Source of the DNA: Thermus hydrothermalis
GTDB taxonomy: Bacteria; Deinococcota; Deinococci; Deinococcales; Thermaceae
DNA: 64,000 nt
Direction: 5' to 3'
Assembly: GCF_022760925.1 (NCBI RefSeq)
Contig: NZ_JAKTNT010000006.1
Coordinates: forward strand, 1 to 64,000
Below the pieces are notes generated by a model, which saw nothing but the letters and a program-made list of their open reading frames with translations, was not told the DNA's origin and made no database searches. The position numbers and the translations under genes were made by a program. Below, one piece after another: positions 1 to 64,000 of the stretch; within the stretch, counting starts at the first letter, position 1; the number at the start of each line of letters is the position of its first letter.

Positions 1-381
1 CTACACCCCTTGGCCTCTCTCTTGGGGTGGTCCAAATTTGGGGCAGCACTTCATCTCGCCTTCACCCGACACGGCACGCCAGGCAAAACCTGGCCCAAGT
101 GGTGCATACCCTGAGTTTTCGCCAGTAAAGCGAACCCCCGGTCATATGGCCGGGGAGCTCCTTTCAACGAGGAGAAGCGCTATGCGCCTACTTCCGGCTC
201 AGAAAGCCCCCAAGCCAACCCAACAACCCGCTTAGGAAACTGGCCATCTTCTCGGGAACGGTCATTATAGCGAAAAAGACCGACCCCACAAGAAAGTGCT
301 CAAATGGTATCGGCAAGAACTGAACCATCAGGCGTCAAGGGCTTGCCAACCTCCGTATTGGAGGAGTAGGATTTCCCCACA
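1..381. other. Intergenic / element flank without a credible gene
   Basis: No convincing coding region is seen here. Base composition is lower in GC than the Thermus core genes to the right. A short hairpin with CCCCGG / CCGGGG arms lies near 135-160. A purine-rich GAGGAG precedes a 17-codon frame near 181 that is too short to call. The stretch probably belongs to the same foreign segment as the next two genes. Confidence 0.4.
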
Positions 382-852
382 ATGAGGGTTGTTTATACCA
401 TCGGCTACGAGGGCCTGAAACTTCCGGAGTTTATCAGCTTTCTTCGCGGGAAGGGGATCGTTGTCGTAGCCGATGTGCGGGAACTCCCTTTGAGCCGAAA
501 ACCCGGTTTTTCCAAAGTCAGCTTGAGAGCCGCCCTTGAAGACGCCGGCATCTACTACCGCCATATCCGCGAGCTCGGTGCTCCGAAACCTCTAAGGGAC
601 TATCTCAAGAGGACGGGAGACTGGCCCACTTATCGTCAGAATTACCTCCAGTTACTCCAACAGCGCCCCGGTGTGCTGGAGGAGTTGGGGATGCTCGCGT
701 GCGAATACCCAACCGCGCTCTTGTGCTTTGAAGCAGACCCAGCGACTTGCCATCGGTCCATTATTGCCGAAGCATTGCTAGCCACTGGTTGGGTTCAGGA
801 GGCCCTAGACCTCAGAAAAGAGGCGTACAAGCTTGCTTCTTCGGCCAGATGA
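382..852 (+). CDS. DUF488 family protein
   Basis: This is a 156-aa protein with the DUF488 pattern. The N-terminus reads YTIGYEG, followed by a VADVRE segment and an SRKPGF motif. Near the C-terminus LLCFEADPATCHRS carries the family's conserved Cys and His. The biochemical role of DUF488 proteins is not settled; they occur in core genomes and in mobile or defence islands. A GGAGGAG lies about 15 bases upstream of the ATG. The 3' end overlaps the convergent 300-aa gene by 41 bp. Codon use is less G/C-biased at third positions than the dcw genes, which suggests transfer. Confidence 0.8.
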   Translation: MRVVYTIGYEGLKLPEFISFLRGKGIVVVADVRELPLSRKPGFSKVSLRAALEDAGIYYRHIRELGAPKPLRDYLKRTGDWPTYRQNYLQLLQQRPGVLEELGMLACEYPTALLCFEADPATCHRSIIAEALLATGWVQEALDLRKEAYKLASSAR

Positions 853-1714
853 ACCCAATCACCGCGTAGAGGGTTGGGCGAGCATATCGGTAGTGGATAC
901 TCCCTACCACAAGGTAAGGTTCCCTTTCTAAGGAGAAGATTTCCCGCTCAACCTTTTGGCGCACGCTATTGACCGCCCTTTCCCTGCTACCAAGGCGTTG
1001 CTCCTCTTTGAAGTAAAGCCGGTAGATCTCCCAGTCCAAAACCACCTTCTCATACCTTTTCCCGGTGGCGTCCAGAAAGGAAAGGCGAAACTGGTAAGGG
1101 CAAAAGCGCAGTGGTGTTTTAGGCAAAGAAAAAGCCGGCTCTATATCTTCAAAAAGCCCCTCGGCGAGTATCTGAGGCACAGCCAACTTTGCCTTCTCCT
1201 TTTCGCTCCAATCTTCCCCTCGGTACTGAGCTACCAGCTCGGCACTACCCGGCACAGCCGCTACAACCCCGATCGTACGCCCCCAAACCCGTCGCCAAAC
1301 TACCTCCCTTTGTTCCCCCGCGAAGAGGCTTTGTTCCTGGATCGGCTTTCTTTCCCTACGGATCATTTGTTCTTCAAAAGCCGCCAAGCTGGGAAATAGG
1401 GTGGGGCGGATAAACTCCATTCTTCTGTGCCAAGTCCCCTCATCCGTGCCGATGTGATCTACTTTCCGAATGCTCCGATGGTCCACCAGTCGGAAGCTTT
1501 CAGGGCGGGGGTCGTTTTGAGCCCGCTCTAAAGGCATCTCTAAGATGTCATACTTTTGGAACCTATAGTCTCCCTCTAACAAACGGAAAGGGTAGGGATA
1601 AATACGCACCCACTGTCCATCCCTGAGCCTTATTCCTGCCGTACAAGTGATCTCACCGTACTTCCGGCTCGGGCTAGGGTAGGTTTTAACAACCATCAAG
1701 ACCCGCTCGGTCAT
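812..1714 (-). CDS. Conserved hypothetical protein, 300 aa
   Basis: A soluble 300-aa protein with no signal peptide or membrane segment. The N-terminal part (TERVLMVVKTYPSPSRKYGE) is followed by an aromatic-rich beta-like region. I do not recognise the family. It begins 18 bp from the 3' end of rnpB and reads away from it, so it is the first gene after the putative attachment site. It converges on the DUF488 gene and overlaps it by 41 bp, so the pair has probably moved together. Lower third-position GC than the core genes supports foreign origin. No function is assigned. Confidence 0.65.
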   Translation of the reverse strand: MTERVLMVVKTYPSPSRKYGEITCTAGIRLRDGQWVRIYPYPFRLLEGDYRFQKYDILEMPLERAQNDPRPESFRLVDHRSIRKVDHIGTDEGTWHRRMEFIRPTLFPSLAAFEEQMIRRERKPIQEQSLFAGEQREVVWRRVWGRTIGVVAAVPGSAELVAQYRGEDWSEKEKAKLAVPQILAEGLFEDIEPAFSLPKTPLRFCPYQFRLSFLDATGKRYEKVVLDWEIYRLYFKEEQRLGSRERAVNSVRQKVEREIFSLEREPYLVVGSIHYRYARPTLYAVIGFIWPKKQACTPLF

Positions 1715-1730
1715 AGCAGCGCTTTATAAG

Positions 1731-2105
1731 CCCCGGGACAGGGCGTAAGCCGGGTTCTGTTTCTGCGGTCATCTCTCTGGGACCGGTGTCGCCACCGGCC
1801 TCAAGCGGCCCATCCCAGGGGTTCTGGCGGGCCGGGCAAGCCCTTCCCCTCTACTGGGCCTTGCACCGGGTGGGGTTTGCCGTGCCCCAGCCTGTTACCA
1901 GGCCAGGCGGTGGGCTCTTACCCCACCGTTCCACCCTCGCCCGCACCGGGCCTTGGGCCCGGCCGCTCGCGGTCTCTTCTCTGTGGCACCTTCCGTCGGG
2001 TTACCCCGCCCAGCCGTTAGCTGGCACCCTGCCCTATGGTGCCCGGACTTTCCTCACCCAAGGGGGTTCGGACCCTTGAGCGCGACCGCACCCCTGACCC
2101 GGGGC
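1731..2105 (-). ncRNA. rnpB: RNase P RNA (bacterial type A)
   Basis: The catalytic RNA of RNase P, which removes 5' leaders from pre-tRNA. Read on the minus strand, the 5' part has the P4 signature GAGGAAAGTCCGGGC (about 2055-2041). The 3' part has ACAGAACCCGGCTTA (about 1761-1747), the other half of P4 and the best-known bacterial RNase P signature. The ends pair as P1: GCCCCGGG at 2105-2098 with CCCGGGGC at 1738-1731, continued by CAGGG with CCCTG after one mismatch. Length (about 375 nt) fits Thermus. No terminator follows; the 300-aa gene starts right after the 3' end. Matching 3' sequence plus a terminator sits at 23836-23900 on the other strand. Confidence 0.95.
1733..1769 (-). repeat. 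rnpB 3'-end att-like repeat, copy 1
   Basis: These 37 bases of the intact rnpB 3' end are identical to 23836-23872 on the opposite strand. The identity ends at one flanking base on each side (G versus A upstream; GGC versus ACC downstream). A perfect match limited to the 3' end of a structural RNA gene is typical of an integrase attachment site. Confidence 0.85.
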
Positions 2106-2112
2106 ACTTCCT

Positions 2113-2141
2113 ATTGTGAAAGCATTGAGCGTTTCGGTCAA
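2113..2141 (-). promoter_or_regulatory. rnpB promoter
   Basis: On the minus strand, -35 TTGACC (2141-2136), a 17-bp spacer and -10 CACAAT (2118-2113) place the start about seven bases downstream, at the first base of P1. The intact rnpB copy therefore kept its own promoter. Confidence 0.7.
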
Positions 2142-2268
2142 GTTCAGGGACAAAAATGGGCCATTTTCCCCATCCCCAAAGCCCAAGCACCTGCGAACGC
2201 ACCCCAAAACGGGCCCTAAAACGGCCGATAAGGCGGGGGGTCCGAGGCGCAAAGGGGAAATCCGTGGC

Positions 2269-2296
2269 ACCCCCCGCCAAAGCCTTCTAGGGGGGT
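2269..2296 (-). terminator. Stem-loop downstream of the leftward prophage operon
   Basis: Arms ACCCCCC and GGGGGGT enclose a 14-base loop, 38 bp past the last leftward prophage gene. There is no T-tract, so intrinsic termination is uncertain. It may also lie close to the prophage's left end, which I could not define. Confidence 0.3.
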
Positions 2297-2333
2297 TACA
2301 GGGGCTCAGAGACCCCTTCCGGGGACGCCATCC

Positions 2334-2624
2334 CTAGCCCGTAAGACCCAGCAGGGCCTCCAGGGTCTCGGGCACGCGGATGCCATGAGCCGAGAGGCGC
2401 TCCCGCTCGGCCAGGATTTCCCGCGCCAAGGCTAGGGCGGGCTCAGGGTCATCCTGATAAGCCCGCCTCAGGTAGCGCTTCAGGCAGGGGAACTCCTCTA
2501 TGAGGGCCAGGACCTCATCGGGGTTGTAGTCCTCGGGATTGCCCAGAAAATCCTTGAGCTCCGACCACGACCAGGAGGCCAGCTCTAAGGGGGTAAATTC
2601 AACCAAGCGGGTTTCCTGAGCCAT
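2334..2624 (-). CDS. Small hypothetical phage protein, 96 aa
   Basis: The last gene of the leftward arm. The ATG at 2624 has a good GAGGTG ribosome site and lies inside the end of the gp30 gene (40-bp overlap). The protein is acidic and mostly helical (SWSELKDFLGNPEDYNPDEV, then a helical region rich in Glu and Arg), with no motif I recognise. Its place after the Mu F-type head gene suggests a virion or assembly accessory protein, but this is only positional inference. Confidence 0.65.
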   Translation of the reverse strand: MAQETRLVEFTPLELASWSWSELKDFLGNPEDYNPDEVLALIEEFPCLKRYLRRAYQDDPEPALALAREILAERERLSAHGIRVPETLEALLGLTG

Positions 2625-3772
2625 TTCACCTCGTTCCAGGGTATGTCCAGCTTGGAGAGGTCTTCCTCGGCGTATCCCGTGACCAAAGTTCCGCTCCAAA
2701 ACGAGTATACCACGAACCAATACCCGCTGAGCGTGGGGCCGCGCAGGGGCTCGGGCACGGCCCACTCCACAGGGAGGAGCGCCGCCAAAACGGGCCCTGG
2801 GGCCCGCCGGTAGGCCATGAGCGCCGCTTCGGGGGAAAGAGGAGCGTGCTGGCAGATCCGCTCGTAGTCCTCGGCGGTGGCGTCTCCAGCCAGTTGCCCG
2901 TCGGCAATCCGCTTGAGCCTGTGGACCTCCAAGGAGCTCCCCCAAGTGATACCCAAGCGTTCCCGTTCCTCTTCGGGCACCTTCCGGGTCCAGCGGTTGA
3001 AGGGAGCCCGGCCCATTGCCCCGGCCGCCCAAAGCCAGTCGCGGGGCTCGGGCTCCGCCTGCCCCTCGGCTATGGCCCGCAAGCGGGCCAGCGCCTCAGG
3101 ATGCGCCTGGGGCAAGGCGGTCACGTAGGCCCGCCACAGGGCGGGGTCGTAGTCCCTAGGGTCCGGGCTCCACTCCTCCTGGCCCGGGGGCCGGCCGAAG
3201 CCCGCCTGGGGCTCGTGCTCCGGCGCCTCCTTCCAGGCCCGGCGTTCCCCCTCCTCGCGGGTGTAGGTCACCAGGGCGGTGCGGCAGTTGTGGTGGAGGG
3301 GCGGGATATGGTTGCGCCAGAAGGGGTGGTCGGCGGGCAGGACCACCCCCGCCAGGGGGCGGCAGACGCCGGAGGTCCGCCCGTCCAGGACCACGGAGAG
3401 GCCCCAGTAGGGCCTGAGGGCCTTGGTCTCCTCCGCTTGCCGGTGCCGCCCCGCCCCATAGGCGAGCTGCAGGTTGGTGCGGAAGACGGTGTCCAGGCGG
3501 TGCCGGGTTCCCTCCCCCCAGGCGCCCCTCACCCGCTCGGAGAGGCGCTGGCGGAAGTCCTCAAAGGGCAGGCCCTTGGCCAGGGCCTCCTCCAGGGCGT
3601 CCTTCGCCTCCTGCACCATGTCCAAGGCGGCGAGGCCCGCCACCCAGAAGGCCCGCCTCCGGGCCTCCTCCCGCAGGGCCCGAAAGGCGGGGTCCGGCAG
3701 GGAGAGGCGGCGCCGGAACCAGGCGATGGCCTCGTCCGGGTTCAGGGGGTTGGGCTCAACCGTCCAGGCCAC
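2585..3772 (-). CDS. Phage head morphogenesis protein, Mu gp30 (F) / SPP1 gp7 family
   Basis: A minor capsid protein that joins the portal and head during assembly (family knowledge). The 395-aa protein carries the diagnostic block FRTNLQLAYGAGRHRQ (about residues 96-111), then LDGRTSGVCRPLAG and the metal-like PPLHHNC. The C-terminal third is variable. The start overlaps the portal gene by 17 bp and the end overlaps the 96-aa gene by 40 bp, so translation is probably coupled. The order terminase-portal-F matches Mu gp28-gp29-gp30. Confidence 0.88.
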   Translation of the reverse strand: MAWTVEPNPLNPDEAIAWFRRRLSLPDPAFRALREEARRRAFWVAGLAALDMVQEAKDALEEALAKGLPFEDFRQRLSERVRGAWGEGTRHRLDTVFRTNLQLAYGAGRHRQAEETKALRPYWGLSVVLDGRTSGVCRPLAGVVLPADHPFWRNHIPPLHHNCRTALVTYTREEGERRAWKEAPEHEPQAGFGRPPGQEEWSPDPRDYDPALWRAYVTALPQAHPEALARLRAIAEGQAEPEPRDWLWAAGAMGRAPFNRWTRKVPEEERERLGITWGSSLEVHRLKRIADGQLAGDATAEDYERICQHAPLSPEAALMAYRRAPGPVLAALLPVEWAVPEPLRGPTLSGYWFVVYSFWSGTLVTGYAEEDLSKLDIPWNEVKWLRKPAWLNLPP

Positions 3773-5255
3773 TGTCTTGGCGCTGGGCGAGGCGGCCCGC
3801 CAGCTCGGCGAGGGTCAGGGCGGCGTCCAAGAGCTCCGCCAGTTCGGCGAAGGGGATGTTGGGGAAGAGGGCGAGGAGGCGGCGGCGGAGGTCCTCGTAG
3901 TCCGCCGCCTCCTCAATCGCCTTCAGGAGCTGCGGGAGGCCAGGCATGGGCGCCTCCCGCAGGAGGCGGTCCCCCAGGGCGTCCACGAAGGCCTGGCCGG
4001 CCACCAGCCCCCTTCGCTTCCTCTCCTGGGGGGCCAGAACCGGGGCCTGCGGCTCGGGGGCGGGGACGCCGAACTCTTCCCTGAGCCATGCCTCCGGGAT
4101 GGAAAGCCCCATCTGCAGGAGGGTCTGGAGGACGCGGGCCCGGGCCTCGAGGTCCTTCTCCTCCTCCACCTCGGGGACCACGTGGGGGGCCAGGTCCAGG
4201 TACTCGGGGCCGAAGTTGAAGGCCACGAAGGGCTTCAGGAGGCCCTCCCGCAGGGTCCGGGCCAGGGCCCGGGCGTCTGCCTTGAGGAGATCGATACGAA
4301 CCCGCTCGTGGACCTTGGCCAGGGCGTAGCTCCCCCCTTCCCCCTCCGAGGAGGTGAGGGTCTGGCCCAGGACCGCCTGGGTCATCTCCCGATTGGCCAG
4401 GCGGATGAGGCGCTCGTAAACGTCGGGGCCCTGGCCCTTGGCGGCCTCCACGATCTCTATCTCGGTGTCCTTGGAGATGACCCCGGCGGCGTCCGCCCCC
4501 AGGCTCCTCACCGCCTCCTCCAGACGGCGGCGCTCCTCCTCCCCGGCGGCGGGGTCGTACTTGCCGATGCGGTAGGGCTGCCCGTACACCTCGGCGAAGA
4601 CCACCCAGTCCTTGAGGGCGAAGTGCTTGAAGAGATAGAGCCAGGCCAGGCTCCGCATGAGCCCGGCCCGCGTGGGCAACCCCGAACGGGCCCGGTAGCG
4701 GTGCTCTATGGCCCCGCCGTAGGGGAAGGCCTCCTCCCGGCCGGGGCCCAACACCAGGTAGAAGCGGTCTTCGGGCTCGCGGTAGGCCAGGAGGCCGGGA
4801 TGGACCCAGCGGAAGGCCTTGGGGCGCCACAGGAGGCCGTCCCACTCCCAGGCCACCGCCACCACGCTCACCCCCTGGGGGATGGCGGAGAGGAGGTCGG
4901 TCATCAGGTCCTCCAGGGGCAGGCCCCACCAGACCTCCTCCACCGCCCGCAGGATGCGCCGGGCGTCCCGGCCCTCCTCGGCGGGCTCCAGGCGCCAGTC
5001 CAGGCCCACCACCGCCAGCTTGCGCGTCTGCAGGAGGGAGAAGAGGAGGGCGTCCCGCTCCTCCATCTCCTCAAAGAGCTCGGCCTGCGCGCTGAGGTCG
5101 CCCGCGTCCGCCTCCCGCAGGATGCGGGCCAGGCGCTCGGGGGTGAGGCCCCGGGCGGGGTACACCCGGAAGGGGGCCTCCAGGGCCAGAGCGCCGCGGG
5201 CGGCGGGCGGGGGCTCCTTGGGGATGGGGTTCCCGTAAGGGTCCAGGATGGGCAT
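3756..5255 (-). CDS. Portal protein, Mu gp29-like (DUF935)
   Basis: This 499-aa protein forms the dodecameric portal through which DNA enters the head (family knowledge). It starts MPILDPYGNPIPKEPP, typical of the gp29 family. It has the central SLAWLYLFKHFALKDWVVFAEVYGQP-type block in which the family is most conserved, and the region around QAVLGQTLTSSEGEG that other DUF935 proteins share. The C-terminal 150 residues are helical. The ATG shares one base with the terminase stop codon at 5255, which indicates tight coupling. Confidence 0.88.
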   Translation of the reverse strand: MPILDPYGNPIPKEPPPAARGALALEAPFRVYPARGLTPERLARILREADAGDLSAQAELFEEMEERDALLFSLLQTRKLAVVGLDWRLEPAEEGRDARRILRAVEEVWWGLPLEDLMTDLLSAIPQGVSVVAVAWEWDGLLWRPKAFRWVHPGLLAYREPEDRFYLVLGPGREEAFPYGGAIEHRYRARSGLPTRAGLMRSLAWLYLFKHFALKDWVVFAEVYGQPYRIGKYDPAAGEEERRRLEEAVRSLGADAAGVISKDTEIEIVEAAKGQGPDVYERLIRLANREMTQAVLGQTLTSSEGEGGSYALAKVHERVRIDLLKADARALARTLREGLLKPFVAFNFGPEYLDLAPHVVPEVEEEKDLEARARVLQTLLQMGLSIPEAWLREEFGVPAPEPQAPVLAPQERKRRGLVAGQAFVDALGDRLLREAPMPGLPQLLKAIEEAADYEDLRRRLLALFPNIPFAELAELLDAALTLAELAGRLAQRQDSGLDG

Positions 5256-6535
5256 CAGAAGGCTCCTTTCCAGCCGGCGAAGAGCCGCCGGGCCACGCTC
5301 CGGTACTCCACGGGGCCCCTACGGGTCTCGGCGGCGTGGAGGGCGAGGGCCAGGGCCCAGAAGCGGTCGGCGTGCCCCCGTTCGGAGCGCTCGGCGTCGT
5401 AGCGGACGTTCCCGCTCGGGGTCACGATCCGCCGCACGCTGTGGAGGTCCTCCCGCAGGGCGCGGTCGCTCGGGATGCGCACCCGGCGGTCCTCAAAGAA
5501 GAGCCGGAGGCGCTGCGCCAGGTCGGCCTTCACCTCGGGGGTGAACTTCACCGGCTCCACCTTGTAGCCGAACGCCCGGCGGGCGTTCTCCGCCAGCATC
5601 TCCCCGAGGCCGGTGGCGTCCACGCAGGCCCGGCGCACCCGGGGGAGGAGGGCGTGGAGCCGGGCCTCCTGGTGGGCGAAGGGGGTGCGCTCCAGGACCT
5701 CCAGGAGGCGGAGGTAGTACACGTCCCCCACCCGCTCCAGAACCGCTAGGACGGTGAGGTCCCGGTGCCGCCCCACGTCCATGCCCAGGTAGGCCCGGTC
5801 GGGGTCCCAGTCCCCCCGGGGGTCCTCCCGGGCCTCCGCCTCGAGGATGAGGCTCCAGGGCAAGAAGGCCTCCTCCTCGGAGAGGAACTCGCAGAGGTAC
5901 TCCTGCCGCCAGACCCATTCATCGGCGAGGGCCTGGCGAAGCTCCTCGGGGTCCACGGGAAGCCCGTCCCGCACGGCGTCGTAGATGGTCACCTTGTGGC
6001 GGGACCACATCGCCCCCCCTTTCTCCCAAAGCTCGTAGAACTTCCCCTGGGGGCCGGCGGGGGTGCTCATGATCCGCAGCTTGAGGTCGGGGCGGCGGGT
6101 GACGATGGGGAAGAGGGCCGCCCAGATGGCGTGGGAGTCCTGGTGGAAGGCGAACTCGTCCAGGAAGACGTTCCCCGTGTAGCCGCGGGCGGTGCGGGGG
6201 TTGGCGGGGAGGAAAATGAGCCGGCTCCGGTTGGGGAGGCGGATCTCCAGCTGCGTCACCGCCTCGCCCCCCTCAAAGAAGCGGCTCTCCATCCACTCCC
6301 CCACCTGGCGCATGGCCTCCAGGTGGACCTTCGCCTTCTCCGCCAGCTCCCGGCTCTGCCGCTCGCCCGCGGAGAGCATCACCCAGAGGGTACCCGGGCG
6401 CTCCACGGCGTCTATGACGGCCTCGAGGGTCCCGGCGAAGGACTTCCCGGTCTGGCGCGACCAGAGACCGATCTTGAAGCGGCTCCTGTCCAGGAGCCAG
6501 CGCCTTTGGTAGGGAAGGAGCACCTCAGAGGCCAT
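5255..6535 (-). CDS. Terminase large subunit, Mu gp28-like
   Basis: The DNA-packaging motor ATPase and nuclease. A Walker A-like SRQTGKS lies at residues 26-32 and a Walker B-like VFLDEFAF near residue 120. The C-terminal half has acidic residues expected of the RNase H-like nuclease (GMDVGRHRDLTVLAVLE, then CVDATGLGEMLAE). The length, 426 aa, is somewhat short for the family (Mu gp28 is about 550). It overlaps the gp27-type gene by 11 bp. Confidence 0.88.
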   Translation of the reverse strand: MASEVLLPYQRRWLLDRSRFKIGLWSRQTGKSFAGTLEAVIDAVERPGTLWVMLSAGERQSRELAEKAKVHLEAMRQVGEWMESRFFEGGEAVTQLEIRLPNRSRLIFLPANPRTARGYTGNVFLDEFAFHQDSHAIWAALFPIVTRRPDLKLRIMSTPAGPQGKFYELWEKGGAMWSRHKVTIYDAVRDGLPVDPEELRQALADEWVWRQEYLCEFLSEEEAFLPWSLILEAEAREDPRGDWDPDRAYLGMDVGRHRDLTVLAVLERVGDVYYLRLLEVLERTPFAHQEARLHALLPRVRRACVDATGLGEMLAENARRAFGYKVEPVKFTPEVKADLAQRLRLFFEDRRVRIPSDRALREDLHSVRRIVTPSGNVRYDAERSERGHADRFWALALALHAAETRRGPVEYRSVARRLFAGWKGAF

Positions 6536-7070
6536 AGAGGTCCCGCTTAATGGCTTCGATCACCTCAGGCTCAATCTGCCGGGCCCGTAGGCGCTCCTCC
6601 ACCACCTGGGCCGCCTCCTCCTTCACCCGGCGGTCCACCCGCTCCAGGCTCAGGAGGGTCTGGGCGGCGTGGAGGCCGATGCGGAGCATCTTCTCGGGCT
6701 CCACCTGGTCGGGAGTAAGCTCCACGGCGTCCAGGTAGCGGAGGGCCCGGTGGACCACGATGTTGGCCAGGGCGTGGGCGAAGGAAAGGCGCTTCCCCGT
6801 GGCCCGCTCCACGGCGTCCACGAGGCGCTCCATCTCCAGAGCCCGCTCCAGGGCTGGGGAGAGGTGGCGGACGTGGCGGCGGACGCTGGACTCGGAAACC
6901 TCGTACCCTCGCGCCTTGAGCCAGGCGGCGATGCCCGCGTGGGAATAGGGGCGGCCGTCCGCCTCCACCTCCTCCCCCAGGAGCATGTCGTCCACCCGGT
7001 CCCGCACCTCCTCGGGCAGGGCGCACACCTTGCAGAGCCGGTGCCGGGGGTACTGCCACTTCACGTTCAC
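6525..7070 (-). CDS. Mu gp27-like protein (DUF3486), probable small terminase
   Basis: A 181-aa protein in the position of Mu gp27, just before the large terminase. I chose the GTG at 7070 because it overlaps the upstream stop codon as GTGA; a frame also exists further upstream but has no coding character. The N-terminus holds a CKVCALPEEVRDRVDDMLL segment with two Cys, followed by a helix-turn-helix-like stretch (AGIAAWLKARGYEVSESSVR, about 46-65). A helical tail ends in EVIEAIKRDLYGL. DNA recognition for packaging is inferred from position and the HTH. Confidence 0.75.
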   Translation of the reverse strand: MNVKWQYPRHRLCKVCALPEEVRDRVDDMLLGEEVEADGRPYSHAGIAAWLKARGYEVSESSVRRHVRHLSPALERALEMERLVDAVERATGKRLSFAHALANIVVHRALRYLDAVELTPDQVEPEKMLRIGLHAAQTLLSLERVDRRVKEEAAQVVEERLRARQIEPEVIEAIKRDLYGL

Positions 7071-7249
7071 GGCCGCCACCACCCCATGAGCCCCACCGCC
7101 AGGGCCAGGATGAGGAGGGCCCGCTCCCAGAGGCGGGCCCGGGCCTCCCGTTCCCGCTCCTCCCGCAGGGCCCGGAGCTCCGCCAGGATCTCCTCCGTGT
7201 TGCGGCGGAGGGCCACGTGGAGAGCGGCGAGCTCCTCGCGGAGGTCCAT
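7067..7249 (-). CDS. Small coiled-coil membrane protein, Mu gp25-like (DUF2730 type)
   Basis: About 60 aa: an N-terminal Glu/Arg-rich coiled coil followed by one hydrophobic segment (ALLILALAVGLMGWW). The reverse topology is more common for DUF2730, so the family match is tentative. The ATG at 7249 overlaps the upstream stop as TGATG; a GTG one codon earlier is possible. The downstream GTGA overlap couples it to the gp27-like gene. The role is unknown. Confidence 0.55.
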   Translation of the reverse strand: MDLREELAALHVALRRNTEEILAELRALREEREREARARLWERALLILALAVGLMGWWRP

Positions 7250-7584
7250 CACGCCCTCGGCAGGAGGATGCCCTCGTCCCGGAGGGTCCCTTCCACGAGG
7301 TCAATCCCCCGGGTGGTGAGGCGCACCCGGGTGAACTCGCCCTCCTCGTCGTAGGCCGCCTCCAGGTAGCCCTTCTCGCTCAGGTAGCGCACGGCGGCGT
7401 TCAGCTCGCTCCGAACCGGTAGGAGGCCGTTGAGCTCCAGGATGCGGGCCAGGACGCCCCGGGGCAGGGTCATGGGGTCCTCGGCGTTGATGGGGGTCTC
7501 CGAGCCCATCACCGCCAGGTAGACGGTCCGCATCACCGCTCCGCGGAGCAGCTTGTGCTTTAGGGGGTCTGCGCGCCGAAACAT
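7249..7584 (-). CDS. Winged-helix-like phage protein, Mu gp26 position
   Basis: A 111-aa protein with a predicted winged-helix core. After a helical N-terminus, AVRYLSEKGYLEAAYDEEG resembles a recognition helix plus wing. The ending RVRLTTRGIDLVEGTLRDEGI resembles small Mu-like proteins encoded beside gp25 and gp27. A GAGGAG ribosome site precedes the ATG. It could bind DNA or support packaging; no function is established from sequence. Confidence 0.6.
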   Translation of the reverse strand: MFRRADPLKHKLLRGAVMRTVYLAVMGSETPINAEDPMTLPRGVLARILELNGLLPVRSELNAAVRYLSEKGYLEAAYDEEGEFTRVRLTTRGIDLVEGTLRDEGILLPRA

Positions 7585-7591
7585 CGTCTCC

Positions 7592-7879
7592 TCACGGGAA
7601 AAGCCGGTGGACGGGGAGCCCCATCAGGGCCCCGATTAGGGCCAAGAGGAGGGCCACCACCGTCCAGAAGAGGGGGCGGCTCCAGGGGGGCGTGGGGGGC
7701 GGGGTTTCCTGCCACATCAGCCGCGCCACGCGCAGGGCCCAGAGGCGCTCCCTGAGGGGCCGAAGGCGCTCTTCGGGGGCGCCCAGGCGGGCGAGCTCCT
7801 CCACCAGACCTTCCAGGATCTCCGCCACCAGCTTGTCCACATCCGGGAAAGGCGTGCCCCCGGGTTTCCCCGGGGGCAC
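7592..7879 (-). CDS. Small phage membrane protein, 95 aa, first gene of the leftward late unit
   Basis: A helical, charged N-terminal domain (LVAEILEGLVEELARLG) is followed by a proline-rich linker and a C-terminal hydrophobic helix (LFWTVVALLLALIGALMG). The GTG at 7879 has AAGGTG as a ribosome site, and its first eight codons (MPPGKPGG) form a strong hairpin. The same promoter, ribosome site, GTG and hairpin precede the gene at 16140. A start further downstream is possible but has no ribosome site. The role is unknown; the membrane helix would fit a lysis or structural accessory. Confidence 0.6.
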   Translation of the reverse strand: MPPGKPGGTPFPDVDKLVAEILEGLVEELARLGAPEERLRPLRERLWALRVARLMWQETPPPTPPWSRPLFWTVVALLLALIGALMGLPVHRLFP

Positions 7880-7925
7880 TTGCGCACCTTAGCCGCAGTT
7901 TAGCCCATATCTTGGGGCTTGTCCA
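7856..7925 (-). promoter_or_regulatory. Leftward late promoter and GNRA hairpin leader, cassette copy 1
   Basis: On the minus strand: -35 TGGACA (7925-7920), 17-bp spacer, -10 TAAACT (7902-7897), then GCTAAGGTGCGCAAG and a hairpin with GCCCCCGGG / CCCGGGGGC arms closed by GAAA (7877-7856). Most of this recurs at 16048-16118. The -10 box overlaps the stop codon of the preceding gene. Confidence 0.75.
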
Positions 7926-8343
7926 GGGGCTCGGCCAGGCGCGCCACCCGCACCAGGACCCCCACCACGTCCTCGGGGAAGTTGAGGCGGAAGGTCTTGG
8001 AGGGGGCGTGCCAGTAGCAGAGGCGGGAGTGGCGGCCCCGGCCGAGGAAGGCCTCGAGGGCCATCCGCTCCCCGGGGCTCATCCCCCGCACCAGGCCCCG
8101 GTACGCCTCACGCCATAGGCGCAGGTCGTGCCCCGGTATGCCTGCTTCCGGCAGGGCCGGCACCCGAACCGGGAGGAAGGCGGGGAGGTCCACCCGCCCC
8201 CCCGAAGGGGGCGTGCCGGTCCACCCCCGGGGGGCGTCATGGGCCGTGGCCGGTACCCAGTCCGCCTCCCCCCGGGCCACCCGCCACAGGGCCAGGCCCA
8301 CCCAGTTGGCCCGCCAGAGATCCAGGGGGGTCCACTCAGGCAT
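7900..8343 (-). CDS. Hypothetical phage protein, 147 aa
   Basis: An unrecognised protein, rich in Trp and Arg (DLWRANWVGLALWRVARGE at the N-terminus). Its C-terminal part contains RHSRLCYWHAPSKTFRLNFPEDV. The ATG at 8343 has a GGAGGGGGTG ribosome site and overlaps the upstream gene by 8 bp; an upstream in-frame ATG lacks this support. Its stop codon lies in the -10 box of the leftward late promoter, so it is the last gene of the early transcript. Confidence 0.6.
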   Translation of the reverse strand: MPEWTPLDLWRANWVGLALWRVARGEADWVPATAHDAPRGWTGTPPSGGRVDLPAFLPVRVPALPEAGIPGHDLRLWREAYRGLVRGMSPGERMALEAFLGRGRHSRLCYWHAPSKTFRLNFPEDVVGVLVRVARLAEPLDKPQDMG

Positions 8344-9151
8344 GGGACACCCCCTCCGACCGGACGGCATGGTCCAGGTCTACCAGGCTCCACCCCTCCC
8401 CGGTCCGGCACACCACCCCAGAGGCCTCCAGGCGGTCCAACCACCGGCGGACCGTGGTTTTGGGCCAGCCCAGTTCCCGGGCTAGGGCCCCCAGGGTCAC
8501 TGGGCCGCGGTGCTGCGAGAGGGCCGCCACGAGCTCCTCGCCCCGGCCCTCCACCCGCCACTCCACCGTGCGGGACTCGGTGTACCGCAGGGTAGCGCCC
8601 TCGGGCTCCGCAGGCGTAACACCCCCGCCCACCGGTACCGCCCCCTCCGGAACCCCTCGGGGCCTTTCGGTGGCCAGGGTGTTACCCCCCGGTGCCGCTT
8701 GAACCCCTTCGGCGGCACCCCCCGGTACCATCTGAACCGCCTCAGCGGTACCCGTGGGCGCCGCCCGGACCACGGGGGCGGAACCCCGCAGGAGCTCCCC
8801 CACCACCTTGCCCACCACGTAGGTCCCCACGGGGACGAAGAGGCTCATGGCGCCCACCTCGGCCCACGAGAGCCCTGGGGCCGAGCGCAGCATGGAGAGG
8901 GCGTTCCCCACCCAGACCAAGCCCAAGGCCGCCAGGGCCCCGCCCCCCGCCCAGGCCGAGCCCCGCAGGTAGGAGTTGGAAAGAAGGGAGAGGAGGAAGG
9001 CGGTGAACTCCAGACTGGCCGCCAGGCCCCAGGCCAGCCACCCGGGAAGCGCCCCCAGGGAAAGGGCGTACCACTGGGCGAGGTGGCCGGCGCTCATGGC
9101 CAAGGTGCTCACGTACGCTAGCAATAGCATCCCCACCAACGCGTTCCTCAT
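8336..9151 (-). CDS. Membrane-anchored winged-helix protein
   Basis: A 271-aa protein with an unusual two-part layout. Residues 1-125 hold about four hydrophobic helices (MLLLAYVSTLAMSAGHL, LAWGLAASLEFTAFLLSLL, GGALAALGLVWVGNALSML, GAMSLFVPVGTYVVGKV). Residues 130-195 are a Gly/Ala/Pro/Val-rich linker with imperfect repeats. Residues 205-262 form a winged helix (LGALARELGWPKTTVRRWLD, then EGWSLVDL). This resembles DUF2637/SpdB-like architectures of mobile elements. A membrane-tethered DNA-binding role is inferred. It overlaps its neighbours by 4 and 8 bp. Confidence 0.65.
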   Translation of the reverse strand: MRNALVGMLLLAYVSTLAMSAGHLAQWYALSLGALPGWLAWGLAASLEFTAFLLSLLSNSYLRGSAWAGGGALAALGLVWVGNALSMLRSAPGLSWAEVGAMSLFVPVGTYVVGKVVGELLRGSAPVVRAAPTGTAEAVQMVPGGAAEGVQAAPGGNTLATERPRGVPEGAVPVGGGVTPAEPEGATLRYTESRTVEWRVEGRGEELVAALSQHRGPVTLGALARELGWPKTTVRRWLDRLEASGVVCRTGEGWSLVDLDHAVRSEGVSHA

Positions 9152-9408
9152 AGCGACCTCCTGAATAGGCGCTCCGCCTCCACCAGCAACAGGTGCACCC
9201 GGCTACGGGTTTCCTCCAGGGCCCGCAGGCGGGCCTCCAGGGTGAGGAGGCGGGACTCCAGGGCGGCCAAAGCCCGCTCCTTGGCCTCCAGGTCCCGAAT
9301 GGCCCCGGCTAGAACCTCCTCCGCGCGGTAAACCCGGAGGATGTCCCCACCGGACGCCCCGTCCAAAGCCGCCTGCACCAGCGCGGAAAGGGCCTCCCTC
9401 GCGTCCAT
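9148..9408 (-). CDS. Coiled-coil phage protein, 86 aa
   Basis: The ATG at 9408 overlaps the upstream TGA as ATGA, which decides the start over a longer frame. The C-terminal two thirds form a heptad-patterned coiled coil rich in Leu, Glu and Arg (LEAKERALAALESRLLTLEA). There is no membrane helix. The function is unknown; it lies in the run of small early genes. Confidence 0.6.
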   Translation of the reverse strand: MDAREALSALVQAALDGASGGDILRVYRAEEVLAGAIRDLEAKERALAALESRLLTLEARLRALEETRSRVHLLLVEAERLFRRSL

Positions 9409-9644
9409 CACTCCCCCGGCCGGAGGGGTTGCCACATCCAGTGGGCGCAGCCCCCCTCCTCCCGCCACCAAATGAGCCCCCCGGGGACCCGCAAGGCCCG
9501 GTCCAGCCGCCCCACCCCCGGGCAGTAGGGCCAGCCCTGGGCGGTGATGCCTCGGAAGATGGGGTAGCGCTTGGCCTCCCGTTTAACGAGGAGGCGGAGC
9601 TCCTCGCAGGTCAGGAAAAAGGGGACGAAGTGCGTCACACCCAC
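9408..9644 (-). CDS. Hypothetical phage protein, 78 aa
   Basis: A small basic protein rich in aromatics, with an N-terminal CEELRLLVKREAKRYPIF helix and a Trp/Cys-rich C-terminus (WWREEGGCAHWMW). It overlaps both neighbours (10 bp upstream, 1 bp downstream). No family is recognised. Confidence 0.5.
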   Translation of the reverse strand: MGVTHFVPFFLTCEELRLLVKREAKRYPIFRGITAQGWPYCPGVGRLDRALRVPGGLIWWREEGGCAHWMWQPLRPGE

Positions 9645-9826
9645 CTCCAGGCCACGGCCAGGGCCACCCCGAGAAGGCCCACCAACGCAGCCAAAAGCAA
9701 GAGGCCCACCGAAGCCCCCTCGGGCAGGGGGCCCCGGCGGGCAAAGGCCAAATAGCCCAAAAGACCCAAAAGGCCCAACTGGGCCGCCAAAACGTAGATC
9801 AGGACGAGCTTGAGTAGCGCCGGCAT
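9635..9826 (-). CDS. Small two-helix membrane protein, holin-like
   Basis: 63 aa from an ATG with a GAGGTGG ribosome site. It has two hydrophobic helices (LVLIYVLAAQLGLLGLLGYL and VGLLLLAALVGLLGVALAVA) separated by a short basic and acidic loop (ARRGPLPEGA). Size and topology match class II holins, but no endolysin lies beside it, so the assignment is weak. Confidence 0.5.
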   Translation of the reverse strand: MPALLKLVLIYVLAAQLGLLGLLGYLAFARRGPLPEGASVGLLLLAALVGLLGVALAVAWRWV

Positions 9827-10011
9827 ACGCGCCACCTCACTTCCTCCGGGGAGAAATCCCAGTCCAGGTCCACCAGGACCCCCTCCAGGAAGAGCGCCCC
9901 CGTCCAACGGCCTTCCTCGTCCACGAAGAGGAGGAGCTCCCACCCGGGGGGCAAGGGGGAAGGCGAAAGAAAGCCCTCCAGGAAGGCCAGGACCTCATCG
10001 TCCTCCTCCAC
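9799..10011 (-). CDS. Acidic hypothetical phage protein, 70 aa
   Basis: A small, strongly acidic protein (MEEDDEVLAFLEGF) followed by beta-like strands (WELLLFVDEEGRW, ALFLEGVLVDLDWDF). It overlaps the upstream gene by 17 bp and the downstream gene by 28 bp. Charge and size resemble phage inhibitor or DNA-mimic proteins, but this is speculation. Confidence 0.5.
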   Translation of the reverse strand: MEEDDEVLAFLEGFLSPSPLPPGWELLLFVDEEGRWTGALFLEGVLVDLDWDFSPEEVRWRVCRRYSSSS

Positions 10012-10381
10012 CGGGCACCTCCCCGAAGAGGTCGGGCTGCCGGAAGCAGGGCGCGCGGTGGGCCTTCCAGTACGCCCAGGCGTTGTCCAGCCCCCGCACC
10101 GCCTCGTGCAGCTCCTGGATGCGGGAGAGGAGGGAGCGGCGGAAGCTCTGAAACTCCTCCTCCGTCTTGGCCACCCGGTAGCACTCGTCCCCCGCCGGGG
10201 ACTCGGCCACCACCACCGGGAGGATGCCCCGCTTCCTGAGCTCGGCCATCACCGCCCGGCCCCGGCGGTCCCCGCCGAAGTGGCGGTGGAACTCTTCCCG
10301 CCCCACCCCCCACTCCCCCCGCCGCAGGAGGAGTTCGGCCGCAAGCCTAAGCTCTGTTTCCGTGATCTGCACCCTCTTCAC
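9995..10381 (-). CDS. Hypothetical phage protein with HTH-like core, 128 aa
   Basis: The N-terminus (KRVQITETELRLAAELLLRRG) and the middle part (GRAVMAELRKRGILPVVVAE) look like a small winged-helix domain. A coiled C-terminal helix (FQSFRRSLLSRIQELHEAV) and an ending DLFGEVPGG follow. It overlaps the excisionase-like gene by 4 bp. A regulatory or replication accessory role is possible but unproven. Confidence 0.55.
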   Translation of the reverse strand: MKRVQITETELRLAAELLLRRGEWGVGREEFHRHFGGDRRGRAVMAELRKRGILPVVVAESPAGDECYRVAKTEEEFQSFRRSLLSRIQELHEAVRGLDNAWAYWKAHRAPCFRQPDLFGEVPGGGGR

Positions 10382-10731
10382 AACGGCACCTCCCCCACCA
10401 ATTTCCGAGCCAGGGCGATCACCGCCCCCGTGGGGGTGGGGTCCGTGGCCTCCACACCTCCCGCCCGGGCCACGAACCCCTCCTCCATCGCCCCCAGCCG
10501 GGGGGAAAGCCCCGCCCGCTCCATAAGCCCCAGGAGGAGGCGGGCAACCTCCCGGGCCTCCACCACGGGGTTGAGGAAGGCCTCGAGGGAGGAGGCGGGC
10601 ACGTAGAGGCGCCGCCCTACCCGCACGGCCTGCAAGCGGCCCGAGCGGATGAGCTCCTCCACCGCCGGGCGCCCCACCCCCAAGGCGAAGGCCACCTCTT
10701 TGGGCGTGAGGAGCGGCTTATCGGGCCCCAT
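10378..10731 (-). CDS. Excisionase/MerR-like HTH protein
   Basis: 117 aa. Residues 5-52 match the HTH_17 excisionase pattern: LLTPKEVAFALGVGRPAVEE, then IRSGRLQAVRVGRRLYVP, then SSLEAFLN. The C-terminal half is unrelated helical sequence. In a transposable phage this is more likely an accessory regulator than a true excisionase. It overlaps the upstream gene by 14 bp. Confidence 0.75.
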   Translation of the reverse strand: MGPDKPLLTPKEVAFALGVGRPAVEELIRSGRLQAVRVGRRLYVPASSLEAFLNPVVEAREVARLLLGLMERAGLSPRLGAMEEGFVARAGGVEATDPTPTGAVIALARKLVGEVPL

Positions 10732-10963
10732 CCTCCCCCTCCAGGCGGACCTCCTGGATCCGCCACCCGCGCATCACCTCCAGGGCCCGGGGTTCGGACT
10801 GGGGCTCGGTCCACTCCCCCCAGGGGCGCACAAAGAAGCGCACGCCTCCCCCCTCCCACTTCAGGGCCAGGTGGTGCTGGGCGCCCCGGAAGTCCAGAAC
10901 CCGCAAGGCCACCACCCGCCCGGGGTTGGACCGGGCGTAGCGGATCACCGCCTCAGGCGCCAC
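10718..10963 (-). CDS. Hypothetical phage protein, 81 aa
   Basis: The start is taken as the GTG at 10963, which overlaps the upstream stop by 11 bp (VAPEAVIRYARSNPGRVVAL). Beta-rich sequence follows (LDFRGAQHHLALKWEGGGV). No family is recognised. Confidence 0.5.
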   Translation of the reverse strand: MAPEAVIRYARSNPGRVVALRVLDFRGAQHHLALKWEGGGVRFFVRPWGEWTEPQSEPRALEVMRGWRIQEVRLEGEDGAR

Positions 10964-11237
10964 GCCGCACCTCCCGCACCTTTCGCCCCGCCAGCTCCGG
11001 GTGGCAACGCCAGCAGGGGATGTCATCGGCGATCCGGCCGGTATCGCCGCAGAGGGCGCACGGATGGGCCACCCGCAGGGCCACCTCCTGGGCCTCCGCC
11101 TCGTCCAGGTAGAGCTGGGCCAGGAAGGCCTGGCCGTGGCGCTCCGCCAGGCGGGCCCTCTGCCGGAGCTCCGCCGGGGTGAGGCCGTGGCCCCGGATGG
11201 TGTCCAGGACGCTGCGAAACGGCCGCTTCACGGGCAC
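10953..11237 (-). CDS. Small zinc-ribbon-like phage protein, 94 aa
   Basis: The C-terminal half carries two CxxC knuckles (CALCGDTGRIADDIPCWRC, about residues 60-78), a treble-clef or zinc-ribbon-like metal site. The N-terminal half is helical (LTPAELRQRARLAERHGQAF). DksA/TraR-like regulators have a comparable coil-plus-finger layout, but the spacing differs and I do not claim that family. Confidence 0.55.
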   Translation of the reverse strand: MPVKRPFRSVLDTIRGHGLTPAELRQRARLAERHGQAFLAQLYLDEAEAQEVALRVAHPCALCGDTGRIADDIPCWRCHPELAGRKVREVRRGA

Positions 11238-11506
11238 TCCACCCCCCGCAGGCGATGGGGGTTTGCCAGGACCTCCCTGGCCCCCAGGTCCGTATCGGCG
11301 TGCAGGGCCACGTAGGCAGCGAAAAGCCGCCGCGTCAGCCGCGCCAGCTCCGCCTCGTCCACCTCCTGGGTGTCCTGGATCTCGTTGGCGAAGCGCACCA
11401 GGTCCCGCGAGAGGTCGTAGAGGTGGTAGGCGATGCGGGTGTGCCGCGGAAGGCCCTCCGCCAGTTCGTCCACAATCTCCTTTACCTCAGGCTTCCTATT
11501 CCTCAT
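11228..11506 (-). CDS. Hypothetical helical phage protein, 92 aa
   Basis: All-helical and charged (EIVDELAEGLPRHTRIAYHL, then DLSRDLVRFANEIQDTQEV). It overlaps both neighbours by about 10 bp. No motif is recognised. Confidence 0.5.
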   Translation of the reverse strand: MRNRKPEVKEIVDELAEGLPRHTRIAYHLYDLSRDLVRFANEIQDTQEVDEAELARLTRRLFAAYVALHADTDLGAREVLANPHRLRGVECP

Positions 11507-11678
11507 GGCGTGCCTCCTGTTTCCTGAGCCATTCCCTTTCCGCCTCGGCCAAGGCCTCGGCGATGCCCCTAGCCGCCACCTCCAGGGGGCGGGGGCGCAC
11601 CCCCTGGAGGGCCTCCTGAAGGGCGGCCCGGACCTCCGGGTCCTCCCTGAGAAGCCGAATGAGCTCTTCCCGCGTCAT
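11496..11678 (-). CDS. Hypothetical helical phage protein, 60 aa
   Basis: A short amphipathic helical protein (MTREELIRLLREDPEVRAAL). The ATG shares one base with the stop codon of the upstream coiled-coil gene. No family is recognised. Confidence 0.45.
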   Translation of the reverse strand: MTREELIRLLREDPEVRAALQEALQGVRPRPLEVAARGIAEALAEAEREWLRKQEARHEE

Positions 11679-12112
11679 CAGTTCCCCCTACCGGGCGCAG
11701 GCGGGAGGCCGTGGGGGGTGATGAACCGTTGGGCCAGGGCGGCCTCCAGCACCTCGGCGTGCCGGGCGACGATGGCCCCGTAGATGGCCTTCCGCTCGTG
11801 CTCCAGGGCCTCCCGCTCCGCCTGGAGCCGGTCAATGGCGGCGGCGAGCTGCTCCAGGCGGGTCTGCATCCGGTTCCACCCCGGATCGGCGGCGAGGGCG
11901 AGCCGAGCCTGGGCCTCCCGCAACTCCATCGCCTTCCCCGGGGCCTCGGCCAGAGCCCTCGCCCACGCCTCCGCCGCCCTACGTTCCAAGGCCCTGCGCT
12001 CCGCCCGCAGGGCGGTGAGCTGCCGGCTCACTTCCCCAATGAGCCCGGGGAGCTCCACCAGACGGCTCACCAAACGGGCGGTGTCCAAGCGCCGGTCAAG
12101 GTCTTTCGTCAT
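11678..12112 (-). CDS. Coiled-coil phage protein, 144 aa
   Basis: Almost entirely coiled coil, with two long heptad stretches (EVSRQLTALRAERRALERRA and MQTRLEQLAAAIDRLQAERE) and a Pro/Gly tail. It lies two genes after the MuB-like ATPase, where Mu encodes accessory proteins such as Gam. The sequence does not look like Gam, so I leave it unassigned. Confidence 0.5.
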   Translation of the reverse strand: MTKDLDRRLDTARLVSRLVELPGLIGEVSRQLTALRAERRALERRAAEAWARALAEAPGKAMELREAQARLALAADPGWNRMQTRLEQLAAAIDRLQAEREALEHERKAIYGAIVARHAEVLEAALAQRFITPHGLPPAPGRGN

Positions 12113-12449
12113 CCTTCACCTCCAGCTCCGCCTTCACCGAAGCCTCCACCTCATGCCAATCCGGCACCCGGCATACCAACGCCCGGCGCCGGACCTGGCC
12201 GTAGAGGCCTCGAGGCTGGTGAAGCTCCACCTCGTACTCCACCTGCACGACCTGGTACAGGGCCTTCTCGCCTCGGCGGTTCAAACGGAACTCCCGCCCC
12301 TCCTCCACCCAGGACCCGTCGCCCAGAAGCATCACCAAAGGCTTCCGGCTCAGCAGGTTCCCCTCGGCGTCCACCTCGTACAGCTCCGTGGCCTCCTCTC
12401 GGCGTATAGGGATACGCTGGCCCTCGAAGTCAAAGAAGTGGCGCCTCAC
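12096..12449 (-). CDS. Hypothetical phage protein after MuB, 117 aa
   Basis: A beta-rich small protein (FFDFEGQRIPIRREEATELY, then EEGREFRLNRRGEKALYQV). It overlaps the MuB-like gene by 4 bp and the next gene by 17 bp. No family is recognised; membership of the early transposition operon is clear. Confidence 0.55.
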   Translation of the reverse strand: MRRHFFDFEGQRIPIRREEATELYEVDAEGNLLSRKPLVMLLGDGSWVEEGREFRLNRRGEKALYQVVQVEYEVELHQPRGLYGQVRRRALVCRVPDWHEVEASVKAELEVKDDERP

Positions 12450-13228
12450 CGCACACCTCCCGCCAGGTTCAAGCGCCCCGCCACCCTACGGACATGAGCG
12501 GGCCGGAACGAGGCCTTGGGTACGCCGTTCTGTTCGGCAACCTGGTCCATGAGGCGGAGGAGCCGCACCACGTCTCGGAGGATGCCCCCCGTGAGGGCGT
12601 GGACCTCTCCCAGCACCTCCGGGGTGTAGCCCGCATCGGCGAATATGACCCGAAGCTCCTTGAGGGACACCGGGCCTATGGTGGCCACGGTGCCGATGCG
12701 GCTCTCAATGTCCCGGTGACGGCGGATGAGGGGCGCGAACTCCTCGGAGGTGATCAGGACGAAGGTGGAGCCCGTTTCATCCCCCAGGAACTTGATGGTC
12801 TCCAAGGTGGGGCGGTCGCAGAGCTGCGCCTCGTCCACAAACACCACCCGGGGGCGCAAGAGCAGGGCGTCCCGCACCATGCTGAGGAGCACCCGGAAGG
12901 TCTTCGTGCGGGTAATCCGCAGCTCCACGGCAAGGTCCTCAAGGAGCGCCGCCGGGCTGTAGCTGGGCTGCGCCCGCACCCACGGGGCCTCATGGGCCAC
13001 CGCCCAGTAGCGGCAGGTATGGGTCTTCCCCACCCCCGCCGGGCCCACCACCAGGGCGAGGGGGAAGCGCTCGCGGGCGGCGAGCTCCAGGTGCCCGATG
13101 AGAGCCCGCGCGCCTTCCGTGGGGATGAAGCCATCCCGAGGGTCGCGGAGGTCCCACTCCCCCAGGAGCCCCGCCCCTAGGGCCTCGTCAATGAGCCTGC
13201 TGATGTCCTCTGGCCGGATCTCCGTCAC
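12446..13228 (-). CDS. MuB-like AAA+ ATPase, transposition target protein
   Basis: In Mu, MuB binds target DNA with ATP and activates MuA. This 260-aa homologue has Walker A GPAGVGKT at residues 62-69, Walker B RVVFVDEAQ around 127-135, and an ITSEEF sensor-like segment. The N-terminal HTH domain of Mu MuB (312 aa) seems shortened. It lies 24 bp downstream of the transposase in the same direction, the classical A-B order. Confidence 0.9.
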   Translation of the reverse strand: MTEIRPEDISRLIDEALGAGLLGEWDLRDPRDGFIPTEGARALIGHLELAARERFPLALVVGPAGVGKTHTCRYWAVAHEAPWVRAQPSYSPAALLEDLAVELRITRTKTFRVLLSMVRDALLLRPRVVFVDEAQLCDRPTLETIKFLGDETGSTFVLITSEEFAPLIRRHRDIESRIGTVATIGPVSLKELRVIFADAGYTPEVLGEVHALTGGILRDVVRLLRLMDQVAEQNGVPKASFRPAHVRRVAGRLNLAGGVR

Positions 13229-13252
13229 GCTACCACCTCCCTTTCCACCCCC

Positions 13253-15097
13253 TCAGAGGAGCCCCTGCCGCCGCAGGAACTCGTCCCCGAGGGAGATGGG
13301 GTCCAGAACGAGGTCGTCGTCCCCGTCCAGCTCCTCCAGGGCCTGCCGCAGTTCGGTATCGGAAGGCTTGGGGAGCTGAGTCTGAGTGGGGGCTGTGGGA
13401 AGCACCCGTTCACGCCGCGCGAGCGGCGTGAGGCCGGAAAGGCGCTCCAAAACGGCTTCCAACCGCATGGCGGGGACCGCAAGCTCCTCCCGCAAGCGCT
13501 CCGCCTCCTCGTGCAGGGCCCGCATGGCCGCCCGGTCCAAACGGCGTTGCACCGCCGCCTCCAGGGAGTCCGCCCGAAGAGGCTCGGGGGCTAGGTTGCC
13601 GAGGACCTCGAGGGTGCCATCCGGGTTCTCCAAAGCCACCTTGAGGGGTTGGCCGGGGAGGACGGAAACCTCCAACACCCACACGGGCATCCCTTGCCAG
13701 GGGATGAGGCTCCCGCCCTCCAGCACGTAGGAGCGGTTTTTGTACTGGACAGCTCCGTTCTTGCGTACGATGCGCTTGGTTTTATACGCGGTGAGTAGAT
13801 ACAGGTCGCCCAGTTCGTACTGGATGAGCGTCCGCCGTGGGACGCACATCCGGAAAATGTCCACCCGCGAAAGCCCGTCCTCCAAGGGCCTCCGGTGCCA
13901 GTCCTCCAGAAACCACGCCAGGGCCTTGCGCTTGTACTCGTCCTCCAGGAGCAAACGGTTTGGGTAGGGGTCACGCTCAGGAGGCATGCCCTCCATCACC
14001 CATCGGCGGGTGTTCTCCAGGAGGCGCTGTAGCTCGCTGGAGTCTCGTTCGGTGGCGTCCTGGCCGGCGTAACCCGGTAGCGCCCGCTCAAACTCTTGGT
14101 GGAACACGCCGAAAAGGCGCTCCACCTTCCCCCGGGTGTGCGAGACCCGGGGCCGAGAGTAAACGAGCTCAATACCCAGGCGCTCGGCGATCTGCTCCGA
14201 AAGCTCCGAACGGTACACCCGGCCGTTGTCCCAGTAGATGCGTTCGGGGCGCCCCCACACATCCCAGCCCGGGACCAGGGCCTCTTTGGGGCTGAGCCCC
14301 AAGATCAGGAGCTGGTTCGTGGGGGCCTGCCCTTCCTCGCGGCTAAAGACCACACTGGGCACGGCCCCGCTGAACACATCCACCGCCAGGTGAATGCGTA
14401 GCCGCACCGCGCGGTCCTCCTCGGGCACGTACACGAAGGTGTCGCAGCGGGTCATGTCCACGATCCACATCTGGTTGGGGTACTCGGCCAGCACGTGCCC
14501 GTGCCAGGTGCGCATGGCTTCGCGCCGACCCTCCTCGGAAAGGAGGGCGTAGCGCAGGGCCGGGTTCCGCATGGCCCAGCGCAGGACTCGCCGCGCGGTG
14601 GCCTCTGAAACCTTGCCCATCCTCCACTGGAGGAGGTTGGGGTCGTTGAGCTCCATGATGCGCAAAAGCCGGCGCACACTGGCGTTGGGGTGGGCGAGGC
14701 GGAGGCCCACCAGAATGCGGCGGAACTCCGCCGGCACCCGAAAACCTCCCCGGTCCCGCCGGCGGCGCTGGAGGCCCGTCTGCCCGAACTCCCGAATGCG
14801 ACGGGCCAGGTAGCCCTCAGTAACCCCGAGTTTGGGCGCCCATTCCCGCACAAGGTCCCACCGAGCCCCCCTAGGAAGGGTGGACCACTCTTGGTGGAGT
14901 TTCGGGAGGGTGGCCTCGAGGGTGGGGCGGTCTGTTGAACCCACCGCTTCCCCTTCGTCAAGCCAGACGTACGCCCGATAAACCCGCCCCTCCTTGCGTT
15001 TCTCCACTAGGTACTTGCCTTTGCTTGCGAAGCGCTCCAACGTGCGCCGGGATACACCCAAGCGCTTGGCAGCCTCGTCAATTGGATACCAAGGCAT
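13253..15097 (-). CDS. MuA-like DDE transposase
   Basis: Catalyses strand transfer and replicative transposition. From the ATG at 15097 (ribosome site GGAGGAG) it is 614 aa. The N-terminus is a MerR-like HTH (YPIDEAAKRLGVSRRTLERF). The RNase H-like core has D214 in MWIVDMT, D290 in YWDNG and E326 in KVERLFG, a D-35-E spacing. A Mu-type beta barrel and a C-terminal MuB-interaction-like tail follow. The Mu N-terminal enhancer-binding domain is reduced. It overlaps the Ner-like gene by 20 bp. All three catalytic residues are present, so it may be active. Confidence 0.93.
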   Translation of the reverse strand: MPWYPIDEAAKRLGVSRRTLERFASKGKYLVEKRKEGRVYRAYVWLDEGEAVGSTDRPTLEATLPKLHQEWSTLPRGARWDLVREWAPKLGVTEGYLARRIREFGQTGLQRRRRDRGGFRVPAEFRRILVGLRLAHPNASVRRLLRIMELNDPNLLQWRMGKVSEATARRVLRWAMRNPALRYALLSEEGRREAMRTWHGHVLAEYPNQMWIVDMTRCDTFVYVPEEDRAVRLRIHLAVDVFSGAVPSVVFSREEGQAPTNQLLILGLSPKEALVPGWDVWGRPERIYWDNGRVYRSELSEQIAERLGIELVYSRPRVSHTRGKVERLFGVFHQEFERALPGYAGQDATERDSSELQRLLENTRRWVMEGMPPERDPYPNRLLLEDEYKRKALAWFLEDWHRRPLEDGLSRVDIFRMCVPRRTLIQYELGDLYLLTAYKTKRIVRKNGAVQYKNRSYVLEGGSLIPWQGMPVWVLEVSVLPGQPLKVALENPDGTLEVLGNLAPEPLRADSLEAAVQRRLDRAAMRALHEEAERLREELAVPAMRLEAVLERLSGLTPLARRERVLPTAPTQTQLPKPSDTELRQALEELDGDDDLVLDPISLGDEFLRRQGLL

Positions 15098-15359
15098 CGG
15101 GCTCCTCCCCACGTGTGGTGCCCACATTTGTTGTTTCTGCGGGCAAAAAATCACCCAAGAGGTCTTCCGGCCTCAATCCCAGCGCATTTGCAAGCGCCAA
15201 AATCACCGAAAATGACGGGCGCTTTCCGCGTGCTCCCGACAGATAGGCCCGGACAGTGCCACTACTCAAGCCCGCTTTGTGGGCTAGCTCGGCAGGCTTC
15301 AATCCTGCTCTTTCCATCGCCCGCCGAAGTTTCGCGGGATCCAATCGGGTTGTCAACAT
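15078..15359 (-). CDS. Ner-like XRE-family HTH regulator
   Basis: 93 aa from the ATG at 15359; a start at 15368 is also possible and would be nearly leaderless. The HTH reads LKPAELAHKAGLSSGTVRAY (about residues 20-39), followed by PSFSVILALANALGLRPEDL. As first gene of the transposition operon, divergent from the repressor, it sits where Mu Ner (a negative regulator of early transcription) is encoded. Its start codon lies inside the ACATATGT palindrome at 15356-15363, so autoregulation is likely. Confidence 0.78.
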   Translation of the reverse strand: MLTTRLDPAKLRRAMERAGLKPAELAHKAGLSSGTVRAYLSGARGKRPSFSVILALANALGLRPEDLLGDFLPAETTNVGTTRGEEPDALVSN

Positions 15360-15378
15360 ATGTCGCATCTTGTACTTT
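15350..15378 (+). promoter_or_regulatory. Repressor promoter (rightward)
   Basis: -35 TTGTCA (15350-15355), 17-bp spacer, -10 TACTTT (15373-15378). The start would be near 15385, giving a short leader with an AGGGGGTG ribosome site before the ATG at 15401. Confidence 0.6.
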
Positions 15379-15404
15379 ACCTTAGCAGGGGGTGCTACAT
15401 ATGT
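15356..15404. promoter_or_regulatory. Paired operator palindromes ACATATGT
   Basis: Two identical 8-bp palindromes, 15356-15363 and 15397-15404, lie 41 bp apart (about four helical turns). In opposite orientations both extend to GACATATGT. Each abuts one -35 box and contains the start codon of one of the two divergent regulators. They are likely sites for the CI-like repressor or the Ner-like protein. Confidence 0.6.
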
Positions 15405-15407
15405 CAA
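15379..15407 (-). promoter_or_regulatory. Early transposition promoter (leftward)
   Basis: On the minus strand: consensus -35 TTGACA (15407-15402), 17-bp spacer, -10 TAAGGT (15384-15379). It drives the Ner-like/MuA/MuB operon. The -35 box runs into the ACATATGT palindrome, so repressor bound there would block this promoter. Confidence 0.65.
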
Positions 15408-16051
15408 GTGAGCTTAAAGGGCCTTTCAATGACCTCATCTTCAAAAAGATGAGGGAAATGGGCGTGCAAAGCCTGGAAGAGTTCGCCCGCCGAACCGGCA
15501 TCTCTCGCGGAACGCTGTACTACCTCGTGAAAGGCAGGCAAACGGCGACCGGCACCTGGGTCAAACCCAGCGTGGATACCATCATTGCCCTAGCCAAGGT
15601 TTTAGATGTCCCCGCTCATGAGCTTTTGTACCGGCTAGATCCTGATGCCCCAGGTAGCGAAGTTAGGACCGAGAAGCACGTGCCCATCCTCGGCTACGTA
15701 GGGGGTGGCCCCTCCCAAATGGAGGCCATTGAGGAGCGCACCGTCCCCGTCCGGGTGAAGGGCAATGCCGCACACCTCGTGGCCTTTAAGGTGCGCGGCA
15801 ACTCCATGTGCGCCGGACGCCGGCCCATCTGCGACGGCGACGTCGTGATCGTCAATACCCAGGACAAAGGGCATCCTGGGGCGATCGTGGTGGCCCGTCT
15901 GGAAAACGGGGAGTACGTGGTCAAACTTGTAAAAAACGGCATGCTCGTGTCCACAAACCTGGACGCCAACAACGGCCCCCCTGTGATCCCCGCCGACCAA
16001 GTGGCCGAGATCGTGGGCAGGGTGGTGGAGGTTCGGAGCCGGCTGGATTGA
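15401..16051 (+). CDS. CI/LexA-type prophage repressor (XRE HTH + S24 peptidase)
   Basis: 216 aa from the ATG at 15401. HTH at about residues 22-45 (SLEEFARRTGISRGTLYYLV). The C-terminal S24 domain has the catalytic Ser135 in RGNSM and Lys175 in EYVVKL. The autocleavage region reads GYVGGGP (99-105), with Gly-Gly where LexA and CI have Ala-Gly or Cys-Gly, so self-cleavage may be altered. It should hold the lytic genes off and respond to DNA damage. Mu's own repressor is not of this peptidase type, so the control module resembles lambdoid phages. Confidence 0.9.
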   Translation: MSSELKGPFNDLIFKKMREMGVQSLEEFARRTGISRGTLYYLVKGRQTATGTWVKPSVDTIIALAKVLDVPAHELLYRLDPDAPGSEVRTEKHVPILGYVGGGPSQMEAIEERTVPVRVKGNAAHLVAFKVRGNSMCAGRRPICDGDVVIVNTQDKGHPGAIVVARLENGEYVVKLVKNGMLVSTNLDANNGPPVIPADQVAEIVGRVVEVRSRLD

Positions 16052-16118
16052 CAAAGCCCCAAAACATGCCCTAGACTTGGGCTAAGGTGCGTAAGTGCCC
16101 CCGGGGAAACCCGGGGGC
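16048..16118 (+). promoter_or_regulatory. Rightward late promoter and GNRA hairpin leader, cassette copy 2
   Basis: -35 TTGACA (16048-16053), 18-bp spacer, -10 TAGACT (16072-16077), then GGGCTAAGGTGCGTAAG and the GCCCCCGGG-GAAA-CCCGGGGGC hairpin (16097-16118). It matches 7856-7925 on the other strand almost base for base. The -35 box overlaps the repressor stop codon. Confidence 0.75.
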
Positions 16119-16139
16119 AAAGCCTTTTGGGAGGCGAGC

Positions 16140-16415
16140 ATGCTAAAGCTCATCCGCATCGTATACTTCGCCACCGCCCTGGCGGTTCTGGTAACCGAGG
16201 ACCTGATGGACGGCGTGCCGGGCATTCAGAAGAAGGAGGAGGCCATCAAGCGCATCCGAGACTTGGTCGCCTCCATCCTGGGCTTTTGGCCCGCGTGGCT
16301 GCCCGACAACGTGGTGGGCTGGGCCATTGACCTTATCGTGAGCATCTTCAACCGGGACGGCACCTTTCGCAAAGCAGAAGGCGCTCAAGGCGCCCCCGCG
16401 GGGGCAGGAGCCTAG
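16140..16415 (+). CDS. Small phage membrane-associated protein, 91 aa
   Basis: First gene of the rightward late unit. The ATG at 16140 has a GGGAGG ribosome site. An in-frame GTG at 16095 inside the hairpin would add MPPGKPGG plus seven residues and has the same AAGGTG site as the leftward counterpart. An N-terminal hydrophobic stretch (LIRIVYFATALAVLV) is followed by an amphipathic region (WAIDLIVSIFN). It could be holin-like, but no family is recognised. Confidence 0.6.
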   Translation: MLKLIRIVYFATALAVLVTEDLMDGVPGIQKKEEAIKRIRDLVASILGFWPAWLPDNVVGWAIDLIVSIFNRDGTFRKAEGAQGAPAGAGA

Positions 16416-16587
16416 CACCCCCTCCTGGCCCCTCTCCCCCGAAACCGCCCGCCTGGAAAACCGCGCCTACTGGGGAGTGAAGCTAGGGAGGCCCTATGCC
16501 GAATTTGACCGCCTTCCCCGCGAGTACCAGTACCTCCACCCCGACCTTTTCCGGCACGCTGCGCGCCGCCTTGCAAGAGGCGCCTGA
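16342..16587 (+). other. Overlapping +1-frame open stretch with coding character
   Basis: Between the end of the 91-aa gene and the start of the protease gene, the +1 frame is open for 81 codons. From about 16420 it reads like protein (ENRAYWGVKLGRPYAEFDRL, then EYQYLHPDLFRHAARRLAR) with high third-position GC. It has no ATG; the only usual start is a GTG at 16477 (36 codons). It could be a short overlapping gene or the product of a +1 frameshift from the 91-aa gene. Confidence 0.4.
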
Positions 16588-17506
16588 ACGCATCCCCCTC
16601 CACCCCTTTGGGGAGTTCGTGGGGAACGGGGTCCTCTTCCTCTTTGACGAGGCATCCCTGGCCCAGGTCCTGCGAGAGCTGGCGGAGAGGGGCGTGCCCT
16701 GGGTCCTGGACTTCCATCACCAGACGGTGCGGGTGGAGGAAGGGGAGGCCCAGGAGGCCCCGGCGGCGGGCTTCGTGGTGGGTATTGAAGTAGGGGAAGA
16801 CGGCTTCGTCTATGGCCGTGTGGAATGGTCGGAAACGGGGCGGGAACGGGTCAGCCGGGGAGAGTACGCCTATGTGTCCCCGGTCTTCTACTACGACCCC
16901 ACTCCCGACGCGTCAGGCCGGCACCGGGTGCTGGGCTACCACTCCTTCGCCCTCACCAACAACCCCGGCATCCGGTTCCAAAAGCGCATTGAAGCGGAGG
17001 CGGACATGCTGGAAAGGTTTAGGCAAGCGCTGGGGCTGCCGCCCCAGGCCGGTGAGGATGAAGTTTTCACCGCTCTGGAAAACCTGCGGCGGGAAGCGGA
17101 TGTGGGCCGGGTGGTCCTAGAGCTCGGCCTCGGGGCAGGAGATGCCACGGAGCTCAAGGCCACGCTCCTCCGGCTCCTGGCAGCCCAGGAGGCCCTCGCG
17201 GAGCTGGAGCGCACCCGCCAAGAGCTCGCGGCGCTCCAAGCCCAGACCCGCGAGGAAAGGGCCCAAGCCCTGGTGCGGGCGGCGCTGGAAGAGGGGCGCA
17301 TCCTGCCCCACCAGCGCGAGTTCTGGCTGGCCCAAGCCCGGGCGGATCTGGAGGCCACCGAAAAGGCCCTCGCGGGCCTGCCCCGACTGGTACCCACGGA
17401 GCTCCCTAAAGCGGAAGCGCGCTCCAGCCTAGAGCGCGACCCCGCCGAGGAGCTCCGGCGAAAGCTAGGGGTCAGCGACGAAGCGTGGAGGAAGTACGGA
17501 GGCTGA
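16496..17506 (+). CDS. Prophage protease/scaffold, Mu gp32 (I) family
   Basis: In Mu the I gene encodes the head-maturation protease, and its C-terminal part acts as scaffold Z. This 336-aa protein has the family block RGEYAYVSPVFYYDP and GYHSFALTNNPGIRF (about 125-165). A long Glu/Arg-rich coiled C-terminus typical of scaffolds follows. The first 20 residues are Ser/Thr-rich and overlap the +1-frame stretch, so a later start is possible. AGGGAGG precedes the ATG. Confidence 0.85.
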   Translation: MPNLTAFPASTSTSTPTFSGTLRAALQEAPERIPLHPFGEFVGNGVLFLFDEASLAQVLRELAERGVPWVLDFHHQTVRVEEGEAQEAPAAGFVVGIEVGEDGFVYGRVEWSETGRERVSRGEYAYVSPVFYYDPTPDASGRHRVLGYHSFALTNNPGIRFQKRIEAEADMLERFRQALGLPPQAGEDEVFTALENLRREADVGRVVLELGLGAGDATELKATLLRLLAAQEALAELERTRQELAALQAQTREERAQALVRAALEEGRILPHQREFWLAQARADLEATEKALAGLPRLVPTELPKAEARSSLERDPAEELRRKLGVSDEAWRKYGG

Positions 17507-17509
17507 ACC

Positions 17510-17899
17510 ATGTTTGACACGGAATATTGGGCCGACGAGCGCGTTCTCTCCCTGCCGGTAAAGGCCGGCGCCGTCATCCGGCAGGGGGCTCTCGTCATGG
17601 TGAGCGGGGGCTACGCCGAGGAAGCGGGGCCCGGCACGGGGAAGATCGCCCTGGGCGTGGCCCAGGAGAGCGTGGACAACACCGGGGGCGCCGACGGGGC
17701 GAAAAAGGTCCTCGTGCGCCGTGGGGTCTTCCGGTTTGAAAACGACCCGGCGGACCCCGTGGGGCCCACGGAGCTGGGGAAGGACGTCTACGCTACCGGG
17801 CCCAACACCGTGGCCAAGACGGGCACCGGCCGTTCCAAGGCTGGGCGCCTCCTGCGGCTTGACCCGGACGGCGTTGGCGTTTGGGTGGAGGTGTGGTAA
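17510..17899 (+). CDS. Capsid decoration-type protein (DUF2190-like)
   Basis: 129 aa, beta-rich, between the protease and the major head gene. KAGAVIRQGALVMVSGGYAE, then KIALGVAQESVDNTGG and KKVLVRRGVFRF match the general pattern of small head-stabilising proteins. Its stop overlaps the next ATG as TAATG. Position and fold suggest decoration of the capsid. Confidence 0.65.
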   Translation: MFDTEYWADERVLSLPVKAGAVIRQGALVMVSGGYAEEAGPGTGKIALGVAQESVDNTGGADGAKKVLVRRGVFRFENDPADPVGPTELGKDVYATGPNTVAKTGTGRSKAGRLLRLDPDGVGVWVEVW

Positions 17900-18795
17900 T
17901 GCTCCTGAACCGCGAGAATCTGCAGTCCCTGAGCCGGACCCTACGCGCCCTGGTCTTCCAGACCCGGGACAGCTACACCCCCTTCTGGCCCCGCATCGCC
18001 CTGGAGGCGCGCACCGAGGGGCGGGTGGGCGTTTACTCGTGGATCGAGGACTTCCCCGTGATGCGGCCTTGGGAGGGGGAGCGCCAGGTGCAGAACCTCT
18101 CCCTGCGCACCGTGGAGCTCGTGAACGGCGACTGGGAGCTAACTTTCGCTGTCAACCGCAACGACGTGGAGGACGACCTACTGGACCAGATCAGTGCCAA
18201 CGCCCGCGAGTACGCCTTCCGCTGGGCCCAGCATGACGACTACCTCATCACCACGCTCCTGGTGGAGGGATTCCAGCGCAAGGGACCGGACGGAGCGAAC
18301 TTCTTCGGCACGCACCGGGTGGGTAAGGGGCAGTTCTCCAACGCTGGCACCGCGCCCCTTTCCCGGGAGTCCTTCCGCGCCGCCCTCACCCAGATGCGGT
18401 CGCTCACGGATAGCCGGGGCTACCCCTTGGGGTTCTTCTACGGCAAGCCCATCCTCATGGTGGGGCCCTCCCTGGAGTACGCCGCGAAGGAGATCGTGGA
18501 GCTCCCCACCCTGCCCCAGGGCGGGGCGAACCCCGACTACGGGGCGGCGGAAATCCTCGTGAACCCGTGGTTGGCGGGCCCCTACGCCAACTACTGGTTC
18601 CTGGTGGACGGCACCCGGCCCATCCGGCCCCTGGTCCTGCAGCGGCGCCGCGACCCCGAGTGGGTGGCCAAGGTGGACCCCGAGGACGAGAACGTCTTCA
18701 AGCACAACCAGTTCGTCTTCGGGGTGAGCGAGCGGAAGGCGGCGGGCTACCTCTACTGGCAGCTCGCCTACGGGTCCACGGGCGCCGGTAGCTGA
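17899..18795 (+). CDS. Major head protein, Mu gpT-like
   Basis: The capsid subunit. 298 aa from the ATG at 17899, which overlaps the previous TAA. Family features include LRALVFQTRDSYTPFWPRIA at the N-terminus, WIEDFPVMRPWEGERQVQNL, and the C-terminal LAYGSTGAG ending. The size matches Mu gpT (305 aa). It ends one base inside the gp36-like start codon. Confidence 0.9.
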   Translation: MLLNRENLQSLSRTLRALVFQTRDSYTPFWPRIALEARTEGRVGVYSWIEDFPVMRPWEGERQVQNLSLRTVELVNGDWELTFAVNRNDVEDDLLDQISANAREYAFRWAQHDDYLITTLLVEGFQRKGPDGANFFGTHRVGKGQFSNAGTAPLSRESFRAALTQMRSLTDSRGYPLGFFYGKPILMVGPSLEYAAKEIVELPTLPQGGANPDYGAAEILVNPWLAGPYANYWFLVDGTRPIRPLVLQRRRDPEWVAKVDPEDENVFKHNQFVFGVSERKAAGYLYWQLAYGSTGAGS

Positions 18796-19232
18796 TGATC
18801 ACCCTGGAGGACCTCCGCCACGCCTTACCTGAGGACGTCCTCCTCCAACTGGTGGACGAGGAGGGAGCGGGGGCCCTCACCCCCGAGGGGGAGGCCCGGG
18901 CCCAGGCCGCCCTCCGCGAGGCGTGGGGGGAGGTGGAAAGCTACCTGGCCCAGCGGTACGCTCTCCCCCTCCCTGCCTTGCCGGAGGTCCTCCGGGCCAA
19001 AGCGGTGGACATCGCCGTCTACCGCCTCATGATGCGGCGGGGCATCCGGCCCGGCACCGCCGACGAGGCGGTCATCGGGCGGTACCGGGACGCCGTGGCT
19101 TTCCTGAAGGACGTGGCCTTGGGCAGAGCCTCCCTCCCCTTACCGCCCGCCGGGGAGCCGGTGAGGCCCCGGGGAGGCGCCAGCCTCCGAGGGAAGCGGG
19201 TCTTCAGTCGGGAAAGCCTGGAGGACTTCTGA
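18795..19232 (+). CDS. Mu gp36-like head-tail protein (DUF1320)
   Basis: 145 aa. MITLEDLRHALPEDVLLQLV and the helical core WGEVESYLAQRYALPLPALP, then KAVDIAVYRLMMRRG, are the DUF1320 signature. These proteins act as head completion or connector proteins between capsid and tail (inferred from family). The stop overlaps the next ATG as TGATG. Confidence 0.88.
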   Translation: MITLEDLRHALPEDVLLQLVDEEGAGALTPEGEARAQAALREAWGEVESYLAQRYALPLPALPEVLRAKAVDIAVYRLMMRRGIRPGTADEAVIGRYRDAVAFLKDVALGRASLPLPPAGEPVRPRGGASLRGKRVFSRESLEDF

Positions 19233-19726
19233 TGGGCGTGCGGCTCACGGGGGACTGGCAGGAGCTCCACCGGGCCCTGCGGCGGGTTGTCCGCGGGGTG
19301 CCCGAGGAGGTGAAGCGGGCCATCGCCGAGGGCATCACGTCCCGGACCCTCCGGCGCTTTGACGAGCAACGGGCCCCCGACGGCTCCCCCTGGCCCCCCC
19401 TCTCCCCCGCCACCCTAATGGCGGAGGTGGGGCCCCGGGACCGCCTGAAGCGGGGAGGAATCTCGGCCCGGGCCCAGCGGCGCATGGCCTTGCGCAAGGC
19501 CCTCGTCCGCACCGGACGCCTGAAGAACTCCATCTCCTGGAAGGTGGCTGGGAACGCCATCGCCGTGGGCACGAACGTCCTCTACGCCCGGATCCACCAG
19601 TTCGGGGGACTGGCGGGACGGAACCGGAAGGTGCCCATCCCCGCCCGGCCCTTCCTGGGCATATCCCGTGAGGACCAGGAAGAGGCGGCGGAGCTCCTGC
19701 GGGCGTGGCTGAGGAGATCCCGATGA
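19232..19726 (+). CDS. Phage virion morphogenesis protein, Mu gpG type
   Basis: 164 aa. Mu G and P2 gpS relatives help complete or join tails. The family pattern is seen in RFDEQRAPDGSPWPPLSPAT (about 50-69), LVRTGRLKNSISWKV and VLYARIHQFGG, ending with ARPFLGIS. In Mu this gene lies next to F (gp30); here it has moved to the rightward arm, after gp36. The start is the ATG at 19232, overlapping the previous TGA. Confidence 0.88.
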   Translation: MGVRLTGDWQELHRALRRVVRGVPEEVKRAIAEGITSRTLRRFDEQRAPDGSPWPPLSPATLMAEVGPRDRLKRGGISARAQRRMALRKALVRTGRLKNSISWKVAGNAIAVGTNVLYARIHQFGGLAGRNRKVPIPARPFLGISREDQEEAAELLRAWLRRSR

Positions 19727-20214
19727 TCGCCCCCGTGATCGGCTACCTGGCCGCGGCCTGCCGCCACGCCGGCCTCCCCCCGCAGCGGGTGCTGGTGGGG
19801 AAGACCCGGGAGGAGGCCTACCGCACCTCCCCCGCCGCCCTCATCCAGCCCATCACGGGGAGCCTCCGGCGGGACGGGAGCCGGGTGGTGGCCGGGCCTC
19901 CCCAAGCCCGGCGCCGGCTCTACCGCGGCCTAGCCCGCTTCCGGGTGGAGCTTTACGCCCGTACCCCGGAGGAGCGGGACCACATGCTGGCGGGGGTCCT
20001 CCACTACCTCTGGAACACCCCCCTGGTGGTGGGGGATGACCCCCAGGCCAAGCTGAACGACATCACCCTCTCGTTCATAGACGAGGAGGGCATTCTGGTG
20101 GGCGAAAACGCCGTGGCCTTGGAGGTCCCCGTGGAGATCGCCCTCTACGAAGACACCCCTTGGGTGCCCATCACCGTGGAAGTGGAGGAGATGGGCTTCG
20201 CAACGGAGGTCTAA
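19723..20214 (+). CDS. Mu gp37-like tail protein (DUF1834)
   Basis: 163 aa from the ATG at 19723 (ATGA overlap with gpG). A GTG at 19705 would add six residues. RVLVGKTREEAYRTSPAALI and RRRLYRGLARFRVELYARTP are typical of the small head-tail joining proteins at this place in Mu. A tail-terminator-like role is inferred. Confidence 0.8.
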   Translation: MIAPVIGYLAAACRHAGLPPQRVLVGKTREEAYRTSPAALIQPITGSLRRDGSRVVAGPPQARRRLYRGLARFRVELYARTPEERDHMLAGVLHYLWNTPLVVGDDPQAKLNDITLSFIDEEGILVGENAVALEVPVEIALYEDTPWVPITVEVEEMGFATEV

Positions 20215-20215
20215 G

Positions 20216-20416
20216 ATGCCGGAAAAGGAGAAGGAACCGCCCGTGGAACACCCCACCGTGGAGGAGCACGCCGAGGCCCTGAAGGTGCCCGCTTGGGCCT
20301 TCGCCGGCCTCCGGGTGCGCATGGGATGGGCCGTGGGGACCCGCATCCCCCGCGCCCAGTTTGAACGGGCCCTGAGGGAGTTCCTGGAGGGGCCCACCGC
20401 AAAGGAGGGTAGCTGA
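20216..20416 (+). CDS. Mu gp38-like small protein
   Basis: 66 aa between the gp37 and sheath homologues, as in Mu. A Glu/Pro-rich N-terminus is followed by LKVPAWAFAGLRVRMGWAVG, reminiscent of DUF2635 proteins. The role is unknown. Its stop overlaps the sheath ATG (TGATG). Confidence 0.6.
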   Translation: MPEKEKEPPVEHPTVEEHAEALKVPAWAFAGLRVRMGWAVGTRIPRAQFERALREFLEGPTAKEGS

Positions 20417-21831
20417 TGGCCCGTCTACCCGGCGTATACCCTGAGATCTTGGATGGCGGCCTGGGCATCGTGGCCCCGAGCGGCGAGGGGCAACGCGTGG
20501 TCGTGGGGGTGAGCGCCCAAGGACCCGTGGAGCAAATCCTGGGGTTCGCCGACCTGTCCCAGGTAGCCGCTACCCTGGGCTCGGGCCCGCTGGCCCGCGC
20601 CGTGGCCGACCAGCTCGCCTATGGGGGCGGACCCGTATACGCGGTGCGCGCCCGGGGCGACATCGCCGGTTCCGTGACGGCGGACAGCGCGAATCCCACC
20701 AGCCCCGGGGTGACCCTCACAGGGGACCCCCTGGACGCCTACGACATCGTGGTGAGGATCGTCCGGGGAGGGGCCCTGGGCACGGCCACCTTCACCTGGA
20801 GCCTGGACGGCGGGGATACGGTCAGTCTGGAAACCGTCACCGCCCCCACCTTCGCCCTGACCGGCACCGGGCTCACACTGAACTTCGCCACGGGCACCTA
20901 CGCCGCCGGGGCCACCTACCGCTTCCGGACCACGGCTCCGAAGGCGAGCGTGGCGAGCGTCCAGGACGCCATTCGGGTCGCGCTGGACTCGCCCTTGAAG
21001 TACGAGTACATCCAGGTGGCTCAGCCCACGGACGCCGCCATGTGGGCGGCTTTGGACGCCCTCGCCCAGGAAGCCCTTAGCCGCTTCCGCTACATGTGGT
21101 TCCTCACGGAGACCGTTCCCCCCGGGAACGACGCGGACGCCTGGGTCAACGCTCGGCTCGCCGAGAAGCAGAACTTCACCTCGGACCGGGTCATGATCGT
21201 GGCCGCCTGGGCCGAGGTGGTGGACACCCTCACCGGCAGGCTGGAGGTGCAAAGCCTGGCCTCCCGGGTGGGGGCCCGCATCAGCAAAATCAAGCCCCAC
21301 ATCTCCCCCGCCTGGGTACGGCTCGGCCCCCTGCCGGGCGTGGTGCAGATGGCCCCCTTCGTGGAAACCTCCTTCGGCAAGCAGAGCCTTTTCAACAACG
21401 CCCACGCCCTGGCCTTGGACCAGGCCGGCTTCACCACCATGTACCGCCTGATCGGCCGCGACGGCTGGTACCTGGTGGAAGGGCGCATGGCCGCCGCGCC
21501 CACCAGCGACTTCAAACTGGTCCAGAACCGGCGCGTGATGGACAAGGCGGCTACCCAGGTCCGGGAGAGCCTCCTGGACTTCGTGCAGTGGCACGTGGAC
21601 CCCTTGGTCCTGGACGCCAGCCTGGCCAGCCTCATCGCCCGGGCCTCCGCGCCCCTCCGCCTCATGCAGGCCGGTGGGGAGATCTCCCGCGGGCGGGTGG
21701 TGGTACCCCCCGGCCAGGATATCCTCGCCTCCCAACGGCTACGGCTTCAGGTGCGCATCGTGCCCCTCGGGTACCTGCGGGAGATCGAGGCCGAGCTCAG
21801 CTTCGAGAACCCCTTCCTCCAGGTGGCGTAA
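20416..21831 (+). CDS. Contractile tail sheath protein, Mu gpL-like
   Basis: 471 aa. The family N-terminus LPGVYPEI is followed by RVVVGVSAQGPVEQILGFAD. A variable inserted beta domain (about 95-190, rich in Thr and Gly) leads back into conserved sheath core (AGFTTMYRLIGRDGWYLVEG, then IVPLGYLREIEAELSFENPF). A sheath gene makes this a myovirus with a contractile tail. Confidence 0.9.
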   Translation: MARLPGVYPEILDGGLGIVAPSGEGQRVVVGVSAQGPVEQILGFADLSQVAATLGSGPLARAVADQLAYGGGPVYAVRARGDIAGSVTADSANPTSPGVTLTGDPLDAYDIVVRIVRGGALGTATFTWSLDGGDTVSLETVTAPTFALTGTGLTLNFATGTYAAGATYRFRTTAPKASVASVQDAIRVALDSPLKYEYIQVAQPTDAAMWAALDALAQEALSRFRYMWFLTETVPPGNDADAWVNARLAEKQNFTSDRVMIVAAWAEVVDTLTGRLEVQSLASRVGARISKIKPHISPAWVRLGPLPGVVQMAPFVETSFGKQSLFNNAHALALDQAGFTTMYRLIGRDGWYLVEGRMAAAPTSDFKLVQNRRVMDKAATQVRESLLDFVQWHVDPLVLDASLASLIARASAPLRLMQAGGEISRGRVVVPPGQDILASQRLRLQVRIVPLGYLREIEAELSFENPFLQVA

Positions 21832-21843
21832 GGGAGGTGAAGC

Positions 21844-22239
21844 ATGCCCATTAACGGCCGGTACTACGACTGGGAAAGCATTACCATCCAGGTGAACGGC
21901 GCCACCTTGGCGGACGTCCTTTCCATTGAGTACGAGGACTCCGAAAAGGTCAACGCCGTCTACGGGAAAGGCCGTACGCCGAGGGGCTACACCAAGGGGA
22001 ACTGGGAGGGCTCTGGGAAGCTCACGCTCCTCCGGGAGGAGTACGAGCGGCTCGGGAACCCCTTCGCCCTAAAGCCTTTTGACATCGTGGTCTCCTACGC
22101 CAAAGAGGGGGGTACCAAGACCGATACCCTGAAGGAATGCCTCTTCACCAAGCGAAGCTTCAGCGGCGTGGAGCAGGATACCGAGCGCATCACCGTGGAG
22201 CTGGAGTTCACCATCCTGGGCGGCATTGAGCACAGCTAG
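21844..22239 (+). CDS. Tail tube protein, Mu gpM-like
   Basis: 131 aa, the inner tube of the contractile tail. Beta-rich, with YYDWESITIQVNGATLADVL and the tube-family block VYGKGRTPRGYTKGNWEGSG. A GGGAGGTG ribosome site precedes the ATG. The sheath-tube-chaperone order is that of Mu. Confidence 0.88.
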   Translation: MPINGRYYDWESITIQVNGATLADVLSIEYEDSEKVNAVYGKGRTPRGYTKGNWEGSGKLTLLREEYERLGNPFALKPFDIVVSYAKEGGTKTDTLKECLFTKRSFSGVEQDTERITVELEFTILGGIEHS

Positions 22240-22247
22240 GAGACGTT

Positions 22248-22493
22248 ATGGCGCAAACCTTCTTTTCCCTCACCCACGGGGACCAGACCTACACCTTCCG
22301 CAAGCCCGACATCGCCCAGGTGGACCGCCTCCTGGCGCGCATGCCCAAGGCCCCCCTCTCCGCCGCCATTGACTTCACCCGGGAGTTGGCCTTGGAGCCC
22401 GAGGCCTGGGCCGCCGCCATCACCGCTTCCCCGGCCCTGGCCCTCACGGCCGCCAATGGCATCCTGGAGGCCCTGGGTTTCCAGGCCGGCTAG
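22248..22493 (+). CDS. Tail assembly chaperone, short form (Mu gp41-like)
   Basis: 81 aa. Located directly after the tube gene, where Mu gp41 and lambda gpG lie. FFSLTHGDQTYTFRKPDIAQ and an Ala-rich helical remainder fit gp41. Codons 77-78 contain the slippery sequence GGGTTTC, allowing a longer form by -1 frameshift. Such chaperones bind the tape-measure protein, which this prophage lacks. Confidence 0.85.
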   Translation: MAQTFFSLTHGDQTYTFRKPDIAQVDRLLARMPKAPLSAAIDFTRELALEPEAWAAAITASPALALTAANGILEALGFQAG

Positions 22494-22648
22494 CTGAGCT
22501 GGAGCGGGACCCACCGCCCCTCGCCCAGCTCTCCGCCCTCATCCGGCACTGGCTACACCGCGAGCCCCCTGATGACCCCGAGGCCTTCCTAGAGCTCGCC
22601 CGCCAGGCCCTCTGGCTGGAAAGGCGCTACCACCCCCGCTCCTCTTAG
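22248..22648 (+). CDS. Tail assembly chaperone, -1 frameshift extended form
   Basis: If the ribosome slips back one base after codon 78 (22479-22481), reading continues for 55 codons to TAG at 22646. The added part (ELERDPPPLAQLSALIRHWL, then DDPEAFLELARQALWLERRY) has normal Thermus codon use and no other start codon. The total is 133 aa. This is the gpG-gpGT arrangement known in most long-tailed phages; Mu itself is reported to use a -2 shift. Confidence 0.75.
22475..22481 (+). other. Programmed -1 frameshift site GGGTTTC
   Basis: A canonical X XXY YYZ heptamer in the correct phase (G GGT TTC), ten bases before the zero-frame stop. The GC-rich hairpin at 22634-22656 is too far away to act as the stimulator. 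Confidence 0.75.
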
Positions 22649-22656
22649 GAGCGGGG
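22634..22656 (+). terminator. Hairpin at the end of the rightward arm
   Basis: Perfect 10-bp arms CCCCGCTCCT / AGGAGCGGGG with a 3-base loop that spans the stop of the extended chaperone. There is no T-tract. It may terminate the truncated late transcript. Confidence 0.45.
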
Positions 22657-22670
22657 TAAGGCTTTGCGGA

Positions 22671-22696
22671 TTTGTGGCCAACCCCTTGGCCACAAA
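22671..22696. terminator. Perfect 11-bp hairpin after the prophage arm
   Basis: TTTGTGGCCAA and TTGGCCACAAA flank CCCC. The arms begin with A/T runs, so it could act as a bidirectional terminator, or mark the original end of a unit now joined to other DNA. Confidence 0.45.
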
Positions 22697-22753
22697 TAAG
22701 CGCTCAGGCAGATCGGCCCCAGGCGCGTGGAGAACGGGGGAAAGCGCATAGGG

Positions 22754-22960
22754 CTAGTCAGTTACCCTCCGCCACTTCCTCCCCCTCGCCCGTTTCCGGG
22801 CCTCCTCGTGGACGGCCTCGAGGGGGAGCGTCCCATCCAAAAACCGCTCCACCACGTGCCCCGGCACCACGTACCGCTTGCCCAGCTTGAAGCCATAGAC
22901 CTTGGCCAGGGCATAGGCCAGATGCGGGCTTATCTTGTCCCACCCCACCGCTTCCATCAC
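22754..22960 (-). CDS. Excisionase-like HTH protein, probably 5'-truncated
   Basis: 68 aa from GTG/ATG at 22960/22957. The open frame continues upstream as TLILELYTVPEVMEAVGW without a good start, and this piece completes an HTH_17 pattern (YTVPEVMEA ... FKLGKRYVVPGHVVERFLDG). The visible start probably cuts the domain, or a rare start codon is used. A basic tail (RKRARGRKWRR) ends the protein. It may be a regulator of a mobile element; membership in the Mu-like prophage is uncertain. Confidence 0.55.
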   Translation of the reverse strand: MMEAVGWDKISPHLAYALAKVYGFKLGKRYVVPGHVVERFLDGTLPLEAVHEEARKRARGRKWRRVTD

Positions 22961-23068
22961 CTCTGGTACCGTGTAAAGCTCCAGGATAAGGGTTCCCCAC
23001 CCAAGAGGGGAGGGAGGCCTTCCCCCCTCGCCCTCCCTCCCCGCCGCGGGGGTAAAGGTGGTACAATA

Positions 23069-23158
23069 TTAGTCCCCCAAAATCGCGCGCATCGTGGGGT
23101 GGAAGTCCTCGAGGACCGCCACGTAGCCGGCCTCGAGGAGGGACCGCCCGGGGTGAGT
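23069..23158 (-). pseudogene. C-terminal remnant of an unidentified gene
   Basis: The minus-strand frame ending at 23069 reads RSLLEAGYVAVLEDFHPTMR and AILGD, with almost pure G/C third positions, then stops. Upstream of about 23158 the sequence turns AT-rich and loses coding character. It therefore looks like the last 25-30 codons of a Thermus gene cut by a recombination junction. The family is not recognisable. Confidence 0.5.
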
Positions 23159-23159
23159 T

Positions 23160-23835
23160 GATGGAGAAAATATTTTAGCGACGTTCATTAGTATTGGATT
23201 AGCATATTTGTACCGCTACTTTAGATACCGTGTCGCAGCGTCATGACGCTGCGTCAATCCCATCCCCCTTTATGCAATGCATGCATAACCCTGTTTCTAA
23301 CGATCTTCTCGCCACCTCCCATAGAAAATTTCAACTTGACAATGTGTGTCGCAACGTGAAACAAAGGGTGCGTTTCACGCCCCAACGCTCCGACACTGCT
23401 TTTGTCGCAGGTGAATACTGGGTTTTCTTGCTTGCTATCGCTATTCTTCACTCTCATCAACCTTGCGCCTCATCTTATCAATCAAGAACACTTTTTAAGC
23501 GTGCCACAGGGCACACATACCATCTCCCCATTACTGACCTCCAATTTGACGAATATGCACGCTTAATTTGACTGAACTTAGTTAATACAAGTAGCGGTCA
23601 GCCCTTCCTTATCGCCCGAATGAACTTGTCGCAGATTACCAAAGCCCTCCACAACGGCACTGACCGCATTTTACTGTACAAAAACGTGACGAACGCCTTC
23701 CTTCGCCTCATTTCACTTTCCGCCGCCTAAGCTTCGCCTTCCGCCGCGTCTAGGAGCGGGTTCCTTCGCCTCCTTCGCCTTCCGTCGGGTCGCCGGATCT
23801 ACTGCACACCTAATTTGGCGCATTACAGCATTACA
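23160..23835. other. AT-rich non-coding island
   Basis: About 676 bp with composition and codon patterns unlike Thermus coding DNA and no credible gene. It contains a perfect 20-bp palindrome (23234-23253) and four direct TGTCGCA motifs (23231, 23347, 23403, 23627). A 10-bp inverted repeat ACCGCTACTT / AAGTAGCGGT bounds 23212-23598, and GTTTCACG-type arms lie at 23355-23379. It abuts the orphan rnpB 3' end, so it is probably the right terminus of an integrated element or a relic insertion. Confidence 0.55.
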
Positions 23836-23872
23836 ACCGCAGAAACAGAACCCGGCTTACGCCCTGTCCCGG
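23836..23872 (+). repeat. Orphan rnpB 3' end, att-like repeat copy 2
   Basis: 37 bases identical to the 3' end of the intact rnpB gene (1733-1769) but in opposite orientation and without the rest of the gene. It is followed at once by a terminator hairpin, as expected for the original rnpB locus upstream of mraZ. Confidence 0.85.
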
Positions 23873-23873
23873 A

Positions 23874-23900
23874 CCCCGAGCTTCGGCTCGGGGGTTTTTT
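23874..23900 (+). terminator. Orphaned rnpB terminator
   Basis: CCCCGAGC-TTCG-GCTCGGGG followed by G and six T: a textbook intrinsic terminator with a UUCG loop, starting two bases after the rnpB 3' fragment. It now has no gene to terminate but may still insulate mraZ. Confidence 0.85.
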
Positions 23901-23911
23901 CTTGGGCGAGG

Positions 23912-23957
23912 TGGGATACAGGTGGGTGATAAGTGGGAGGTGGTGGAAAACTGTGGG
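23912..23957 (+). promoter_or_regulatory. MraZ operator boxes
   Basis: TGGG or TGG cores at 23912, 23923, 23934, 23944 and 23954, spaced 11, 11, 10 and 10 bp. MraZ is known to bind short direct TGGG-type repeats spaced about one helical turn, upstream of its own gene. Four or five boxes on one face of the DNA suggest autorepression of the dcw operon. Confidence 0.65.
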
Positions 23958-23964
23958 ACTTCCG

Positions 23965-23973
23965 TGGTATACT
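23965..23973 (+). promoter_or_regulatory. dcw operon promoter (extended -10)
   Basis: TGG followed by TATACT (23968-23973) forms an extended -10 element just behind the MraZ boxes. No clear -35 is seen. The leader to mraZ would be about 80 nt. Confidence 0.55.
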
Positions 23974-24059
23974 GCCGCCAGCAAAGCCTTCCATGGGCAC
24001 GGTGGCCACATCCCCCGGCACCTTGGGCCTAAGCCCCGGAAGGTGGGAGCAGGTGGGAG

Positions 24060-24494
24060 ATGCCCTTCGGCGAGTACCAGTACAGCCTGGACGACAAAGG
24101 GCGGGTGGTAATCCCCGGCCCTTTTCGCGATTTCCTCGAGGACGGCCTGGTGCTCACCCGGGGCATGGAGGGCTGCCTCTACGTATTCCCCTCCGACCGC
24201 TGGCGCAAGATTGAGGAGCAGCTGGTCAACCTGCCCCTCACCGACAAGGAGGCCCGGGCTTTCGTGCGCTTCTTCTACTCGGGCGCCCACAAAACCCGCA
24301 TGGACAACGCCTCCCGGGTCCTCATCCCTCCCCCCTTGCGCCAGTTCGCCGGGCTTACGGAAGGGGGCGAGGTGGTCATCGCCGGTGCGCCGGGAAGGCT
24401 GGAGATCTGGAGCCTGGAGCGCTGGTGGAAGGCCATTGAGGAGATCCTGCACAACCCGCCGGCCCCCGAGGCCCTGCGGGGACTTATTGGCTAG
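24060..24494 (+). CDS. mraZ: Transcriptional regulator MraZ
   Basis: 144 aa with two AbrB-like half-domains: EYQYSLDDKGRVVIPGPFRD (about 4-24) and MDNASRVLIPPPLRQF (about 81-96). MraZ forms rings that bind repeats upstream of the dcw operon. It starts the division cluster, with a GGTGGGAG ribosome site, and is followed after 6 bp by rsmH. Confidence 0.95.
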   Translation: MPFGEYQYSLDDKGRVVIPGPFRDFLEDGLVLTRGMEGCLYVFPSDRWRKIEEQLVNLPLTDKEARAFVRFFYSGAHKTRMDNASRVLIPPPLRQFAGLTEGGEVVIAGAPGRLEIWSLERWWKAIEEILHNPPAPEALRGLIG

Positions 24495-25599
<1,105 letters not shown>

Positions 25600-25603
<4 letters not shown>

Positions 25604-26919
25604 CCACCGGGGTAAGCCGGGTACCTTTGGTCTTCGCCGGGCTTTTCCTTTGGTTTCTCCTCTTCGCCCTAGGGGTGTACACCCTCCTCGCCCACCCGCC
25701 CCGCCTGGCCCCTCCCCCGCCCTCCCCGCCCCCGCCTCGAGGGGCCCTGTACGCCCAAGACGGCACTCCCTTGGCCCTCACCCTCCAGGCAGGCCGCACC
25801 TACCCCCTAGGGGAAAGCGCAAGCCAACTCCTGGGCTTCGGCGAGCGGGGCTCGGGGAGAGGCCTGGAAGGGCTTGAGCGGGACCTGAACAGAGCCCTAA
25901 CCGAAGGGCGCTCCTTCACCCTCACCCTAGACCCTTGGGTCCAGGCCATGGCGGAGCAGGCGCTTTGGCAGGGCCTGGCGAAGAGCCGAGGAAGCTTCGC
26001 CACCGCCCTCGTGCTAGACCGGGAAGGGCAGCTTCTCGCCGTGGCCAACGGCCCCGCCTTTGACCCCCTGGCCCCGCGCAAGGACCCGGAAAAGGACCTC
26101 TCTTGGCGCAACCACGCCTTCCTGGTGCCCTTGGAACCCGGGTCCACCATGAAGGCCCTCACCGCCGCCATGCTCCTGGAGGAAGGGGCGGCAAGCCTCA
26201 CCACCCGGGTGGAGGCCCCCATGTACCGGGTGGTGGAGGGGTGGACCATCCGGGACGTGGTTCCCCACCCCCCCGTCCTCACCTTGGCGGAGGTGCTGAA
26301 GTACTCCTCCAACGTGGGCATTAGCCTGCTGGCCGAGGCCTTGCCCAAGGAGCTTTTCTTCCGGTACATGGAGCGCCTCCACCTCACCGACCCCGAACTC
26401 CTCCCCGGGATCCGGGTGGCCGCTCCCCTGGTCACGCCCCCCAGGGAGTGGAGCCGGGCCGCCTACGCCAACCACACCTTCGGCCAGGGCTTCCTAGTAA
26501 CCCCTCTGCACCTGGCCGCAGCCTTCGGGACCCTGGTGGACGGGGTCTACCGCCCGCCCATCCTCCTCGCCGGAAGCCAGCGCCAGGGGGAAAGGGTGTT
26601 CTCCCCGGCCACGGCCAAGGCCGTGCGCCAGGCCCTTACGGATGGCCTTGCTCCCCGGGCCCACCTCCCGGGATACCGCCTGGCCGGCAAGACGGGCACC
26701 GCCCAGGTGGTGGTGAACGGGCGGTACTCCCGCGAGGTCTTCACCGCCTGGTTCGCGGGCTTCGTCCCCGGGGACGAACCCCTTTACACCGTGGTGGTGG
26801 CCGTGCACCACCCCAAGGGCGAGGTCCATGGGAGCCAGGTGGCGGCCCCCATCTTCCGGGAGATCGCTAGCCATCTCTTGGCCTACCGGGGCATCGCCCC
26901 CTATGCTGAGGAGCGGTGA
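25600..26919 (+). CDS. ftsI: Septal peptidoglycan transpeptidase FtsI (PBP3)
   Basis: 439 aa from the GTG at 25600, which overlaps the ftsL TGA and has an AGGGAGGTG ribosome site. One N-terminal membrane helix is followed by a Pro-rich linker and a reduced pedestal domain. The transpeptidase has S182-T-M-K185, SSN at 236-238 and KTG at 364-366. It is shorter than E. coli FtsI (588 aa). It cross-links peptidoglycan at the division site together with FtsW. Confidence 0.93.
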
Positions 26920-26929
26920 GGGTATTGTG

Positions 26930-28213
26930 TATCTTGCTCATGTTAGGGAAGTGACGCCGGAGTGGGTGGCGGAGGCCGCCGGGGGGCGGCTCCACCCGGG
27001 GGGAGGGCCGGTGCGGGACCTCCACTGGGACAGCCGGGAGGTGACGCCCCAAAGCCTCTTCGTGGCCCTCCCCGGAACCCGGACCCACGGGCGCGCCTTC
27101 ATCCCCGAAGCCCGGGCCAAGGGGGCAAGCCTCGTCCTGGCGGACACCCCCGGCGAGGCCACGGTGGAGGTGGAAGACCCTGGCCAAGGGCTTCTCCGCC
27201 TGGGGAACGCCCTGAGGCGGCTTTTCCCAGGGGTGGTGGTGGCGGTGGGCGGGAGTTCGGGCAAGACCACCACCAAGGAGGCCCTGGCCCAGGGCTTAGG
27301 GTTTCCCGCCCCCTTCGGCAACCAGAACACCGCCCCGCCTCTAGCCCGCTTCTTTTTCCACCTAGACCCCAAGGCGGAGGGAGCCGTGGTGGAGCTCGGG
27401 GTGGACCGGGTGGGGGAGATGGCGGAGCTCATGGCCCTGGCCGAGCCCACCCTTTCCGTCCTCACCGCCCTGGGGGAGGAACACCTTCTAGCCTTCGGGA
27501 GCCTGGAAGGCGTGGTGGCGGAAGAGGCCCAGCTCCTAAAGGCTCCCCAGGCCCTGGTGAGCCTCCAGGCCAAGGAGGTGCTCCTGGCCTTCCGCCGTTA
27601 TAAGGGGGAGCCCACCTACGGCTTCGGGGAGGCCACCTTCTCCGGCGAAAGCCTGGAGCTTTTGGCCGGGAAGACCCGCTTCCGCTACCGCCACCTCCGG
27701 GTGGAGGTTCCCTATCCTGGCCTCGGCCCCGCCTTGGGGGCCCTGGCCGCCTTGGCGGTGGCGGAGCTCTTGGGGAAGGACCTGGAAGGGGTGGCGGAAA
27801 GGCTTGCCGCCTTGTGCCTGCCCCCAGGGCGCATGGAGCGGAGGGTCCTGGGAGGCGTGGTTTTCCTCAACGATGCCTACAACGCCAACCCCCTTTCCGT
27901 AAAGGCGGGGCTCGCCTGGCTCGCCGCCCAGCCTGGCCGGAAGTGGGTGGTCCTGGGGGAGATGCGGGAGCTTGGGAGCTTGGCGGAGCGCCTCCACCTC
28001 GAGGTGGCGGAGGAAGCGGCCAGGCTGGGGCTAAGGCCCCTCTACCTGGGCCCCCACGCCAAGGCCCAGGCCGCCCTTGGGGGCGAGGCGGCGGAAACGT
28101 TGGAGGAAGCCCTGGCCTGGCTCAAAGCCCGCGTGGCCCCGGGGGACCTCGTCTACCTGAAGGCCTCGAGGGCCGTGGGCTTGGAAAGGATCCTGGAGCT
28201 ATGGGACGCCTAA
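26930..28213 (+). CDS. murF: UDP-MurNAc-tripeptide:D-Ala-D-Ala ligase MurF
   Basis: About 427 aa from the GTG at 26930 (GTGAGGG ribosome-like site); an ATG at 26903 inside ftsI is an alternative. The ATP site GGSSGKTTTKE, GNQNTAPPL, the MurF-specific DAYNANPLSVKAGL and VLGEMRELG identify MurF rather than MurE. It adds the D-Ala-D-Ala dipeptide to the peptidoglycan precursor. murE, its usual upstream neighbour, is not in this cluster. Confidence 0.9.
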   Translation, partial: YLAHVREVTPEWVAEAAGGRLHPGGGPVRDLHWDSREVTPQSLFVALPGTRTHGRAFIPEARAKGASLVLADTPGEATVEVEDPGQGLLRLGNALRRLFPGVVVAVGGSSGKTTTKEALAQGLGFPAPFGNQNTAPPLARFFFHLDPKAEGAVVELGVDRVGEMAELMALAEPTLSVLTALGEEHLLAFGSLEGVVAEEAQLLKAPQALVSLQAKEVLLAFRRYKGEPTYGFGEATFSGESLELLAGKTRFRYRHLRVEVPYPGLGPALGALAALAVAELLGKDLEGVAERLAALCLPPGRMERRVLGGVVFLNDAYNANPLSVKAGLAWLAAQPGRKWVVLGEMRELGSLAERLHLEVAEEAARLGLRPLYLGPHAKAQAALGGEAAETLEEALAWLKARVAPGDLVYLKASRAVGLERILELWDA

Positions 28214-28896
28214 GCCCCCTTCTCCTTCTCCTCGCCGCCTGCGCCCCCTTGCAGGCCGCCGCCCCCACGCTCCCCTACCCCGGGGGCTTCGCCCGTGGGG
28301 GCTTGGTGGAGGGCCGCTTCCAGGCCATCCTCCCCGGCCCACCCCTCTTCCTGGACGCAAGCGAAGAGGCCCTTTACGCCGCCTACCCCTACCAACTCTT
28401 GGTCCTCAAGGGAGGCGCTCTGGAAAGCCTTCCCCTCCCCGGCGTCCCCCGCTTCCTCCGCGCCCGCCCGAGGCCCGTGGTGGGCCTCGAGGGGGCGGTC
28501 TGGGTGGAAGGGAACCTCCTTCCCTACCCAGCCCAGGACGCCTTCCTCAGCGAGGAGGGGCTTTTCTGGGTGGGAAGGGAAGGGCTTTACCGGGAAAGGA
28601 CCCTCCTCCAAAGGGGAGCCTACAGCCAGGTGGTGGCCTGGGAGGGGGCCGTGGCCCTGGGGAAGGAGGCCTTCTTCTACCCCGAGGGGAAGACCCTCCC
28701 CCTTCCCGCCCCGGCCCTAAAGGCCCAAGCGGGGGCCTGCGGGGTGGTGGCCCTTTTGGGGAAGGCGGTCTACCTGGTGCGCCCAGAAGGGGCGAAGCCC
28801 TTGGCCGAGGCCACGGACTTCGCCGCCTTTGGGGAAAGGGTCTACCTGGTGCCCGGGGAACGCATCCTCTCCTGTAAGGAGGTGGTATGGCCTTAG
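28201..28896 (+). CDS. Putative lipoprotein of unknown function inside the dcw cluster
   Basis: 231 aa. A signal peptide with lipobox LLLLLAAC (Cys about residue 14) predicts a membrane-anchored lipoprotein. The rest is repetitive and beta-rich, with short motifs such as ALYAAYPYQLLVLKGGALES and LFWVGREGLYRE, suggesting a propeller-like or beta-sandwich fold. The ATG at 28201 lies within the end of murF (13-bp overlap) and the stop overlaps mraY by 10 bp, so it is embedded in the operon. A link to envelope assembly is inferred only from context. Confidence 0.7.
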   Translation: MGRLSPLLLLLAACAPLQAAAPTLPYPGGFARGGLVEGRFQAILPGPPLFLDASEEALYAAYPYQLLVLKGGALESLPLPGVPRFLRARPRPVVGLEGAVWVEGNLLPYPAQDAFLSEEGLFWVGREGLYRERTLLQRGAYSQVVAWEGAVALGKEAFFYPEGKTLPLPAPALKAQAGACGVVALLGKAVYLVRPEGAKPLAEATDFAAFGERVYLVPGERILSCKEVVWP

Positions 28897-29744
28897 CCCT
28901 TCTCCTCTCCTGGCTCTTCACCGGCATCTGGATCACCTTCATGCGGGGCCTGGGGCTAGGCAAACGCGTGCGCCAGGACGGCCCCCAGTCCCACCTGGCC
29001 AAGGAAGGGACCCCCAGCATGGGGGGTGTGGCCTTCCTCCTCGCCGCCTTCCTGGCCTACTGGGCCTTGGGCAAGGACCCCTTCCTGGGGCTTTGGCTCT
29101 TGGGGCTAGGCTTCGCCCTCCTCGGGCTTTTGGACGACCTGGGCAACAGCCTCGCCCGCCCGCTCAAGGCCCGGGAAAAGCTCTTCTTCCAAGGGCTCAT
29201 GGCCCTGGTCTTCGCCCTCTACGCCGCAAGGCAGGTGGCCTACACCCCTTGGCCCATCCTGGACGTCCTCCTCATCTTCCTGGCCGTGGTAGGGGCTGCC
29301 AACGCGTTCAACTTCACGGATGGCCTGGACGGGCTTCTCGCCAGCGTCACCGCCATCCTCCTCCTGCCCTTTTACCCTTACCCCTTCGCCCAAACCCTTC
29401 TGGGGAGCCTCCTCGGCTTCCTCTGGCACAACGCCCCCAAGGCGAAGGTCTTCATGGGGGATACGGGAAGCCAGGCCCTGGGGGCCATGGTGGCGGGGCT
29501 TTTCGCCCTAACGGGGCACCTTTGGCTCCTGCCCCTCGCCGCCATCGTTCCCGTGCTGGAGGTGCTTTCCGTGGTGGCCCAGGTGGCCTACTTCCGCCGC
29601 ACGGGAAGGAGGCTTTTCCGCATGAGCCCCTTGCACCACCACTTTGAGCTTTTGGGCTGGGAAGAGGCCAAGATCGTCTTCCGCTTCGCCATCCTCACCG
29701 CCTTGGCCACGGCCCTGGCCTTTGGGCTTGGAGGTGGGGCGTGA
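28887..29744 (+). CDS. mraY: Phospho-MurNAc-pentapeptide translocase MraY
   Basis: 285 aa, about nine membrane helices. Transfers phospho-MurNAc-pentapeptide to undecaprenyl phosphate, forming lipid I. Signatures: KEGTPSMGG, LGLLDDLGN (catalytic DD), NAFNFTDGLDGLL and the C-terminal SPLHHHFELLGW. It is shorter than E. coli MraY (360 aa), mainly in the loops. It overlaps murD by 4 bp. Confidence 0.95.
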   Translation: MALALLLSWLFTGIWITFMRGLGLGKRVRQDGPQSHLAKEGTPSMGGVAFLLAAFLAYWALGKDPFLGLWLLGLGFALLGLLDDLGNSLARPLKAREKLFFQGLMALVFALYAARQVAYTPWPILDVLLIFLAVVGAANAFNFTDGLDGLLASVTAILLLPFYPYPFAQTLLGSLLGFLWHNAPKAKVFMGDTGSQALGAMVAGLFALTGHLWLLPLAAIVPVLEVLSVVAQVAYFRRTGRRLFRMSPLHHHFELLGWEEAKIVFRFAILTALATALAFGLGGGA

Positions 29745-30994
29745 TCCTGGTCTTTGGGCTTGGCCGAAGCGGGCTTGGGGTCCTGCGCTTCTTGAAGGCG
29801 CGGGGCCTTCCCGCCCGCTTCTACGACGACCGCCCCAAGGAGGCAGAGGTGGAAACCGCCTTGGCCCTGGGGTTTTCCCCCGACTTCGGCCTGAAGGGCC
29901 GCTACGCCCAGGTGGTGGCCGCCCCCGGGGTACCCCTGGACCACCCCCACCTAAAGCGGTTACGGGAGGAAGGGGCCGAGGTGATGGGCGAGGCGGAGCT
30001 CGCCTACCGCCTAAGCCCCACCCCCATCGTGGGCATCACGGGCACCGCCGGGAAGACCTCCACCACCCTCTTCACCGCCCACCTCCTTAGGGGGCAAGGG
30101 CTAAGGGCCCTGGAGGGGGGCAACGTGGACCCCCCCCTGGTGAGCGTGGTGGACGAGGCGGAGGTGGCGGTGGCGGAGCTTTCCAGTTTCCAACTGGAAC
30201 GGGTTTCCACCTTCCGCCCCCGGGTGGCGGTCCTCCTTAACCTGGGCGTGGACCACCTGGACCGGCACGGGAGCCTCGAGGCCTACCACGCCGCCAAGCT
30301 CAACCTCCTCAAGAACCTCACCCAAGAGGACGCCCTGGTCTACAACGCCCAAGACCCCAAGGTGCGGCAGGCGGCGGAGAAAAGCCCTGCCCGCCTCTAC
30401 CCCTTTGACCCGGCGGAAGACCCCCGGGAGAGCAACCTAAGGGCGGCCCTGGCCGCCACCCGGGCCTACCTGGACCTCCTTGGAAAGCTCCTAGACGAAA
30501 AGGCCCTGGGGGAAAGCCTCCGCACCCTGCCCCACGCCCCCCACCGCTTCCAGACCTTTGCCCGGAAGGGCAAGGTGGTCTTTATTGACGACTCCATCGC
30601 CACCCGTACCCCCTCTGTGGCCGCCGCCCTCAGGGCCGCCCCCGCCCCCATCGCCTGGATTCTGGGCGGGGAGGACAAGGGCGCGGACCTCGGCCCCCTA
30701 AAGCCCCTCCTCTCCCGGGTGCGGGTCATCCTGGCCCTGGGCCGGGATGGCCCGCAGATGGCCCAAGCCCTGGGCGGCGGCACGGAGGTGGTGGTCATCG
30801 GGGAAAAGGACGGGTATAAGGCCATGCGGCAGGCCGTGGCCGAGGCCCTGGCCCGGCTGGAGGAAGGGAGCGTCCTCCTCGCCCCCTTAGCCGCCAGCTT
30901 TGACCAGTTCAAGGACTACAAGGACCGCGCCCAGGCTTTCCGGGAGGCGGTCTTCGCCCTGGGAGGTGAGCCGTGGACCCCGTCTTCCTCCTAA
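29741..30994 (+). CDS. murD: UDP-MurNAc-L-Ala:D-Glu ligase MurD
   Basis: 417 aa from a GTG. An N-terminal Rossmann domain (LVFGLGRSGLGVLRFLKARG) precedes the ATP site GITGTAGKTSTT and the C-terminal VFIDDSIATRTPSVAAAL and GGEDKGADL blocks of MurD. It adds D-Glu in the cytoplasm. It overlaps ftsW by 22 bp. Confidence 0.95.
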   Translation: MILVFGLGRSGLGVLRFLKARGLPARFYDDRPKEAEVETALALGFSPDFGLKGRYAQVVAAPGVPLDHPHLKRLREEGAEVMGEAELAYRLSPTPIVGITGTAGKTSTTLFTAHLLRGQGLRALEGGNVDPPLVSVVDEAEVAVAELSSFQLERVSTFRPRVAVLLNLGVDHLDRHGSLEAYHAAKLNLLKNLTQEDALVYNAQDPKVRQAAEKSPARLYPFDPAEDPRESNLRAALAATRAYLDLLGKLLDEKALGESLRTLPHAPHRFQTFARKGKVVFIDDSIATRTPSVAAALRAAPAPIAWILGGEDKGADLGPLKPLLSRVRVILALGRDGPQMAQALGGGTEVVVIGEKDGYKAMRQAVAEALARLEEGSVLLAPLAASFDQFKDYKDRAQAFREAVFALGGEPWTPSSS

Positions 30995-32031
30995 GCGGCC
31001 TTCTCCTCATGGCCTTTGGCCTTTTGGGCGTGGGGGTGGCGGAGCCCGACCTCCTCCAAGGCCACCTCCTGCGGGTGGGCTTAGCGCTCGCCGCCATGCT
31101 CCTTGGGCTCCTCTTACCCCCGGAAAGGCTTCTCCGCCACGCCCTTTTGCTCCTCGCCCTCACCCTAGGGCTTCTCCTTCTGGTCCTCTTCCTGGGGGAT
31201 GGGCCTGGGGGGGTAAGGCGCTGGTTCTACCTGGGCCCCGTGGCCTTCCAGCCCTCGGAGCTGGCCAAGGTGGCCTTGGTGTTTTACCTCGCCTCCTTCG
31301 TGGGGCGGAAGGGGAGCGATACCCCCATCCTGGGGGCCGCCATCCTCTCGGGGGCTACCGCGGGCTTGGTTCTGGTGGAACCGGACTTCGCCACCGCCCT
31401 CTTCCTCGTCACCCTGGCCGCCCTACTCTTCATCCTGGCGGGGGTGCCCTGGCGGAGGCTTTTCATGGTGGGGCTCGCCGGGCTCCTCACCGTGGCCCCC
31501 TTTTCCGGCTACTACCTGAACCGCTTCCGGTATGTTTCCGAGCGCTTCACGAACTTCCTGGACTACCTGCAAGGGGAAGCTCACCCCGCCCACACCGCCT
31601 ACCAGGTCCTGCAGGCGCAAAAGGCCATCCTCTTGGCGGGGCCCTTGGGGCAGGGCCCCGGGGGGAGGCTGCCCCACCTTCCCGAGGCCCACAACGATAT
31701 GGTCTTCGCCAGCGTGGTCTTCGCCACGGGGTGGCTTGGGGGGTTGGTGGTCCTCTTCCTCTACCTCCTCCTTTTCCTGCGGGGGATTGCCCTGGCCCTC
31801 GCCCTAAAAGGGCCCCTAAGCCTCCTCGCCTTGGGCCTCACCCTCTACCTCACCCTGCAAGCGGCCATCAACATCGGGGTTACCGTGGGCTTTCTGCCCG
31901 TGACGGGGGTACCCCTGCCCTTCGTGTCCTATGGGGGGAGCTCCCTCCTCGTTTCCGGTTTCGCCCTAGGGGTGCTCCTGCGCCTGGCCAAAGAGGCCAA
32001 GGGAAAGGGGGTGGAAGCGTGGTCCTCCTGA
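30973..32031 (+). CDS. ftsW: Septal peptidoglycan polymerase FtsW (SEDS)
   Basis: 352 aa from a GTG, about ten membrane helices. SEDS features: RRWFYLGPVAFQPSELAKVA, then GPLGQGPGGRLPHLPEAHND and VFATGWLGGLVVLF, ending in FVSYGGSSLL. It polymerises glycan strands as the partner of FtsI. It overlaps murG by 13 bp. Confidence 0.95.
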   Translation: MDPVFLLSGLLLMAFGLLGVGVAEPDLLQGHLLRVGLALAAMLLGLLLPPERLLRHALLLLALTLGLLLLVLFLGDGPGGVRRWFYLGPVAFQPSELAKVALVFYLASFVGRKGSDTPILGAAILSGATAGLVLVEPDFATALFLVTLAALLFILAGVPWRRLFMVGLAGLLTVAPFSGYYLNRFRYVSERFTNFLDYLQGEAHPAHTAYQVLQAQKAILLAGPLGQGPGGRLPHLPEAHNDMVFASVVFATGWLGGLVVLFLYLLLFLRGIALALALKGPLSLLALGLTLYLTLQAAINIGVTVGFLPVTGVPLPFVSYGGSSLLVSGFALGVLLRLAKEAKGKGVEAWSS

Positions 32032-33038
32032 CCGGGGGCGGCACGGGGGGGCACCTCTTCCCCGCCTTGGCCTTGGCGGAGGAGCTCAGGAGGCGGGGGC
32101 ATGCCGTCTTCTACCTGGGAAGCGAGGAGGGCCTCGAGGCCCGCCTCCTCCCGCAAACCTCCATCCCCCACGCCCTCATCCCCGCGGGGAAACTGGACCG
32201 GAGCGCCCTGAGGCCCAAGGAAGGCCTGAAGCTCTTCCTTGGGCTTTGGGCCGCCCGGCAGGTCCTCAAGGCGCACCCCCCCAAGGCCGTCCTCTCCACC
32301 GGGGGGTACGCCGGCTTCCCTGGGGCCTTCCTGGCGGGGCTCAAGGGCATTCCCCTCCTCCTCCATGAGCAGAACGCCAAGCTGGGCCTGGCCATAAGGG
32401 CCCTTTCCCCCTGGGCCAAGGGCCTCGCCCTAAGCGTCCCCACGGGCCTTCCCCCTTGGCTCGCCAAGAAGGCCCGGGTCCTCGGCTACCCCGTGCGGGA
32501 GGTGCGCTACCCCCAAGGGGAAGCCAAGGCCCGCCTGGGCTTTGACCCCAAAAAGCCCCTCCTCCTCGTCCTGGGGGGGAGCCAGGGGAGCCTGGAGCTA
32601 AACGAGAAGCTTCCCCCCCTCCTAAAACCCTTGGGCCTCCCCGTGCTCCACCAGGTGGGGGAGCGGTGGGTGGAGCGCTACCGCTTCCTGGAGGCCCAGG
32701 ACTACCGCATCGCCGGCTTCGTGGATACCCCTTTGGCCATGAGCGCCGCCGACCTCCTCCTCTCCCGGGCGGGGGCGGGCACCTTGGCGGAGGCCGCCTT
32801 CCACCGCCTGCCCGCCCTCCTCTTCCCCCTTCCCCCAAGCCTGGACGGGGGGGCGCAGGCGGCCAACGCCCGGGCCTACCAGAAGGCGGGGGCGGCGGAG
32901 CTTGGGGATTACGGAAGGCTGGCCCACCAGGTGATGGGCGTCCTGGAAAGGCGGGAAGCCTACCAAGGGGGCATGGCCCGCCTCTCCCCCGAAGGGGCGG
33001 CGGGCCGCATCGCGGACTGGCTGGAGGCGTTCTTATGA
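32019..33038 (+). CDS. murG: GlcNAc transferase MurG (lipid II synthesis)
   Basis: 339 aa from the GTG at 32019, preceded by GGGGGTGG and placed exactly before TGGGTGGHLFPALALAEELR, the conserved N-terminal loop. STGGYAGFPGAF, LLHEQNAKLG, VLGGSQGSLELN and the SRAGAGTLAEA donor site are present. It adds GlcNAc to lipid I at the inner membrane face. It overlaps murC as ATGA. Confidence 0.95.
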   Translation: MVLLTGGGTGGHLFPALALAEELRRRGHAVFYLGSEEGLEARLLPQTSIPHALIPAGKLDRSALRPKEGLKLFLGLWAARQVLKAHPPKAVLSTGGYAGFPGAFLAGLKGIPLLLHEQNAKLGLAIRALSPWAKGLALSVPTGLPPWLAKKARVLGYPVREVRYPQGEAKARLGFDPKKPLLLVLGGSQGSLELNEKLPPLLKPLGLPVLHQVGERWVERYRFLEAQDYRIAGFVDTPLAMSAADLLLSRAGAGTLAEAAFHRLPALLFPLPPSLDGGAQAANARAYQKAGAAELGDYGRLAHQVMGVLERREAYQGGMARLSPEGAAGRIADWLEAFL

Positions 33039-34375
33039 AACGGGCACACGTCATGGGCATTGAAGGGGTGGGAATGAGCGCCCTAGCCCGGCTCCTCCGG
33101 GCGGAAGGGGTGGAGGTCACGGGGTGCGACCTGGCCCCGGGGAAGCGCGCCCTTGCCCTCGGGGTTCCCGTCTACCCGGGCCACGACCCCGCCCACCTGG
33201 GGGCGGAGGACACCCTCATCGTCCCCACCCCCATCCCCCTGGACCACCCGGAGGTCCTCGAGGCGAGGCGGCGGGGGATGCGCGTTCTCAGGCGGATGGA
33301 GCTCCTCGCCCACCTCCTTGCGCAAAAACCCTCTCTGGGCGTCACGGGCACCCACGGCAAGACCACCACCACGGGGATGCTGGCGAGCATCCTGCTGGAG
33401 GCTGGGCTAGACCCCTGGGTGCTCCTTGGCGGGGAGCTTTCCCTCCTTCCCGAGAACGCCCGCTTCGGCCTGGGCCCGCGGCTCGCCGAGGTGGACGAGT
33501 CGGACCCCCTCTTCCAGGAGGTGCGGGTAGGCATAGCGGTGGCCACCAACCTGGAGAAGGAGCACGTGGCCCCCGAGGGGAAGAAGGCCCCCAACTACCA
33601 CGAGAGCCTCGAGGCCCTCCTCTCGGCCATGGCGGGCTTCCTGAGAAAGGCGGAGGTGGCCGTCCTCCCCGTCCATGACCCCCTCCTGGCGGCAGCAGCC
33701 CATGGCCTCACTCCCCTCCGCTTTGGCGAAGGGGGGGACCTGTGGGCGGAAGGGGTGGCGCTTTCCCCCACGGGAAGCCGGTTCCGCCTGGTCCACCGGG
33801 GAAAGGCCCTGGGGGAAGCGGAGCTCAAGGTGCCCGGGGCCCACAACGTGAAAAACGCCCTGGCCGCCGCCTTGGCCGCCTTGGCCTTGGGCGTGCCCGA
33901 AGGGGCCATCCTCCGGGGCCTCGCCCGCTTCCCCGGAGTGGGCCGGCGGTTTGAGCGCCTGGGGGAGGTGCGGGGAGCCTTGGTGGTGGACGACTACGCC
34001 CACCACCCCACGGAGGTGCGGGCCACCCTAAACGCCGCCAAGCTTCTGGGCCGCCGGGTGCGGGTCCTCTTCCAGCCCCACCGCCTCTTCCGCACCCTGG
34101 AGCTTTGGGAGGAGTTCGCCAGGGCCCTCGAGGCGGCGGAGGAAGTGGTGGTCCTCCCCGTCTACACCGCAGGGGAAAGGGGCGAGGTCTCCCCCGAAGC
34201 CCTCTCCCAAAGGATCGCCGAACGCCTTGCCGCTTCGGGCAAGGAAGCCCGTTTCCTCCCTCCGGAGGAGGCCCTGGCCTACGCCAAGGCCACGGCAAGG
34301 CCTGAGGACCTCTGGCTTGCCCTAGGGGCGGGGGACGTTACCGAACTTGCCCGGAGGCTCGTCCGTGAAGGTTGA
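33035..34375 (+). CDS. murC: UDP-MurNAc:L-Ala ligase MurC
   Basis: 446 aa. VMGIEGVGMSALARLL matches the MurC N-terminal nucleotide fold. VTGTHGKTTTTGMLASILLE is the ATP site and VDDYAHHPTEVRATL the C-terminal signature. It adds the first amino acid of the stem peptide. The ATG overlaps the murG TGA. Confidence 0.95.
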   Translation: MKRAHVMGIEGVGMSALARLLRAEGVEVTGCDLAPGKRALALGVPVYPGHDPAHLGAEDTLIVPTPIPLDHPEVLEARRRGMRVLRRMELLAHLLAQKPSLGVTGTHGKTTTTGMLASILLEAGLDPWVLLGGELSLLPENARFGLGPRLAEVDESDPLFQEVRVGIAVATNLEKEHVAPEGKKAPNYHESLEALLSAMAGFLRKAEVAVLPVHDPLLAAAAHGLTPLRFGEGGDLWAEGVALSPTGSRFRLVHRGKALGEAELKVPGAHNVKNALAAALAALALGVPEGAILRGLARFPGVGRRFERLGEVRGALVVDDYAHHPTEVRATLNAAKLLGRRVRVLFQPHRLFRTLELWEEFARALEAAEEVVVLPVYTAGERGEVSPEALSQRIAERLAASGKEARFLPPEEALAYAKATARPEDLWLALGAGDVTELARRLVREG

Positions 34376-35162
34376 GCGGGTGCTCCTAAGGGACTACACC
34401 ACCCTGGGCGTGGGGGGGCCGGCGGAGCTTTGGACGGTGGAAACCCGGGAAGACCTCAAGCGGGCCACCGAGGCCCCCTACCGCATCCTGGGCAACGGCT
34501 CCAACCTCCTGGTGATGGACGAGGGGGTGCCGGAAAGGGTGATCCGCCTAGCCGGCGAGTTCCAGGCCTACGACCTAAGGGGATGGGTGGGGGCGGGCGC
34601 GCTCCTCCCCCTCCTCGTCCAGGAGGCAGCCCGGGCCGGGCTTTCGGGGCTAGAGGGGCTTCTCGGCATCCCCGCCCAGGTGGGAGGGGCGGTGAAGATG
34701 AACGCCGGCACCCGCTTCGGCGAGATGGCGGACGCCCTGGAGGTGGTGGAGATCTTCCACGACGGGGCCTTCCACCTCTACCGGCCGGAGGAGCTCGGCT
34801 TCGGCTACCGGCAAAGCCGCCTGCCCCCTGGGGGCATCGTGACCCGGGTGCGCCTCAGGCTCAAGGAGCGGCCCGTGGAGGAAATCCTCAAGCGCATGGC
34901 CGAGGTGGACGCCGCCCGCAAAGGGCAGCCCAAGCGGAGGAGCGCGGGGTGCGCCTTCAAGAACCCTCCAGGCCAGTCGGCGGGGCGGCTCATTGACCAA
35001 AGGGGCCTTAAGGGCCTACGGGTGGGGGACGCCATGGTATCCCTGGAACACGGCAACTTCATCGTCAACCTGGGACAGGCCACGGCCAAGGACGTGCTGG
35101 CGCTTGTGCAACGCATCCAGGAAGAGCTTCCCCTGGAGCTGGAGTGGGAGGTGTGGCCTTGA
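34365..35162 (+). CDS. murB: UDP-N-acetylenolpyruvoylglucosamine reductase MurB
   Basis: 265 aa from the GTG at 34365 (11-bp overlap with murC). An FAD enzyme reducing UDP-GlcNAc-enolpyruvate. NGSNLLVMDEG, GIPAQVGGAVKMNAG, GYRQSRLP and SAGCAFKNPPGQSAGRLIDQ are MurB motifs (type II size). A short AAGGCT-A-AGCCTT palindrome follows in the 33-bp gap to ftsQ. Confidence 0.95.
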   Translation: MKVERVLLRDYTTLGVGGPAELWTVETREDLKRATEAPYRILGNGSNLLVMDEGVPERVIRLAGEFQAYDLRGWVGAGALLPLLVQEAARAGLSGLEGLLGIPAQVGGAVKMNAGTRFGEMADALEVVEIFHDGAFHLYRPEELGFGYRQSRLPPGGIVTRVRLRLKERPVEEILKRMAEVDAARKGQPKRRSAGCAFKNPPGQSAGRLIDQRGLKGLRVGDAMVSLEHGNFIVNLGQATAKDVLALVQRIQEELPLELEWEVWP

Positions 35163-35195
35163 AGGCTAAGCCTTGCGTAAGGCCAAGGGGGTAAG

Positions 35196-35780
35196 ATGAA
35201 GCTAGTGCGCGCCCTCTTCCTCCTCCTTCTCCTCGGCACCCTCCACGTGGGAAGCCTGGTCCTATTCCCGGTGGAGGAGGTGGAGGTGGTGGGCTTACGC
35301 CACCTCGAGGAAAAAGCCGTTTTGGCCAAGGCCCGCCTCCACCCGGGAGACCCCTGGCTTTGGGTCCTCCCCTCCCGCCTCTCCCCTCTCCTCCAGGACC
35401 CCTGGGTGGCGGAGGCCCGCCTGGAGAAGCCCAAACCCGGGGTGGTGCGCCTTTTCCTGCGGGAGCGGGAACCCTTCCTCCCCCTGGCAGGGGGCGCCGC
35501 CTTAGCCACGGACGGCACCCTCCTCCCGGGCGGGGCCCCGTACGCCCCGGGGCCTCGGGTGGAGGGAAAGGGTCCCTTGCCCACCCAAAGCCTCTTGGCC
35601 CTGGCCCGGGCTTACCCGAAGGCCAAGCGCATCCGCTATACCCCGGCAGGCTTTTACGTGGAGCTTCCTGGCACCACCCTCTTTGCCGCAAGCGCTGAAC
35701 TTCTGCTAGAGTATGCGCAAGCGACCTGGCCCCAGGGCCACGTGTACCTGTATTCTTGGGGGGTGAGTTTACGCCCATGA
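35196..35780 (+). CDS. ftsQ: Cell division protein FtsQ/DivIB
   Basis: 194 aa. A membrane helix (LVRALFLLLLLGTLHVGSLV) is followed by a POTRA domain beginning VEEVEVVGLRHLEEKAVLAK and a beta domain (REPFLPLAGGAALATDGTLL). It links early and late divisome proteins. It has a GGGGGTAAG ribosome site and the only sizeable upstream gap within the cluster. Its stop overlaps the ftsA ATG. Confidence 0.9.
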   Translation: MKLVRALFLLLLLGTLHVGSLVLFPVEEVEVVGLRHLEEKAVLAKARLHPGDPWLWVLPSRLSPLLQDPWVAEARLEKPKPGVVRLFLREREPFLPLAGGAALATDGTLLPGGAPYAPGPRVEGKGPLPTQSLLALARAYPKAKRIRYTPAGFYVELPGTTLFAASAELLLEYAQATWPQGHVYLYSWGVSLRP

Positions 35781-37018
35781 TTATCGCAGGATTGGACGTC
35801 GGCACCAGCAAGGTTACCACCGTCATCGGGGAGCTCGCCCCCGATGGCGTCCTGGACATTATCGGCGAGGGCACCGCCCCTTCCCAGGGCATGCGGCGGG
35901 GCGTGGTGGTGAACCTGGAGCGCACCACGGAGGCCATCCGCCAAAGCGTCCACCAGGCGGAGCGGGTGGCCGGGGTACGGGTGGAACGGGTGGTCCTCTC
36001 CGTGGGAGGGCCCCACCTAAGGAGCGTCACCAGCCACGGCCTGGCCGCCATCCGCCGCGGGCAGAGCATCACGGAGGCGGACGTGGAGCGGGCCGTGGAG
36101 CAGGCCAAGGCCTACCCCTTTGACGCCGAGCAGGAACTCCTCCACGCCCTGCCCCTGGAGTTCAAGGTGGACGGGCAGGAGGGGATCCGGGACCCCGTGG
36201 GCATGGCGGGGGTGCGCCTCGAGGTGGACGTCCACCTGATCGCCGCCGGGCGGGGGCCTTTGGCCAACCTCCGCCGGGCGGTGGAGGCGGCGGGGCTAGA
36301 GGTGGAAGCCCTGGTGGCCCAGCCCCTGGCGAGCGGCCTGGGCGTCCTAGGCCCCGACGAGGAGCACATGACCGTCCTCCTCTTGGACGTGGGCGGGGGG
36401 ACCACGGACGTGGCCGTCTTCCGGGAAGGTAGGCTCGCCCACTCCGCCGTCTTGCCCCTCGGGGGGGACCACGTGAGCCAGGACATCGCCCAGCTCCTCA
36501 AGATCCCCTTTGAGGAGGCGGAGAGGGTCAAGCGCAAGTACGGGGCGGCGCTTCCGGAGCTCGCCGACCCCGAGCTCGTCTTGGAGATTAACCAGGAAGG
36601 GGGCTCCTTGGGCGAGGTGCCGGCGCCGGAGCTTGCCCGCATCATCCGGCCCAGGCTCCGGGAAATCCTCCACCTGGCCCGCCAGTCCGTGGACGAAGCC
36701 ATAGGGCCTTTGGAGATCAAGGTGAACCGCGTGGTCCTCACGGGGGGCACCGCCCTTCTCCGGGGGTTTGACCTTTTGGCCCGGCAACAGTACAGCCTCC
36801 CCGTGCGCCTGGGCAAACCCCAGGGCGTCTCCGGCCTCACCGACGTGGTGGCCACCCCCGCCCACGCCACCGCCGTGGGCCTGGTCCGCCACGGAGCCAC
36901 CTTGCCCGTGCGCATGGCGGAGCCCAAACGCCCGCAGAAAAAGGAAAAACGGCAAGAAACCGGCAAATCCGAGGGCCTCTGGGCCCGCATCAAGGAAATT
37001 CTCAACAATCTATTTTGA
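35777..37018 (+). CDS. ftsA: Cell division actin-like protein FtsA
   Basis: 413 aa from the ATG at 35777 (ATGA overlap). Phosphate loops [18 protein letters not shown] and [15 protein letters not shown] and the adenosine motif [10 protein letters not shown] are present. A basic Lys-rich linker leads to the amphipathic membrane-targeting helix [13 protein letters not shown] at the C-terminus. It anchors FtsZ filaments to the membrane. Confidence 0.96.
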
Positions 37019-37044
37019 ATCGCAATTTGGGAGAGGAGGCAGAG

Positions 37045-38100
37045 ATGGAGGGAGCGGTCATCAAGGTCATCGGGCTCGGGGGGGCGGGGAACAACGCCGT
37101 GAACCGCATGATTGAGGCAGGGCTTCAGGGGGTGGAGTTCATCGCCGCCAACACCGACGCCCAGGTCCTGGCCAAGAGCCTGGCGGACGTGCGCATCCAG
37201 CTTGGGGAGAAGCTCACCCGGGGCCTGGGGGCGGGGGCCAACCCCGAGATTGGGGAAAAGGCGGCCCAGGAGGCGGAGGACCTCATCGCCGAGGCTTTGG
37301 AAGGGGCGGACCTGGTCTTCATCACCGCCGGGATGGGGGGCGGCACCGGCACGGGAAGCGCCCCCGTGGTGGCCGAGATCGCCAAGCGCCTAGGCGCCCT
37401 CACCGTGGGCGTGGTCACCCGCCCCTTTAGCTTTGAGGGCCCCAAGCGGCAAAAGGCGGCGGAAGAGGGCATCCGGCGCCTCAAGGAACGGGTGGACGCC
37501 ATGGTGGTGGTGCAAAACGACCGCCTCCTCTCCGCCGTGGACAAGAAGATGACCCTGAAGGACGCCTTCCTCATCGCCGACCGGGTCCTCTACCACGGCG
37601 TCAAGGGCATCACCGACGTCATCAACCTGCCCGGCCTCATCAACGTGGACTTCGCCGACGTCAAGGCGCTCCTGGAAGGGGCCGGCCAGGTCCTCATGGG
37701 CATCGGCGCCGGCCGCGGGGAAAACCGGGTGGAGGAGGCGGCCAAAACCGCCACCCACAGCCCCCTGCTGGAACGCTCCATTGAAGGGGCGAGGAGGCTC
37801 CTCCTCAACGTGGTGGGCTCGGAGGAGCTTTCCCTCATGGAGGCGGCGGAGGTGGTGGAGAGGATCCGCGAGGCCACGGGCAACGAGGACGTGGACATCC
37901 TCTACGGCGTCACCTACGACGACCGTGCCCAGGACGAGCTTAGGGTCATCCTCATCGCCGCGGGCTTCGGGGAAAGCACCGTGGTGCCCAAGCCCATCCG
38001 CCCCGTGGACTTCCCCACCCACGCCGACCCCTACAACTTTGACATCCCCGCCTTCATCCGCTACGGGGACGGGGACTATCCGCCCAAGCGGGGCAACTGA
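37045..38100 (+). CDS. ftsZ: Cell division GTPase FtsZ
   Basis: 351 aa from the ATG at 37045, chosen for its GAGAGGAGG ribosome site. Tubulin signature [13 protein letters not shown] (about 96-108), [15 protein letters not shown] at the N-terminus, and the T7 loop NVDFADVK. The C-terminal peptide [12 protein letters not shown] that binds FtsA follows a short linker. Last division gene of the cluster; ruvC follows after one base. Confidence 0.97.
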
Positions 38101-38101
38101 C

Positions 38102-38602
38102 GTGGTGGTGGCGGGCATTGACCCGGGGATCACCCACCTGGGCCTTGGCGTGGTGGCCGTGGAGGAAAGGGGAGCCCTCAAGGCCCATCTCCTCCACGGG
38201 GAGGTGGTGAAGACCTCCCACAAGGAAAAGGCGGAGGCGCGGGTGGGCCGGATCCACGCCCGGGTCAAAGAAGCCCTTCTCCGCTTCCAGCCCGAGGCCT
38301 TGGCGGTGGAGGAGCAGTTTTTCTACCGGCAAAACGAGCTCGCCTACAAGGTGGGCTGGGCCTTGGGGGCGGTGTTGGTGGCGGCCTTTGAGGCCGGGGT
38401 GCCCGTCTACGCCTACGGGCCCATGCAGGTGAAGCAGGCCCTGGCCGGGCACGGCCACGCCGCCAAGGAGGAGGTGGCCTTGATGGTGCGGGGGATTTTG
38501 GGCCTCAAGGAACCCCCAAGCCCAAGCCACCTGGCGGACGCCTTAGCCATCGCCCTCACCCACGCTTTCTACGCCCGGCTCAAGGCCGCCAAGCCCCTTT
38601 AG
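38102..38602 (+). CDS. ruvC: Holliday junction endonuclease RuvC
   Basis: 166 aa from the GTG at 38102. Catalytic residues at the T. thermophilus positions: D7 (GIDPGITHLG), E70 (LAVEEQFFY), H143 and D146 (SHLADALAIA). It resolves Holliday junctions with RuvAB. Transcription with the dcw cluster is likely since only one base separates it from ftsZ. It ends in a 4-bp overlap with the convergent regulator gene. Confidence 0.96.
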   Translation: MVVAGIDPGITHLGLGVVAVEERGALKAHLLHGEVVKTSHKEKAEARVGRIHARVKEALLRFQPEALAVEEQFFYRQNELAYKVGWALGAVLVAAFEAGVPVYAYGPMQVKQALAGHGHAAKEEVALMVRGILGLKEPPSPSHLADALAIALTHAFYARLKAAKPL

Positions 38603-39228
38603 CCCGAAAGCCAGCCCCGGCGCACGGCGTAGCGCAAGAGGTCGCTCCGGGTTTTGAGGCCGAGCTTTTCCATGCCCCGCTCCCGGTAGGTGGCCACGGT
38701 CTTCTCCGAGATGGCCAAGCGCTCGGCCACCTCCTTGTGGGAAAGGCCTTGGGCGAGAAGGCGCAAGACCTCCTCCTCTCTGGGGGAGAGGCCCTCTTCC
38801 TTCACCTCTCCCTGGACCATCTCCATGGCAAGGCGCATGGCGAGGCTCGGATTTAGGTACCGCTCCCCCCGGGCCACGGCCAAGACGGCGTCCAAAAGCT
38901 CGTGGTCCACCGCCGCCTTGCTCACGTACCCCTCGCCCCCCGCCTGCAAAAAGCCCCGCACGTACTCGGGGTCCTCGTGCATGGAAAGGGCGAGGAGGCG
39001 CAGGCGGGGAAAACGGGCCTTAAGGGTTCGGCAGAGGTCAATGCCGGTGCAGTCGGGTAGGGAAACGTCCAGGATGGCGAGGTCGGCCTCGAGGCCCTCC
39101 AAAAGGGCCAAAGCCTCCCGGCCACTTCCCGCCTCCCCCACCACCCGGATGGGCCCCCGGGCTTCCAGAAGATGGCGGATGCCCGAGCGCACCAGGATGT
39201 GGTCCTCCACCAAAACCACCCGGATCAC
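38599..39228 (-). CDS. NarL/FixJ-type response regulator
   Basis: 209 aa. A receiver domain with D54 (LAILDVSLPDCTG) and a C-terminal LuxR-type HTH (LSPREEEVLRLLAQGLSHKE, then VATYRERGMEKLGLKTRSDL). It overlaps the kinase gene by 4 bp and forms a sensor-kinase-regulator operon. The likely target is the divergent oxidoreductase operon at 41.9-47.5 kb (inference from location). Confidence 0.92.
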   Translation of the reverse strand: MIRVVLVEDHILVRSGIRHLLEARGPIRVVGEAGSGREALALLEGLEADLAILDVSLPDCTGIDLCRTLKARFPRLRLLALSMHEDPEYVRGFLQAGGEGYVSKAAVDHELLDAVLAVARGERYLNPSLAMRLAMEMVQGEVKEEGLSPREEEVLRLLAQGLSHKEVAERLAISEKTVATYRERGMEKLGLKTRSDLLRYAVRRGWLSG

Positions 39229-40913
39229 GCCACCACCTCTAAAGGAAGCCTAACCTGGACCCGGGTGCCCTCGCCAGGGGCGCTTTCCAAGAAAAACCTT
39301 CCCCCCAAAAGCTCCACCCGCTCCCGCATCCCCAAAAGGCCCTGGTGCCCGGGGCCCACCGCCTTGGGGTCAAAGCCCCGGCCCTCGTCCTCCACGAAAA
39401 CCCGCACCTCCCCTTCCGCCTCCAAGACCCCCACCGCCGCCCGGGGGCTTCCCGAGTGCCGGGCCACGTTGGTGAGGGCCTCCTGCACCACCCGGTAGAC
39501 CACGGTTTCCAGCTCCTTGGACAAGGGCCGGCGGAGGTGGAAGGAAAGGTCCACCTCAATCCCCGTGCGGTCGGCGAACTCCCGCACATACCGCACCAAG
39601 GCGGCTTCCAAACCCAGGTGGTCCAGCACGGAAGGCCTAAGGTCCAGGGCCAGGCGCCGCACCTCGGCCAGGGTATAGCGGGCCAGCTCCTTGAGCGCCT
39701 GGGCCGCGTCCCCCGGAAGGCCTTCCAGGCCCAGGATCAGACCGGTGAGGGCCTGGCCCACCTCATCGTGGAGTTCCCGGGCGATGCGCGCCCTTTCTTC
39801 CTCCTGGGCCCGAAGCCAGGCCTTCAAAAGTTCTGCCCGCTGCCTCTCCTTTTCCTCCAGGAGGCTGTAAAGCCGGGCGTTCTCCAAGGCGGTGGCCAAG
39901 GGGCCGGAAAGGGCTTTCAGGAAGCCCACAAGCCACGCCTCCTCCACCTTGGGTTTTCCGTAGAGGACCAGGGCCCCTCGAGGGGGCACCGGCACCCCCA
40001 CCCCCCCTTGGGCCACCACCACCCGCCCCTCCCGCAAGGCTTCCTCCGCCAACCCCTTCACACCCCCCAAGGGGCAAGCGGCTTGGCAGGCGCGGCAGTG
40101 GACGACCCGCCCCTCCACCCACAGGTCGCCGCAGGTAAAGCCGAGTTCCCGCACCAACAGGGAAAGCACCCGCTCCGCCAGCTCTTCCAGCCTCAGGGCC
40201 TGGCTTTCCGCCAGGAGGCGGTTTAGGAGGGTGAGTTCCCGCTCCCGCCTTTCCACCTCCTCCCCCATGCGGTTGAGGGCCCGACCCAAGGCACCGAGCT
40301 CGTTCCTGGGCTCCGGAAACGCCACCTTCCCCCCTTTCCCCAGGAGGGCAACCCGCTCCGCCATCCCCTTGAGGGGTTCCAGGACCCGCTCCAGGAGAAG
40401 GTAGCCGAGCCCCACCCCAAGCCCCACGGCCCAAAGCAAGCCAAAAGCCCCGGTGCGCAGGACCTGGGCCAGTTCCTCCCTTAAGGGGTCCTGGGCCAGG
40501 GCCAAGCGCACCACCCCCGCCGCCCCCCCATACACCGGGGCCTCCCCCTGGTACACCAGCCTTCCCCCTAACCGCAGGGTCCTCTCGCCCCCCAAAGCCA
40601 GAAGGGCTTCCGGCACCCCCTCGGCGAAGGTATGGGCCAGGACCTCCCCCTTCGGGGAGAGGACGTAGGCGTAGGCGAACCCCGGATAGCGTTCCTTGGC
40701 GGCCCCCAGCTTCTCCCACACCGCCAAGCGGTCCTGGAGCAGGAGGTCATCGGTGAGCAGGGTGGCGAGGTCCCAGGCGGCCGAGCGGGTTTGCTGCCAC
40801 AAGGCCCGTTCCCCCTCGGCGTAGAGAAAGGCACCCCCGCCCAAAAGCAAGGCCCCGCCCGTGGCGGTCGCCGCCAGGAGGACGGTGAGAAGAAGCTGGG
40901 TCCCAAGCCTCAC
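39225..40913 (-). CDS. NarX-like sensor histidine kinase with Cys cluster
   Basis: 562 aa from a GTG overlapping the upstream stop. TM1 (about 5-31), an extracytoplasmic domain (32-150), TM2 (about 155-174) and a HAMP-like linker (175-230) are followed by a GAF-like region and a HisKA_3 domain with H382 in ARIARELHDEVGQAL. A HATPase domain ends the protein. The GAF-like region holds C261, C273, C276 and C280, which could bind an Fe-S cluster or react with sulfur or oxidants. With the PhnD-like lipoprotein encoded upstream it probably forms a three-component system. Confidence 0.88.
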   Translation of the reverse strand: MRLGTQLLLTVLLAATATGGALLLGGGAFLYAEGERALWQQTRSAAWDLATLLTDDLLLQDRLAVWEKLGAAKERYPGFAYAYVLSPKGEVLAHTFAEGVPEALLALGGERTLRLGGRLVYQGEAPVYGGAAGVVRLALAQDPLREELAQVLRTGAFGLLWAVGLGVGLGYLLLERVLEPLKGMAERVALLGKGGKVAFPEPRNELGALGRALNRMGEEVERRERELTLLNRLLAESQALRLEELAERVLSLLVRELGFTCGDLWVEGRVVHCRACQAACPLGGVKGLAEEALREGRVVVAQGGVGVPVPPRGALVLYGKPKVEEAWLVGFLKALSGPLATALENARLYSLLEEKERQRAELLKAWLRAQEEERARIARELHDEVGQALTGLILGLEGLPGDAAQALKELARYTLAEVRRLALDLRPSVLDHLGLEAALVRYVREFADRTGIEVDLSFHLRRPLSKELETVVYRVVQEALTNVARHSGSPRAAVGVLEAEGEVRVFVEDEGRGFDPKAVGPGHQGLLGMRERVELLGGRFFLESAPGEGTRVQVRLPLEVVA

Positions 40914-41737
40914 GGCAACACCTCCCGCGCCCTCCGGTAGACGACCCGGTAAGGAGCGTCTTCCGACCGGCGGAACCCCTTTAGGCCCAAGGCCCTTAGG
41001 GCCTTTGCGTTTTCCGGTTTTTTCACCAGGGCAAGGAGTGCCTGCATGAGCCTTTCCTTTTCGGGAAGACTTTTGCGTGCCACCACGGGCGGAGGGGGGT
41101 CGGCGGGACCCCTAGCCAGGACCCTAAGCCCCTTCACGCCCAACGTGGCGTAGACCACCCCATCCACCGCCGCCCCTTCCGCCAACCCCTCCCGCACAGC
41201 CCCAAGGGCCCGGTCGTGGCTGTAGGTGAAGAAGGCTTGGGCAAAGAAGCCCTCCCCTAAATCCCTGGCCAAAAGGCGAGGCCAGGCATGGCCGGTGTTG
41301 GATAGGGAGTCCGTGAAGGCAAAGGGGCGCCCCTTTAGCTCAGCCAGGCTTTGGTAAGGAGCGTCCTCCCGCACCACGATGAGGCTCTGGTAAGGCACCG
41401 CCGTATCCGATGCCAAAAGCACCTCTAAAAACCCCTCCTCCACCCCAAGCCCCGCCGCCAGGGTGCAAAGGAAGCCCAGGTCCGCCTCTCCCTGGCGCAA
41501 GGTCTCCAAGACCTCCCAGTAGGTGCGGCGCCCAAACACCTCCACCCGCTCGCCCAAAAGGGCCTCGAGGCCCTGCAAGAACTCCCGGTATGGCCCCGCC
41601 TCCACGGGGGAACGCATCCCCGCCACCACGATGCGCACCCCACCCCTTTCCGCCTCCTTGGCGTAGGGAGGCCCGAGGGCCACCTCGGGTGGCCTGGCGC
41701 AGGCGGCAAGGAGAAGGAGGGCCAGGAGCTTTCGCAT
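40910..41737 (-). CDS. PhnD-like periplasmic binding lipoprotein, probable sensor component
   Basis: 275 aa. Lipobox LLLLAAC at the N-terminus predicts a lipid-anchored protein facing the periplasm. Family features: VRIVVAGMRSPVEAGPYREF, RQGEADLGFLCTLAAG, QSLIVVREDAPYQSLAELKG and FAFTDSLSNTGHAWPRLL, as in phosphonate/phosphite-type solute binding proteins. No ABC permease or ATPase is adjacent; the next gene is a kinase. TtrS of tetrathionate sensing has a fused domain of this fold, so this protein may present a sulfur oxyanion or similar ligand to the kinase. Confidence 0.8.
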   Translation of the reverse strand: MRKLLALLLLAACARPPEVALGPPYAKEAERGGVRIVVAGMRSPVEAGPYREFLQGLEALLGERVEVFGRRTYWEVLETLRQGEADLGFLCTLAAGLGVEEGFLEVLLASDTAVPYQSLIVVREDAPYQSLAELKGRPFAFTDSLSNTGHAWPRLLARDLGEGFFAQAFFTYSHDRALGAVREGLAEGAAVDGVVYATLGVKGLRVLARGPADPPPPVVARKSLPEKERLMQALLALVKKPENAKALRALGLKGFRRSEDAPYRVVYRRAREVLP

Positions 41738-41782
41738 CTACCCCAGGATAGGTAAGGCCAAGGGGTATAGATGTCCCAGGCC

Positions 41783-41804
41783 CTGTCGGGAGGTTTTCCG
41801 ACAG
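41783..41804. promoter_or_regulatory. Inverted repeat between the sensor and reductase operons
   Basis: CTGTCGG and CCGACAG separated by 8 bp, between the divergent start codons at 41737 and 41879. Two CCCTACCG copies follow near 41820-41840. It is a plausible binding site for the NarL-type regulator; the fit to known NarL sites cannot be judged. Confidence 0.5.
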
Positions 41805-41878
41805 CCCCGTCCGCCACCCTACCGCTACCCGTCGCCCTACCGGGGTCCTAGTTTGGGAGGCGAAAGGAGGTGGGGCAG

Positions 41879-42718
41879 ATGGAAAAAGAACCCCTCACCA
41901 GCGCGGAGGACCGCCGGCGCTTTCTCGCCAAAATGGCAAGCGCCATCTTCGCCTCCATGGTGGCCCCGGGCCTGGCCCAGGGCGTGCCCCAGGCGGCCCC
42001 GCCCGAGGACGGGGCGGCGGAGGACGTGCTTTTGCGCATGCAGAAAGACCTGGAGCGGGCGCTCAAAAACCCCAACCGCAAGTGGGGCATGGTCATTGAC
42101 CTCAGGAAGTGCGTGGGCTGCCACGCTTGCACCGTGAGCTGCATGGCGGAAAACCGCCTGCCCCCGGGCGTGGTCTACCGCCCGGTAAGCGAGGAGGAGG
42201 TGGGCACCTACCCCAACGTCACCTACCGCTTCGTTCCCCGGCCCTGCATGCAGTGCGACGAGCCCCCGTGCGTGCCCGCCTGCCCCTACGACGCCACCTG
42301 GAAGCGCAAAGACGGCATCGTGGAGATTGACTACGAGCTCTGCGTGGGTTGCGAGAAGTGCGTGCCCGCCTGCCCCTACAACTCCCGCCACAAGGACGAC
42401 GGCTACTTCTGGACGGAAAACACCCCGGGCCAAGGCAAGATGCCCTACGAAACCCTTCCCGTTTACGAGTGGGGCAAAAAGGTGGACCGGGAAGACGAGG
42501 CGGGCCCCATGGACAAGGTGCGCAAGTGCCACTTCTGCCTGCACCGCATTGAACAGGGGCTCTTGCCCCAGTGCGTGGTGACCTGCATCGGCCGGGCCAC
42601 CTACTTCGGCGACCTGGAAGACCCCAACTCCCTGGTGGCCGAACTGGTTAAGAAGCCCAACGTCATGCGCCTCAAGGAAGAGGCGGGGACCAAGCCCCGG
42701 GTCTACTACCTGGTGTAG
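41879..42718 (+). CDS. Tat-exported four-cluster ferredoxin subunit (PsrB/TtrB-like)
   Basis: 279 aa from the ATG with an AAAGGAGGTG ribosome site. A twin-arginine signal ([20 protein letters not shown]) predicts export. Sixteen Cys in four groups ([43 protein letters not shown] ... CVVTC) would bind four [4Fe-4S] clusters passing electrons between a membrane quinol site and the molybdenum subunit. It starts the operon, 10 bp before the catalytic gene. Confidence 0.92.
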
Positions 42719-42728
42719 GAGGTGCCTC

Positions 42729-45700
42729 ATGGAAAAGCTTTCCCGGCGTGAACTCTTGAAGCTTTCCGGCGCAGGCGCCCTGTTGGGCCCCTTGGCCCTG
42801 GGCCTTCAGGAGGCCAGCGCCCAGGGCATGGAGGCTTACGAGATCCAGCTTCCCGAAAACACCATCTACTCCTCCTGCCTCCAGTGCAACACCGGCTGCC
42901 CCATCAAGGTGAAGCTCTACGAGGGCGTGGCCAGCAAGATTGACGGCAACCCCCTCTCCCCCTGGACCTTCCGCCCCCACCTGCCCCTGAATACCCCCGT
43001 GGACGTGGTGGCCAAGGTGGACGGGGCCCTTTGCCCCAAGGGCCAGGCGGGCATCCAAACCGCCTACGATCCCTACCGCATCCGCAAGGTGCTCAAGCGG
43101 GCCGGGCCCCGGGGAAGCGGCAAGTGGGAGGAAATCCCCTTCCACCAGGCGGTGAAGGAGATCGTGGAGGGGGGCAAGCTCTTCGCCCACCTGGGGGACG
43201 AGCGCCACTACCCCGGGCTCAAAGAGCTCTGGGCCCTTAAGGACCCCGAGGTCATGAGCCGCATGGCCCAGGCGGTGCGGGCCATCTGGGCGGAAAAGGA
43301 TAAGGAAAAGAAGAAGGCCCTGGTGGCCAAGTTCAAGGAAGACTTCAAGGACTACCTCCCCGCCCTCATTGACCCCGACCACCCCGACCTGGGCCCCAAG
43401 AACAACCAGGTGGTCTTCGCCTGGGGCCGGCTCAAGGCGGGCCGCTCCGACTTCATCCGCTGGTTCTTCGGGCAAAGCTTCGGCACCGTCAACCTCCACG
43501 GCCACACCACCGTCTGCCAGGGCTCCATGTACTTCACCGGCAAGGCCATGAGCGAGCAGCCCACCTTTGACGCCACGGGCAAGCTCTCCTGGTCGGGCGG
43601 GGCCAAGTTCTACTGGCAGGCGGACCTCTCCAAGGCGCGCTTCGTGGTCTTCGTAGGGGCCAACGTCTTTGAGGGCAACTACGGGCCGCCCCTCCGCGTG
43701 GGCTGGATCACGGAGCGGGCAAGCCGCGGCGAGCTGGAGTACGCCGTGGTTGACCCGCGGGCGCAGAAAGCGGTGAAGGGCGCAAGCCGCTGGATCGCCC
43801 CCAAGCCGGGGCACGACGCCGCCATCGCCTTGGGGGTTATCCGCCTCCTCCTGGAGTGGGGTAAGGTGGACACCCGCTTCCTCTCCGCCGCCAACAAGGC
43901 CGCCGCCAAGGCCATCGGCGAGGCCAGCTGGACCAACGCCGCTTGGCTTGTGAAGCTGAAAGACGGCAAGCCGGAAAGGCTTGTGCGGGCAAGCGACCTG
44001 GGCCTTCCCAAGCCCAAGGCCAAGGTGGGGGACAAGGAGGTGGAGCTGGACGCCCCGGTGGTCCTGGTCCAGGGCAAGCCCGTGGCCTTCAACCCCAACG
44101 ACGAAAACCAGGCGGTGTTCGGCGACCTCTTTGTGGACACGGTCCTCCAGGGTATCCCCGTGAAGAGCGCCCTCACGCTCATCAAGGAGGAGGCCTTCCG
44201 CCACCAGGTGAAGACCTGGGCCGCCTTGGCCGGGGTAAGCGAGGAGGACATCCGCTTCCTGGCGGAGAAGCTCGCCCAGTACGGCAAGAAGGCGGTGGTG
44301 GATGTACACCGGGGGGCCAGCCAGCACACCAACGGCTTTTACAACTGCTTCGCCTGGTTCACCGTGAACGTCCTCTTGGGCAACGTGGACCACCAGGGCG
44401 GCTTCGTCCAGGCCAGCACCTACGACATCACCGGTGGCAAAGCGGGAGGGCCTTTCGTCCTCAGCAAGCTCCACCCCAAGCCCCTAAGCCCCTTTGGCAT
44501 CTCCATCATCCGCCACGAGGTGAAGTACGAGGACACCACCCTCTTCCAAGGCTTCCCCGCCAAGCGCCCCTGGTACCCCCACGCCTCCGACGTCTACCAG
44601 GAGATCCTCCCCTCCGCCGCCCAAGGCTACCCCTACCCCATCAAGATCCTCTTCCACTACATGGGCTCCCCCGCCTACGCCCTGCCGGGCGGCCACGAAC
44701 AGATCCGGGCCATGCTGGACCCGGACAAAATCCCCCTCATCGTGGCCTTTGACATCGTGGTGGGGGACTCGTACCTCTACGCCGACTACATCATCCCCGA
44801 CCTTTCCTACCTGGAGCGCTGGGAGTTCCACGGAAGCCACCCCTCCATCCTCTGGAAGGTGCAGCCCGTGCGGCAGCCCGCCATCCCGCCCATCCCCGAG
44901 GAGGTGGAGGTCTTCGGGCAAAGGATGCCCATCTCCCTGGAAAGCTTCCTCCTGGCCTTGGCCGAGCACCTGGGCCTACCCGGCTTTGGGCCCAAGGGCT
45001 TTGCCAACGGGATGCCCTTCACCCACCCCGACCACTTCTACCTGAAGCTCGCCGCCAACCTGGCCTACGGGGAGAAGGCCGACGGCTCCGAGGCCCTGCC
45101 TGAGGCGGACGAGAGGGAGCTCGCCGTCTTCCGCCAGGCCCGCCGCCACCTTCCTCCCTCGGTCTTTGACGAGAAGCGCTGGCGGGAGGCGGTGGGGGAC
45201 GAGGGGCTTTTCCGCCGTACCGTCTACCTCCTGAACCGGGGCGGCCGGTTCCAGGAGTTTGCCAAGGCCTACGCCGCCAACGACCTGGTGGCGAACCGGT
45301 ATGGCCGGCAGATTAACCTCTTCCTGGAAAAGCAGGCGCTTTCCCTCCACCCCATGACCGGGAAGCCCTACTGGCCCCTTCCCGCCTACTTCCCGCCCTA
45401 CCAGGACGTCTTGGGGCGGCAGCTCCGGGACCCCGGCTACGGCCTAACCCTCCTGACCCACCGGAGCATCCTGCAAACCAAGAGCCGCACCATCAGCAAC
45501 TACTGGCTCCTGGCGGTGAAGCCGGAAAACGAGATCCTGGTGAGCGCCCTGGACGCCGAGCGGCTTGGGCTTAAGGACGGGCAGAGGGTCAAGGTGGTTT
45601 CCGCCACCAACCCCAAGGGCGAGTGGGACCTGGGCCCCTTTGGCAAGAAGCCCATGGTGGGCCGGGTGAAGGTGGTACAGGGCCTGAGGCCAGGGTGCGT

Positions 45701-45914
45701 GGCCTTCCCCTTGGGCTGGGGCCACTGGGCGTATGGGGCGAGCGACCTCGTCATCAACGGCCAGGTGGTGAAGGGCGACCCCAGGCGGGCTGCAGGGGTG
45801 CACGCCAACGCCGCCATGCGCCTTGACCCGTACCTCAAGGACACCGCCCTGACGGACGTGGTGGGCGGGAGCGTGGTCTTCTACGAAACCAAGGTGAACC
45901 TCTTGCCGGTGTGA
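42729..45914 (+). CDS. Molybdopterin oxidoreductase, catalytic subunit (TtrA/PsrA/ArrA-like)
   Basis: 1061 aa. Tat signal SRRELLKLSGAGALLGPLAL, then a [4Fe-4S] site C50-C53-C57-C102. HTTVCQGSMYF has C263 as probable Mo ligand, placing it in the Cys-ligated group (tetrathionate, thiosulfate/polysulfide, arsenate reductases). The C-terminal domain (LTHRSILQTKSRTISNYWLL) binds the second pterin. The length is closest to TtrA-type enzymes. Substrate is unknown; the neighbouring PhnD-like sensor favours a sulfur oxyanion (inference). Confidence 0.88.
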   Translation: MEKLSRRELLKLSGAGALLGPLALGLQEASAQGMEAYEIQLPENTIYSSCLQCNTGCPIKVKLYEGVASKIDGNPLSPWTFRPHLPLNTPVDVVAKVDGALCPKGQAGIQTAYDPYRIRKVLKRAGPRGSGKWEEIPFHQAVKEIVEGGKLFAHLGDERHYPGLKELWALKDPEVMSRMAQAVRAIWAEKDKEKKKALVAKFKEDFKDYLPALIDPDHPDLGPKNNQVVFAWGRLKAGRSDFIRWFFGQSFGTVNLHGHTTVCQGSMYFTGKAMSEQPTFDATGKLSWSGGAKFYWQADLSKARFVVFVGANVFEGNYGPPLRVGWITERASRGELEYAVVDPRAQKAVKGASRWIAPKPGHDAAIALGVIRLLLEWGKVDTRFLSAANKAAAKAIGEASWTNAAWLVKLKDGKPERLVRASDLGLPKPKAKVGDKEVELDAPVVLVQGKPVAFNPNDENQAVFGDLFVDTVLQGIPVKSALTLIKEEAFRHQVKTWAALAGVSEEDIRFLAEKLAQYGKKAVVDVHRGASQHTNGFYNCFAWFTVNVLLGNVDHQGGFVQASTYDITGGKAGGPFVLSKLHPKPLSPFGISIIRHEVKYEDTTLFQGFPAKRPWYPHASDVYQEILPSAAQGYPYPIKILFHYMGSPAYALPGGHEQIRAMLDPDKIPLIVAFDIVVGDSYLYADYIIPDLSYLERWEFHGSHPSILWKVQPVRQPAIPPIPEEVEVFGQRMPISLESFLLALAEHLGLPGFGPKGFANGMPFTHPDHFYLKLAANLAYGEKADGSEALPEADERELAVFRQARRHLPPSVFDEKRWREAVGDEGLFRRTVYLLNRGGRFQEFAKAYAANDLVANRYGRQINLFLEKQALSLHPMTGKPYWPLPAYFPPYQDVLGRQLRDPGYGLTLLTHRSILQTKSRTISNYWLLAVKPENEILVSALDAERLGLKDGQRVKVVSATNPKGEWDLGPFGKKPMVGRVKVVQGLRPGCVAFPLGWGHWAYGASDLVINGQVVKGDPRRAAGVHANAAMRLDPYLKDTALTDVVGGSVVFYETKVNLLPV

Positions 45915-45918
45915 GGCC

Positions 45919-45944
45919 GTCCCCCCGGGTTACCCCGGGGGGAC
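45919..45944 (+). terminator. GC-rich hairpin between the catalytic gene and the membrane genes
   Basis: Arms GTCCCCCCGGG / CCCGGGGGGAC with a 4-base loop, five bases after the stop codon, followed by AAACCT rather than a T-tract. It may attenuate transcription or protect the 3' end, setting unequal subunit levels. Confidence 0.5.
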
Positions 45945-45996
45945 AAACCTCCCGAATACCTGTGATAAGGTCATGATGGGGGTAAGGAGGTGAAGG

Positions 45997-46434
45997 GTGA
46001 TACCCGCCTTTAGAAGCGCAAGCAACCCGACCCAGTGGGCGCTAGAGTTCATCCGCTTGGCGATGCTTCTCCTCTGCCTGGTGGGCTGGGTGATGTACCC
46101 CTTAGAGCTCCTCCTCTTGGGGCACTGGACGGAGAGCTGGCAGAGCAAGATCCCCTTCTTGGTGGCCGTGCCGGGCTTTGTGTTTACCCTTTGGGTGCTT
46201 TTTGACCGCAAGACCCCGTGGGTGCGCCTTGCCTTCATCCTCACCATGTGGGCCTCGGTCTTCACGGGAATTCTCGGGGCCTACTTCCACCTGCTTTGGA
46301 ACTTTGAGGGCGAGGTGGTTTGGGAGTTTGAAGCGGCCATGGAGGCCATGGCGGGAAGCCGTCCGGTGCTGGCGGCCCTGGCCTTCACCCACATGGGGGT
46401 GACGGGGCTCCTTTCCGTCTACCGGGCCCGTTAG
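45997..46434 (+). CDS. Four-helix membrane protein, paralogue A
   Basis: 145 aa from a GTG with an AAGGAGGTG ribosome site. About four membrane helices: FIRLAMLLLCLVGWVMYP, FLVAVPGFVFTLWVLF, LAFILTMWASVFTGILGAYF and a weaker C-terminal one. His residues are conserved with the next gene in HWTESWQSKIPF, FHLLWN and the TH near the C-terminus, which could ligate heme or form a quinone site. It could be the membrane anchor, in place of an NrfD/PsrC protein. I do not recognise the family. Confidence 0.7.
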   Translation: MIPAFRSASNPTQWALEFIRLAMLLLCLVGWVMYPLELLLLGHWTESWQSKIPFLVAVPGFVFTLWVLFDRKTPWVRLAFILTMWASVFTGILGAYFHLLWNFEGEVVWEFEAAMEAMAGSRPVLAALAFTHMGVTGLLSVYRAR

Positions 46435-46444
46435 GAGGTGTGCC

Positions 46445-46888
46445 GTGATTGAAGCCCTGATCCGCGCCAAAACCGAGGAGGAGCGGGTTTTGGAGTTCTT
46501 GCGCTCCACCTTCCTCCTGATCGCCCTGGTGGGGTTTGCCTTCTACGGCATGGAGCACTGGGTGCTGGACCACTGGACGGAAAGCTGGCAGAGCAAAATC
46601 CCCTTTTTCGTATCCTTGGTGGGCTTCCCCCTCACCCTCCTCATGTTCTTCCACCGAGGGAAGTGGGTGCGCTATCCCTTCCTCTTTTGGATGCTGGTGA
46701 GCGTGGCCACCGGGGTGGCGGGGGCCTACTTTCACCTGCTTTGGAATGCGCAGGATGCGGAGGTGAACCTCTTCACCCTTCGGGGCTTCTTGGAGGCCTT
46801 TGAGGGGAGTCGGCCGGTTCTAGCGGCGTTGGCCCATACCCACGTGGGCGCTGTGGCCTTCGTGGTGGGAATCACCATAAGGGACTAA
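46445..46888 (+). CDS. Four-helix membrane protein, paralogue B
   Basis: 147 aa from a GTG with a TAGGAGGTG ribosome site. Clearly a duplicate of the preceding gene: HWTESWQSKIPFF, VAGAYFHLLWN and GSRPVLAALAHTHVG are shared. Two similar subunits with matching His positions suggest a heterodimeric membrane module. It lies 10 bp after paralogue A and 12 bp before the DOMON gene. Confidence 0.7.
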   Translation: MIEALIRAKTEEERVLEFLRSTFLLIALVGFAFYGMEHWVLDHWTESWQSKIPFFVSLVGFPLTLLMFFHRGKWVRYPFLFWMLVSVATGVAGAYFHLLWNAQDAEVNLFTLRGFLEAFEGSRPVLAALAHTHVGAVAFVVGITIRD

Positions 46889-46900
46889 GGGAGGTGCAGG

Positions 46901-47455
46901 ATGAGGCGAGGCATCGTAGGACTCATGGTTTTGGCCCTAAGCGTGGCGTTGGCGCAGGCGCCCAAGGTGGACGGGAAGATCGCCCCTGGGGAATACGCCA
47001 AGAGCTACAAGCACGAAAAGAGCGGGATCACGCTCTACTGGAGCGTGGTGGGGGACACGCTCTACCTGGCCCTCGAGGGCGAAAGCAAGGGCTGGATTGG
47101 CATCGGCTTCCTGCCAGAAAAGAGCGACAAGAAGAAGGGCGCTGACCAGTACCTCTTCTACATGGAGGGCGGCAAGCTGGTGGCCTTGGACATGTACCAG
47201 GTGAAGCGCACCGGCGCCCCTTCCCCGGACGAGAAGGAGGGCGGGAAGAACTCCATCCTGGCCGCCAGCGCCACCTACGAGGGCACCAAGTGGACCGTGG
47301 AGTTCAGCCGGAAGCTGAAGACCGGGGAGCCCACGGACGTGGAAATCGCCCCGGGGCGGAAGCTCCTTGTCCTCTTGGCCCACTCGGAGAAGATGGACCC
47401 CAAGGAGGAGCACAAGAAGACGGAGCGCTGGTACCTGGAAGACTTCGCCTTCTAG
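46901..47455 (+). CDS. Secreted DOMON-domain protein
   Basis: 184 aa. Signal peptide (GIVGLMVLALSVALAQA) followed by a DOMON-type beta sandwich: KVDGKIAPGEYAKSYKHEKS, LYWSVVGDTLYLALEGESKG, WIGIGFLPE and GADQYLFYMEGG. DOMON domains bind heme or sugars; such domains occur with cytochrome b-type membrane partners. As last gene of the operon it may shuttle electrons to or from the membrane module. Confidence 0.82.
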   Translation: MRRGIVGLMVLALSVALAQAPKVDGKIAPGEYAKSYKHEKSGITLYWSVVGDTLYLALEGESKGWIGIGFLPEKSDKKKGADQYLFYMEGGKLVALDMYQVKRTGAPSPDEKEGGKNSILAASATYEGTKWTVEFSRKLKTGEPTDVEIAPGRKLLVLLAHSEKMDPKEEHKKTERWYLEDFAF

Positions 47456-47466
47456 GCTAGGCGGAA

Positions 47467-47501
47467 AACAACCCGGGGGGTTCCCCGGGTTGTTCCTTTT
47501 T
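47467..47501 (+). terminator. Terminator of the oxidoreductase operon
   Basis: AACAACCCGGGG / CCCCGGGTTGTT arms with a GGTT loop, followed by CCTTTTT. A strong intrinsic terminator 11 bp past the DOMON gene. Confidence 0.85.
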
Positions 47502-47602
47502 GGGCTTCTACCGCGCCCCTCGCGCCCTAGGGTCCAGGGCGCTTAAAGCCGCATACCGCTAGGGAAGCCCTAAGGTTCCCTGATAGGGCTTACCATGGGG
47601 GC

Positions 47603-48493
47603 ATGGCGGAGATCCGGGTGGGCACCGCCAGCTGGACGGACGAAACCCTCTTGGCCTCGGGCTGGTACCCGCCCGAGGTGCGGGGAAACCCGGAAAAGCG
47701 CCTCCGCTACTACGCAAAGCACTTTGACACCGTGGAGGTGGACAGCACCTTCTACGCCCTGCCCCGGCCCGAGGTGGTGCAGAAGTGGGCGGAGAGGACC
47801 CCAGAAGGCTTCCTCTTTCACATCAAGGCCTACTCCGCCTTCACCGGGCACGGCCTCGAGGCCCAGGCCCTCCCCAAGGACCTCCGCGCCCTCCTACCCC
47901 GCCAAGAAGGCCACCTGGCCCAACGGGAGGTACCCGAGGAGGTGGTGGAGGAGGCTTGGAACCGCTTTTTCGCCGCCATAGAACCCCTTAGGCGGGCGGG
48001 CAAGCTGGGCTACCTCCACTTTGGCCTCCCCCCGTGGACGGAGCCCAAACCGAGGAGCTTTCAGTATTTAGAGCGCTTGGCGGAAAGGGCCCAGGGCTAC
48101 TGGGTGGCGGTGGAGTTCCGCAACCCCAAGTGGTACGTGGCCTGGGGGTTCGTGAAGAAGGAGCTCCTGCGCCTGGGCCTCATCCACGTGAGCGTGGACG
48201 CCCCGCCCCACCCCGAGGCTCCCCCGAGGGTCCTCGAGCCCACCCACCCCGTGAGCGTCCTTCGCTGCCACGGCCGGAACGCCGAAACCTGGAAGGGCCC
48301 GCACGCCAAGCCCTACGAGCGCTTCAACTGGCGCTATTCCGAGGATGAGCTCCAGGACCTGGCCCAGGCCACCCGGACCCTGGCGGAAAGGGCCGAGAAG
48401 GTCTTCGTGATCTTCAACAACAACTACGGCACCCAAGGGGTGGAGGCTGCCTTGGGGCTTAAGCGGCTTTTAGGCCTCGGCACAAGCCCTTAG
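47603..48493 (+). CDS. DUF72 family protein
   Basis: 296 aa with a TIM-barrel DUF72 pattern: IRVGTASWTDETLL, ASGWYPPEV, YYAKHFDTVEVDSTFYALP, GFLFHIKAYSAFTGH and YVAWGFVKKELLRL. VFVIFNNNYGTQGVEAAL closes the barrel. The function of the family is not established. TACCAT at 47591-47596 lies six bases before the ATG, so the message is probably leaderless. Confidence 0.9.
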   Translation: MAEIRVGTASWTDETLLASGWYPPEVRGNPEKRLRYYAKHFDTVEVDSTFYALPRPEVVQKWAERTPEGFLFHIKAYSAFTGHGLEAQALPKDLRALLPRQEGHLAQREVPEEVVEEAWNRFFAAIEPLRRAGKLGYLHFGLPPWTEPKPRSFQYLERLAERAQGYWVAVEFRNPKWYVAWGFVKKELLRLGLIHVSVDAPPHPEAPPRVLEPTHPVSVLRCHGRNAETWKGPHAKPYERFNWRYSEDELQDLAQATRTLAERAEKVFVIFNNNYGTQGVEAALGLKRLLGLGTSP

Positions 48494-48498
48494 GCCCC

Positions 48499-48996
48499 CT
48501 AGACCTCCTCTTCAAAAAGGCCGGGGATGGGCTCCACGTATATCCCTCCCGCCTCCACGCGGACGTAGGGGGCCTGCAGGGGGATGAGCCTTTCGGCCCG
48601 GTCCCTCAGCCTCTCCCCCACCCCCCGCACCACCAAGACGTCCTGGGCCCCGGCGTCCAGGATGTCCACCACCTCCCCCACCTGCTTCCCCTCCACGAAA
48701 ACGGGAAGGCCCATGAGGGCGAAGTAATAGTACTGGCCTTCCTCCAAGGGAGGGAGGTCTTCCACCTTGGCGTAGACCCTGAGGCCTACCAAGGCCTCCG
48801 CCAGTTCCCGGGTGGTGACCCCCGCCAGGTGGACCACCACCTCCCCGGCCACCTGGTAGAGGTCCTCCACCGCCCGCCAACCCTGCCCCTCCACGTAGAC
48901 CCGTTCCAGGTGGGCCACCACGGGCTCCCCCCGGAACTTTAGCCCTCCCTGAAGGGCGTAGGGCGCGCCGAACCGACCGATCTCCACCAGGCGCAT
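48499..48996 (-). CDS. rimM: Ribosome maturation factor RimM
   Basis: 165 aa. Binds ribosomal protein S19 and assists 16S 3'-domain assembly. The N-terminal barrel (RLVEIGRFGAPYALQGGLKF) and PRC-barrel C-domain (EGQYYYFALMGLPVFV, then LIPLQAPYVR) are typical. TAAACT overlapping the khpA stop lies six bases before the ATG, giving an internal leaderless promoter in the rpsP-khpA-rimM group. Confidence 0.93.
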   Translation of the reverse strand: MRLVEIGRFGAPYALQGGLKFRGEPVVAHLERVYVEGQGWRAVEDLYQVAGEVVVHLAGVTTRELAEALVGLRVYAKVEDLPPLEEGQYYYFALMGLPVFVEGKQVGEVVDILDAGAQDVLVVRGVGERLRDRAERLIPLQAPYVRVEAGGIYVEPIPGLFEEEV

Positions 48997-49005
48997 ACCC
49001 CTAGT

Positions 49006-49224
49006 TTAGCGCACCTCCACCCCCACCTTGCGCTTGGCGTAGGCCCGCACCAGGGTGCGGATGGCCTCAATCACCCGGCCCTGTTTGCCGATAAGCCGCC
49101 CCTTGTCCTCCTGGGCCACCTCCACCAGGTAGACGAGGCCCTCCCGGGTGCGCCGCTCTTGGACCCGCACCGCCTCCGGGTGGTCCACCACGCTCCTTGC
49201 CAGGTACTCCACCAGGTCCTTCAT
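49006..49224 (-). CDS. khpA: KH-domain RNA-binding protein KhpA
   Basis: 72 aa, a single KH domain with the GxxG loop in GRLIGKQGRVIEAIRTLV. KhpA with KhpB binds many RNAs and is usually encoded between rpsP and rimM, as here. TACCAT six bases before the ATG suggests a leaderless message. Confidence 0.92.
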   Translation of the reverse strand: MKDLVEYLARSVVDHPEAVRVQERRTREGLVYLVEVAQEDKGRLIGKQGRVIEAIRTLVRAYAKRKVGVEVR

Positions 49225-49280
49225 GGCTCCATGGTACGGGAAAAGGGCGGGGGAGTCCCCGCCCTCGGAAGGGGCCTACC

Positions 49281-49535
49281 CTACGCTTCCTGCCGGAAAA
49301 CCCCCGCCTGGCGCAGGAGGCGGCGAGCGGTGTCCGTGGGCTGCGCCCCCACGGAAAGCCAGTACTTGGCCCGCTCCACGTCCACCTTGAGCCAGTCCGG
49401 GGTGGTCTTGCGGGGATCGTAGTAGCCGATCTTCTCAATGTACGCCCCGTCCCGCTTCCTGCGGCTATCGGTGACCACGATGCGGTAGTGGGGGTTGTGC
49501 TTGGAGCCAAACCGGGAAAGCCTGATCTTGACCAT
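49281..49535 (-). CDS. rpsP: 30S ribosomal protein S16
   Basis: 84 aa. [20 protein letters not shown] and [11 protein letters not shown] are S16 signatures. An AGGAGGT ribosome site precedes the ATG. It lies 7 bp downstream of ffh in the same direction, the common ffh-rpsP-khpA-rimM order. Confidence 0.96.
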
Positions 49536-49542
49536 GCTTCTT

Positions 49543-50847
49543 TTACCTCCTGAAGATTCCCATGAGTCCCCGGCCTTTGCGTTTTTCCAGGGACTTCATC
49601 AGGGCCTTGGTTTCCTCAAAGGACTTGATGAAGCGGTTCACCTCTTGGACGGTGGTGCCGCTCCCCTTGGCGATGCGCTTGCGCCGGGAGCCATTCAGGA
49701 TGCGGGGGTCCTTGCGCTCCTCCGGGGTCATGGAGAGGACGATGGCCTCCAGGCGCTTGATGGCCTTCTCGTCCACCTGGACCCCCGGGGGGAGGGCCTT
49801 CCCCATACCGGGGAGCATGCCGAGGATCTCGGAGAAGGAGCCCAAGCGCCGAAGGTTTTGCAGTTGCTTGAGGAAGTCCTCCAGGGTGAGGTCCTTGGCG
49901 GACTTGGGAGCTTCCGCCTCGAGGCCCGCCTGCCGCACCCTTTCCGCCAGGGTGGCCACATCCCCCATGCCCAGGATGCGGCTCGCCAGGCGGTCCGGGT
50001 AGAAGGGCTCCAGACCTTCCGGGCGCTCGGAAACCCCGGCGAAGTAGATGGGCTTGCCCGTGACGTGCCTCGCCGAAAGGGCCGCCCCGCCCCGGGCGTC
50101 CCCGTCCAGCTTGGTGAGGACGAGGCCCGTGACCCCGATGCGCTCGTCAAAGGCCTTGGCCACCCCCAAGGCCTCCTGGCCGGTCATGGCGTCCAGGACC
50201 AGGAGGACCTCATCCGGGCGCAGGACCTCCTTGAGGCGGAAGAGCTCGGCCATGAGGGGCTCGTCAATCTGGAGGCGGCCGGCGGTGTCCACCAGGACCA
50301 GGTCCCGGGCCTCGAGGCGGGCCTTCTCCTCCACCCGGCGGCGGATGGACTCGGGGGACTCCCCGTCCATCACCTCCAAAACCGGCACTCCCACCTTTTC
50401 CCCTAGGAGGCGGAGCTGCTCCCGGGCGGCGGGACGCTGGGTGTCGGCAGCCACCAGGAGGGGGCGGCGCCCCTTGCCCTTGTAGTAGAGGGCGAGCTTG
50501 GCGGCGGTGGTGGTTTTGCCCGAGCCCTGAAGCCCCACCAGGAACCATAGGTTCCTGTCCTTGAGGACAGGGAGCCTCGCCTCACCCCCTAGGGCCTCCT
50601 TCAGGGCCTCGTACACCGTGGCCAGGATGACCTCCGCCGGGGTGAGGCTTTCCAGGACCTGCTGGCCCAGGGCCCTTTCCCGGACCATTTCCACAAAGCT
50701 CCGGGCCACCTCCAGGTTGACATCGGCGTCCATGAGGGCCCGGCGGATCTCCCGGAGGGTGGACTTGAGGTCCTCCTCCGTGATCCGGCCCCGGCCCCGG
50801 AGCCGGTCTATGGCTTCTTGCAGTCTTGCCGCTAGCTGGGCAAACAT
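49543..50847 (-). CDS. ffh: Signal recognition particle GTPase Ffh
   Basis: 434 aa from the ATG at 50847; an upstream frame extension is out of pattern. N domain ([20 protein letters not shown]), G1 [15 protein letters not shown]3 VDTAGR, G4 [10 protein letters not shown], and an M domain with GMLPGMGK and the RNA-binding [18 protein letters not shown]. It is very close to the T. aquaticus Ffh known from structures. It targets nascent membrane proteins with 4.5S RNA and FtsY. Confidence 0.97.
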
Positions 50848-50874
50848 GGCGTGGCGGCCCCCAGGCCGGGCTCC

Positions 50875-50904
50875 AGGATAGGCCATGCCCCTTGAGCGTG
50901 TCAA
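50875..50904 (-). promoter_or_regulatory. ffh promoter
   Basis: Minus strand: TTGACA (50904-50899), 18-bp spacer, TATCCT (50880-50875). The leader would be about 21 nt. Confidence 0.7.
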
Positions 50905-50937
50905 CCTCAATTTTTCCTACATTTCTAGCGGGCTAGG

Positions 50938-50966
50938 TTGACGGGGCGGGGGCCAGGGAATACCCT
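50938..50966 (+). promoter_or_regulatory. mgtE promoter
   Basis: TTGACG (50938-50943), 17-bp spacer, TACCCT (50961-50966). Divergent from the ffh promoter, with only 33 bp between the two -35 boxes. Leader about 82 nt. Confidence 0.65.
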
Positions 50967-51007
50967 GGAAAAGGTTATGTTAGGGCCCTTGCCCTCGAGT
51001 CCTTGGC

Positions 51008-51037
51008 GCTGAGGGCCGCCCACGGGCGGCCTTCAGC
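51008..51037 (+). promoter_or_regulatory. Hairpin in the mgtE 5' leader
   Basis: A 13-bp stem (GCTGA-GGGCCGCC / GGCGGCC-TTCAGC, one G-U pair) with a short loop, ending 18 bases before the GTG and just ahead of the AAAGGAGG ribosome site. It could control translation; no known Mg2+ riboswitch architecture is recognised. Confidence 0.5.
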
Positions 51038-51054
51038 CGGAAAGGAGGCCGCCT

Positions 51055-52404
51055 GTGGAAACCACCCTTTCCCCCCTGCTTCAAGCCCTGGAAGAGGGCG
51101 ATACCCTGAAGCTCAAAAGCCTCCTGGAAGAGGCCCACCCCCAGGACCTTCTGGCCCTTTGGGACGAGCTCAAGGGCGAGCACCGCTACGTCCTCCTCAC
51201 CCTCTTGCCCAAGGACAAGGCGGCGGAGGTCTTCTCCAACCTTCCCCCGGAAACCCAGGCGGAGTACCTCAAGACCCTCCCCCCCTGGCGCACCCGGGAG
51301 CTTCTGGAGGAGCTCTCCCTAGACGACCTGGCCGACGCCCTCCAGGCGGTGGAGGAGGAGGACCCCGAGCTTTACCGCAAGCTCGTGGAGGGGCTGGACC
51401 CCAAGACCCGGGCCGAGGTGGAGGAGCTCACCCAGTACGAGGAGGACGAGGCGGGCGGCCTCATGACCCCCGAGTACGTGGCGGTGCGGGAGGGGATGAC
51501 GGTGGAGGAGGTCCTCCGCTTCCTGCGCCGGGCGGCACCCGATGCCGAAACCATCTACTACCTCTACGTGGTGGACGAGTCGGGCCGGCTCAAGGGGGTG
51601 CTCTCCCTGCGGGACCTCATCGTGGCTGACCCCAGGACCAGGGTGCGGGAGATCATGAACCCCAAGGTGGTCCACGTGCGCACGGACACCGACCAGGAGG
51701 AGGTGGCCCGCCTCATGGCCGACTACGACTTCACCGTCTTGCCCGTGGTGGACGAGGAAGGGCGCCTGGTGGGTATCGTCACGGTGGACGACGTCCTGGA
51801 CGTGTTGGAAGAGGAGGCCACGGAGGACATCCACAAGCTCGCCGCCGTGGACGTGCCCGACCTCGTCTACAGCCAAGCCTCCCCCATCGCCCTGTGGCTT
51901 GCCCGGGTGCGTTGGCTCGTCATCCTCATCCTCACGGGGATGGTGACGAGCTCCATCCTCCAAGGCTTTGAAAGCCTCCTGGAGGCGGTGACCGCCCTGG
52001 CCTTTTACGTGCCCGTGCTCCTGGGCACCGGGGGGAATACCGGCAACCAGTCGGCCACCCTCATCATCCGCGCCCTGGCCACCCGGGACCTGGACCTCAA
52101 GGACTGGCGGAAGGTGCTCCTCAAGGAGAGCCTGGTGGGAAGCCTTCTGGGCCTCACCCTGGCCGCTTTGCTCCTCGGCAAGGTGGTGCTGGACGGGCAC
52201 GCCGCCCTGGCCCCGGTGGTGGGCCTCGCCCTCTTTCTCCTGGTGCTTTTCGCCAACCTGGTGGGGGCCATGCTCCCCGTGGTCCTAAGGCGGCTTGGGG
52301 TGGACCCCGCCCTGGTTTCCAACCCCTTGGTGGCCACCCTTTCCGACATCTCCGGGCTCCTCATCTACCTCTCCGTGGCCCGGCTCCTCTTGAACCTAGA
52401 ATGA
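51055..52404 (+). CDS. mgtE: Magnesium transporter MgtE
   Basis: 449 aa from a GTG. Helical N domain (1-130), two CBS domains (about 131-250: MTPEYVAVREGMTVEEVLRF and VHVRTDTDQEEVARLMADYD), a plug helix, and five membrane helices with the pore signature VLLGTGGNTGNQSATLIIRA. The size matches the structurally known T. thermophilus MgtE (450 aa). The cytosolic domains close the channel at high Mg2+. The stop overlaps the next start. Confidence 0.96.
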   Translation: METTLSPLLQALEEGDTLKLKSLLEEAHPQDLLALWDELKGEHRYVLLTLLPKDKAAEVFSNLPPETQAEYLKTLPPWRTRELLEELSLDDLADALQAVEEEDPELYRKLVEGLDPKTRAEVEELTQYEEDEAGGLMTPEYVAVREGMTVEEVLRFLRRAAPDAETIYYLYVVDESGRLKGVLSLRDLIVADPRTRVREIMNPKVVHVRTDTDQEEVARLMADYDFTVLPVVDEEGRLVGIVTVDDVLDVLEEEATEDIHKLAAVDVPDLVYSQASPIALWLARVRWLVILILTGMVTSSILQGFESLLEAVTALAFYVPVLLGTGGNTGNQSATLIIRALATRDLDLKDWRKVLLKESLVGSLLGLTLAALLLGKVVLDGHAALAPVVGLALFLLVLFANLVGAMLPVVLRRLGVDPALVSNPLVATLSDISGLLIYLSVARLLLNLE

Positions 52405-52793
52405 GGCGGCTTCGCATGGTGGTGGAGTGGTCCAGGGGAAGCCCCCTGCGCTATGCCTTCAAAGAAGGAAAGCTTGTCCCCGTGGGGCAAGACGCCCCGG
52501 CCCCGGTGAACTACGGCTTCATCCCGGGCCTCCTCAACCCCGCCGACGGGGAGGAGGTGGACGCCTGCTACCTGGGCCCACCCCTCTCCCCAGGCACCGA
52601 GGCGGAAGGGTTCCTCCTAGGCATGGTGGCCCTTTCCGACGGGGACCACAAGCTCGTGCTTGCGCCTGAACCAAGCGCCCTGGACCAAGAAGCGTTAGCG
52701 CCCCTCCTCGCCTGGTTTGCGCCCGAGCGCAGGCCCACCCTCCTGGGGGACGAGGAGGCTTGGGCCTGGCTCAGGGGGCTTGGGGAAGGATGA
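52401..52793 (+). CDS. Inorganic pyrophosphatase-like protein
   Basis: 130 aa. VNYGFIPGLLNPADGEEVDA resembles the family I pyrophosphatase segment (NYGFIP ... DGDxLD). However, the protein is shorter than a real PPase (about 175 aa), and the DxDPxD metal motif is changed to DGEEVD, so activity is doubtful. Overlap with mgtE (ATGA) suggests coexpression with Mg2+ uptake. It ends 23 bp inside the convergent queA. Confidence 0.65.
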   Translation: MRRLRMVVEWSRGSPLRYAFKEGKLVPVGQDAPAPVNYGFIPGLLNPADGEEVDACYLGPPLSPGTEAEGFLLGMVALSDGDHKLVLAPEPSALDQEALAPLLAWFAPERRPTLLGDEEAWAWLRGLGEG

Positions 52794-53820
52794 GCATGGC
52801 GTCCCCCAAGGAGTAGAAGCGGTACCCCTCGGCCACCGCCAAGCGGTAGGCCTCTAGGGTCCGCTCCCGCCCCAAGAAGGCGGCCACCAGCATGAGCAAG
52901 GTGGAGCGGGGCAGGTGGAAGTTGGTGAAGAGGGCGTCTATGGCCCGGAAGGTGTAAGGGGGGCGGATGAAGAGCCGGGTTTCCCCCGCTCCCGGAACCA
53001 CCCCATCCCCCTCCCGCCAAGCGCTTTCCAAGGCCCGCACCACCGTGGTGCCCACCGCCACCACCCGCCGCCCCTCGGCCCTGGCGCGGTTCACCGCCCG
53101 GGCCGTTTCCTCGGGGATTTCAAAGGGCTCGGCGTGCATCTCGTGCTTGGCCACGTCCCCCTTGACGGGGCGGAAGGTGCCGGGGCCCACGTGGAGGGTA
53201 AGGAAGCAAAGCTCCACCCCCATGGCCTCCAAGCGGGCCAGAAGCTCGGGAGTGAAGTGAAGCCCAGCGGTGGGGGCGGCCACCGACCCCGGGCGCTTGG
53301 CGTACACGGTCTGGTAGCGCTCCAGGGGGATCTGGGCCTTGATGTAGGGGGGCAGGGGCACCTCCCCCACCTCCAAAAGGTGGGCGGCGAGGTCCCCCTG
53401 GAACCGGAGAAGCCGCACCCCATCGGGCTCTACCCCCACCACCTCCGCCTCCAAACCCTCCACGGGCCTTAGGTCCTTGGGGGAAAGGAGGCGAAGCCTT
53501 GTGCCCACGGGCGCCCTGCGGGCGGGGCCCAAGAGGGCCTCCCAGAGGCCCGGGGCCTTTTCCCGCACCAAGAGGATCTCCACCCGGCCCCCCGTGGGCT
53601 TCTGGGAGAGGAGGCGGGCGGGGATCACCTTGCTCTCGTTGAAGACCAGGACGTCCCCGGGCCGCAGGAACTCGGGAAGGTCCCGCACCCGCCGGTGCTC
53701 CACGCTAAAAGGGCCTTCCCGGTAGACCACCATCATCCGGGCGGCGTCCCGGGGCTCCGCCCCCGCTTGGGCGATCTGCTCGGGGGGCAGGTGGTAATCG
53801 TAGAGGTCAAGCTCGCTCAT
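52771..53820 (-). CDS. queA: tRNA preQ1-34 ribosyltransferase-isomerase QueA
   Basis: 349 aa. Transfers the ribosyl part of S-adenosylmethionine to preQ1 in tRNA, forming epoxyqueuosine. LDLYDYHLPPEQIAQ, DVLVFNESKVIPARL, GSVAAPTAGLHFTPELL and LHVGPGTFRPV are family motifs. It overlaps the upstream NYN gene by 4 bp. Confidence 0.96.
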   Translation of the reverse strand: MSELDLYDYHLPPEQIAQAGAEPRDAARMMVVYREGPFSVEHRRVRDLPEFLRPGDVLVFNESKVIPARLLSQKPTGGRVEILLVREKAPGLWEALLGPARRAPVGTRLRLLSPKDLRPVEGLEAEVVGVEPDGVRLLRFQGDLAAHLLEVGEVPLPPYIKAQIPLERYQTVYAKRPGSVAAPTAGLHFTPELLARLEAMGVELCFLTLHVGPGTFRPVKGDVAKHEMHAEPFEIPEETARAVNRARAEGRRVVAVGTTVVRALESAWREGDGVVPGAGETRLFIRPPYTFRAIDALFTNFHLPRSTLLMLVAAFLGRERTLEAYRLAVAEGYRFYSLGDAMLILPQAP

Positions 53821-54365
53821 CCTGCGTTTTTAGGCTCCATGAAGGGGTTGGGGATGTCCGGGAGGTGGACGAAGCGGTCCACGGCGTCAATGAGCTTCTG
53901 GGCCGTGGTTTCGCGGAAGGCGATGACCTCCACCCGGATCCCCCGCTCCATGAGGACCTCGAGGATCTCCACGAAGTCCCCGTCCCCGCTCCCCAGCACC
54001 ACCACGTCCAGATAGGGCATGAGCCGCACCATGTCCGCGGCGATGCCCATGTCCCAGTTCCCCTCGTAGATGGGCTTGCCCCCCTCCCCCACCTCCTTCA
54101 CCGTGAGGTACATGCGCCGCACCCGGTAGCCGATGGTGGAAAGCTTGTAAATAAAGGGCCAAGCGGAGGTGTCCCCCTCCTTTTCCACCACATAGGCGGT
54201 GGCCCGCACCAAGCGCCTTCCCCCCACGGCGAAGCGGAGGAGGCTTTCAAAATTCACGTTCCGCTCGTAGTAGTCCCGGGCAGAGTGGTAGAGGTTTTGC
54301 GTGTCCACGAAGACGCCGACCCGCTGCTCGGGGTGGTGGCCAAGGGGCTCCATCGCCTCCATCAT
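53817..54365 (-). CDS. NYN-domain (LabA/DUF88-type) putative RNase
   Basis: 182 aa, PIN-like fold. Acidic residues in VGVFVDTQNLYHSARDYY, NWDMGIAADMV and DVVVLGSGDGDFVEIL form the expected metal site. Proteins of this family are probable RNases; the substrate is unknown. It lies 2 bp after ppc and overlaps queA. Confidence 0.88.
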   Translation of the reverse strand: MMEAMEPLGHHPEQRVGVFVDTQNLYHSARDYYERNVNFESLLRFAVGGRRLVRATAYVVEKEGDTSAWPFIYKLSTIGYRVRRMYLTVKEVGEGGKPIYEGNWDMGIAADMVRLMPYLDVVVLGSGDGDFVEILEVLMERGIRVEVIAFRETTAQKLIDAVDRFVHLPDIPNPFMEPKNAG

Positions 54366-54367
54366 AC

Positions 54368-56941
54368 CTAGCCGGCGTTTCTAAGCCCCGCCGCCACCCC
54401 GAGGAGGGAAAGGAGAAGCGCCCGCCTAAGGGCATCGTCCTCCCGGCCCCCGGGGGCCCGGTAGCGGGCAAGGAGCTCCACCTGCACGAAGTTGATGGGG
54501 TCCACATAGGGGTTCCTGAGGCCGATCTGCCTGTCCAGGGTCTTCTGGTTGTGGAGGAGGGGGGCCTCAAAGATGGCCTCCAGGAGCGCCACGGTTTTGC
54601 GGTACTCCTCCGCCAGGTGGTGGTACAAGCCCTGGAGCCCCTCGGGCACCAGCCTGAGGTAAAGCTCGGCGATGCCCAAGTCCGCCTTGGCCAAGGCCAT
54701 GGCGGCGCTTTCCAAGGTGGTGGCGAAGAAGGGCCACTCCCGGTACATCTCCTGGAGCAGGGAAAGGGGTAAGGCCTCCAAGGCGGAGAGCCCGTACCAA
54801 CCCGGCAGGAGAAGGCGCACCTGGGTCCAGGCCATGACCCAGGGGATGGCCCGGAGGTCCCGGATGTCCCGCACCCGGCCGTGGCGGTAGACGGGCCGGC
54901 TGGCGATGGGGAGTTCGCCGATCTCGCGAATGGGGGTAAAGGCCTCAAAGAAGGGGAAAAACCCCTCCTGGGAGAGGAGGGCCCGGTAGCGCTCCATGCT
55001 CCTCTCCCCCGCCTCCCAAAGCGCCTCCCGCCAATGGGCCTTGGGCTCCACCCCGTCCCCCAAGGCGGCCTGGGCGAAGTGGTAAAGGAGTTGCTCCAGG
55101 TGCCGCACGGCCAGGTCCGGGTGGGCGTAGCGGTCCGCCAAGGCCTCCCCCTGCTCCGTGAGGCGCAGGCGGTGGCCCACGCTCTTGGGCGGGAGGCCCG
55201 CGATGGCCCGCCCCGCCGGCCCCCCGCCCCGGGCGGTGGAGGTGCCCCGCCCGTGGAAGAAGAAGACGGGGATCCCTTCCGCTTCCCCCACGGCGTGGAG
55301 GGCCTCCTGGGCCTGGTAGAGGGCCAGGTTGGCCATGAGAAACCCGGCGTCCTTGTTGGAGTCGGAGTAGCCGATCATCACCTCCACCCCGCCCCTCGCC
55401 TGGGCGTGGGCCCGGAAGACGGGGTTGGCCAAGAGGCGCCTTAAGACCTCAGGAGCCCGCTCCAGGTCCTCCAGGGTTTCAAAGAGGGGGACCACGTCAA
55501 AGGGGAGGGGTTTCCCGGGGCGGTAAAGCCCCACCTCCCGGGCCAGGAGGAAGACGGCGAGGAGGTCGGCGGGGTGGTGGGTCATGGAAACCACGTGGGC
55601 CCCCTTGTCCCCCCAGGCCCGAAGGGCCCCCAGGGCCACCCTTAGCGCCTCGCCTTGCGGCGCCTCCCCCACGGGCAGAAGGGGGCGGGCGGTTTGGAGC
55701 TCTTGGGTGAGGAGGGCTTCCTTTTCCTCCGGGGAGAGGGCCAGGAAGTCCGGGTGGACCCCGCCCAGGCGGAGAAGCTCTGCGGCGGCCTCCAGGAGCT
55801 TGCCCGACTCCTCCCTCAGGTCCAAGGGGGCAAGCTCCAGACCGAAGGCGGAAAGCCGCGCCTCCAAGGGCTGCAAAAAGGCCTGCACCACCTGGGTAAG
55901 CCCCACCCCCTCCAGGCCCTTTTCCGCCACCCTTAGGGCCCGGGAAAGCCCTTCGGTGGAAAGGGCCTCCCCTTCCAAGGCCCGGTAAAGGGCGGCGAAG
56001 TAGCGGCGGTAAGGCTCCCCGGGAAAGCGCTCCACCCCTTCCCCCCCTTCCCGCACCTCCTTGGGCACGGGAATGCGGGCCTCGGAAAGGGAGAGGTCCC
56101 GCACCAAGGCCTCCAACTCCTCCAGGTACCGCCCCTTGGCCACCTCCCGGGCGTAGCGGCTGGCGAAGGCGGTGACCTCGGGGGTGACGAAGGGGTTCCC
56201 GTCCCGGTCCCCACCTATCCAGCTACGGAAGCGCACGGGGCTCTTGAGCCGGGGGCGCTTGCCGTAGACCCGTTCTAGGGCAGCCTCGAGGCCCGCCACC
56301 ACCTTGGGAATGGCCCGCCACAGGGTGGTGGGCAGGTAGTAAAGCCCTCCCTTGATCTCGTCCTCCACGCTGGGTCGCGCCTTGCGCACCTCCTCCGTGG
56401 CGTAGAGGAGGACAACCCGGGCCAGAAGGCGCTCCCGGTCCCCTCCTTCCAACTCCTCCTGAAGCCTTTCCAAGTGGTGCCGGAGGGTGCGGCGGCGGGT
56501 TTCCGTGGGGTGGGCGGTGAAGGTGAGGAGGAGCTCCAGCCGGTTCAGGTGGGCCTCCGCCTCCTCCAGGGAGAGGCCCCGCTCCTTCAGGGCCTTGGCC
56601 AGGGCCAAAAAGCCCTCGGGCCTAGGGTTTTCCAAGGTCTCCCCTTCCGCCCTCAGGCGGTTCACCCGCACCCGGTGGCGTTCCTCCGCCAGGTTCACCA
56701 GGTGGAAGTAGTGGGTGAAAGCCCGCACCAAAGCCTCCATCTCCTCCACGGGCATGCGCTCCACCCGCCGGGAAAGGGCCTCGGCCGCAGCCCTGTCCCC
56801 TTGGCGCCTGGCCTTGGAAAGGAGGCGCACCTCCTCCACCAAGGCGAAGAAGCGCTCCCCGGAAACCTTCCTTATCGCCTCCCCAAGGAGGCGGCCCAGG
56901 AGGTCCACCTCGGCCTTTAGGAGCTCAAAGGGGTCGTTCAC
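54368..56941 (-). CDS. ppc: Phosphoenolpyruvate carboxylase
   Basis: 857 aa. Forms oxaloacetate from PEP and bicarbonate. [41 protein letters not shown] and [14 protein letters not shown] are catalytic signatures, and the C-terminal ends LRNAG as in the family. Thermus Ppc is known to be acetyl-CoA activated. It overlaps ymdB by 4 bp (ATGA). Confidence 0.96.
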
Positions 56942-57696
56942 GGCTCCTCCCAGACGTAGGGGCTTAGGGAAACGGGCTTGCCGCCTTCCAAGACGAGCTC
57001 CGCGGCGTGGAGGCGCGCCTTGCCCTGGGCGGCGCGGAAAGGCTGGGGGCGGCCGGTGAGGAAGCGGGCCAGGAAGGTTTCTATCTCCCCCCCGATGATG
57101 GACTGGTAGGTGCCGGTCATCCCCACGTCGGTCTGGTAAAGCGTCCCCTTGGGAAGCCGCATGGCGTCCAGGGTAGGGACGTGGGTGTGGGTGCCGAGGA
57201 CGGCGGACACCCGGCCATCCAGGTAGTGGGCCAGGGCCATCTTCTCGCTGGTGGCCTCGGCGTGCACCTCCACAAGGACATAGTCCGCCTTCTCCTCCCG
57301 CAAAAGGGCGTCCAGGGCGCGGAAGGGGTCGTCCAGGGGGTCCATGAAGACCCGGCCCATGACCTGAACGAAGAGGAGGCTTTCCCCGTTCACCTCAAGC
57401 CGCCACCACCCCCGCCCAGGGGTGCCCGGAGGGTAGTTGAGGGCCCGCACCACGGGCTCCCTTTCCAAAAGCTCGTAGACCTCCTTGTGGTCCCAGGCGT
57501 GGTTCCCCAAGGAAACGAGGTCTACCCCCGCCTCCCGCAAAAGGCGGTAGGCGCGCTTGTCTAGGCCTTTTCCCTTGGCGGCGTTCTCCCCGTTGGCGAT
57601 GACCAGGTCGTACCGGTGGCGGATATCGGGCAGGTGGAGGCTCACCGCCCGCAGGCCCGGTTCCGCCATCACGTCCCCGATGAATAAAACCCGCAT
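56938..57696 (-). CDS. ymdB: YmdB-type metallophosphoesterase (TIGR00282)
   Basis: 252 aa. A di-metal phosphodiesterase; the B. subtilis homologue hydrolyses 2',3'-cAMP. Metal ligands lie in [42 protein letters not shown] and [16 protein letters not shown] at 57708-57703 lies six bases before the ATG, so the mRNA should be leaderless; the box sits in the loop of a perfect 12-bp inverted repeat. Confidence 0.93.
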
Positions 57697-57722
57697 GGGG
57701 GCATTATATGGCCCCCATGCGG
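57691..57722. promoter_or_regulatory. 12-bp inverted repeat enclosing the ymdB -10 box
   Basis: CCGCATGGGGGC (57691-57702) and GCCCCCATGCGG (57711-57722) flank the 8-base loop ATTATATG, which contains TATAAT on the minus strand. The left arm also covers the ymdB start codon. It is a likely operator, or a start-site hairpin. Confidence 0.65.
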
Positions 57723-57800
57723 TCTTTGAGGTCTAACCTACCTTGATGTAGCCGTGGGTTGGGGGGAGAAGGAAGGCCTTGCCCTCCCGGTGTCAAGGGG

Positions 57801-58034
57801 TCAGGCGGCGCTTCGCTTCTGCAAGAAGTAGACCACGGCGTAACCGATCCCCGCCAGAATGAGAAGGGGGATGGCGTAGACGAGGAGCGTCCAGATGAGC
57901 CCCGAAAGCGCCAACAAGACCTTGCCCAGGAAGGAGAAGACCCACCCCCCCACCCAGAGGGCGAGGAGGACCCCCACCACCACCAAAAGGCCCAAAACCA
58001 CCCACTCCAGGATGTCCCGCAGGCTCCGTTCCAT
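57801..58034 (-). CDS. Small two-helix membrane protein, 77 aa
   Basis: MERSLRDILEWVVLGLLVVV begins a first hydrophobic helix. A second (LIWTLLVYAIPLLILAGIGY) and a short basic tail (LQKRSAA) follow. No family is recognised. It is divergent from recO; TATGCT lies six bases before the ATG (leaderless). Confidence 0.7.
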   Translation of the reverse strand: MERSLRDILEWVVLGLLVVVGVLLALWVGGWVFSFLGKVLLALSGLIWTLLVYAIPLLILAGIGYAVVYFLQKRSAA

Positions 58035-58040
58035 GCCCTA

Positions 58041-58050
58041 AGCATACACT
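58041..58050. promoter_or_regulatory. Overlapping divergent -10 boxes (77-aa gene and recO)
   Basis: Minus-strand TATGCT (58046-58041) and plus-strand TACACT (58045-58050) overlap by two bases. Each lies exactly six bases from a start codon (58034 and 58057), predicting two leaderless transcripts that compete for polymerase. Confidence 0.6.
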
Positions 58051-58056
58051 GGAAAG

Positions 58057-58716
58057 GTGGAACGCTACCGGTTGGAAGAGGGCGTGGTGGTGGGCCGCAA
58101 AGCCCTGCCCCAAGGGGACCTCCTCCTCCGCTTCGTCACGCCCAAGGGGAGCCTCGAGGCCATCGCCAAGAAGGGCCTCAGGCCCACGGGGCGCTCGGGG
58201 CGGCTCTCCCTCTTCCACCACGTGCGCTTCCAGGTCTATGCCAAAAAGGAAGGCCTCCCCACCCTGACCCAGGCGGAGCTTTTGGGAAAGCTTTTTGGCC
58301 TGGAAGAACCCCGCCGTTACCTCTACGCCTCTTTTCTAGCCGAGCTCGCCTACCGCTTGGCCTCCCCGGAGGCCGCCCCCAAGGTCTACCCCCTTTTCGT
58401 CTCCGGGCTAAGGGGCATCGCCAAGCACGAAAACCCCCTCCTGCCCCTGGTCTGGGCGGGGTGGCGGGTGGTGAAGGCAGGGGGGCTTGCCCCTCACCTC
58501 CTGGGCCCCGGGCTCCACCTGAAGGAGGGGCGCCTGGCCGAGGAGGGGGTGTACCTGGGGGAAAAGGGGGTGGAGGCCCTAAGGGCCATCCTCCACCTCC
58601 CCGGGGGGGAAGCCCTAACCTACCTGGAAGAAGCCCCCTTGGAGAGGCTTCTCCTGGCGCTCAAGCACCACGCGGAGGAAACCCTCGGCCCCCTGAGGAG
58701 CGCGGACCTCCTATAG
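58057..58716 (+). CDS. recO: DNA repair protein RecO
   Basis: 219 aa from a GTG. The OB-fold N-terminus (YRLEEGVVVGRKALPQGDLL) and helical C-domain are RecO-like, without the Cys zinc site found in some homologues. RecO with RecR loads RecA onto SSB-coated DNA. The start is probably leaderless. It ends in a 6-bp overlap with the convergent greA. Confidence 0.9.
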   Translation: MERYRLEEGVVVGRKALPQGDLLLRFVTPKGSLEAIAKKGLRPTGRSGRLSLFHHVRFQVYAKKEGLPTLTQAELLGKLFGLEEPRRYLYASFLAELAYRLASPEAAPKVYPLFVSGLRGIAKHENPLLPLVWAGWRVVKAGGLAPHLLGPGLHLKEGRLAEEGVYLGEKGVEALRAILHLPGGEALTYLEEAPLERLLLALKHHAEETLGPLRSADLL

Positions 58717-59178
58717 GGGCTTGATCTCCAGGATGGTGTAGACCTGGGCGCCCTTCTTGCCCCGGATCTCCACCACGTCCCCCACCTTCTTGCCCAAAAG
58801 GGCCTGGCCCAGGGGGGATTCGTCGGAGATCTTCCCGCTGAAGATGTCCGCCTCGTGGCTCCCCACGATGGCCAGGGAAAGCCTCTCCCCCGCCTCGGTT
58901 TCCAGCTCCACCTGGCAGCCGAGGGCCACCTGGTCGTAGGAGCCATTCTCCACCACCACCGCCCGGGCCAGAAGGTCTTCCAGCTGGGCGATGCGGGCCT
59001 CGTTCTGCCACATGGCCCTGCGGGCCTCGTCGTACCCGGCGTTCTCCCTAAGGTCGCCCTCCTCGAGGGCCTGCTCAAAGTCGGCGGAAATCTCCTGCCG
59101 CTTGGTGGTCTTCAGGTGGTGTAGCTCCTCCTGAAGGCGCCTAAAACCTTCGGGAGTGAGGTAAACCGGCTTCTTCAT
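58711..59178 (-). CDS. greA: Transcription elongation factor GreA
   Basis: 155 aa. I chose the second ATG (59178), 8 nt after CGGAGGG. The N-terminal coiled coil has the acidic tip EEGDLRENAGYDEARR that is diagnostic for GreA (the related Gfh1 has a different Asp-rich tip). The C-terminal FKBP-like domain ends YTILEIKPL. It rescues backtracked RNA polymerase. Confidence 0.93.
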   Translation of the reverse strand: MKKPVYLTPEGFRRLQEELHHLKTTKRQEISADFEQALEEGDLRENAGYDEARRAMWQNEARIAQLEDLLARAVVVENGSYDQVALGCQVELETEAGERLSLAIVGSHEADIFSGKISDESPLGQALLGKKVGDVVEIRGKKGAQVYTILEIKPL

Positions 59179-59194
59179 GCGCATCCCTCCGGGT

Positions 59195-59227
59195 AAAAAG
59201 GGGCACCAGCCCAAGGCCTTGGGCTGG
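59195..59227 (-). terminator. Terminator after pabC
   Basis: A perfect palindrome CCAGCCCAAG-GC-CTTGGGCTGG (59206-59227) followed on the minus strand by CCCC and TTTTT. It separates the pab genes from greA. Confidence 0.85.
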
Positions 59228-59235
59228 CGGTACCG

Positions 59236-59976
59236 CTATTTAGTATAGCAGGCGGGAAGAAACGCCTCCACCAGGGGGAGAAGGGCCTCCTCGGGCTTCC
59301 CTGCGGGCAAAAGGCCCACCCCGCTTCCCGCAAGGAGAAGGGTGCCCAAAAGCTCCCCTGGCCGAAGGTAGGCCCGCACCACCCGAAAGCCTAGCTCCCT
59401 CGCCTTCTCGGCCACCTTCTCCCGGGTGATGCCCTCGAGACCCCCTTCCAGCACGTAAAGCGTGCCCTCGCGGAAGAGGAGGGGGCTCGTGCGGCTTCCG
59501 TCCACCACGTGCCCCCAGGCGTCCAAGAGGAGGCCTTCCAAGGCCCCCTGCGCCGCCGCCCAGGCCTGGGCCAGGCGGTAGGGGAGGTAGTTCCCCGTCT
59601 TGTAGCGGGCGAGGTCGGGGTGGACGCGGTAGGGGGTGAGGACCACCTTCACCCCTTCCCGGTAGAGGCTTGGGGGCAGAGGGGCAAAGGGCCGGGCCTC
59701 GGCCAGCCGCACCCCCTCCCCCAGGGTCAGGCGCACCCGGAGGCAGGGCGTTTGGGGAAACGCCGCAAGGAGCTCCTCAAGATCCTGGAGGAAGGCCTCG
59801 TCGCCCGGGTAGGGGAGCCCCAAGGCCGAGGCGTGGCGGCGGAGGCGGGAGAGGTGCGCCTCCAGCCACAGGGGCACACCCCCCTCCACCCGCAGGGTGG
59901 TGAAGACGCTCGCCCCGTGGTAGAAGAAGGCCTCGGGCAAGGGGCCGGTGAAGGGTTCGCCGTTTAAAAGCCTCAT
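59236..59976 (-). CDS. pabC: Aminodeoxychorismate lyase PabC
   Basis: 246 aa, PLP fold type IV. Converts aminodeoxychorismate to 4-aminobenzoate for folate. FFYHGASVFTTLRVEGGVPL, the Lys in YKTGNYLPYRLAQ, the DAWGHVVDGSRTSPLLF loop and LLAGSGVGLLP are typical. The ATG overlaps the pabB-pabA stop (ATGA). A branched-chain aminotransferase role is less likely given this neighbour. Confidence 0.88.
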   Translation of the reverse strand: MRLLNGEPFTGPLPEAFFYHGASVFTTLRVEGGVPLWLEAHLSRLRRHASALGLPYPGDEAFLQDLEELLAAFPQTPCLRVRLTLGEGVRLAEARPFAPLPPSLYREGVKVVLTPYRVHPDLARYKTGNYLPYRLAQAWAAAQGALEGLLLDAWGHVVDGSRTSPLLFREGTLYVLEGGLEGITREKVAEKARELGFRVVRAYLRPGELLGTLLLAGSGVGLLPAGKPEEALLPLVEAFLPACYTK

Positions 59977-61823
59977 CCCACCTCCAAGAAACGCGCCAAA
60001 AGCTCCATCCCCCAAGGGGAGAGGATGCTCTCCGGATGGAACTGGACGCCAAAGGCCCTCCTCCCGTCCCAAAGGGCCATGGGCACGCCGTCTTCCGTCC
60101 AGGCGAGGAGGCGGAGGCGGGGGGGAAGGCGCCTGAGGGCCAAGGAGTGGTAGCGGGCGAAGGGCAAGGGGTTGGGGAAGCCCTGAAAGAGGGCTTCCCC
60201 AGTATGGAAAACGGCGTGGGCCTCCCCGTGCACCGGGGCCTCCCGGTAAAGCTCCGCCCCCAGGACCACCCCCAGGGCCTGGTGGCCGAGGCAGACCCCG
60301 AGGAAGGGAATACCCTCCGCCAAAGCCCTTTCCGTCCACGCCAGGACCTGGCCCGCCGTATAGGGGTCCTTGGGCCCCGGGCCCACCACCAGGTGGGTGA
60401 AGCCCGAAAGGCAGGGGGCCTCCTCCTGGTCCACCACGTGGACCTCCGCCCCCAGGGCCGAGAGGTAGTCCACCAGGTTGTAGCTAAAGGAATCCCGGTT
60501 TTCCAAAAAGAGCACCCGGGCCCGAAGCCGCCGGGGAGGAGGGGGAGGGCTCCAGGCGGCCTGGGGCTTAGGGGGCCTAGGGGCTTTCCCCGGCTTCCCC
60601 CGCTCCAGGGCCAGGAGGAGGCTTTGCGCCTTGTGGAGGGTTTCCTCGTACTCCCTTTCGGGGTCCGAGGCGATGACGATGCCCGCCCCGGCGGAAAAGA
60701 GGACCTCTTCCCCCACCCTTTGGAAGGAGCGGATGAGGATGTTGAAGTCCGCCCCCCGGCCCGAAACGTAGCCCAGGCTTCCCGTGTAGGCCCCCCGGGG
60801 CACGGGCTCCAGGTCCCGGATGGCCTCCATCACCGTGCCCTTGGGGGCCCCGGTGATGGTGCCCCCGGGGAAGAGGCTTCGGAAGACCTCCCCCAAGGGG
60901 GCGCGGGTGTACCCCTCCACCTCGGAAACCAGGTGCATCACGTGGGCGTAGCGCTCCACGGTGAAAAGCTCCCGCACCCTCACCGTCCCCGGCAGGGCCA
61001 CCCGGGCCAGGTCGTTGCGCAGGAGGTCCACCAGCATGGCGTGCTCGGCCCGCTCCTTGGGCGAGGCCAAAAGCTCCGCCTCCAAGGCCAGGTCCTCCGC
61101 TTCCGTCCTTCCCCTAGGCCGCGTGCCGGCGATGGGCCGGGCGAGGAGGCGGCCTCCCACCTTCTGGAATAGCCGTTCCGGGCTCCCCGAGACCACGGCC
61201 CACCCTTCCCCCTCCAGAAGGCCCATGAAAGGGGAAGGGTTCAGGGCCCGGAGTCGGGCGTAGAGGAGGAGGGGGTCCACGGGGCCCAAGAGGCGGAAGC
61301 GGTGGGAAAGGTTCACCTGGTAGACCACCCCGGCCCGGATCCTTTCCTGCACCTCCGCCACCCCCTTAAGGAAAGCCGCCTTGGGGAAGTCCGAGACCAG
61401 GGGGTGGTGGGGCAAGGGCGGCGGGGTGTAAGGAGAGGGGCGTAAGGGGAAAGAGGGGCGCTCCACAAGCCGCCCCTCCAAAAGGGCGTACCCCTCGGGG
61501 TAGTAGAAGAAGGCCGCCTCGGGGAGGCCAGGCAAGGGGTCGTGGGCGGGCAGGCCCAGGTGGCGGGCGAACTCGTAGGCGAAAAAGCCCACCCAAGCGG
61601 GGAAAAACCCCTTCCCCAAACCCCTTTCCAGGTAGCCGAAGAGGTCCAGGGCCTCCCCCACCCGCTTCCCGTCCAGGTAAAGCCGGCCCTCCAGGACCTC
61701 GAGGCGGTGCCGGGGCCTTACGCCCAGGAGGGAGAGGCGGGCGAAAGGGGTGCGGAAACCCAAGGACTCCAAAAGGGCAGGGCGAAGCCCCTCCTCCCGC
61801 GCCGCTTGGTAAAGGGCCAGCAC
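59973..61823 (-). CDS. pabB: Fused aminodeoxychorismate synthase (PabB-PabA)
   Basis: 616 aa from the GTG at 61823 (next to a leaderless -10); an ATG at 61865 is less likely. Residues about 1-425 are a chorismate-binding domain (GVVYQVNLSHRFRLLGP, RPIAGTRPRGRT, PGGTITGAPKGTVMEAIRDL). A Pro-rich linker leads to a class I glutamine amidotransferase (GVCLGHQALG, GVQFHPESIL). The active-site motif is PIAGT, as in TrpE, not the PIKGT of lysine-dependent PabB. The pabC neighbour supports the folate role, but anthranilate synthase activity cannot be excluded. Confidence 0.85.
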   Translation of the reverse strand: MLALYQAAREEGLRPALLESLGFRTPFARLSLLGVRPRHRLEVLEGRLYLDGKRVGEALDLFGYLERGLGKGFFPAWVGFFAYEFARHLGLPAHDPLPGLPEAAFFYYPEGYALLEGRLVERPSFPLRPSPYTPPPLPHHPLVSDFPKAAFLKGVAEVQERIRAGVVYQVNLSHRFRLLGPVDPLLLYARLRALNPSPFMGLLEGEGWAVVSGSPERLFQKVGGRLLARPIAGTRPRGRTEAEDLALEAELLASPKERAEHAMLVDLLRNDLARVALPGTVRVRELFTVERYAHVMHLVSEVEGYTRAPLGEVFRSLFPGGTITGAPKGTVMEAIRDLEPVPRGAYTGSLGYVSGRGADFNILIRSFQRVGEEVLFSAGAGIVIASDPEREYEETLHKAQSLLLALERGKPGKAPRPPKPQAAWSPPPPPRRLRARVLFLENRDSFSYNLVDYLSALGAEVHVVDQEEAPCLSGFTHLVVGPGPKDPYTAGQVLAWTERALAEGIPFLGVCLGHQALGVVLGAELYREAPVHGEAHAVFHTGEALFQGFPNPLPFARYHSLALRRLPPRLRLLAWTEDGVPMALWDGRRAFGVQFHPESILSPWGMELLARFLEVG

Positions 61824-61830
61824 GGCCCCG

Positions 61831-61838
61831 AGTATACT
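61831..61838. promoter_or_regulatory. Shared palindromic -10 box AGTATACT
   Basis: Reads TATACT on both strands (61833-61838 plus; 61836-61831 minus). Predicted starts fall at about 61845 and 61824, next to the Uma2 ATG (61846) and the pabB GTG (61823). One symmetric element apparently serves two leaderless genes. Confidence 0.6.
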
Positions 61839-61845
61839 CAAGGAG

Positions 61846-62367
61846 ATGGTCAAACACCGCTTCACGCTAGAGGCCTACCACAAAGCCTACGAGGCGGGGG
61901 CGCTTCCCGAACGGGTGGAACTTCTGGAGGGGGAGGTTTACGCCGTGTCGCCCATGGGGAAAAAGCACATCCGTTACCTTATTCACCTGACCAAGGTCTT
62001 CAGCGAAACCTTCGGCGAGGAAGCCTTGGTGGTTTCCCAAATACCCCTGCAACTCTCCGAGGTGTCGGAACCCGAACCCGATCTCCTGCTCCTGATGCCC
62101 CCCGAAGACCGCTACGACCGCCGCCCCCCTACCGCCAAGGATGCCCTCTTGGTGGTGGAAATCGCCGACACCACCTTGGTCCAAGACCGCACCCTGAAGC
62201 TTCCCCTCTACCAGAAGGCAGGGGTGCCGGAAATCTGGATCGTGAACCTGGTGGAGGAGGTCCTGGAGGTCTTCGCCTTCCCCCATTACTTGGAAGAGCG
62301 TTACCCCAAAGGGGAGAGGGTAGCCCCCAAGGCCTTCCCCAAGAGGCCCCTCGCCTGGTGGGTTTAG
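61846..62367 (+). CDS. Uma2 family (DUF820) putative endonuclease
   Basis: 173 aa, PD-(D/E)XK-like fold. FTLEAYHKAYEAGALPERVE, ELLEGEVYAVSPMG, EPEPDLLLL, LLVVEIAD and PLYQKAGVPEIWIV are the family pattern; the acidic and Lys residues are retained. Uma2 proteins are abundant in cyanobacteria and Thermus and have no established role. It converges on the CoA-transferase gene with a 4-bp overlap. Confidence 0.88.
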   Translation: MVKHRFTLEAYHKAYEAGALPERVELLEGEVYAVSPMGKKHIRYLIHLTKVFSETFGEEALVVSQIPLQLSEVSEPEPDLLLLMPPEDRYDRRPPTAKDALLVVEIADTTLVQDRTLKLPLYQKAGVPEIWIVNLVEEVLEVFAFPHYLEERYPKGERVAPKAFPKRPLAWWV

Positions 62368-63197
62368 CCCCGCACCGCCCGCAAGGGAAGCCCCTCCGCC
62401 CTGGCCCAGGCCTCCCAGGCCTCAGGGGACTTCTCCCGGAAAAAGTCCAAAAGCTTCCGATAAGCCGGGTTTTCCGGGGTAGCGGGGGAAAAGGCCATGC
62501 CCAAGAGCTCCGGAAGCCCTGCCTTTTCGCAAAAGCGCGCCCAAAGGTGGGGCTCCAGGGCGGCCAGGGCCACCTCGCCCCCTTGGGCGGGGTAGACGCC
62601 GTAGCAGAGGACCGAGCCGTCCAGGAAGGGGATGGGCGGGTAGGCCACGGCCCGCACCGCCTCGGAGAGGGCCACCTCGTACACCCCGCCCCCCAGGAGA
62701 AGCCCCTTGAGGGCGGCGAGGGCCAGGGCGTAGGCCCCGGCCAGGTCGGCGAACTGGAAGGCCCGCCAGGGAAAGCGGCCCAAAAGCCCCGCCTCCGCCA
62801 GATAGGTGAGGTCGTGCCCGGGATCTTCGCCTTCCGGGTAGCCGCGAAGCCGGGCGTAGACCAAGCGTGGGTTCCGCTTGAGGAGGACCTCCGGGCCCAG
62901 GCCGAGCCGCTCCATCGCCCCGGGGCGGTTGGACTCTAAGAGGATGGCCGCCTCCGCCGCCAGGGCAAGGAGCGCCTCCCGTCCCTCCGCGGCCTTCAGG
63001 TCCAGGACCCGCACCTCCTTCCCCCCATTCAGGAAGCGGTAGGCCTCGGGGGCCAGGGCCCGCAAGGGGTCGCCCCCCGGGGGCTCCACCTTGACCACGG
63101 GGAAGCCCAGGTCTAGGAGGAGCTTTCCCGCCAAAGGCCCCGGCAGGAGGCGGGTGAGGTCCAGGACCTTACCGGGGGGCCATGCGCAAGGCGCCAT
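62364..63197 (-). CDS. Family III CoA-transferase / alpha-methylacyl-CoA racemase-like
   Basis: 277 aa from the ATG at 63197, which lies inside the SDR gene end (29-bp overlap). [55 protein letters not shown] and [11 protein letters not shown] are family signatures, and a conserved Asp lies in [14 protein letters not shown]. It is shorter than most family members (about 360-400 aa), so the C-terminal domain is reduced. It probably acts on branched or unusual acyl-CoAs together with the SDR and thiolase genes. Confidence 0.82.
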
Positions 63198-63897
63198 CCA
63201 ACCGGACCACCTCCCCATTCAGCATGGGGTTTTCCAGGATGTGGAGGACCAGAAGGGCGTACTCCTCCGGGCGCCCCAGGCGCCTTGGGAAGGGCACCTG
63301 CTCCGCCAAGGAGGCCTTGGCCTTCTCGGGAAGGCCCTGAAGGAGGGGGGTGTCAAAGAGGCCCGGGGCGATGGCCACCACCCGGATGCCCCATTCGGCG
63401 AGCTCCCGGGCGGCGGGCAGGGTGAGGGCCACCACGCCCCCCTTGCTGGCGGCGTAGGCCGCCTGGCCGATCTGCCCCTCGTAGGCGGCCACGCTGGCGG
63501 TGTTTACGATGACGCCCCGTTGCCCCTCCCCGTCGGGCGGGTTCTCCCGCATGGCCCAGGCCGCCAGGCGGAGGACGTTGAAGGTGCCCACCAGGTTCAC
63601 CTCCAGCACCTTCCGGAAGGCCTCGAGGTCATGGGGGCCCTCCCGGCCCAGGATCTTCTGGGCAAGGCCGATGCCCGCGGCGTTCACCACGGCGAAAAGG
63701 GGCCCGCCCTCCCCCGCCAGGGCCACCGCCCTCGCCACGTCCGCCTCCTCCCGCACGTCCCCTTCCACATAGAGGAGGTCCTCCTCCCCCCGCTTGAGGT
63801 CCAGGACCACCACCCGGTAGCCCCTCGCCCTCAGGGCCAAGGCGGCGGCCCACCCAAGCCCCGAGGCCCCACCCGTCACCAAGGCGCTCCGCTCCAT
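63169..63897 (-). CDS. SDR-family 3-hydroxyacyl-CoA dehydrogenase
   Basis: 242 aa. NAD-binding TGGASGLG (8-15), NAAG, and catalytic Ser with [23 protein letters not shown] at the C-terminus resembles HSD17B10-type 3-hydroxyacyl-CoA dehydrogenases. A TTAGGAGG ribosome site lies between the thiolase stop and the ATG, so the two are cotranscribed in a fatty-acid degradation operon. Confidence 0.88.
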
Positions 63898-63906
63898 ACC
63901 CGCCTC

Positions 63907-64000
63907 CTAAAGCCTCTGGATCACCGTGGCCGTGGCCTGGCCGTGGCCGATGCACATCACCTGGAGGCCGAGTTCCCCGTCCCGCCTCTCCAGCTCGTGG
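63907..64000 (-). CDS. Thiolase (acetyl-CoA acyltransferase), C-terminal end, partial
   Basis: The window cuts this gene. The visible end reads [20 protein letters not shown] then [10 protein letters not shown], and contains the conserved thiolase Cys/Gly loop (CIGHGQA) near the C-terminus. First gene of the lipid operon in the visible part. Confidence 0.85.

Follow-up and report, generated by a model that had tools for sequence, protein, structure and literature searches.

Evidence for a Mu-like prophage that interrupts the native rnpB gene of a Thermus host and brings a complete rnpB of its own

Phage Mu and other saltoviruses (Mu, D3112/B3, Ab30) encode a DDE transposase beside a MuB-like ATPase, a repressor, a Mu-type head and a contractile tail, and have TG..CA ends and 5-bp target duplications. 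According to PMC5977238, they insert largely at random, although some hotspots exist. Tn7-like transposons, with their TnsD and TnsF selectors, and CASTs insert in a specific orientation near a conserved gene, and their transposases have an AAA ATPase partner. Integrative elements that enter tRNA or tmRNA genes make good the damage to an essential RNA gene by restoring a short 3' end at the site of entry. Microcystis phage MaAM05 (MW495066) has a class A RNase P RNA gene that is full-length (251.8 bits) but unannotated. In Thermus, prophage 2 of T. aquaticus Y51MC23 and the prophage of Thermus sp. 2.9 were both located between mraZ and the gene for ribosomal protein L31, and many of their genes were annotated as Mu-like (PMC4605624). 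The terms "rnpB" and "RNase P" are absent from that paper, which does not mention a broken native gene, a replacement copy or targeting; likewise, no earlier report of a phage replacing rnpB was found among open-access papers.

The element analysed here, a prophage in a 64,000-nucleotide stretch of Thermus DNA (the window), shares the Mu-like features listed above, with the 5-bp duplications seen in its relatives. Prophages at many unrelated sites are typical of Mu, though not strictly defining, whereas this family occupies a single locus, rnpB-mraZ, in one orientation in 14 of 15 carrier genomes; in addition, its Thermus members carry an essential host RNA gene, and in one branch the late genes form two modules. 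Orientation-specific insertion near a conserved gene and an AAA ATPase adjoining the transposase recall Tn7-like elements and CASTs, but no TniQ/TnsD target selector was found among 30 element proteins scanned with Pfam, insertions are spread over ~220 bp instead of lying at a fixed distance, and the Thermus phage enters an essential gene and appears to replace that gene. Unlike the elements that restore tRNA or tmRNA genes, it brings the gene whole and with an upstream region of its own, ~13 kb into the element and in the opposite orientation, and its genome is far smaller than the 274 kb of MaAM05.

Most of a Mu-like transposable prophage of ~35 kb occupies positions 1 to ~23,835 of the window (Table 1). 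Its host is Thermus brockianus-like; position 1 of the window is the first base of contig C6, and the prophage runs on leftwards into contig C4. A MuA-type DDE transposase (rve domain, phrog_310) and the adjoining MuB-like AAA ATPase are accompanied by virion genes of Mu type (F, portal, gp27, I, T, gp36 and sheath). The prophage ends are of the TG..CA type (TGTCAYGCGTCA...ATTACA), and such termini together with 5-bp target duplications are found in its relatives. The transposase as a query found no relatives in IMG/VR, where the portal did, and its matches in INPHARED reached only ~27% identity. The late genes lie in two modules on two strands, from which an inversion of a prophage segment was suspected; this was rejected, since all six Thermus prophages and several of those in Meiothermus keep the layout.

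Table 1. Features of the prophage and its right flank in the window.
Feature	Position	Strand	Remarks
Right two-thirds of Mu-like prophage	1..23835		left ~11 kb on contig C4 (154,652-165,496)
DUF488 cargo gene	382..852	+	
Cargo gene directly downstream of prophage rnpB	812..1714	-	weak DuOB-domain match, under Pfam cut-off
Prophage-borne rnpB	1730..2101	-	RF00010; same internal position in six Thermus prophages and IMG/VR relatives
Promoter-like site of prophage rnpB	2113..2141	-	TTGACC-17-CACAAT
Mu F-like head protein	2585..3772	-	PF04233
Mu-type portal	3756..5255	-	PF06074, 6e-100
Large terminase	5255..6535	-	PF03237, PF17289
Mu gp27-like protein	6525..7304	-	PF11985
MuB/TniB-like AAA ATPase (target capture)	12446..13228	-	PF13401, PF05621; phrog_296 DNA transposition protein
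DDE transposase, MuA-like	13253..15154	-	rve domain; phrog_310 transposase, 1.8e-42
Repressor, HTH and S24 peptidase	15392..16051	+	
Second late module: protease I, cement, gpT capsid, gp36, tail sheath, tail tube	16496..22239	+	PF10123, PF09956, PF10124, PF07030, PF10758; tail tube assigned from position only
Prophage right terminus	23820..23835	+	GCATTACAGCATTACA
Native rnpB 3'-end remnant	23836..23872	+	remnants of other lengths at same place in G007, G022, G023, G024
Native rnpB terminator	23873..23900	+	similar hairpins in element-free relatives
MraZ-box-like GTGGG repeats upstream of mraZ	23911..23957	+	proposed landing-zone anchor
mraZ	24060..24494	+	TIGR00242, 117 bits

The original prediction started from 37 bp of the rnpB 3' end occurring at two places in inverted orientation, and this match proved exact, the final 37 nt of the gene at 2101-1730 (minus) being repeated at 23,836-23,872 (plus). 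The chance expectation for an exact pair of 37-mers in 64 kb is ~2e-13, and with up to three mismatches the 37-mer has two sites in the whole genome (G000) and no others. The gene at 2101-1730 is a full-length class A RNase P RNA gene (RF00010, 254.6 bits, 1-367/367), and a third piece of rnpB lies outside the window, namely a native 5' fragment comprising nt 1-232 (G000:C4:154,420-154,651, 96.6% identical). The native gene is split into a 5' and a 3' fragment, one at each end of the prophage, and the only intact rnpB found in G000 is the prophage-borne one. The 37 bp at 23,836 are what is left of the native 3' end, followed by the terminator hairpin, the GTGGG repeats and mraZ at 24,060, while the rnpB at 2101-1730 is a property of the prophage, in the opposite orientation to the native gene. 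Of the two ends, the left one is typical, whereas on the right a matching target duplication is missing, as are ~100 bp of native rnpB, so that a second event must be assumed there. As the window starts at a contig end and G000 is in 38 contigs, an assembly artefact could be suspected; its probability is practically negligible, because the same order is found in the independently assembled G011 and in the 3-contig genome G007, and because the related strain G011 has an uninterrupted element in which the last part of C4 and the first part of C6 both match neighbouring sequence, at 99.8-100%.

Among 27 Thermus genomes, the transposase with a close portal relative occurs in six (G000, G011, G007, G022, G023 and G024), with one copy each, always at rnpB-mraZ and never elsewhere. 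Native rnpB adjoins mraZ in all 21 element-free genomes and is cut in all six carriers, at five different positions, with perfect 5-bp target duplications in four of them (CCCAC, ATAAC, CTGGA, CCAGA). Each of the six prophages brings an intact rnpB at the identical internal place, as do metagenomic relatives in IMG/VR, which yielded two further junctions; some IMG/VR relatives are without rnpB.

The predicted ancestor, rnpB-terminator-mraZ on one strand, is borne out by this empty site in related genomes, and the native fragments and the terminator confirm that an element integrated and that the terminator stayed with mraZ. An integrase-mediated island at the rnpB 3' end, inverted afterwards, had been offered as the cause, in keeping with the inverted 37 bp and with the empty-site order, but it has become extremely improbable. 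The element's ends carry different native fragments, with the 5' one at its other end, and Mu-type 5-bp duplications instead of the flanking direct repeats of an integrase-type duplication; the remnant varies in length among genomes, native rnpB is split in five further genomes, the layout is identical in six, the phage rnpB alleles are unlike the host's native fragments, and no tyrosine or serine integrase was found among the 30 element proteins scanned with Pfam. No att repeat is expected, since the insertion is Mu-like (TG..CA ends, 5-bp duplications, variable position in rnpB), and neither the segment nor the chromosome has been inverted, as the intact rnpB came in with the phage, pointing the other way. 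We hold with high confidence that a Mu-like prophage inserted in the native rnpB of a T. brockianus-like host, carrying its own complete rnpB.

The family extends to nine Meiothermus/Calidithermus carriers, 15 in all with Thermus, leaving out weak transposase matches outside the phage family (E about 1e-5 to 1e-7). Eight of the nine are at the rnpB-mraZ locus with rnpB left whole, the exception being a family member within a nitroreductase gene (G049). Across both groups, insertions lie 178-397 bp upstream of the mraZ start codon in one orientation (13 junctions), and this zone falls mostly inside rnpB in Thermus, and in spacer DNA or another phage in Meiothermus/Calidithermus. The Thermus insertions, all in rnpB or its terminator, and the rnpB carried by the Thermus phages would agree with a family that targets rnpB itself (as DNA, nascent RNA or RNase P) and not mraZ. 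This is unlikely, given that the Meiothermus/Calidithermus insertions are ~100 bp to 1.7 kb past rnpB, but, in those with a visible right junction, 210-397 bp from mraZ, and that in G055 a second phage lies inside the right end of the first, so that 300 bp separate it from mraZ and >20 kb from rnpB. Moreover, rnpB was not found in the Meiothermus/Calidithermus members, and a second rnpB was absent from the searched stretches of G050, G057 and G066. The landing zone appears, from these positions, to be anchored to mraZ, and rnpB is probably struck in Thermus because it lies in that zone. Random insertion followed by survival of only those lysogens addicted to phage rnpB is very unlikely: a prophage inside rnpB could indeed not be lost once it bears the sole copy, but the Meiothermus insertions spare rnpB, need no addiction and are at the same place nonetheless, and there is a single orientation throughout, with no copies elsewhere in the 27 Thermus genomes.

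For a landing zone anchored to mraZ, the distances lead us to suspect MraZ boxes as the recognition feature. Target choice would be set by something at the mraZ promoter, possibly these boxes, which may be bound by host or phage MraZ that in turn would load the MuB-like ATPase; a phage MraZ homologue was found in four genomes only. Another selector candidate, a conserved 111-aa protein encoded downstream of the MuB-like gene, has a predicted fold (pLDDT 83) that gave no significant structural match. In Thermus, the phage has repeatedly landed in the essential native rnpB, broken it and brought a complete copy, which we infer to be transcribed and functional in place of the native gene, so that the lysogen could not lose the prophage without dying. 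Tentatively, and with slightly less than even confidence, we propose that the family has acquired genuine selection of its target, which would depend on the mraZ operator and be mediated by host MraZ or, in some members, by the phage homologue, and that the Thermus branch made the damage an advantage by carrying the essential ribozyme, the host becoming dependent on prophage RNase P RNA. By destroying a catalytic RNA gene that is essential to the host and putting its own in place, such a temperate phage would establish a new form of lysogenic lock-in. A preferred address would set its Mu-like transposase between the random transposition of Mu and the targeted transposition of Tn7 and CASTs, and its thermophilic host is suited to biochemistry.

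The phage rnpB is identical in G007 and G023, although their native fragments are only 90.8% alike, which shows that the gene travels between species together with the phage. A single capture of rnpB followed by vertical descent only is unsupported: the element copies are not monophyletic and require at least three changes, which suggests an exchange of host alleles. A phage that substitutes its own rnpB would provide a natural route for RNase P RNA replacement between species, and caution is due in the use of rnpB as a phylogenetic marker, as it is horizontally replaced in some Thermus lineages. The upstream sequences of the element copies are unlike those of native rnpB. As a point against the proposed explanation, the full-length rnpB of G000 has four substitutions at positions that do not vary among the 32 other Thermus sequences in the alignment.

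Of 27 Thermus genomes, 21 lack the Mu-like phage, and all 21 have one rnpB (the RNase P RNA gene) adjoining mraZ, which is read in the same direction in 20 of them. The phage transposase is present in the other six, the window genome (G000) included, and all six are laid out alike. A 5' rnpB fragment is followed by the left end of the phage, whose interior holds an intact rnpB on the opposite strand; beyond the right end of the phage come a 3' rnpB fragment (in the carrier G011, terminator sequence alone), the terminator and mraZ. Perfect 5-bp duplications are found at four of the six insertions. The same arrangement is seen from both sides in IMG/VR, where contig 3300006945_000035 carries rpmE, a native rnpB interrupted at about nt 320 and then the phage left end, and contig 3300033894_000047 carries mraZ, the putative MraZ boxes, the terminator, a 3' rnpB piece and then the phage right end. 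As judged from these alignments, the native gene is split by the phage.

Features of the window, rnpB breakpoints (numbered on T. composti rnpB) and target duplications in other genera
Feature	Genome	Position or sequence	Strand
rnpB (match to RF00010 over the whole model)	G000 (window)	2101-1730	minus
F, portal, terminase, gp27, MuB/TniB-like ATPase, DDE transposase	G000 (window)	2.3-22.2 kb	minus
S24 repressor, protease I, cement protein, gpT, gp36, tail sheath	G000 (window)	2.3-22.2 kb	plus
rnpB breakpoint	G007	about nt 191	
rnpB breakpoint	G023	about nt 204	
rnpB breakpoint, left side	G000 and G011	about nt 231	
rnpB breakpoint	G022	about nt 280	
rnpB breakpoint	G024	about nt 325	
Duplication	G065	AACAG	
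Duplication	G070	TTTGT	
Duplication	G053	AAGGC	
Duplication	G050	CATAC	

The last 37 nt of the window rnpB recur exactly at 23,836-23,872 on the plus strand. Behind them come the terminator CCCCGAGCTTCGGCTCGGGGG-T6, a series of GTGGG repeats and, at 24,060, mraZ. A search of G000 allowing up to three mismatches returned just these two matches, and the likelihood of a chance origin is negligible. The original prediction took the pair for an inverted duplicate of the rnpB 3' end, left by integrase-driven integration and inversion. The repeat is real, but since the native rnpB is split around the phage in all six carriers, the pair consists of a native remnant and a phage gene.

The internal rnpB keeps a constant position in the phages and in the IMG/VR relatives, a few hundred bp past F, and its upstream sequence is common to the phages and unlike the native upstreams, with a sigma-70-like site, a putative promoter, in the window. 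G007 and G023 have identical phage copies but native fragments that are 90.8% alike. On such comparisons the gene is owned by the phage. The copies of the five other phages score 269-273 bits, inside the host range of 261-286. The phage copies are not a single clade (the G000 and G011 copies group with the native G007 allele), and host alleles have therefore probably been swapped in. The window copy, the sole full-length rnpB of G000, has four substitutions to G at nt 112, 134, 164 and 171 (window 1930-1990), positions invariant in the 32 other aligned Thermus copies, which may reflect sequencing error, relaxed constraint or decay. We infer that the phage rnpB is transcribed and functional and that the host depends on it. 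In G013, a phage-free Thermus, rnpB (L098, about 7738-8107) runs in the opposite direction to mraZ, as the phage copy does, and this genome may be a relic that kept just the phage rnpB; the G013 gene is sister to the rnpB of metagenomic contig L156, where phage F-rnpB is joined directly to rpmE.

A transposase profile search found nine carriers elsewhere in the family, outside Thermus, eight with the phage at the rnpB-mraZ locus (G050, G055, G057, G065, G066, G070, G053 and G068; in G053 on two contigs with matching duplication, in G068 with the rnpB side alone seen). In all eight, an undamaged rnpB lies outside the phage; Rfam detected no second rnpB in the G050, G057 or G066 stretches, and the G057 and G066 insertions showed no clear duplication. 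The exception, G049, has the phage within a nitroreductase gene (duplication CGCAA). G055 holds two tandem prophages of different layouts between rnpB and mraZ (L120/L121, L139/L140).

Across 13 junctions, all in a single orientation, the right junction lies 178-397 bp from the mraZ start, while the distance to rnpB ranges from within the gene to about 1.7 kb past it; the second G055 phage sits within the first one's right end, >20 kb from rnpB and 300 bp from mraZ. Collectively, these positions mark a preferred phage address. In both groups several GTGG-type repeats, spaced about 10-11 bp, stand upstream of mraZ; we take them to be MraZ boxes, and infer an mraZ recognition step. In Thermus some 185 bp separate the end of rnpB from mraZ, which places the landing zone in rnpB and would explain why the gene was found only in Thermus phages. 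Four Meiothermus phages (G066 (L118), G053, G055, G068) encode an MraZ homologue in the early region, and the single one tested passes TIGR00242.

Mu-like genes span 2.3 to 22.2 kb of the window, and the presumed tape measure, baseplate and fibre genes, assigned from length and position in G011 without domain searches, lie in the left arm, on contig C4 in G000. The last 5.4 kb of C4 map to G011 9,134-14,580 and the first 2.1 kb of C6, the window contig, to 15,041-17,187; the contigs are thus mapped as neighbours, about half a kilobase apart. The late genes are in two parts (window 2334-22239), F, portal and terminase being co-oriented with the early genes and protease to tail tube lying behind the repressor on the opposite strand; in another branch of the family the order is the normal Mu one.

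The left junction is common to G000 and G011, and their left halves, from the left end up to the portal, match at about 100%. Between terminase and the right end, by contrast, most proteins of G000 reach only about 50-87% identity to G011. On the right neither shows a matching duplication: past the phage, G000 picks up the native rnpB again at about nt 332, G011 only within the terminator, and both right ends carry a repeated terminal motif. This probably reflects two insertions at one locus, then recombination or deletion, the window genome representing a later state.

The only related literature report found was a genome paper describing two such prophages with common flanks mraZ and L31, in which rnpB is not mentioned (PMC4605624). 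IMG/VR also holds rnpB-less relatives of the Thermus phage (L161, L164, L235, L236), one of which is flanked by neither recognisable rnpB nor mraZ. In L152 (about 3949-4009), a phage right end is separated from a phage left end by some 60 bp of G013-like rnpB in inverted orientation; either two phages landed close together, or the junction arose in packaging or assembly. Two of the Thermus carriers also hold a second, distant type of Mu-like prophage (portal 34-37%) that is not at rnpB (L246, G000:C23; L096, G007:C1:1472277). In Microcystis phage MaAM05 (MW495066.1; L247 1463-1862) a full-length RNase P RNA gene is present but unannotated.
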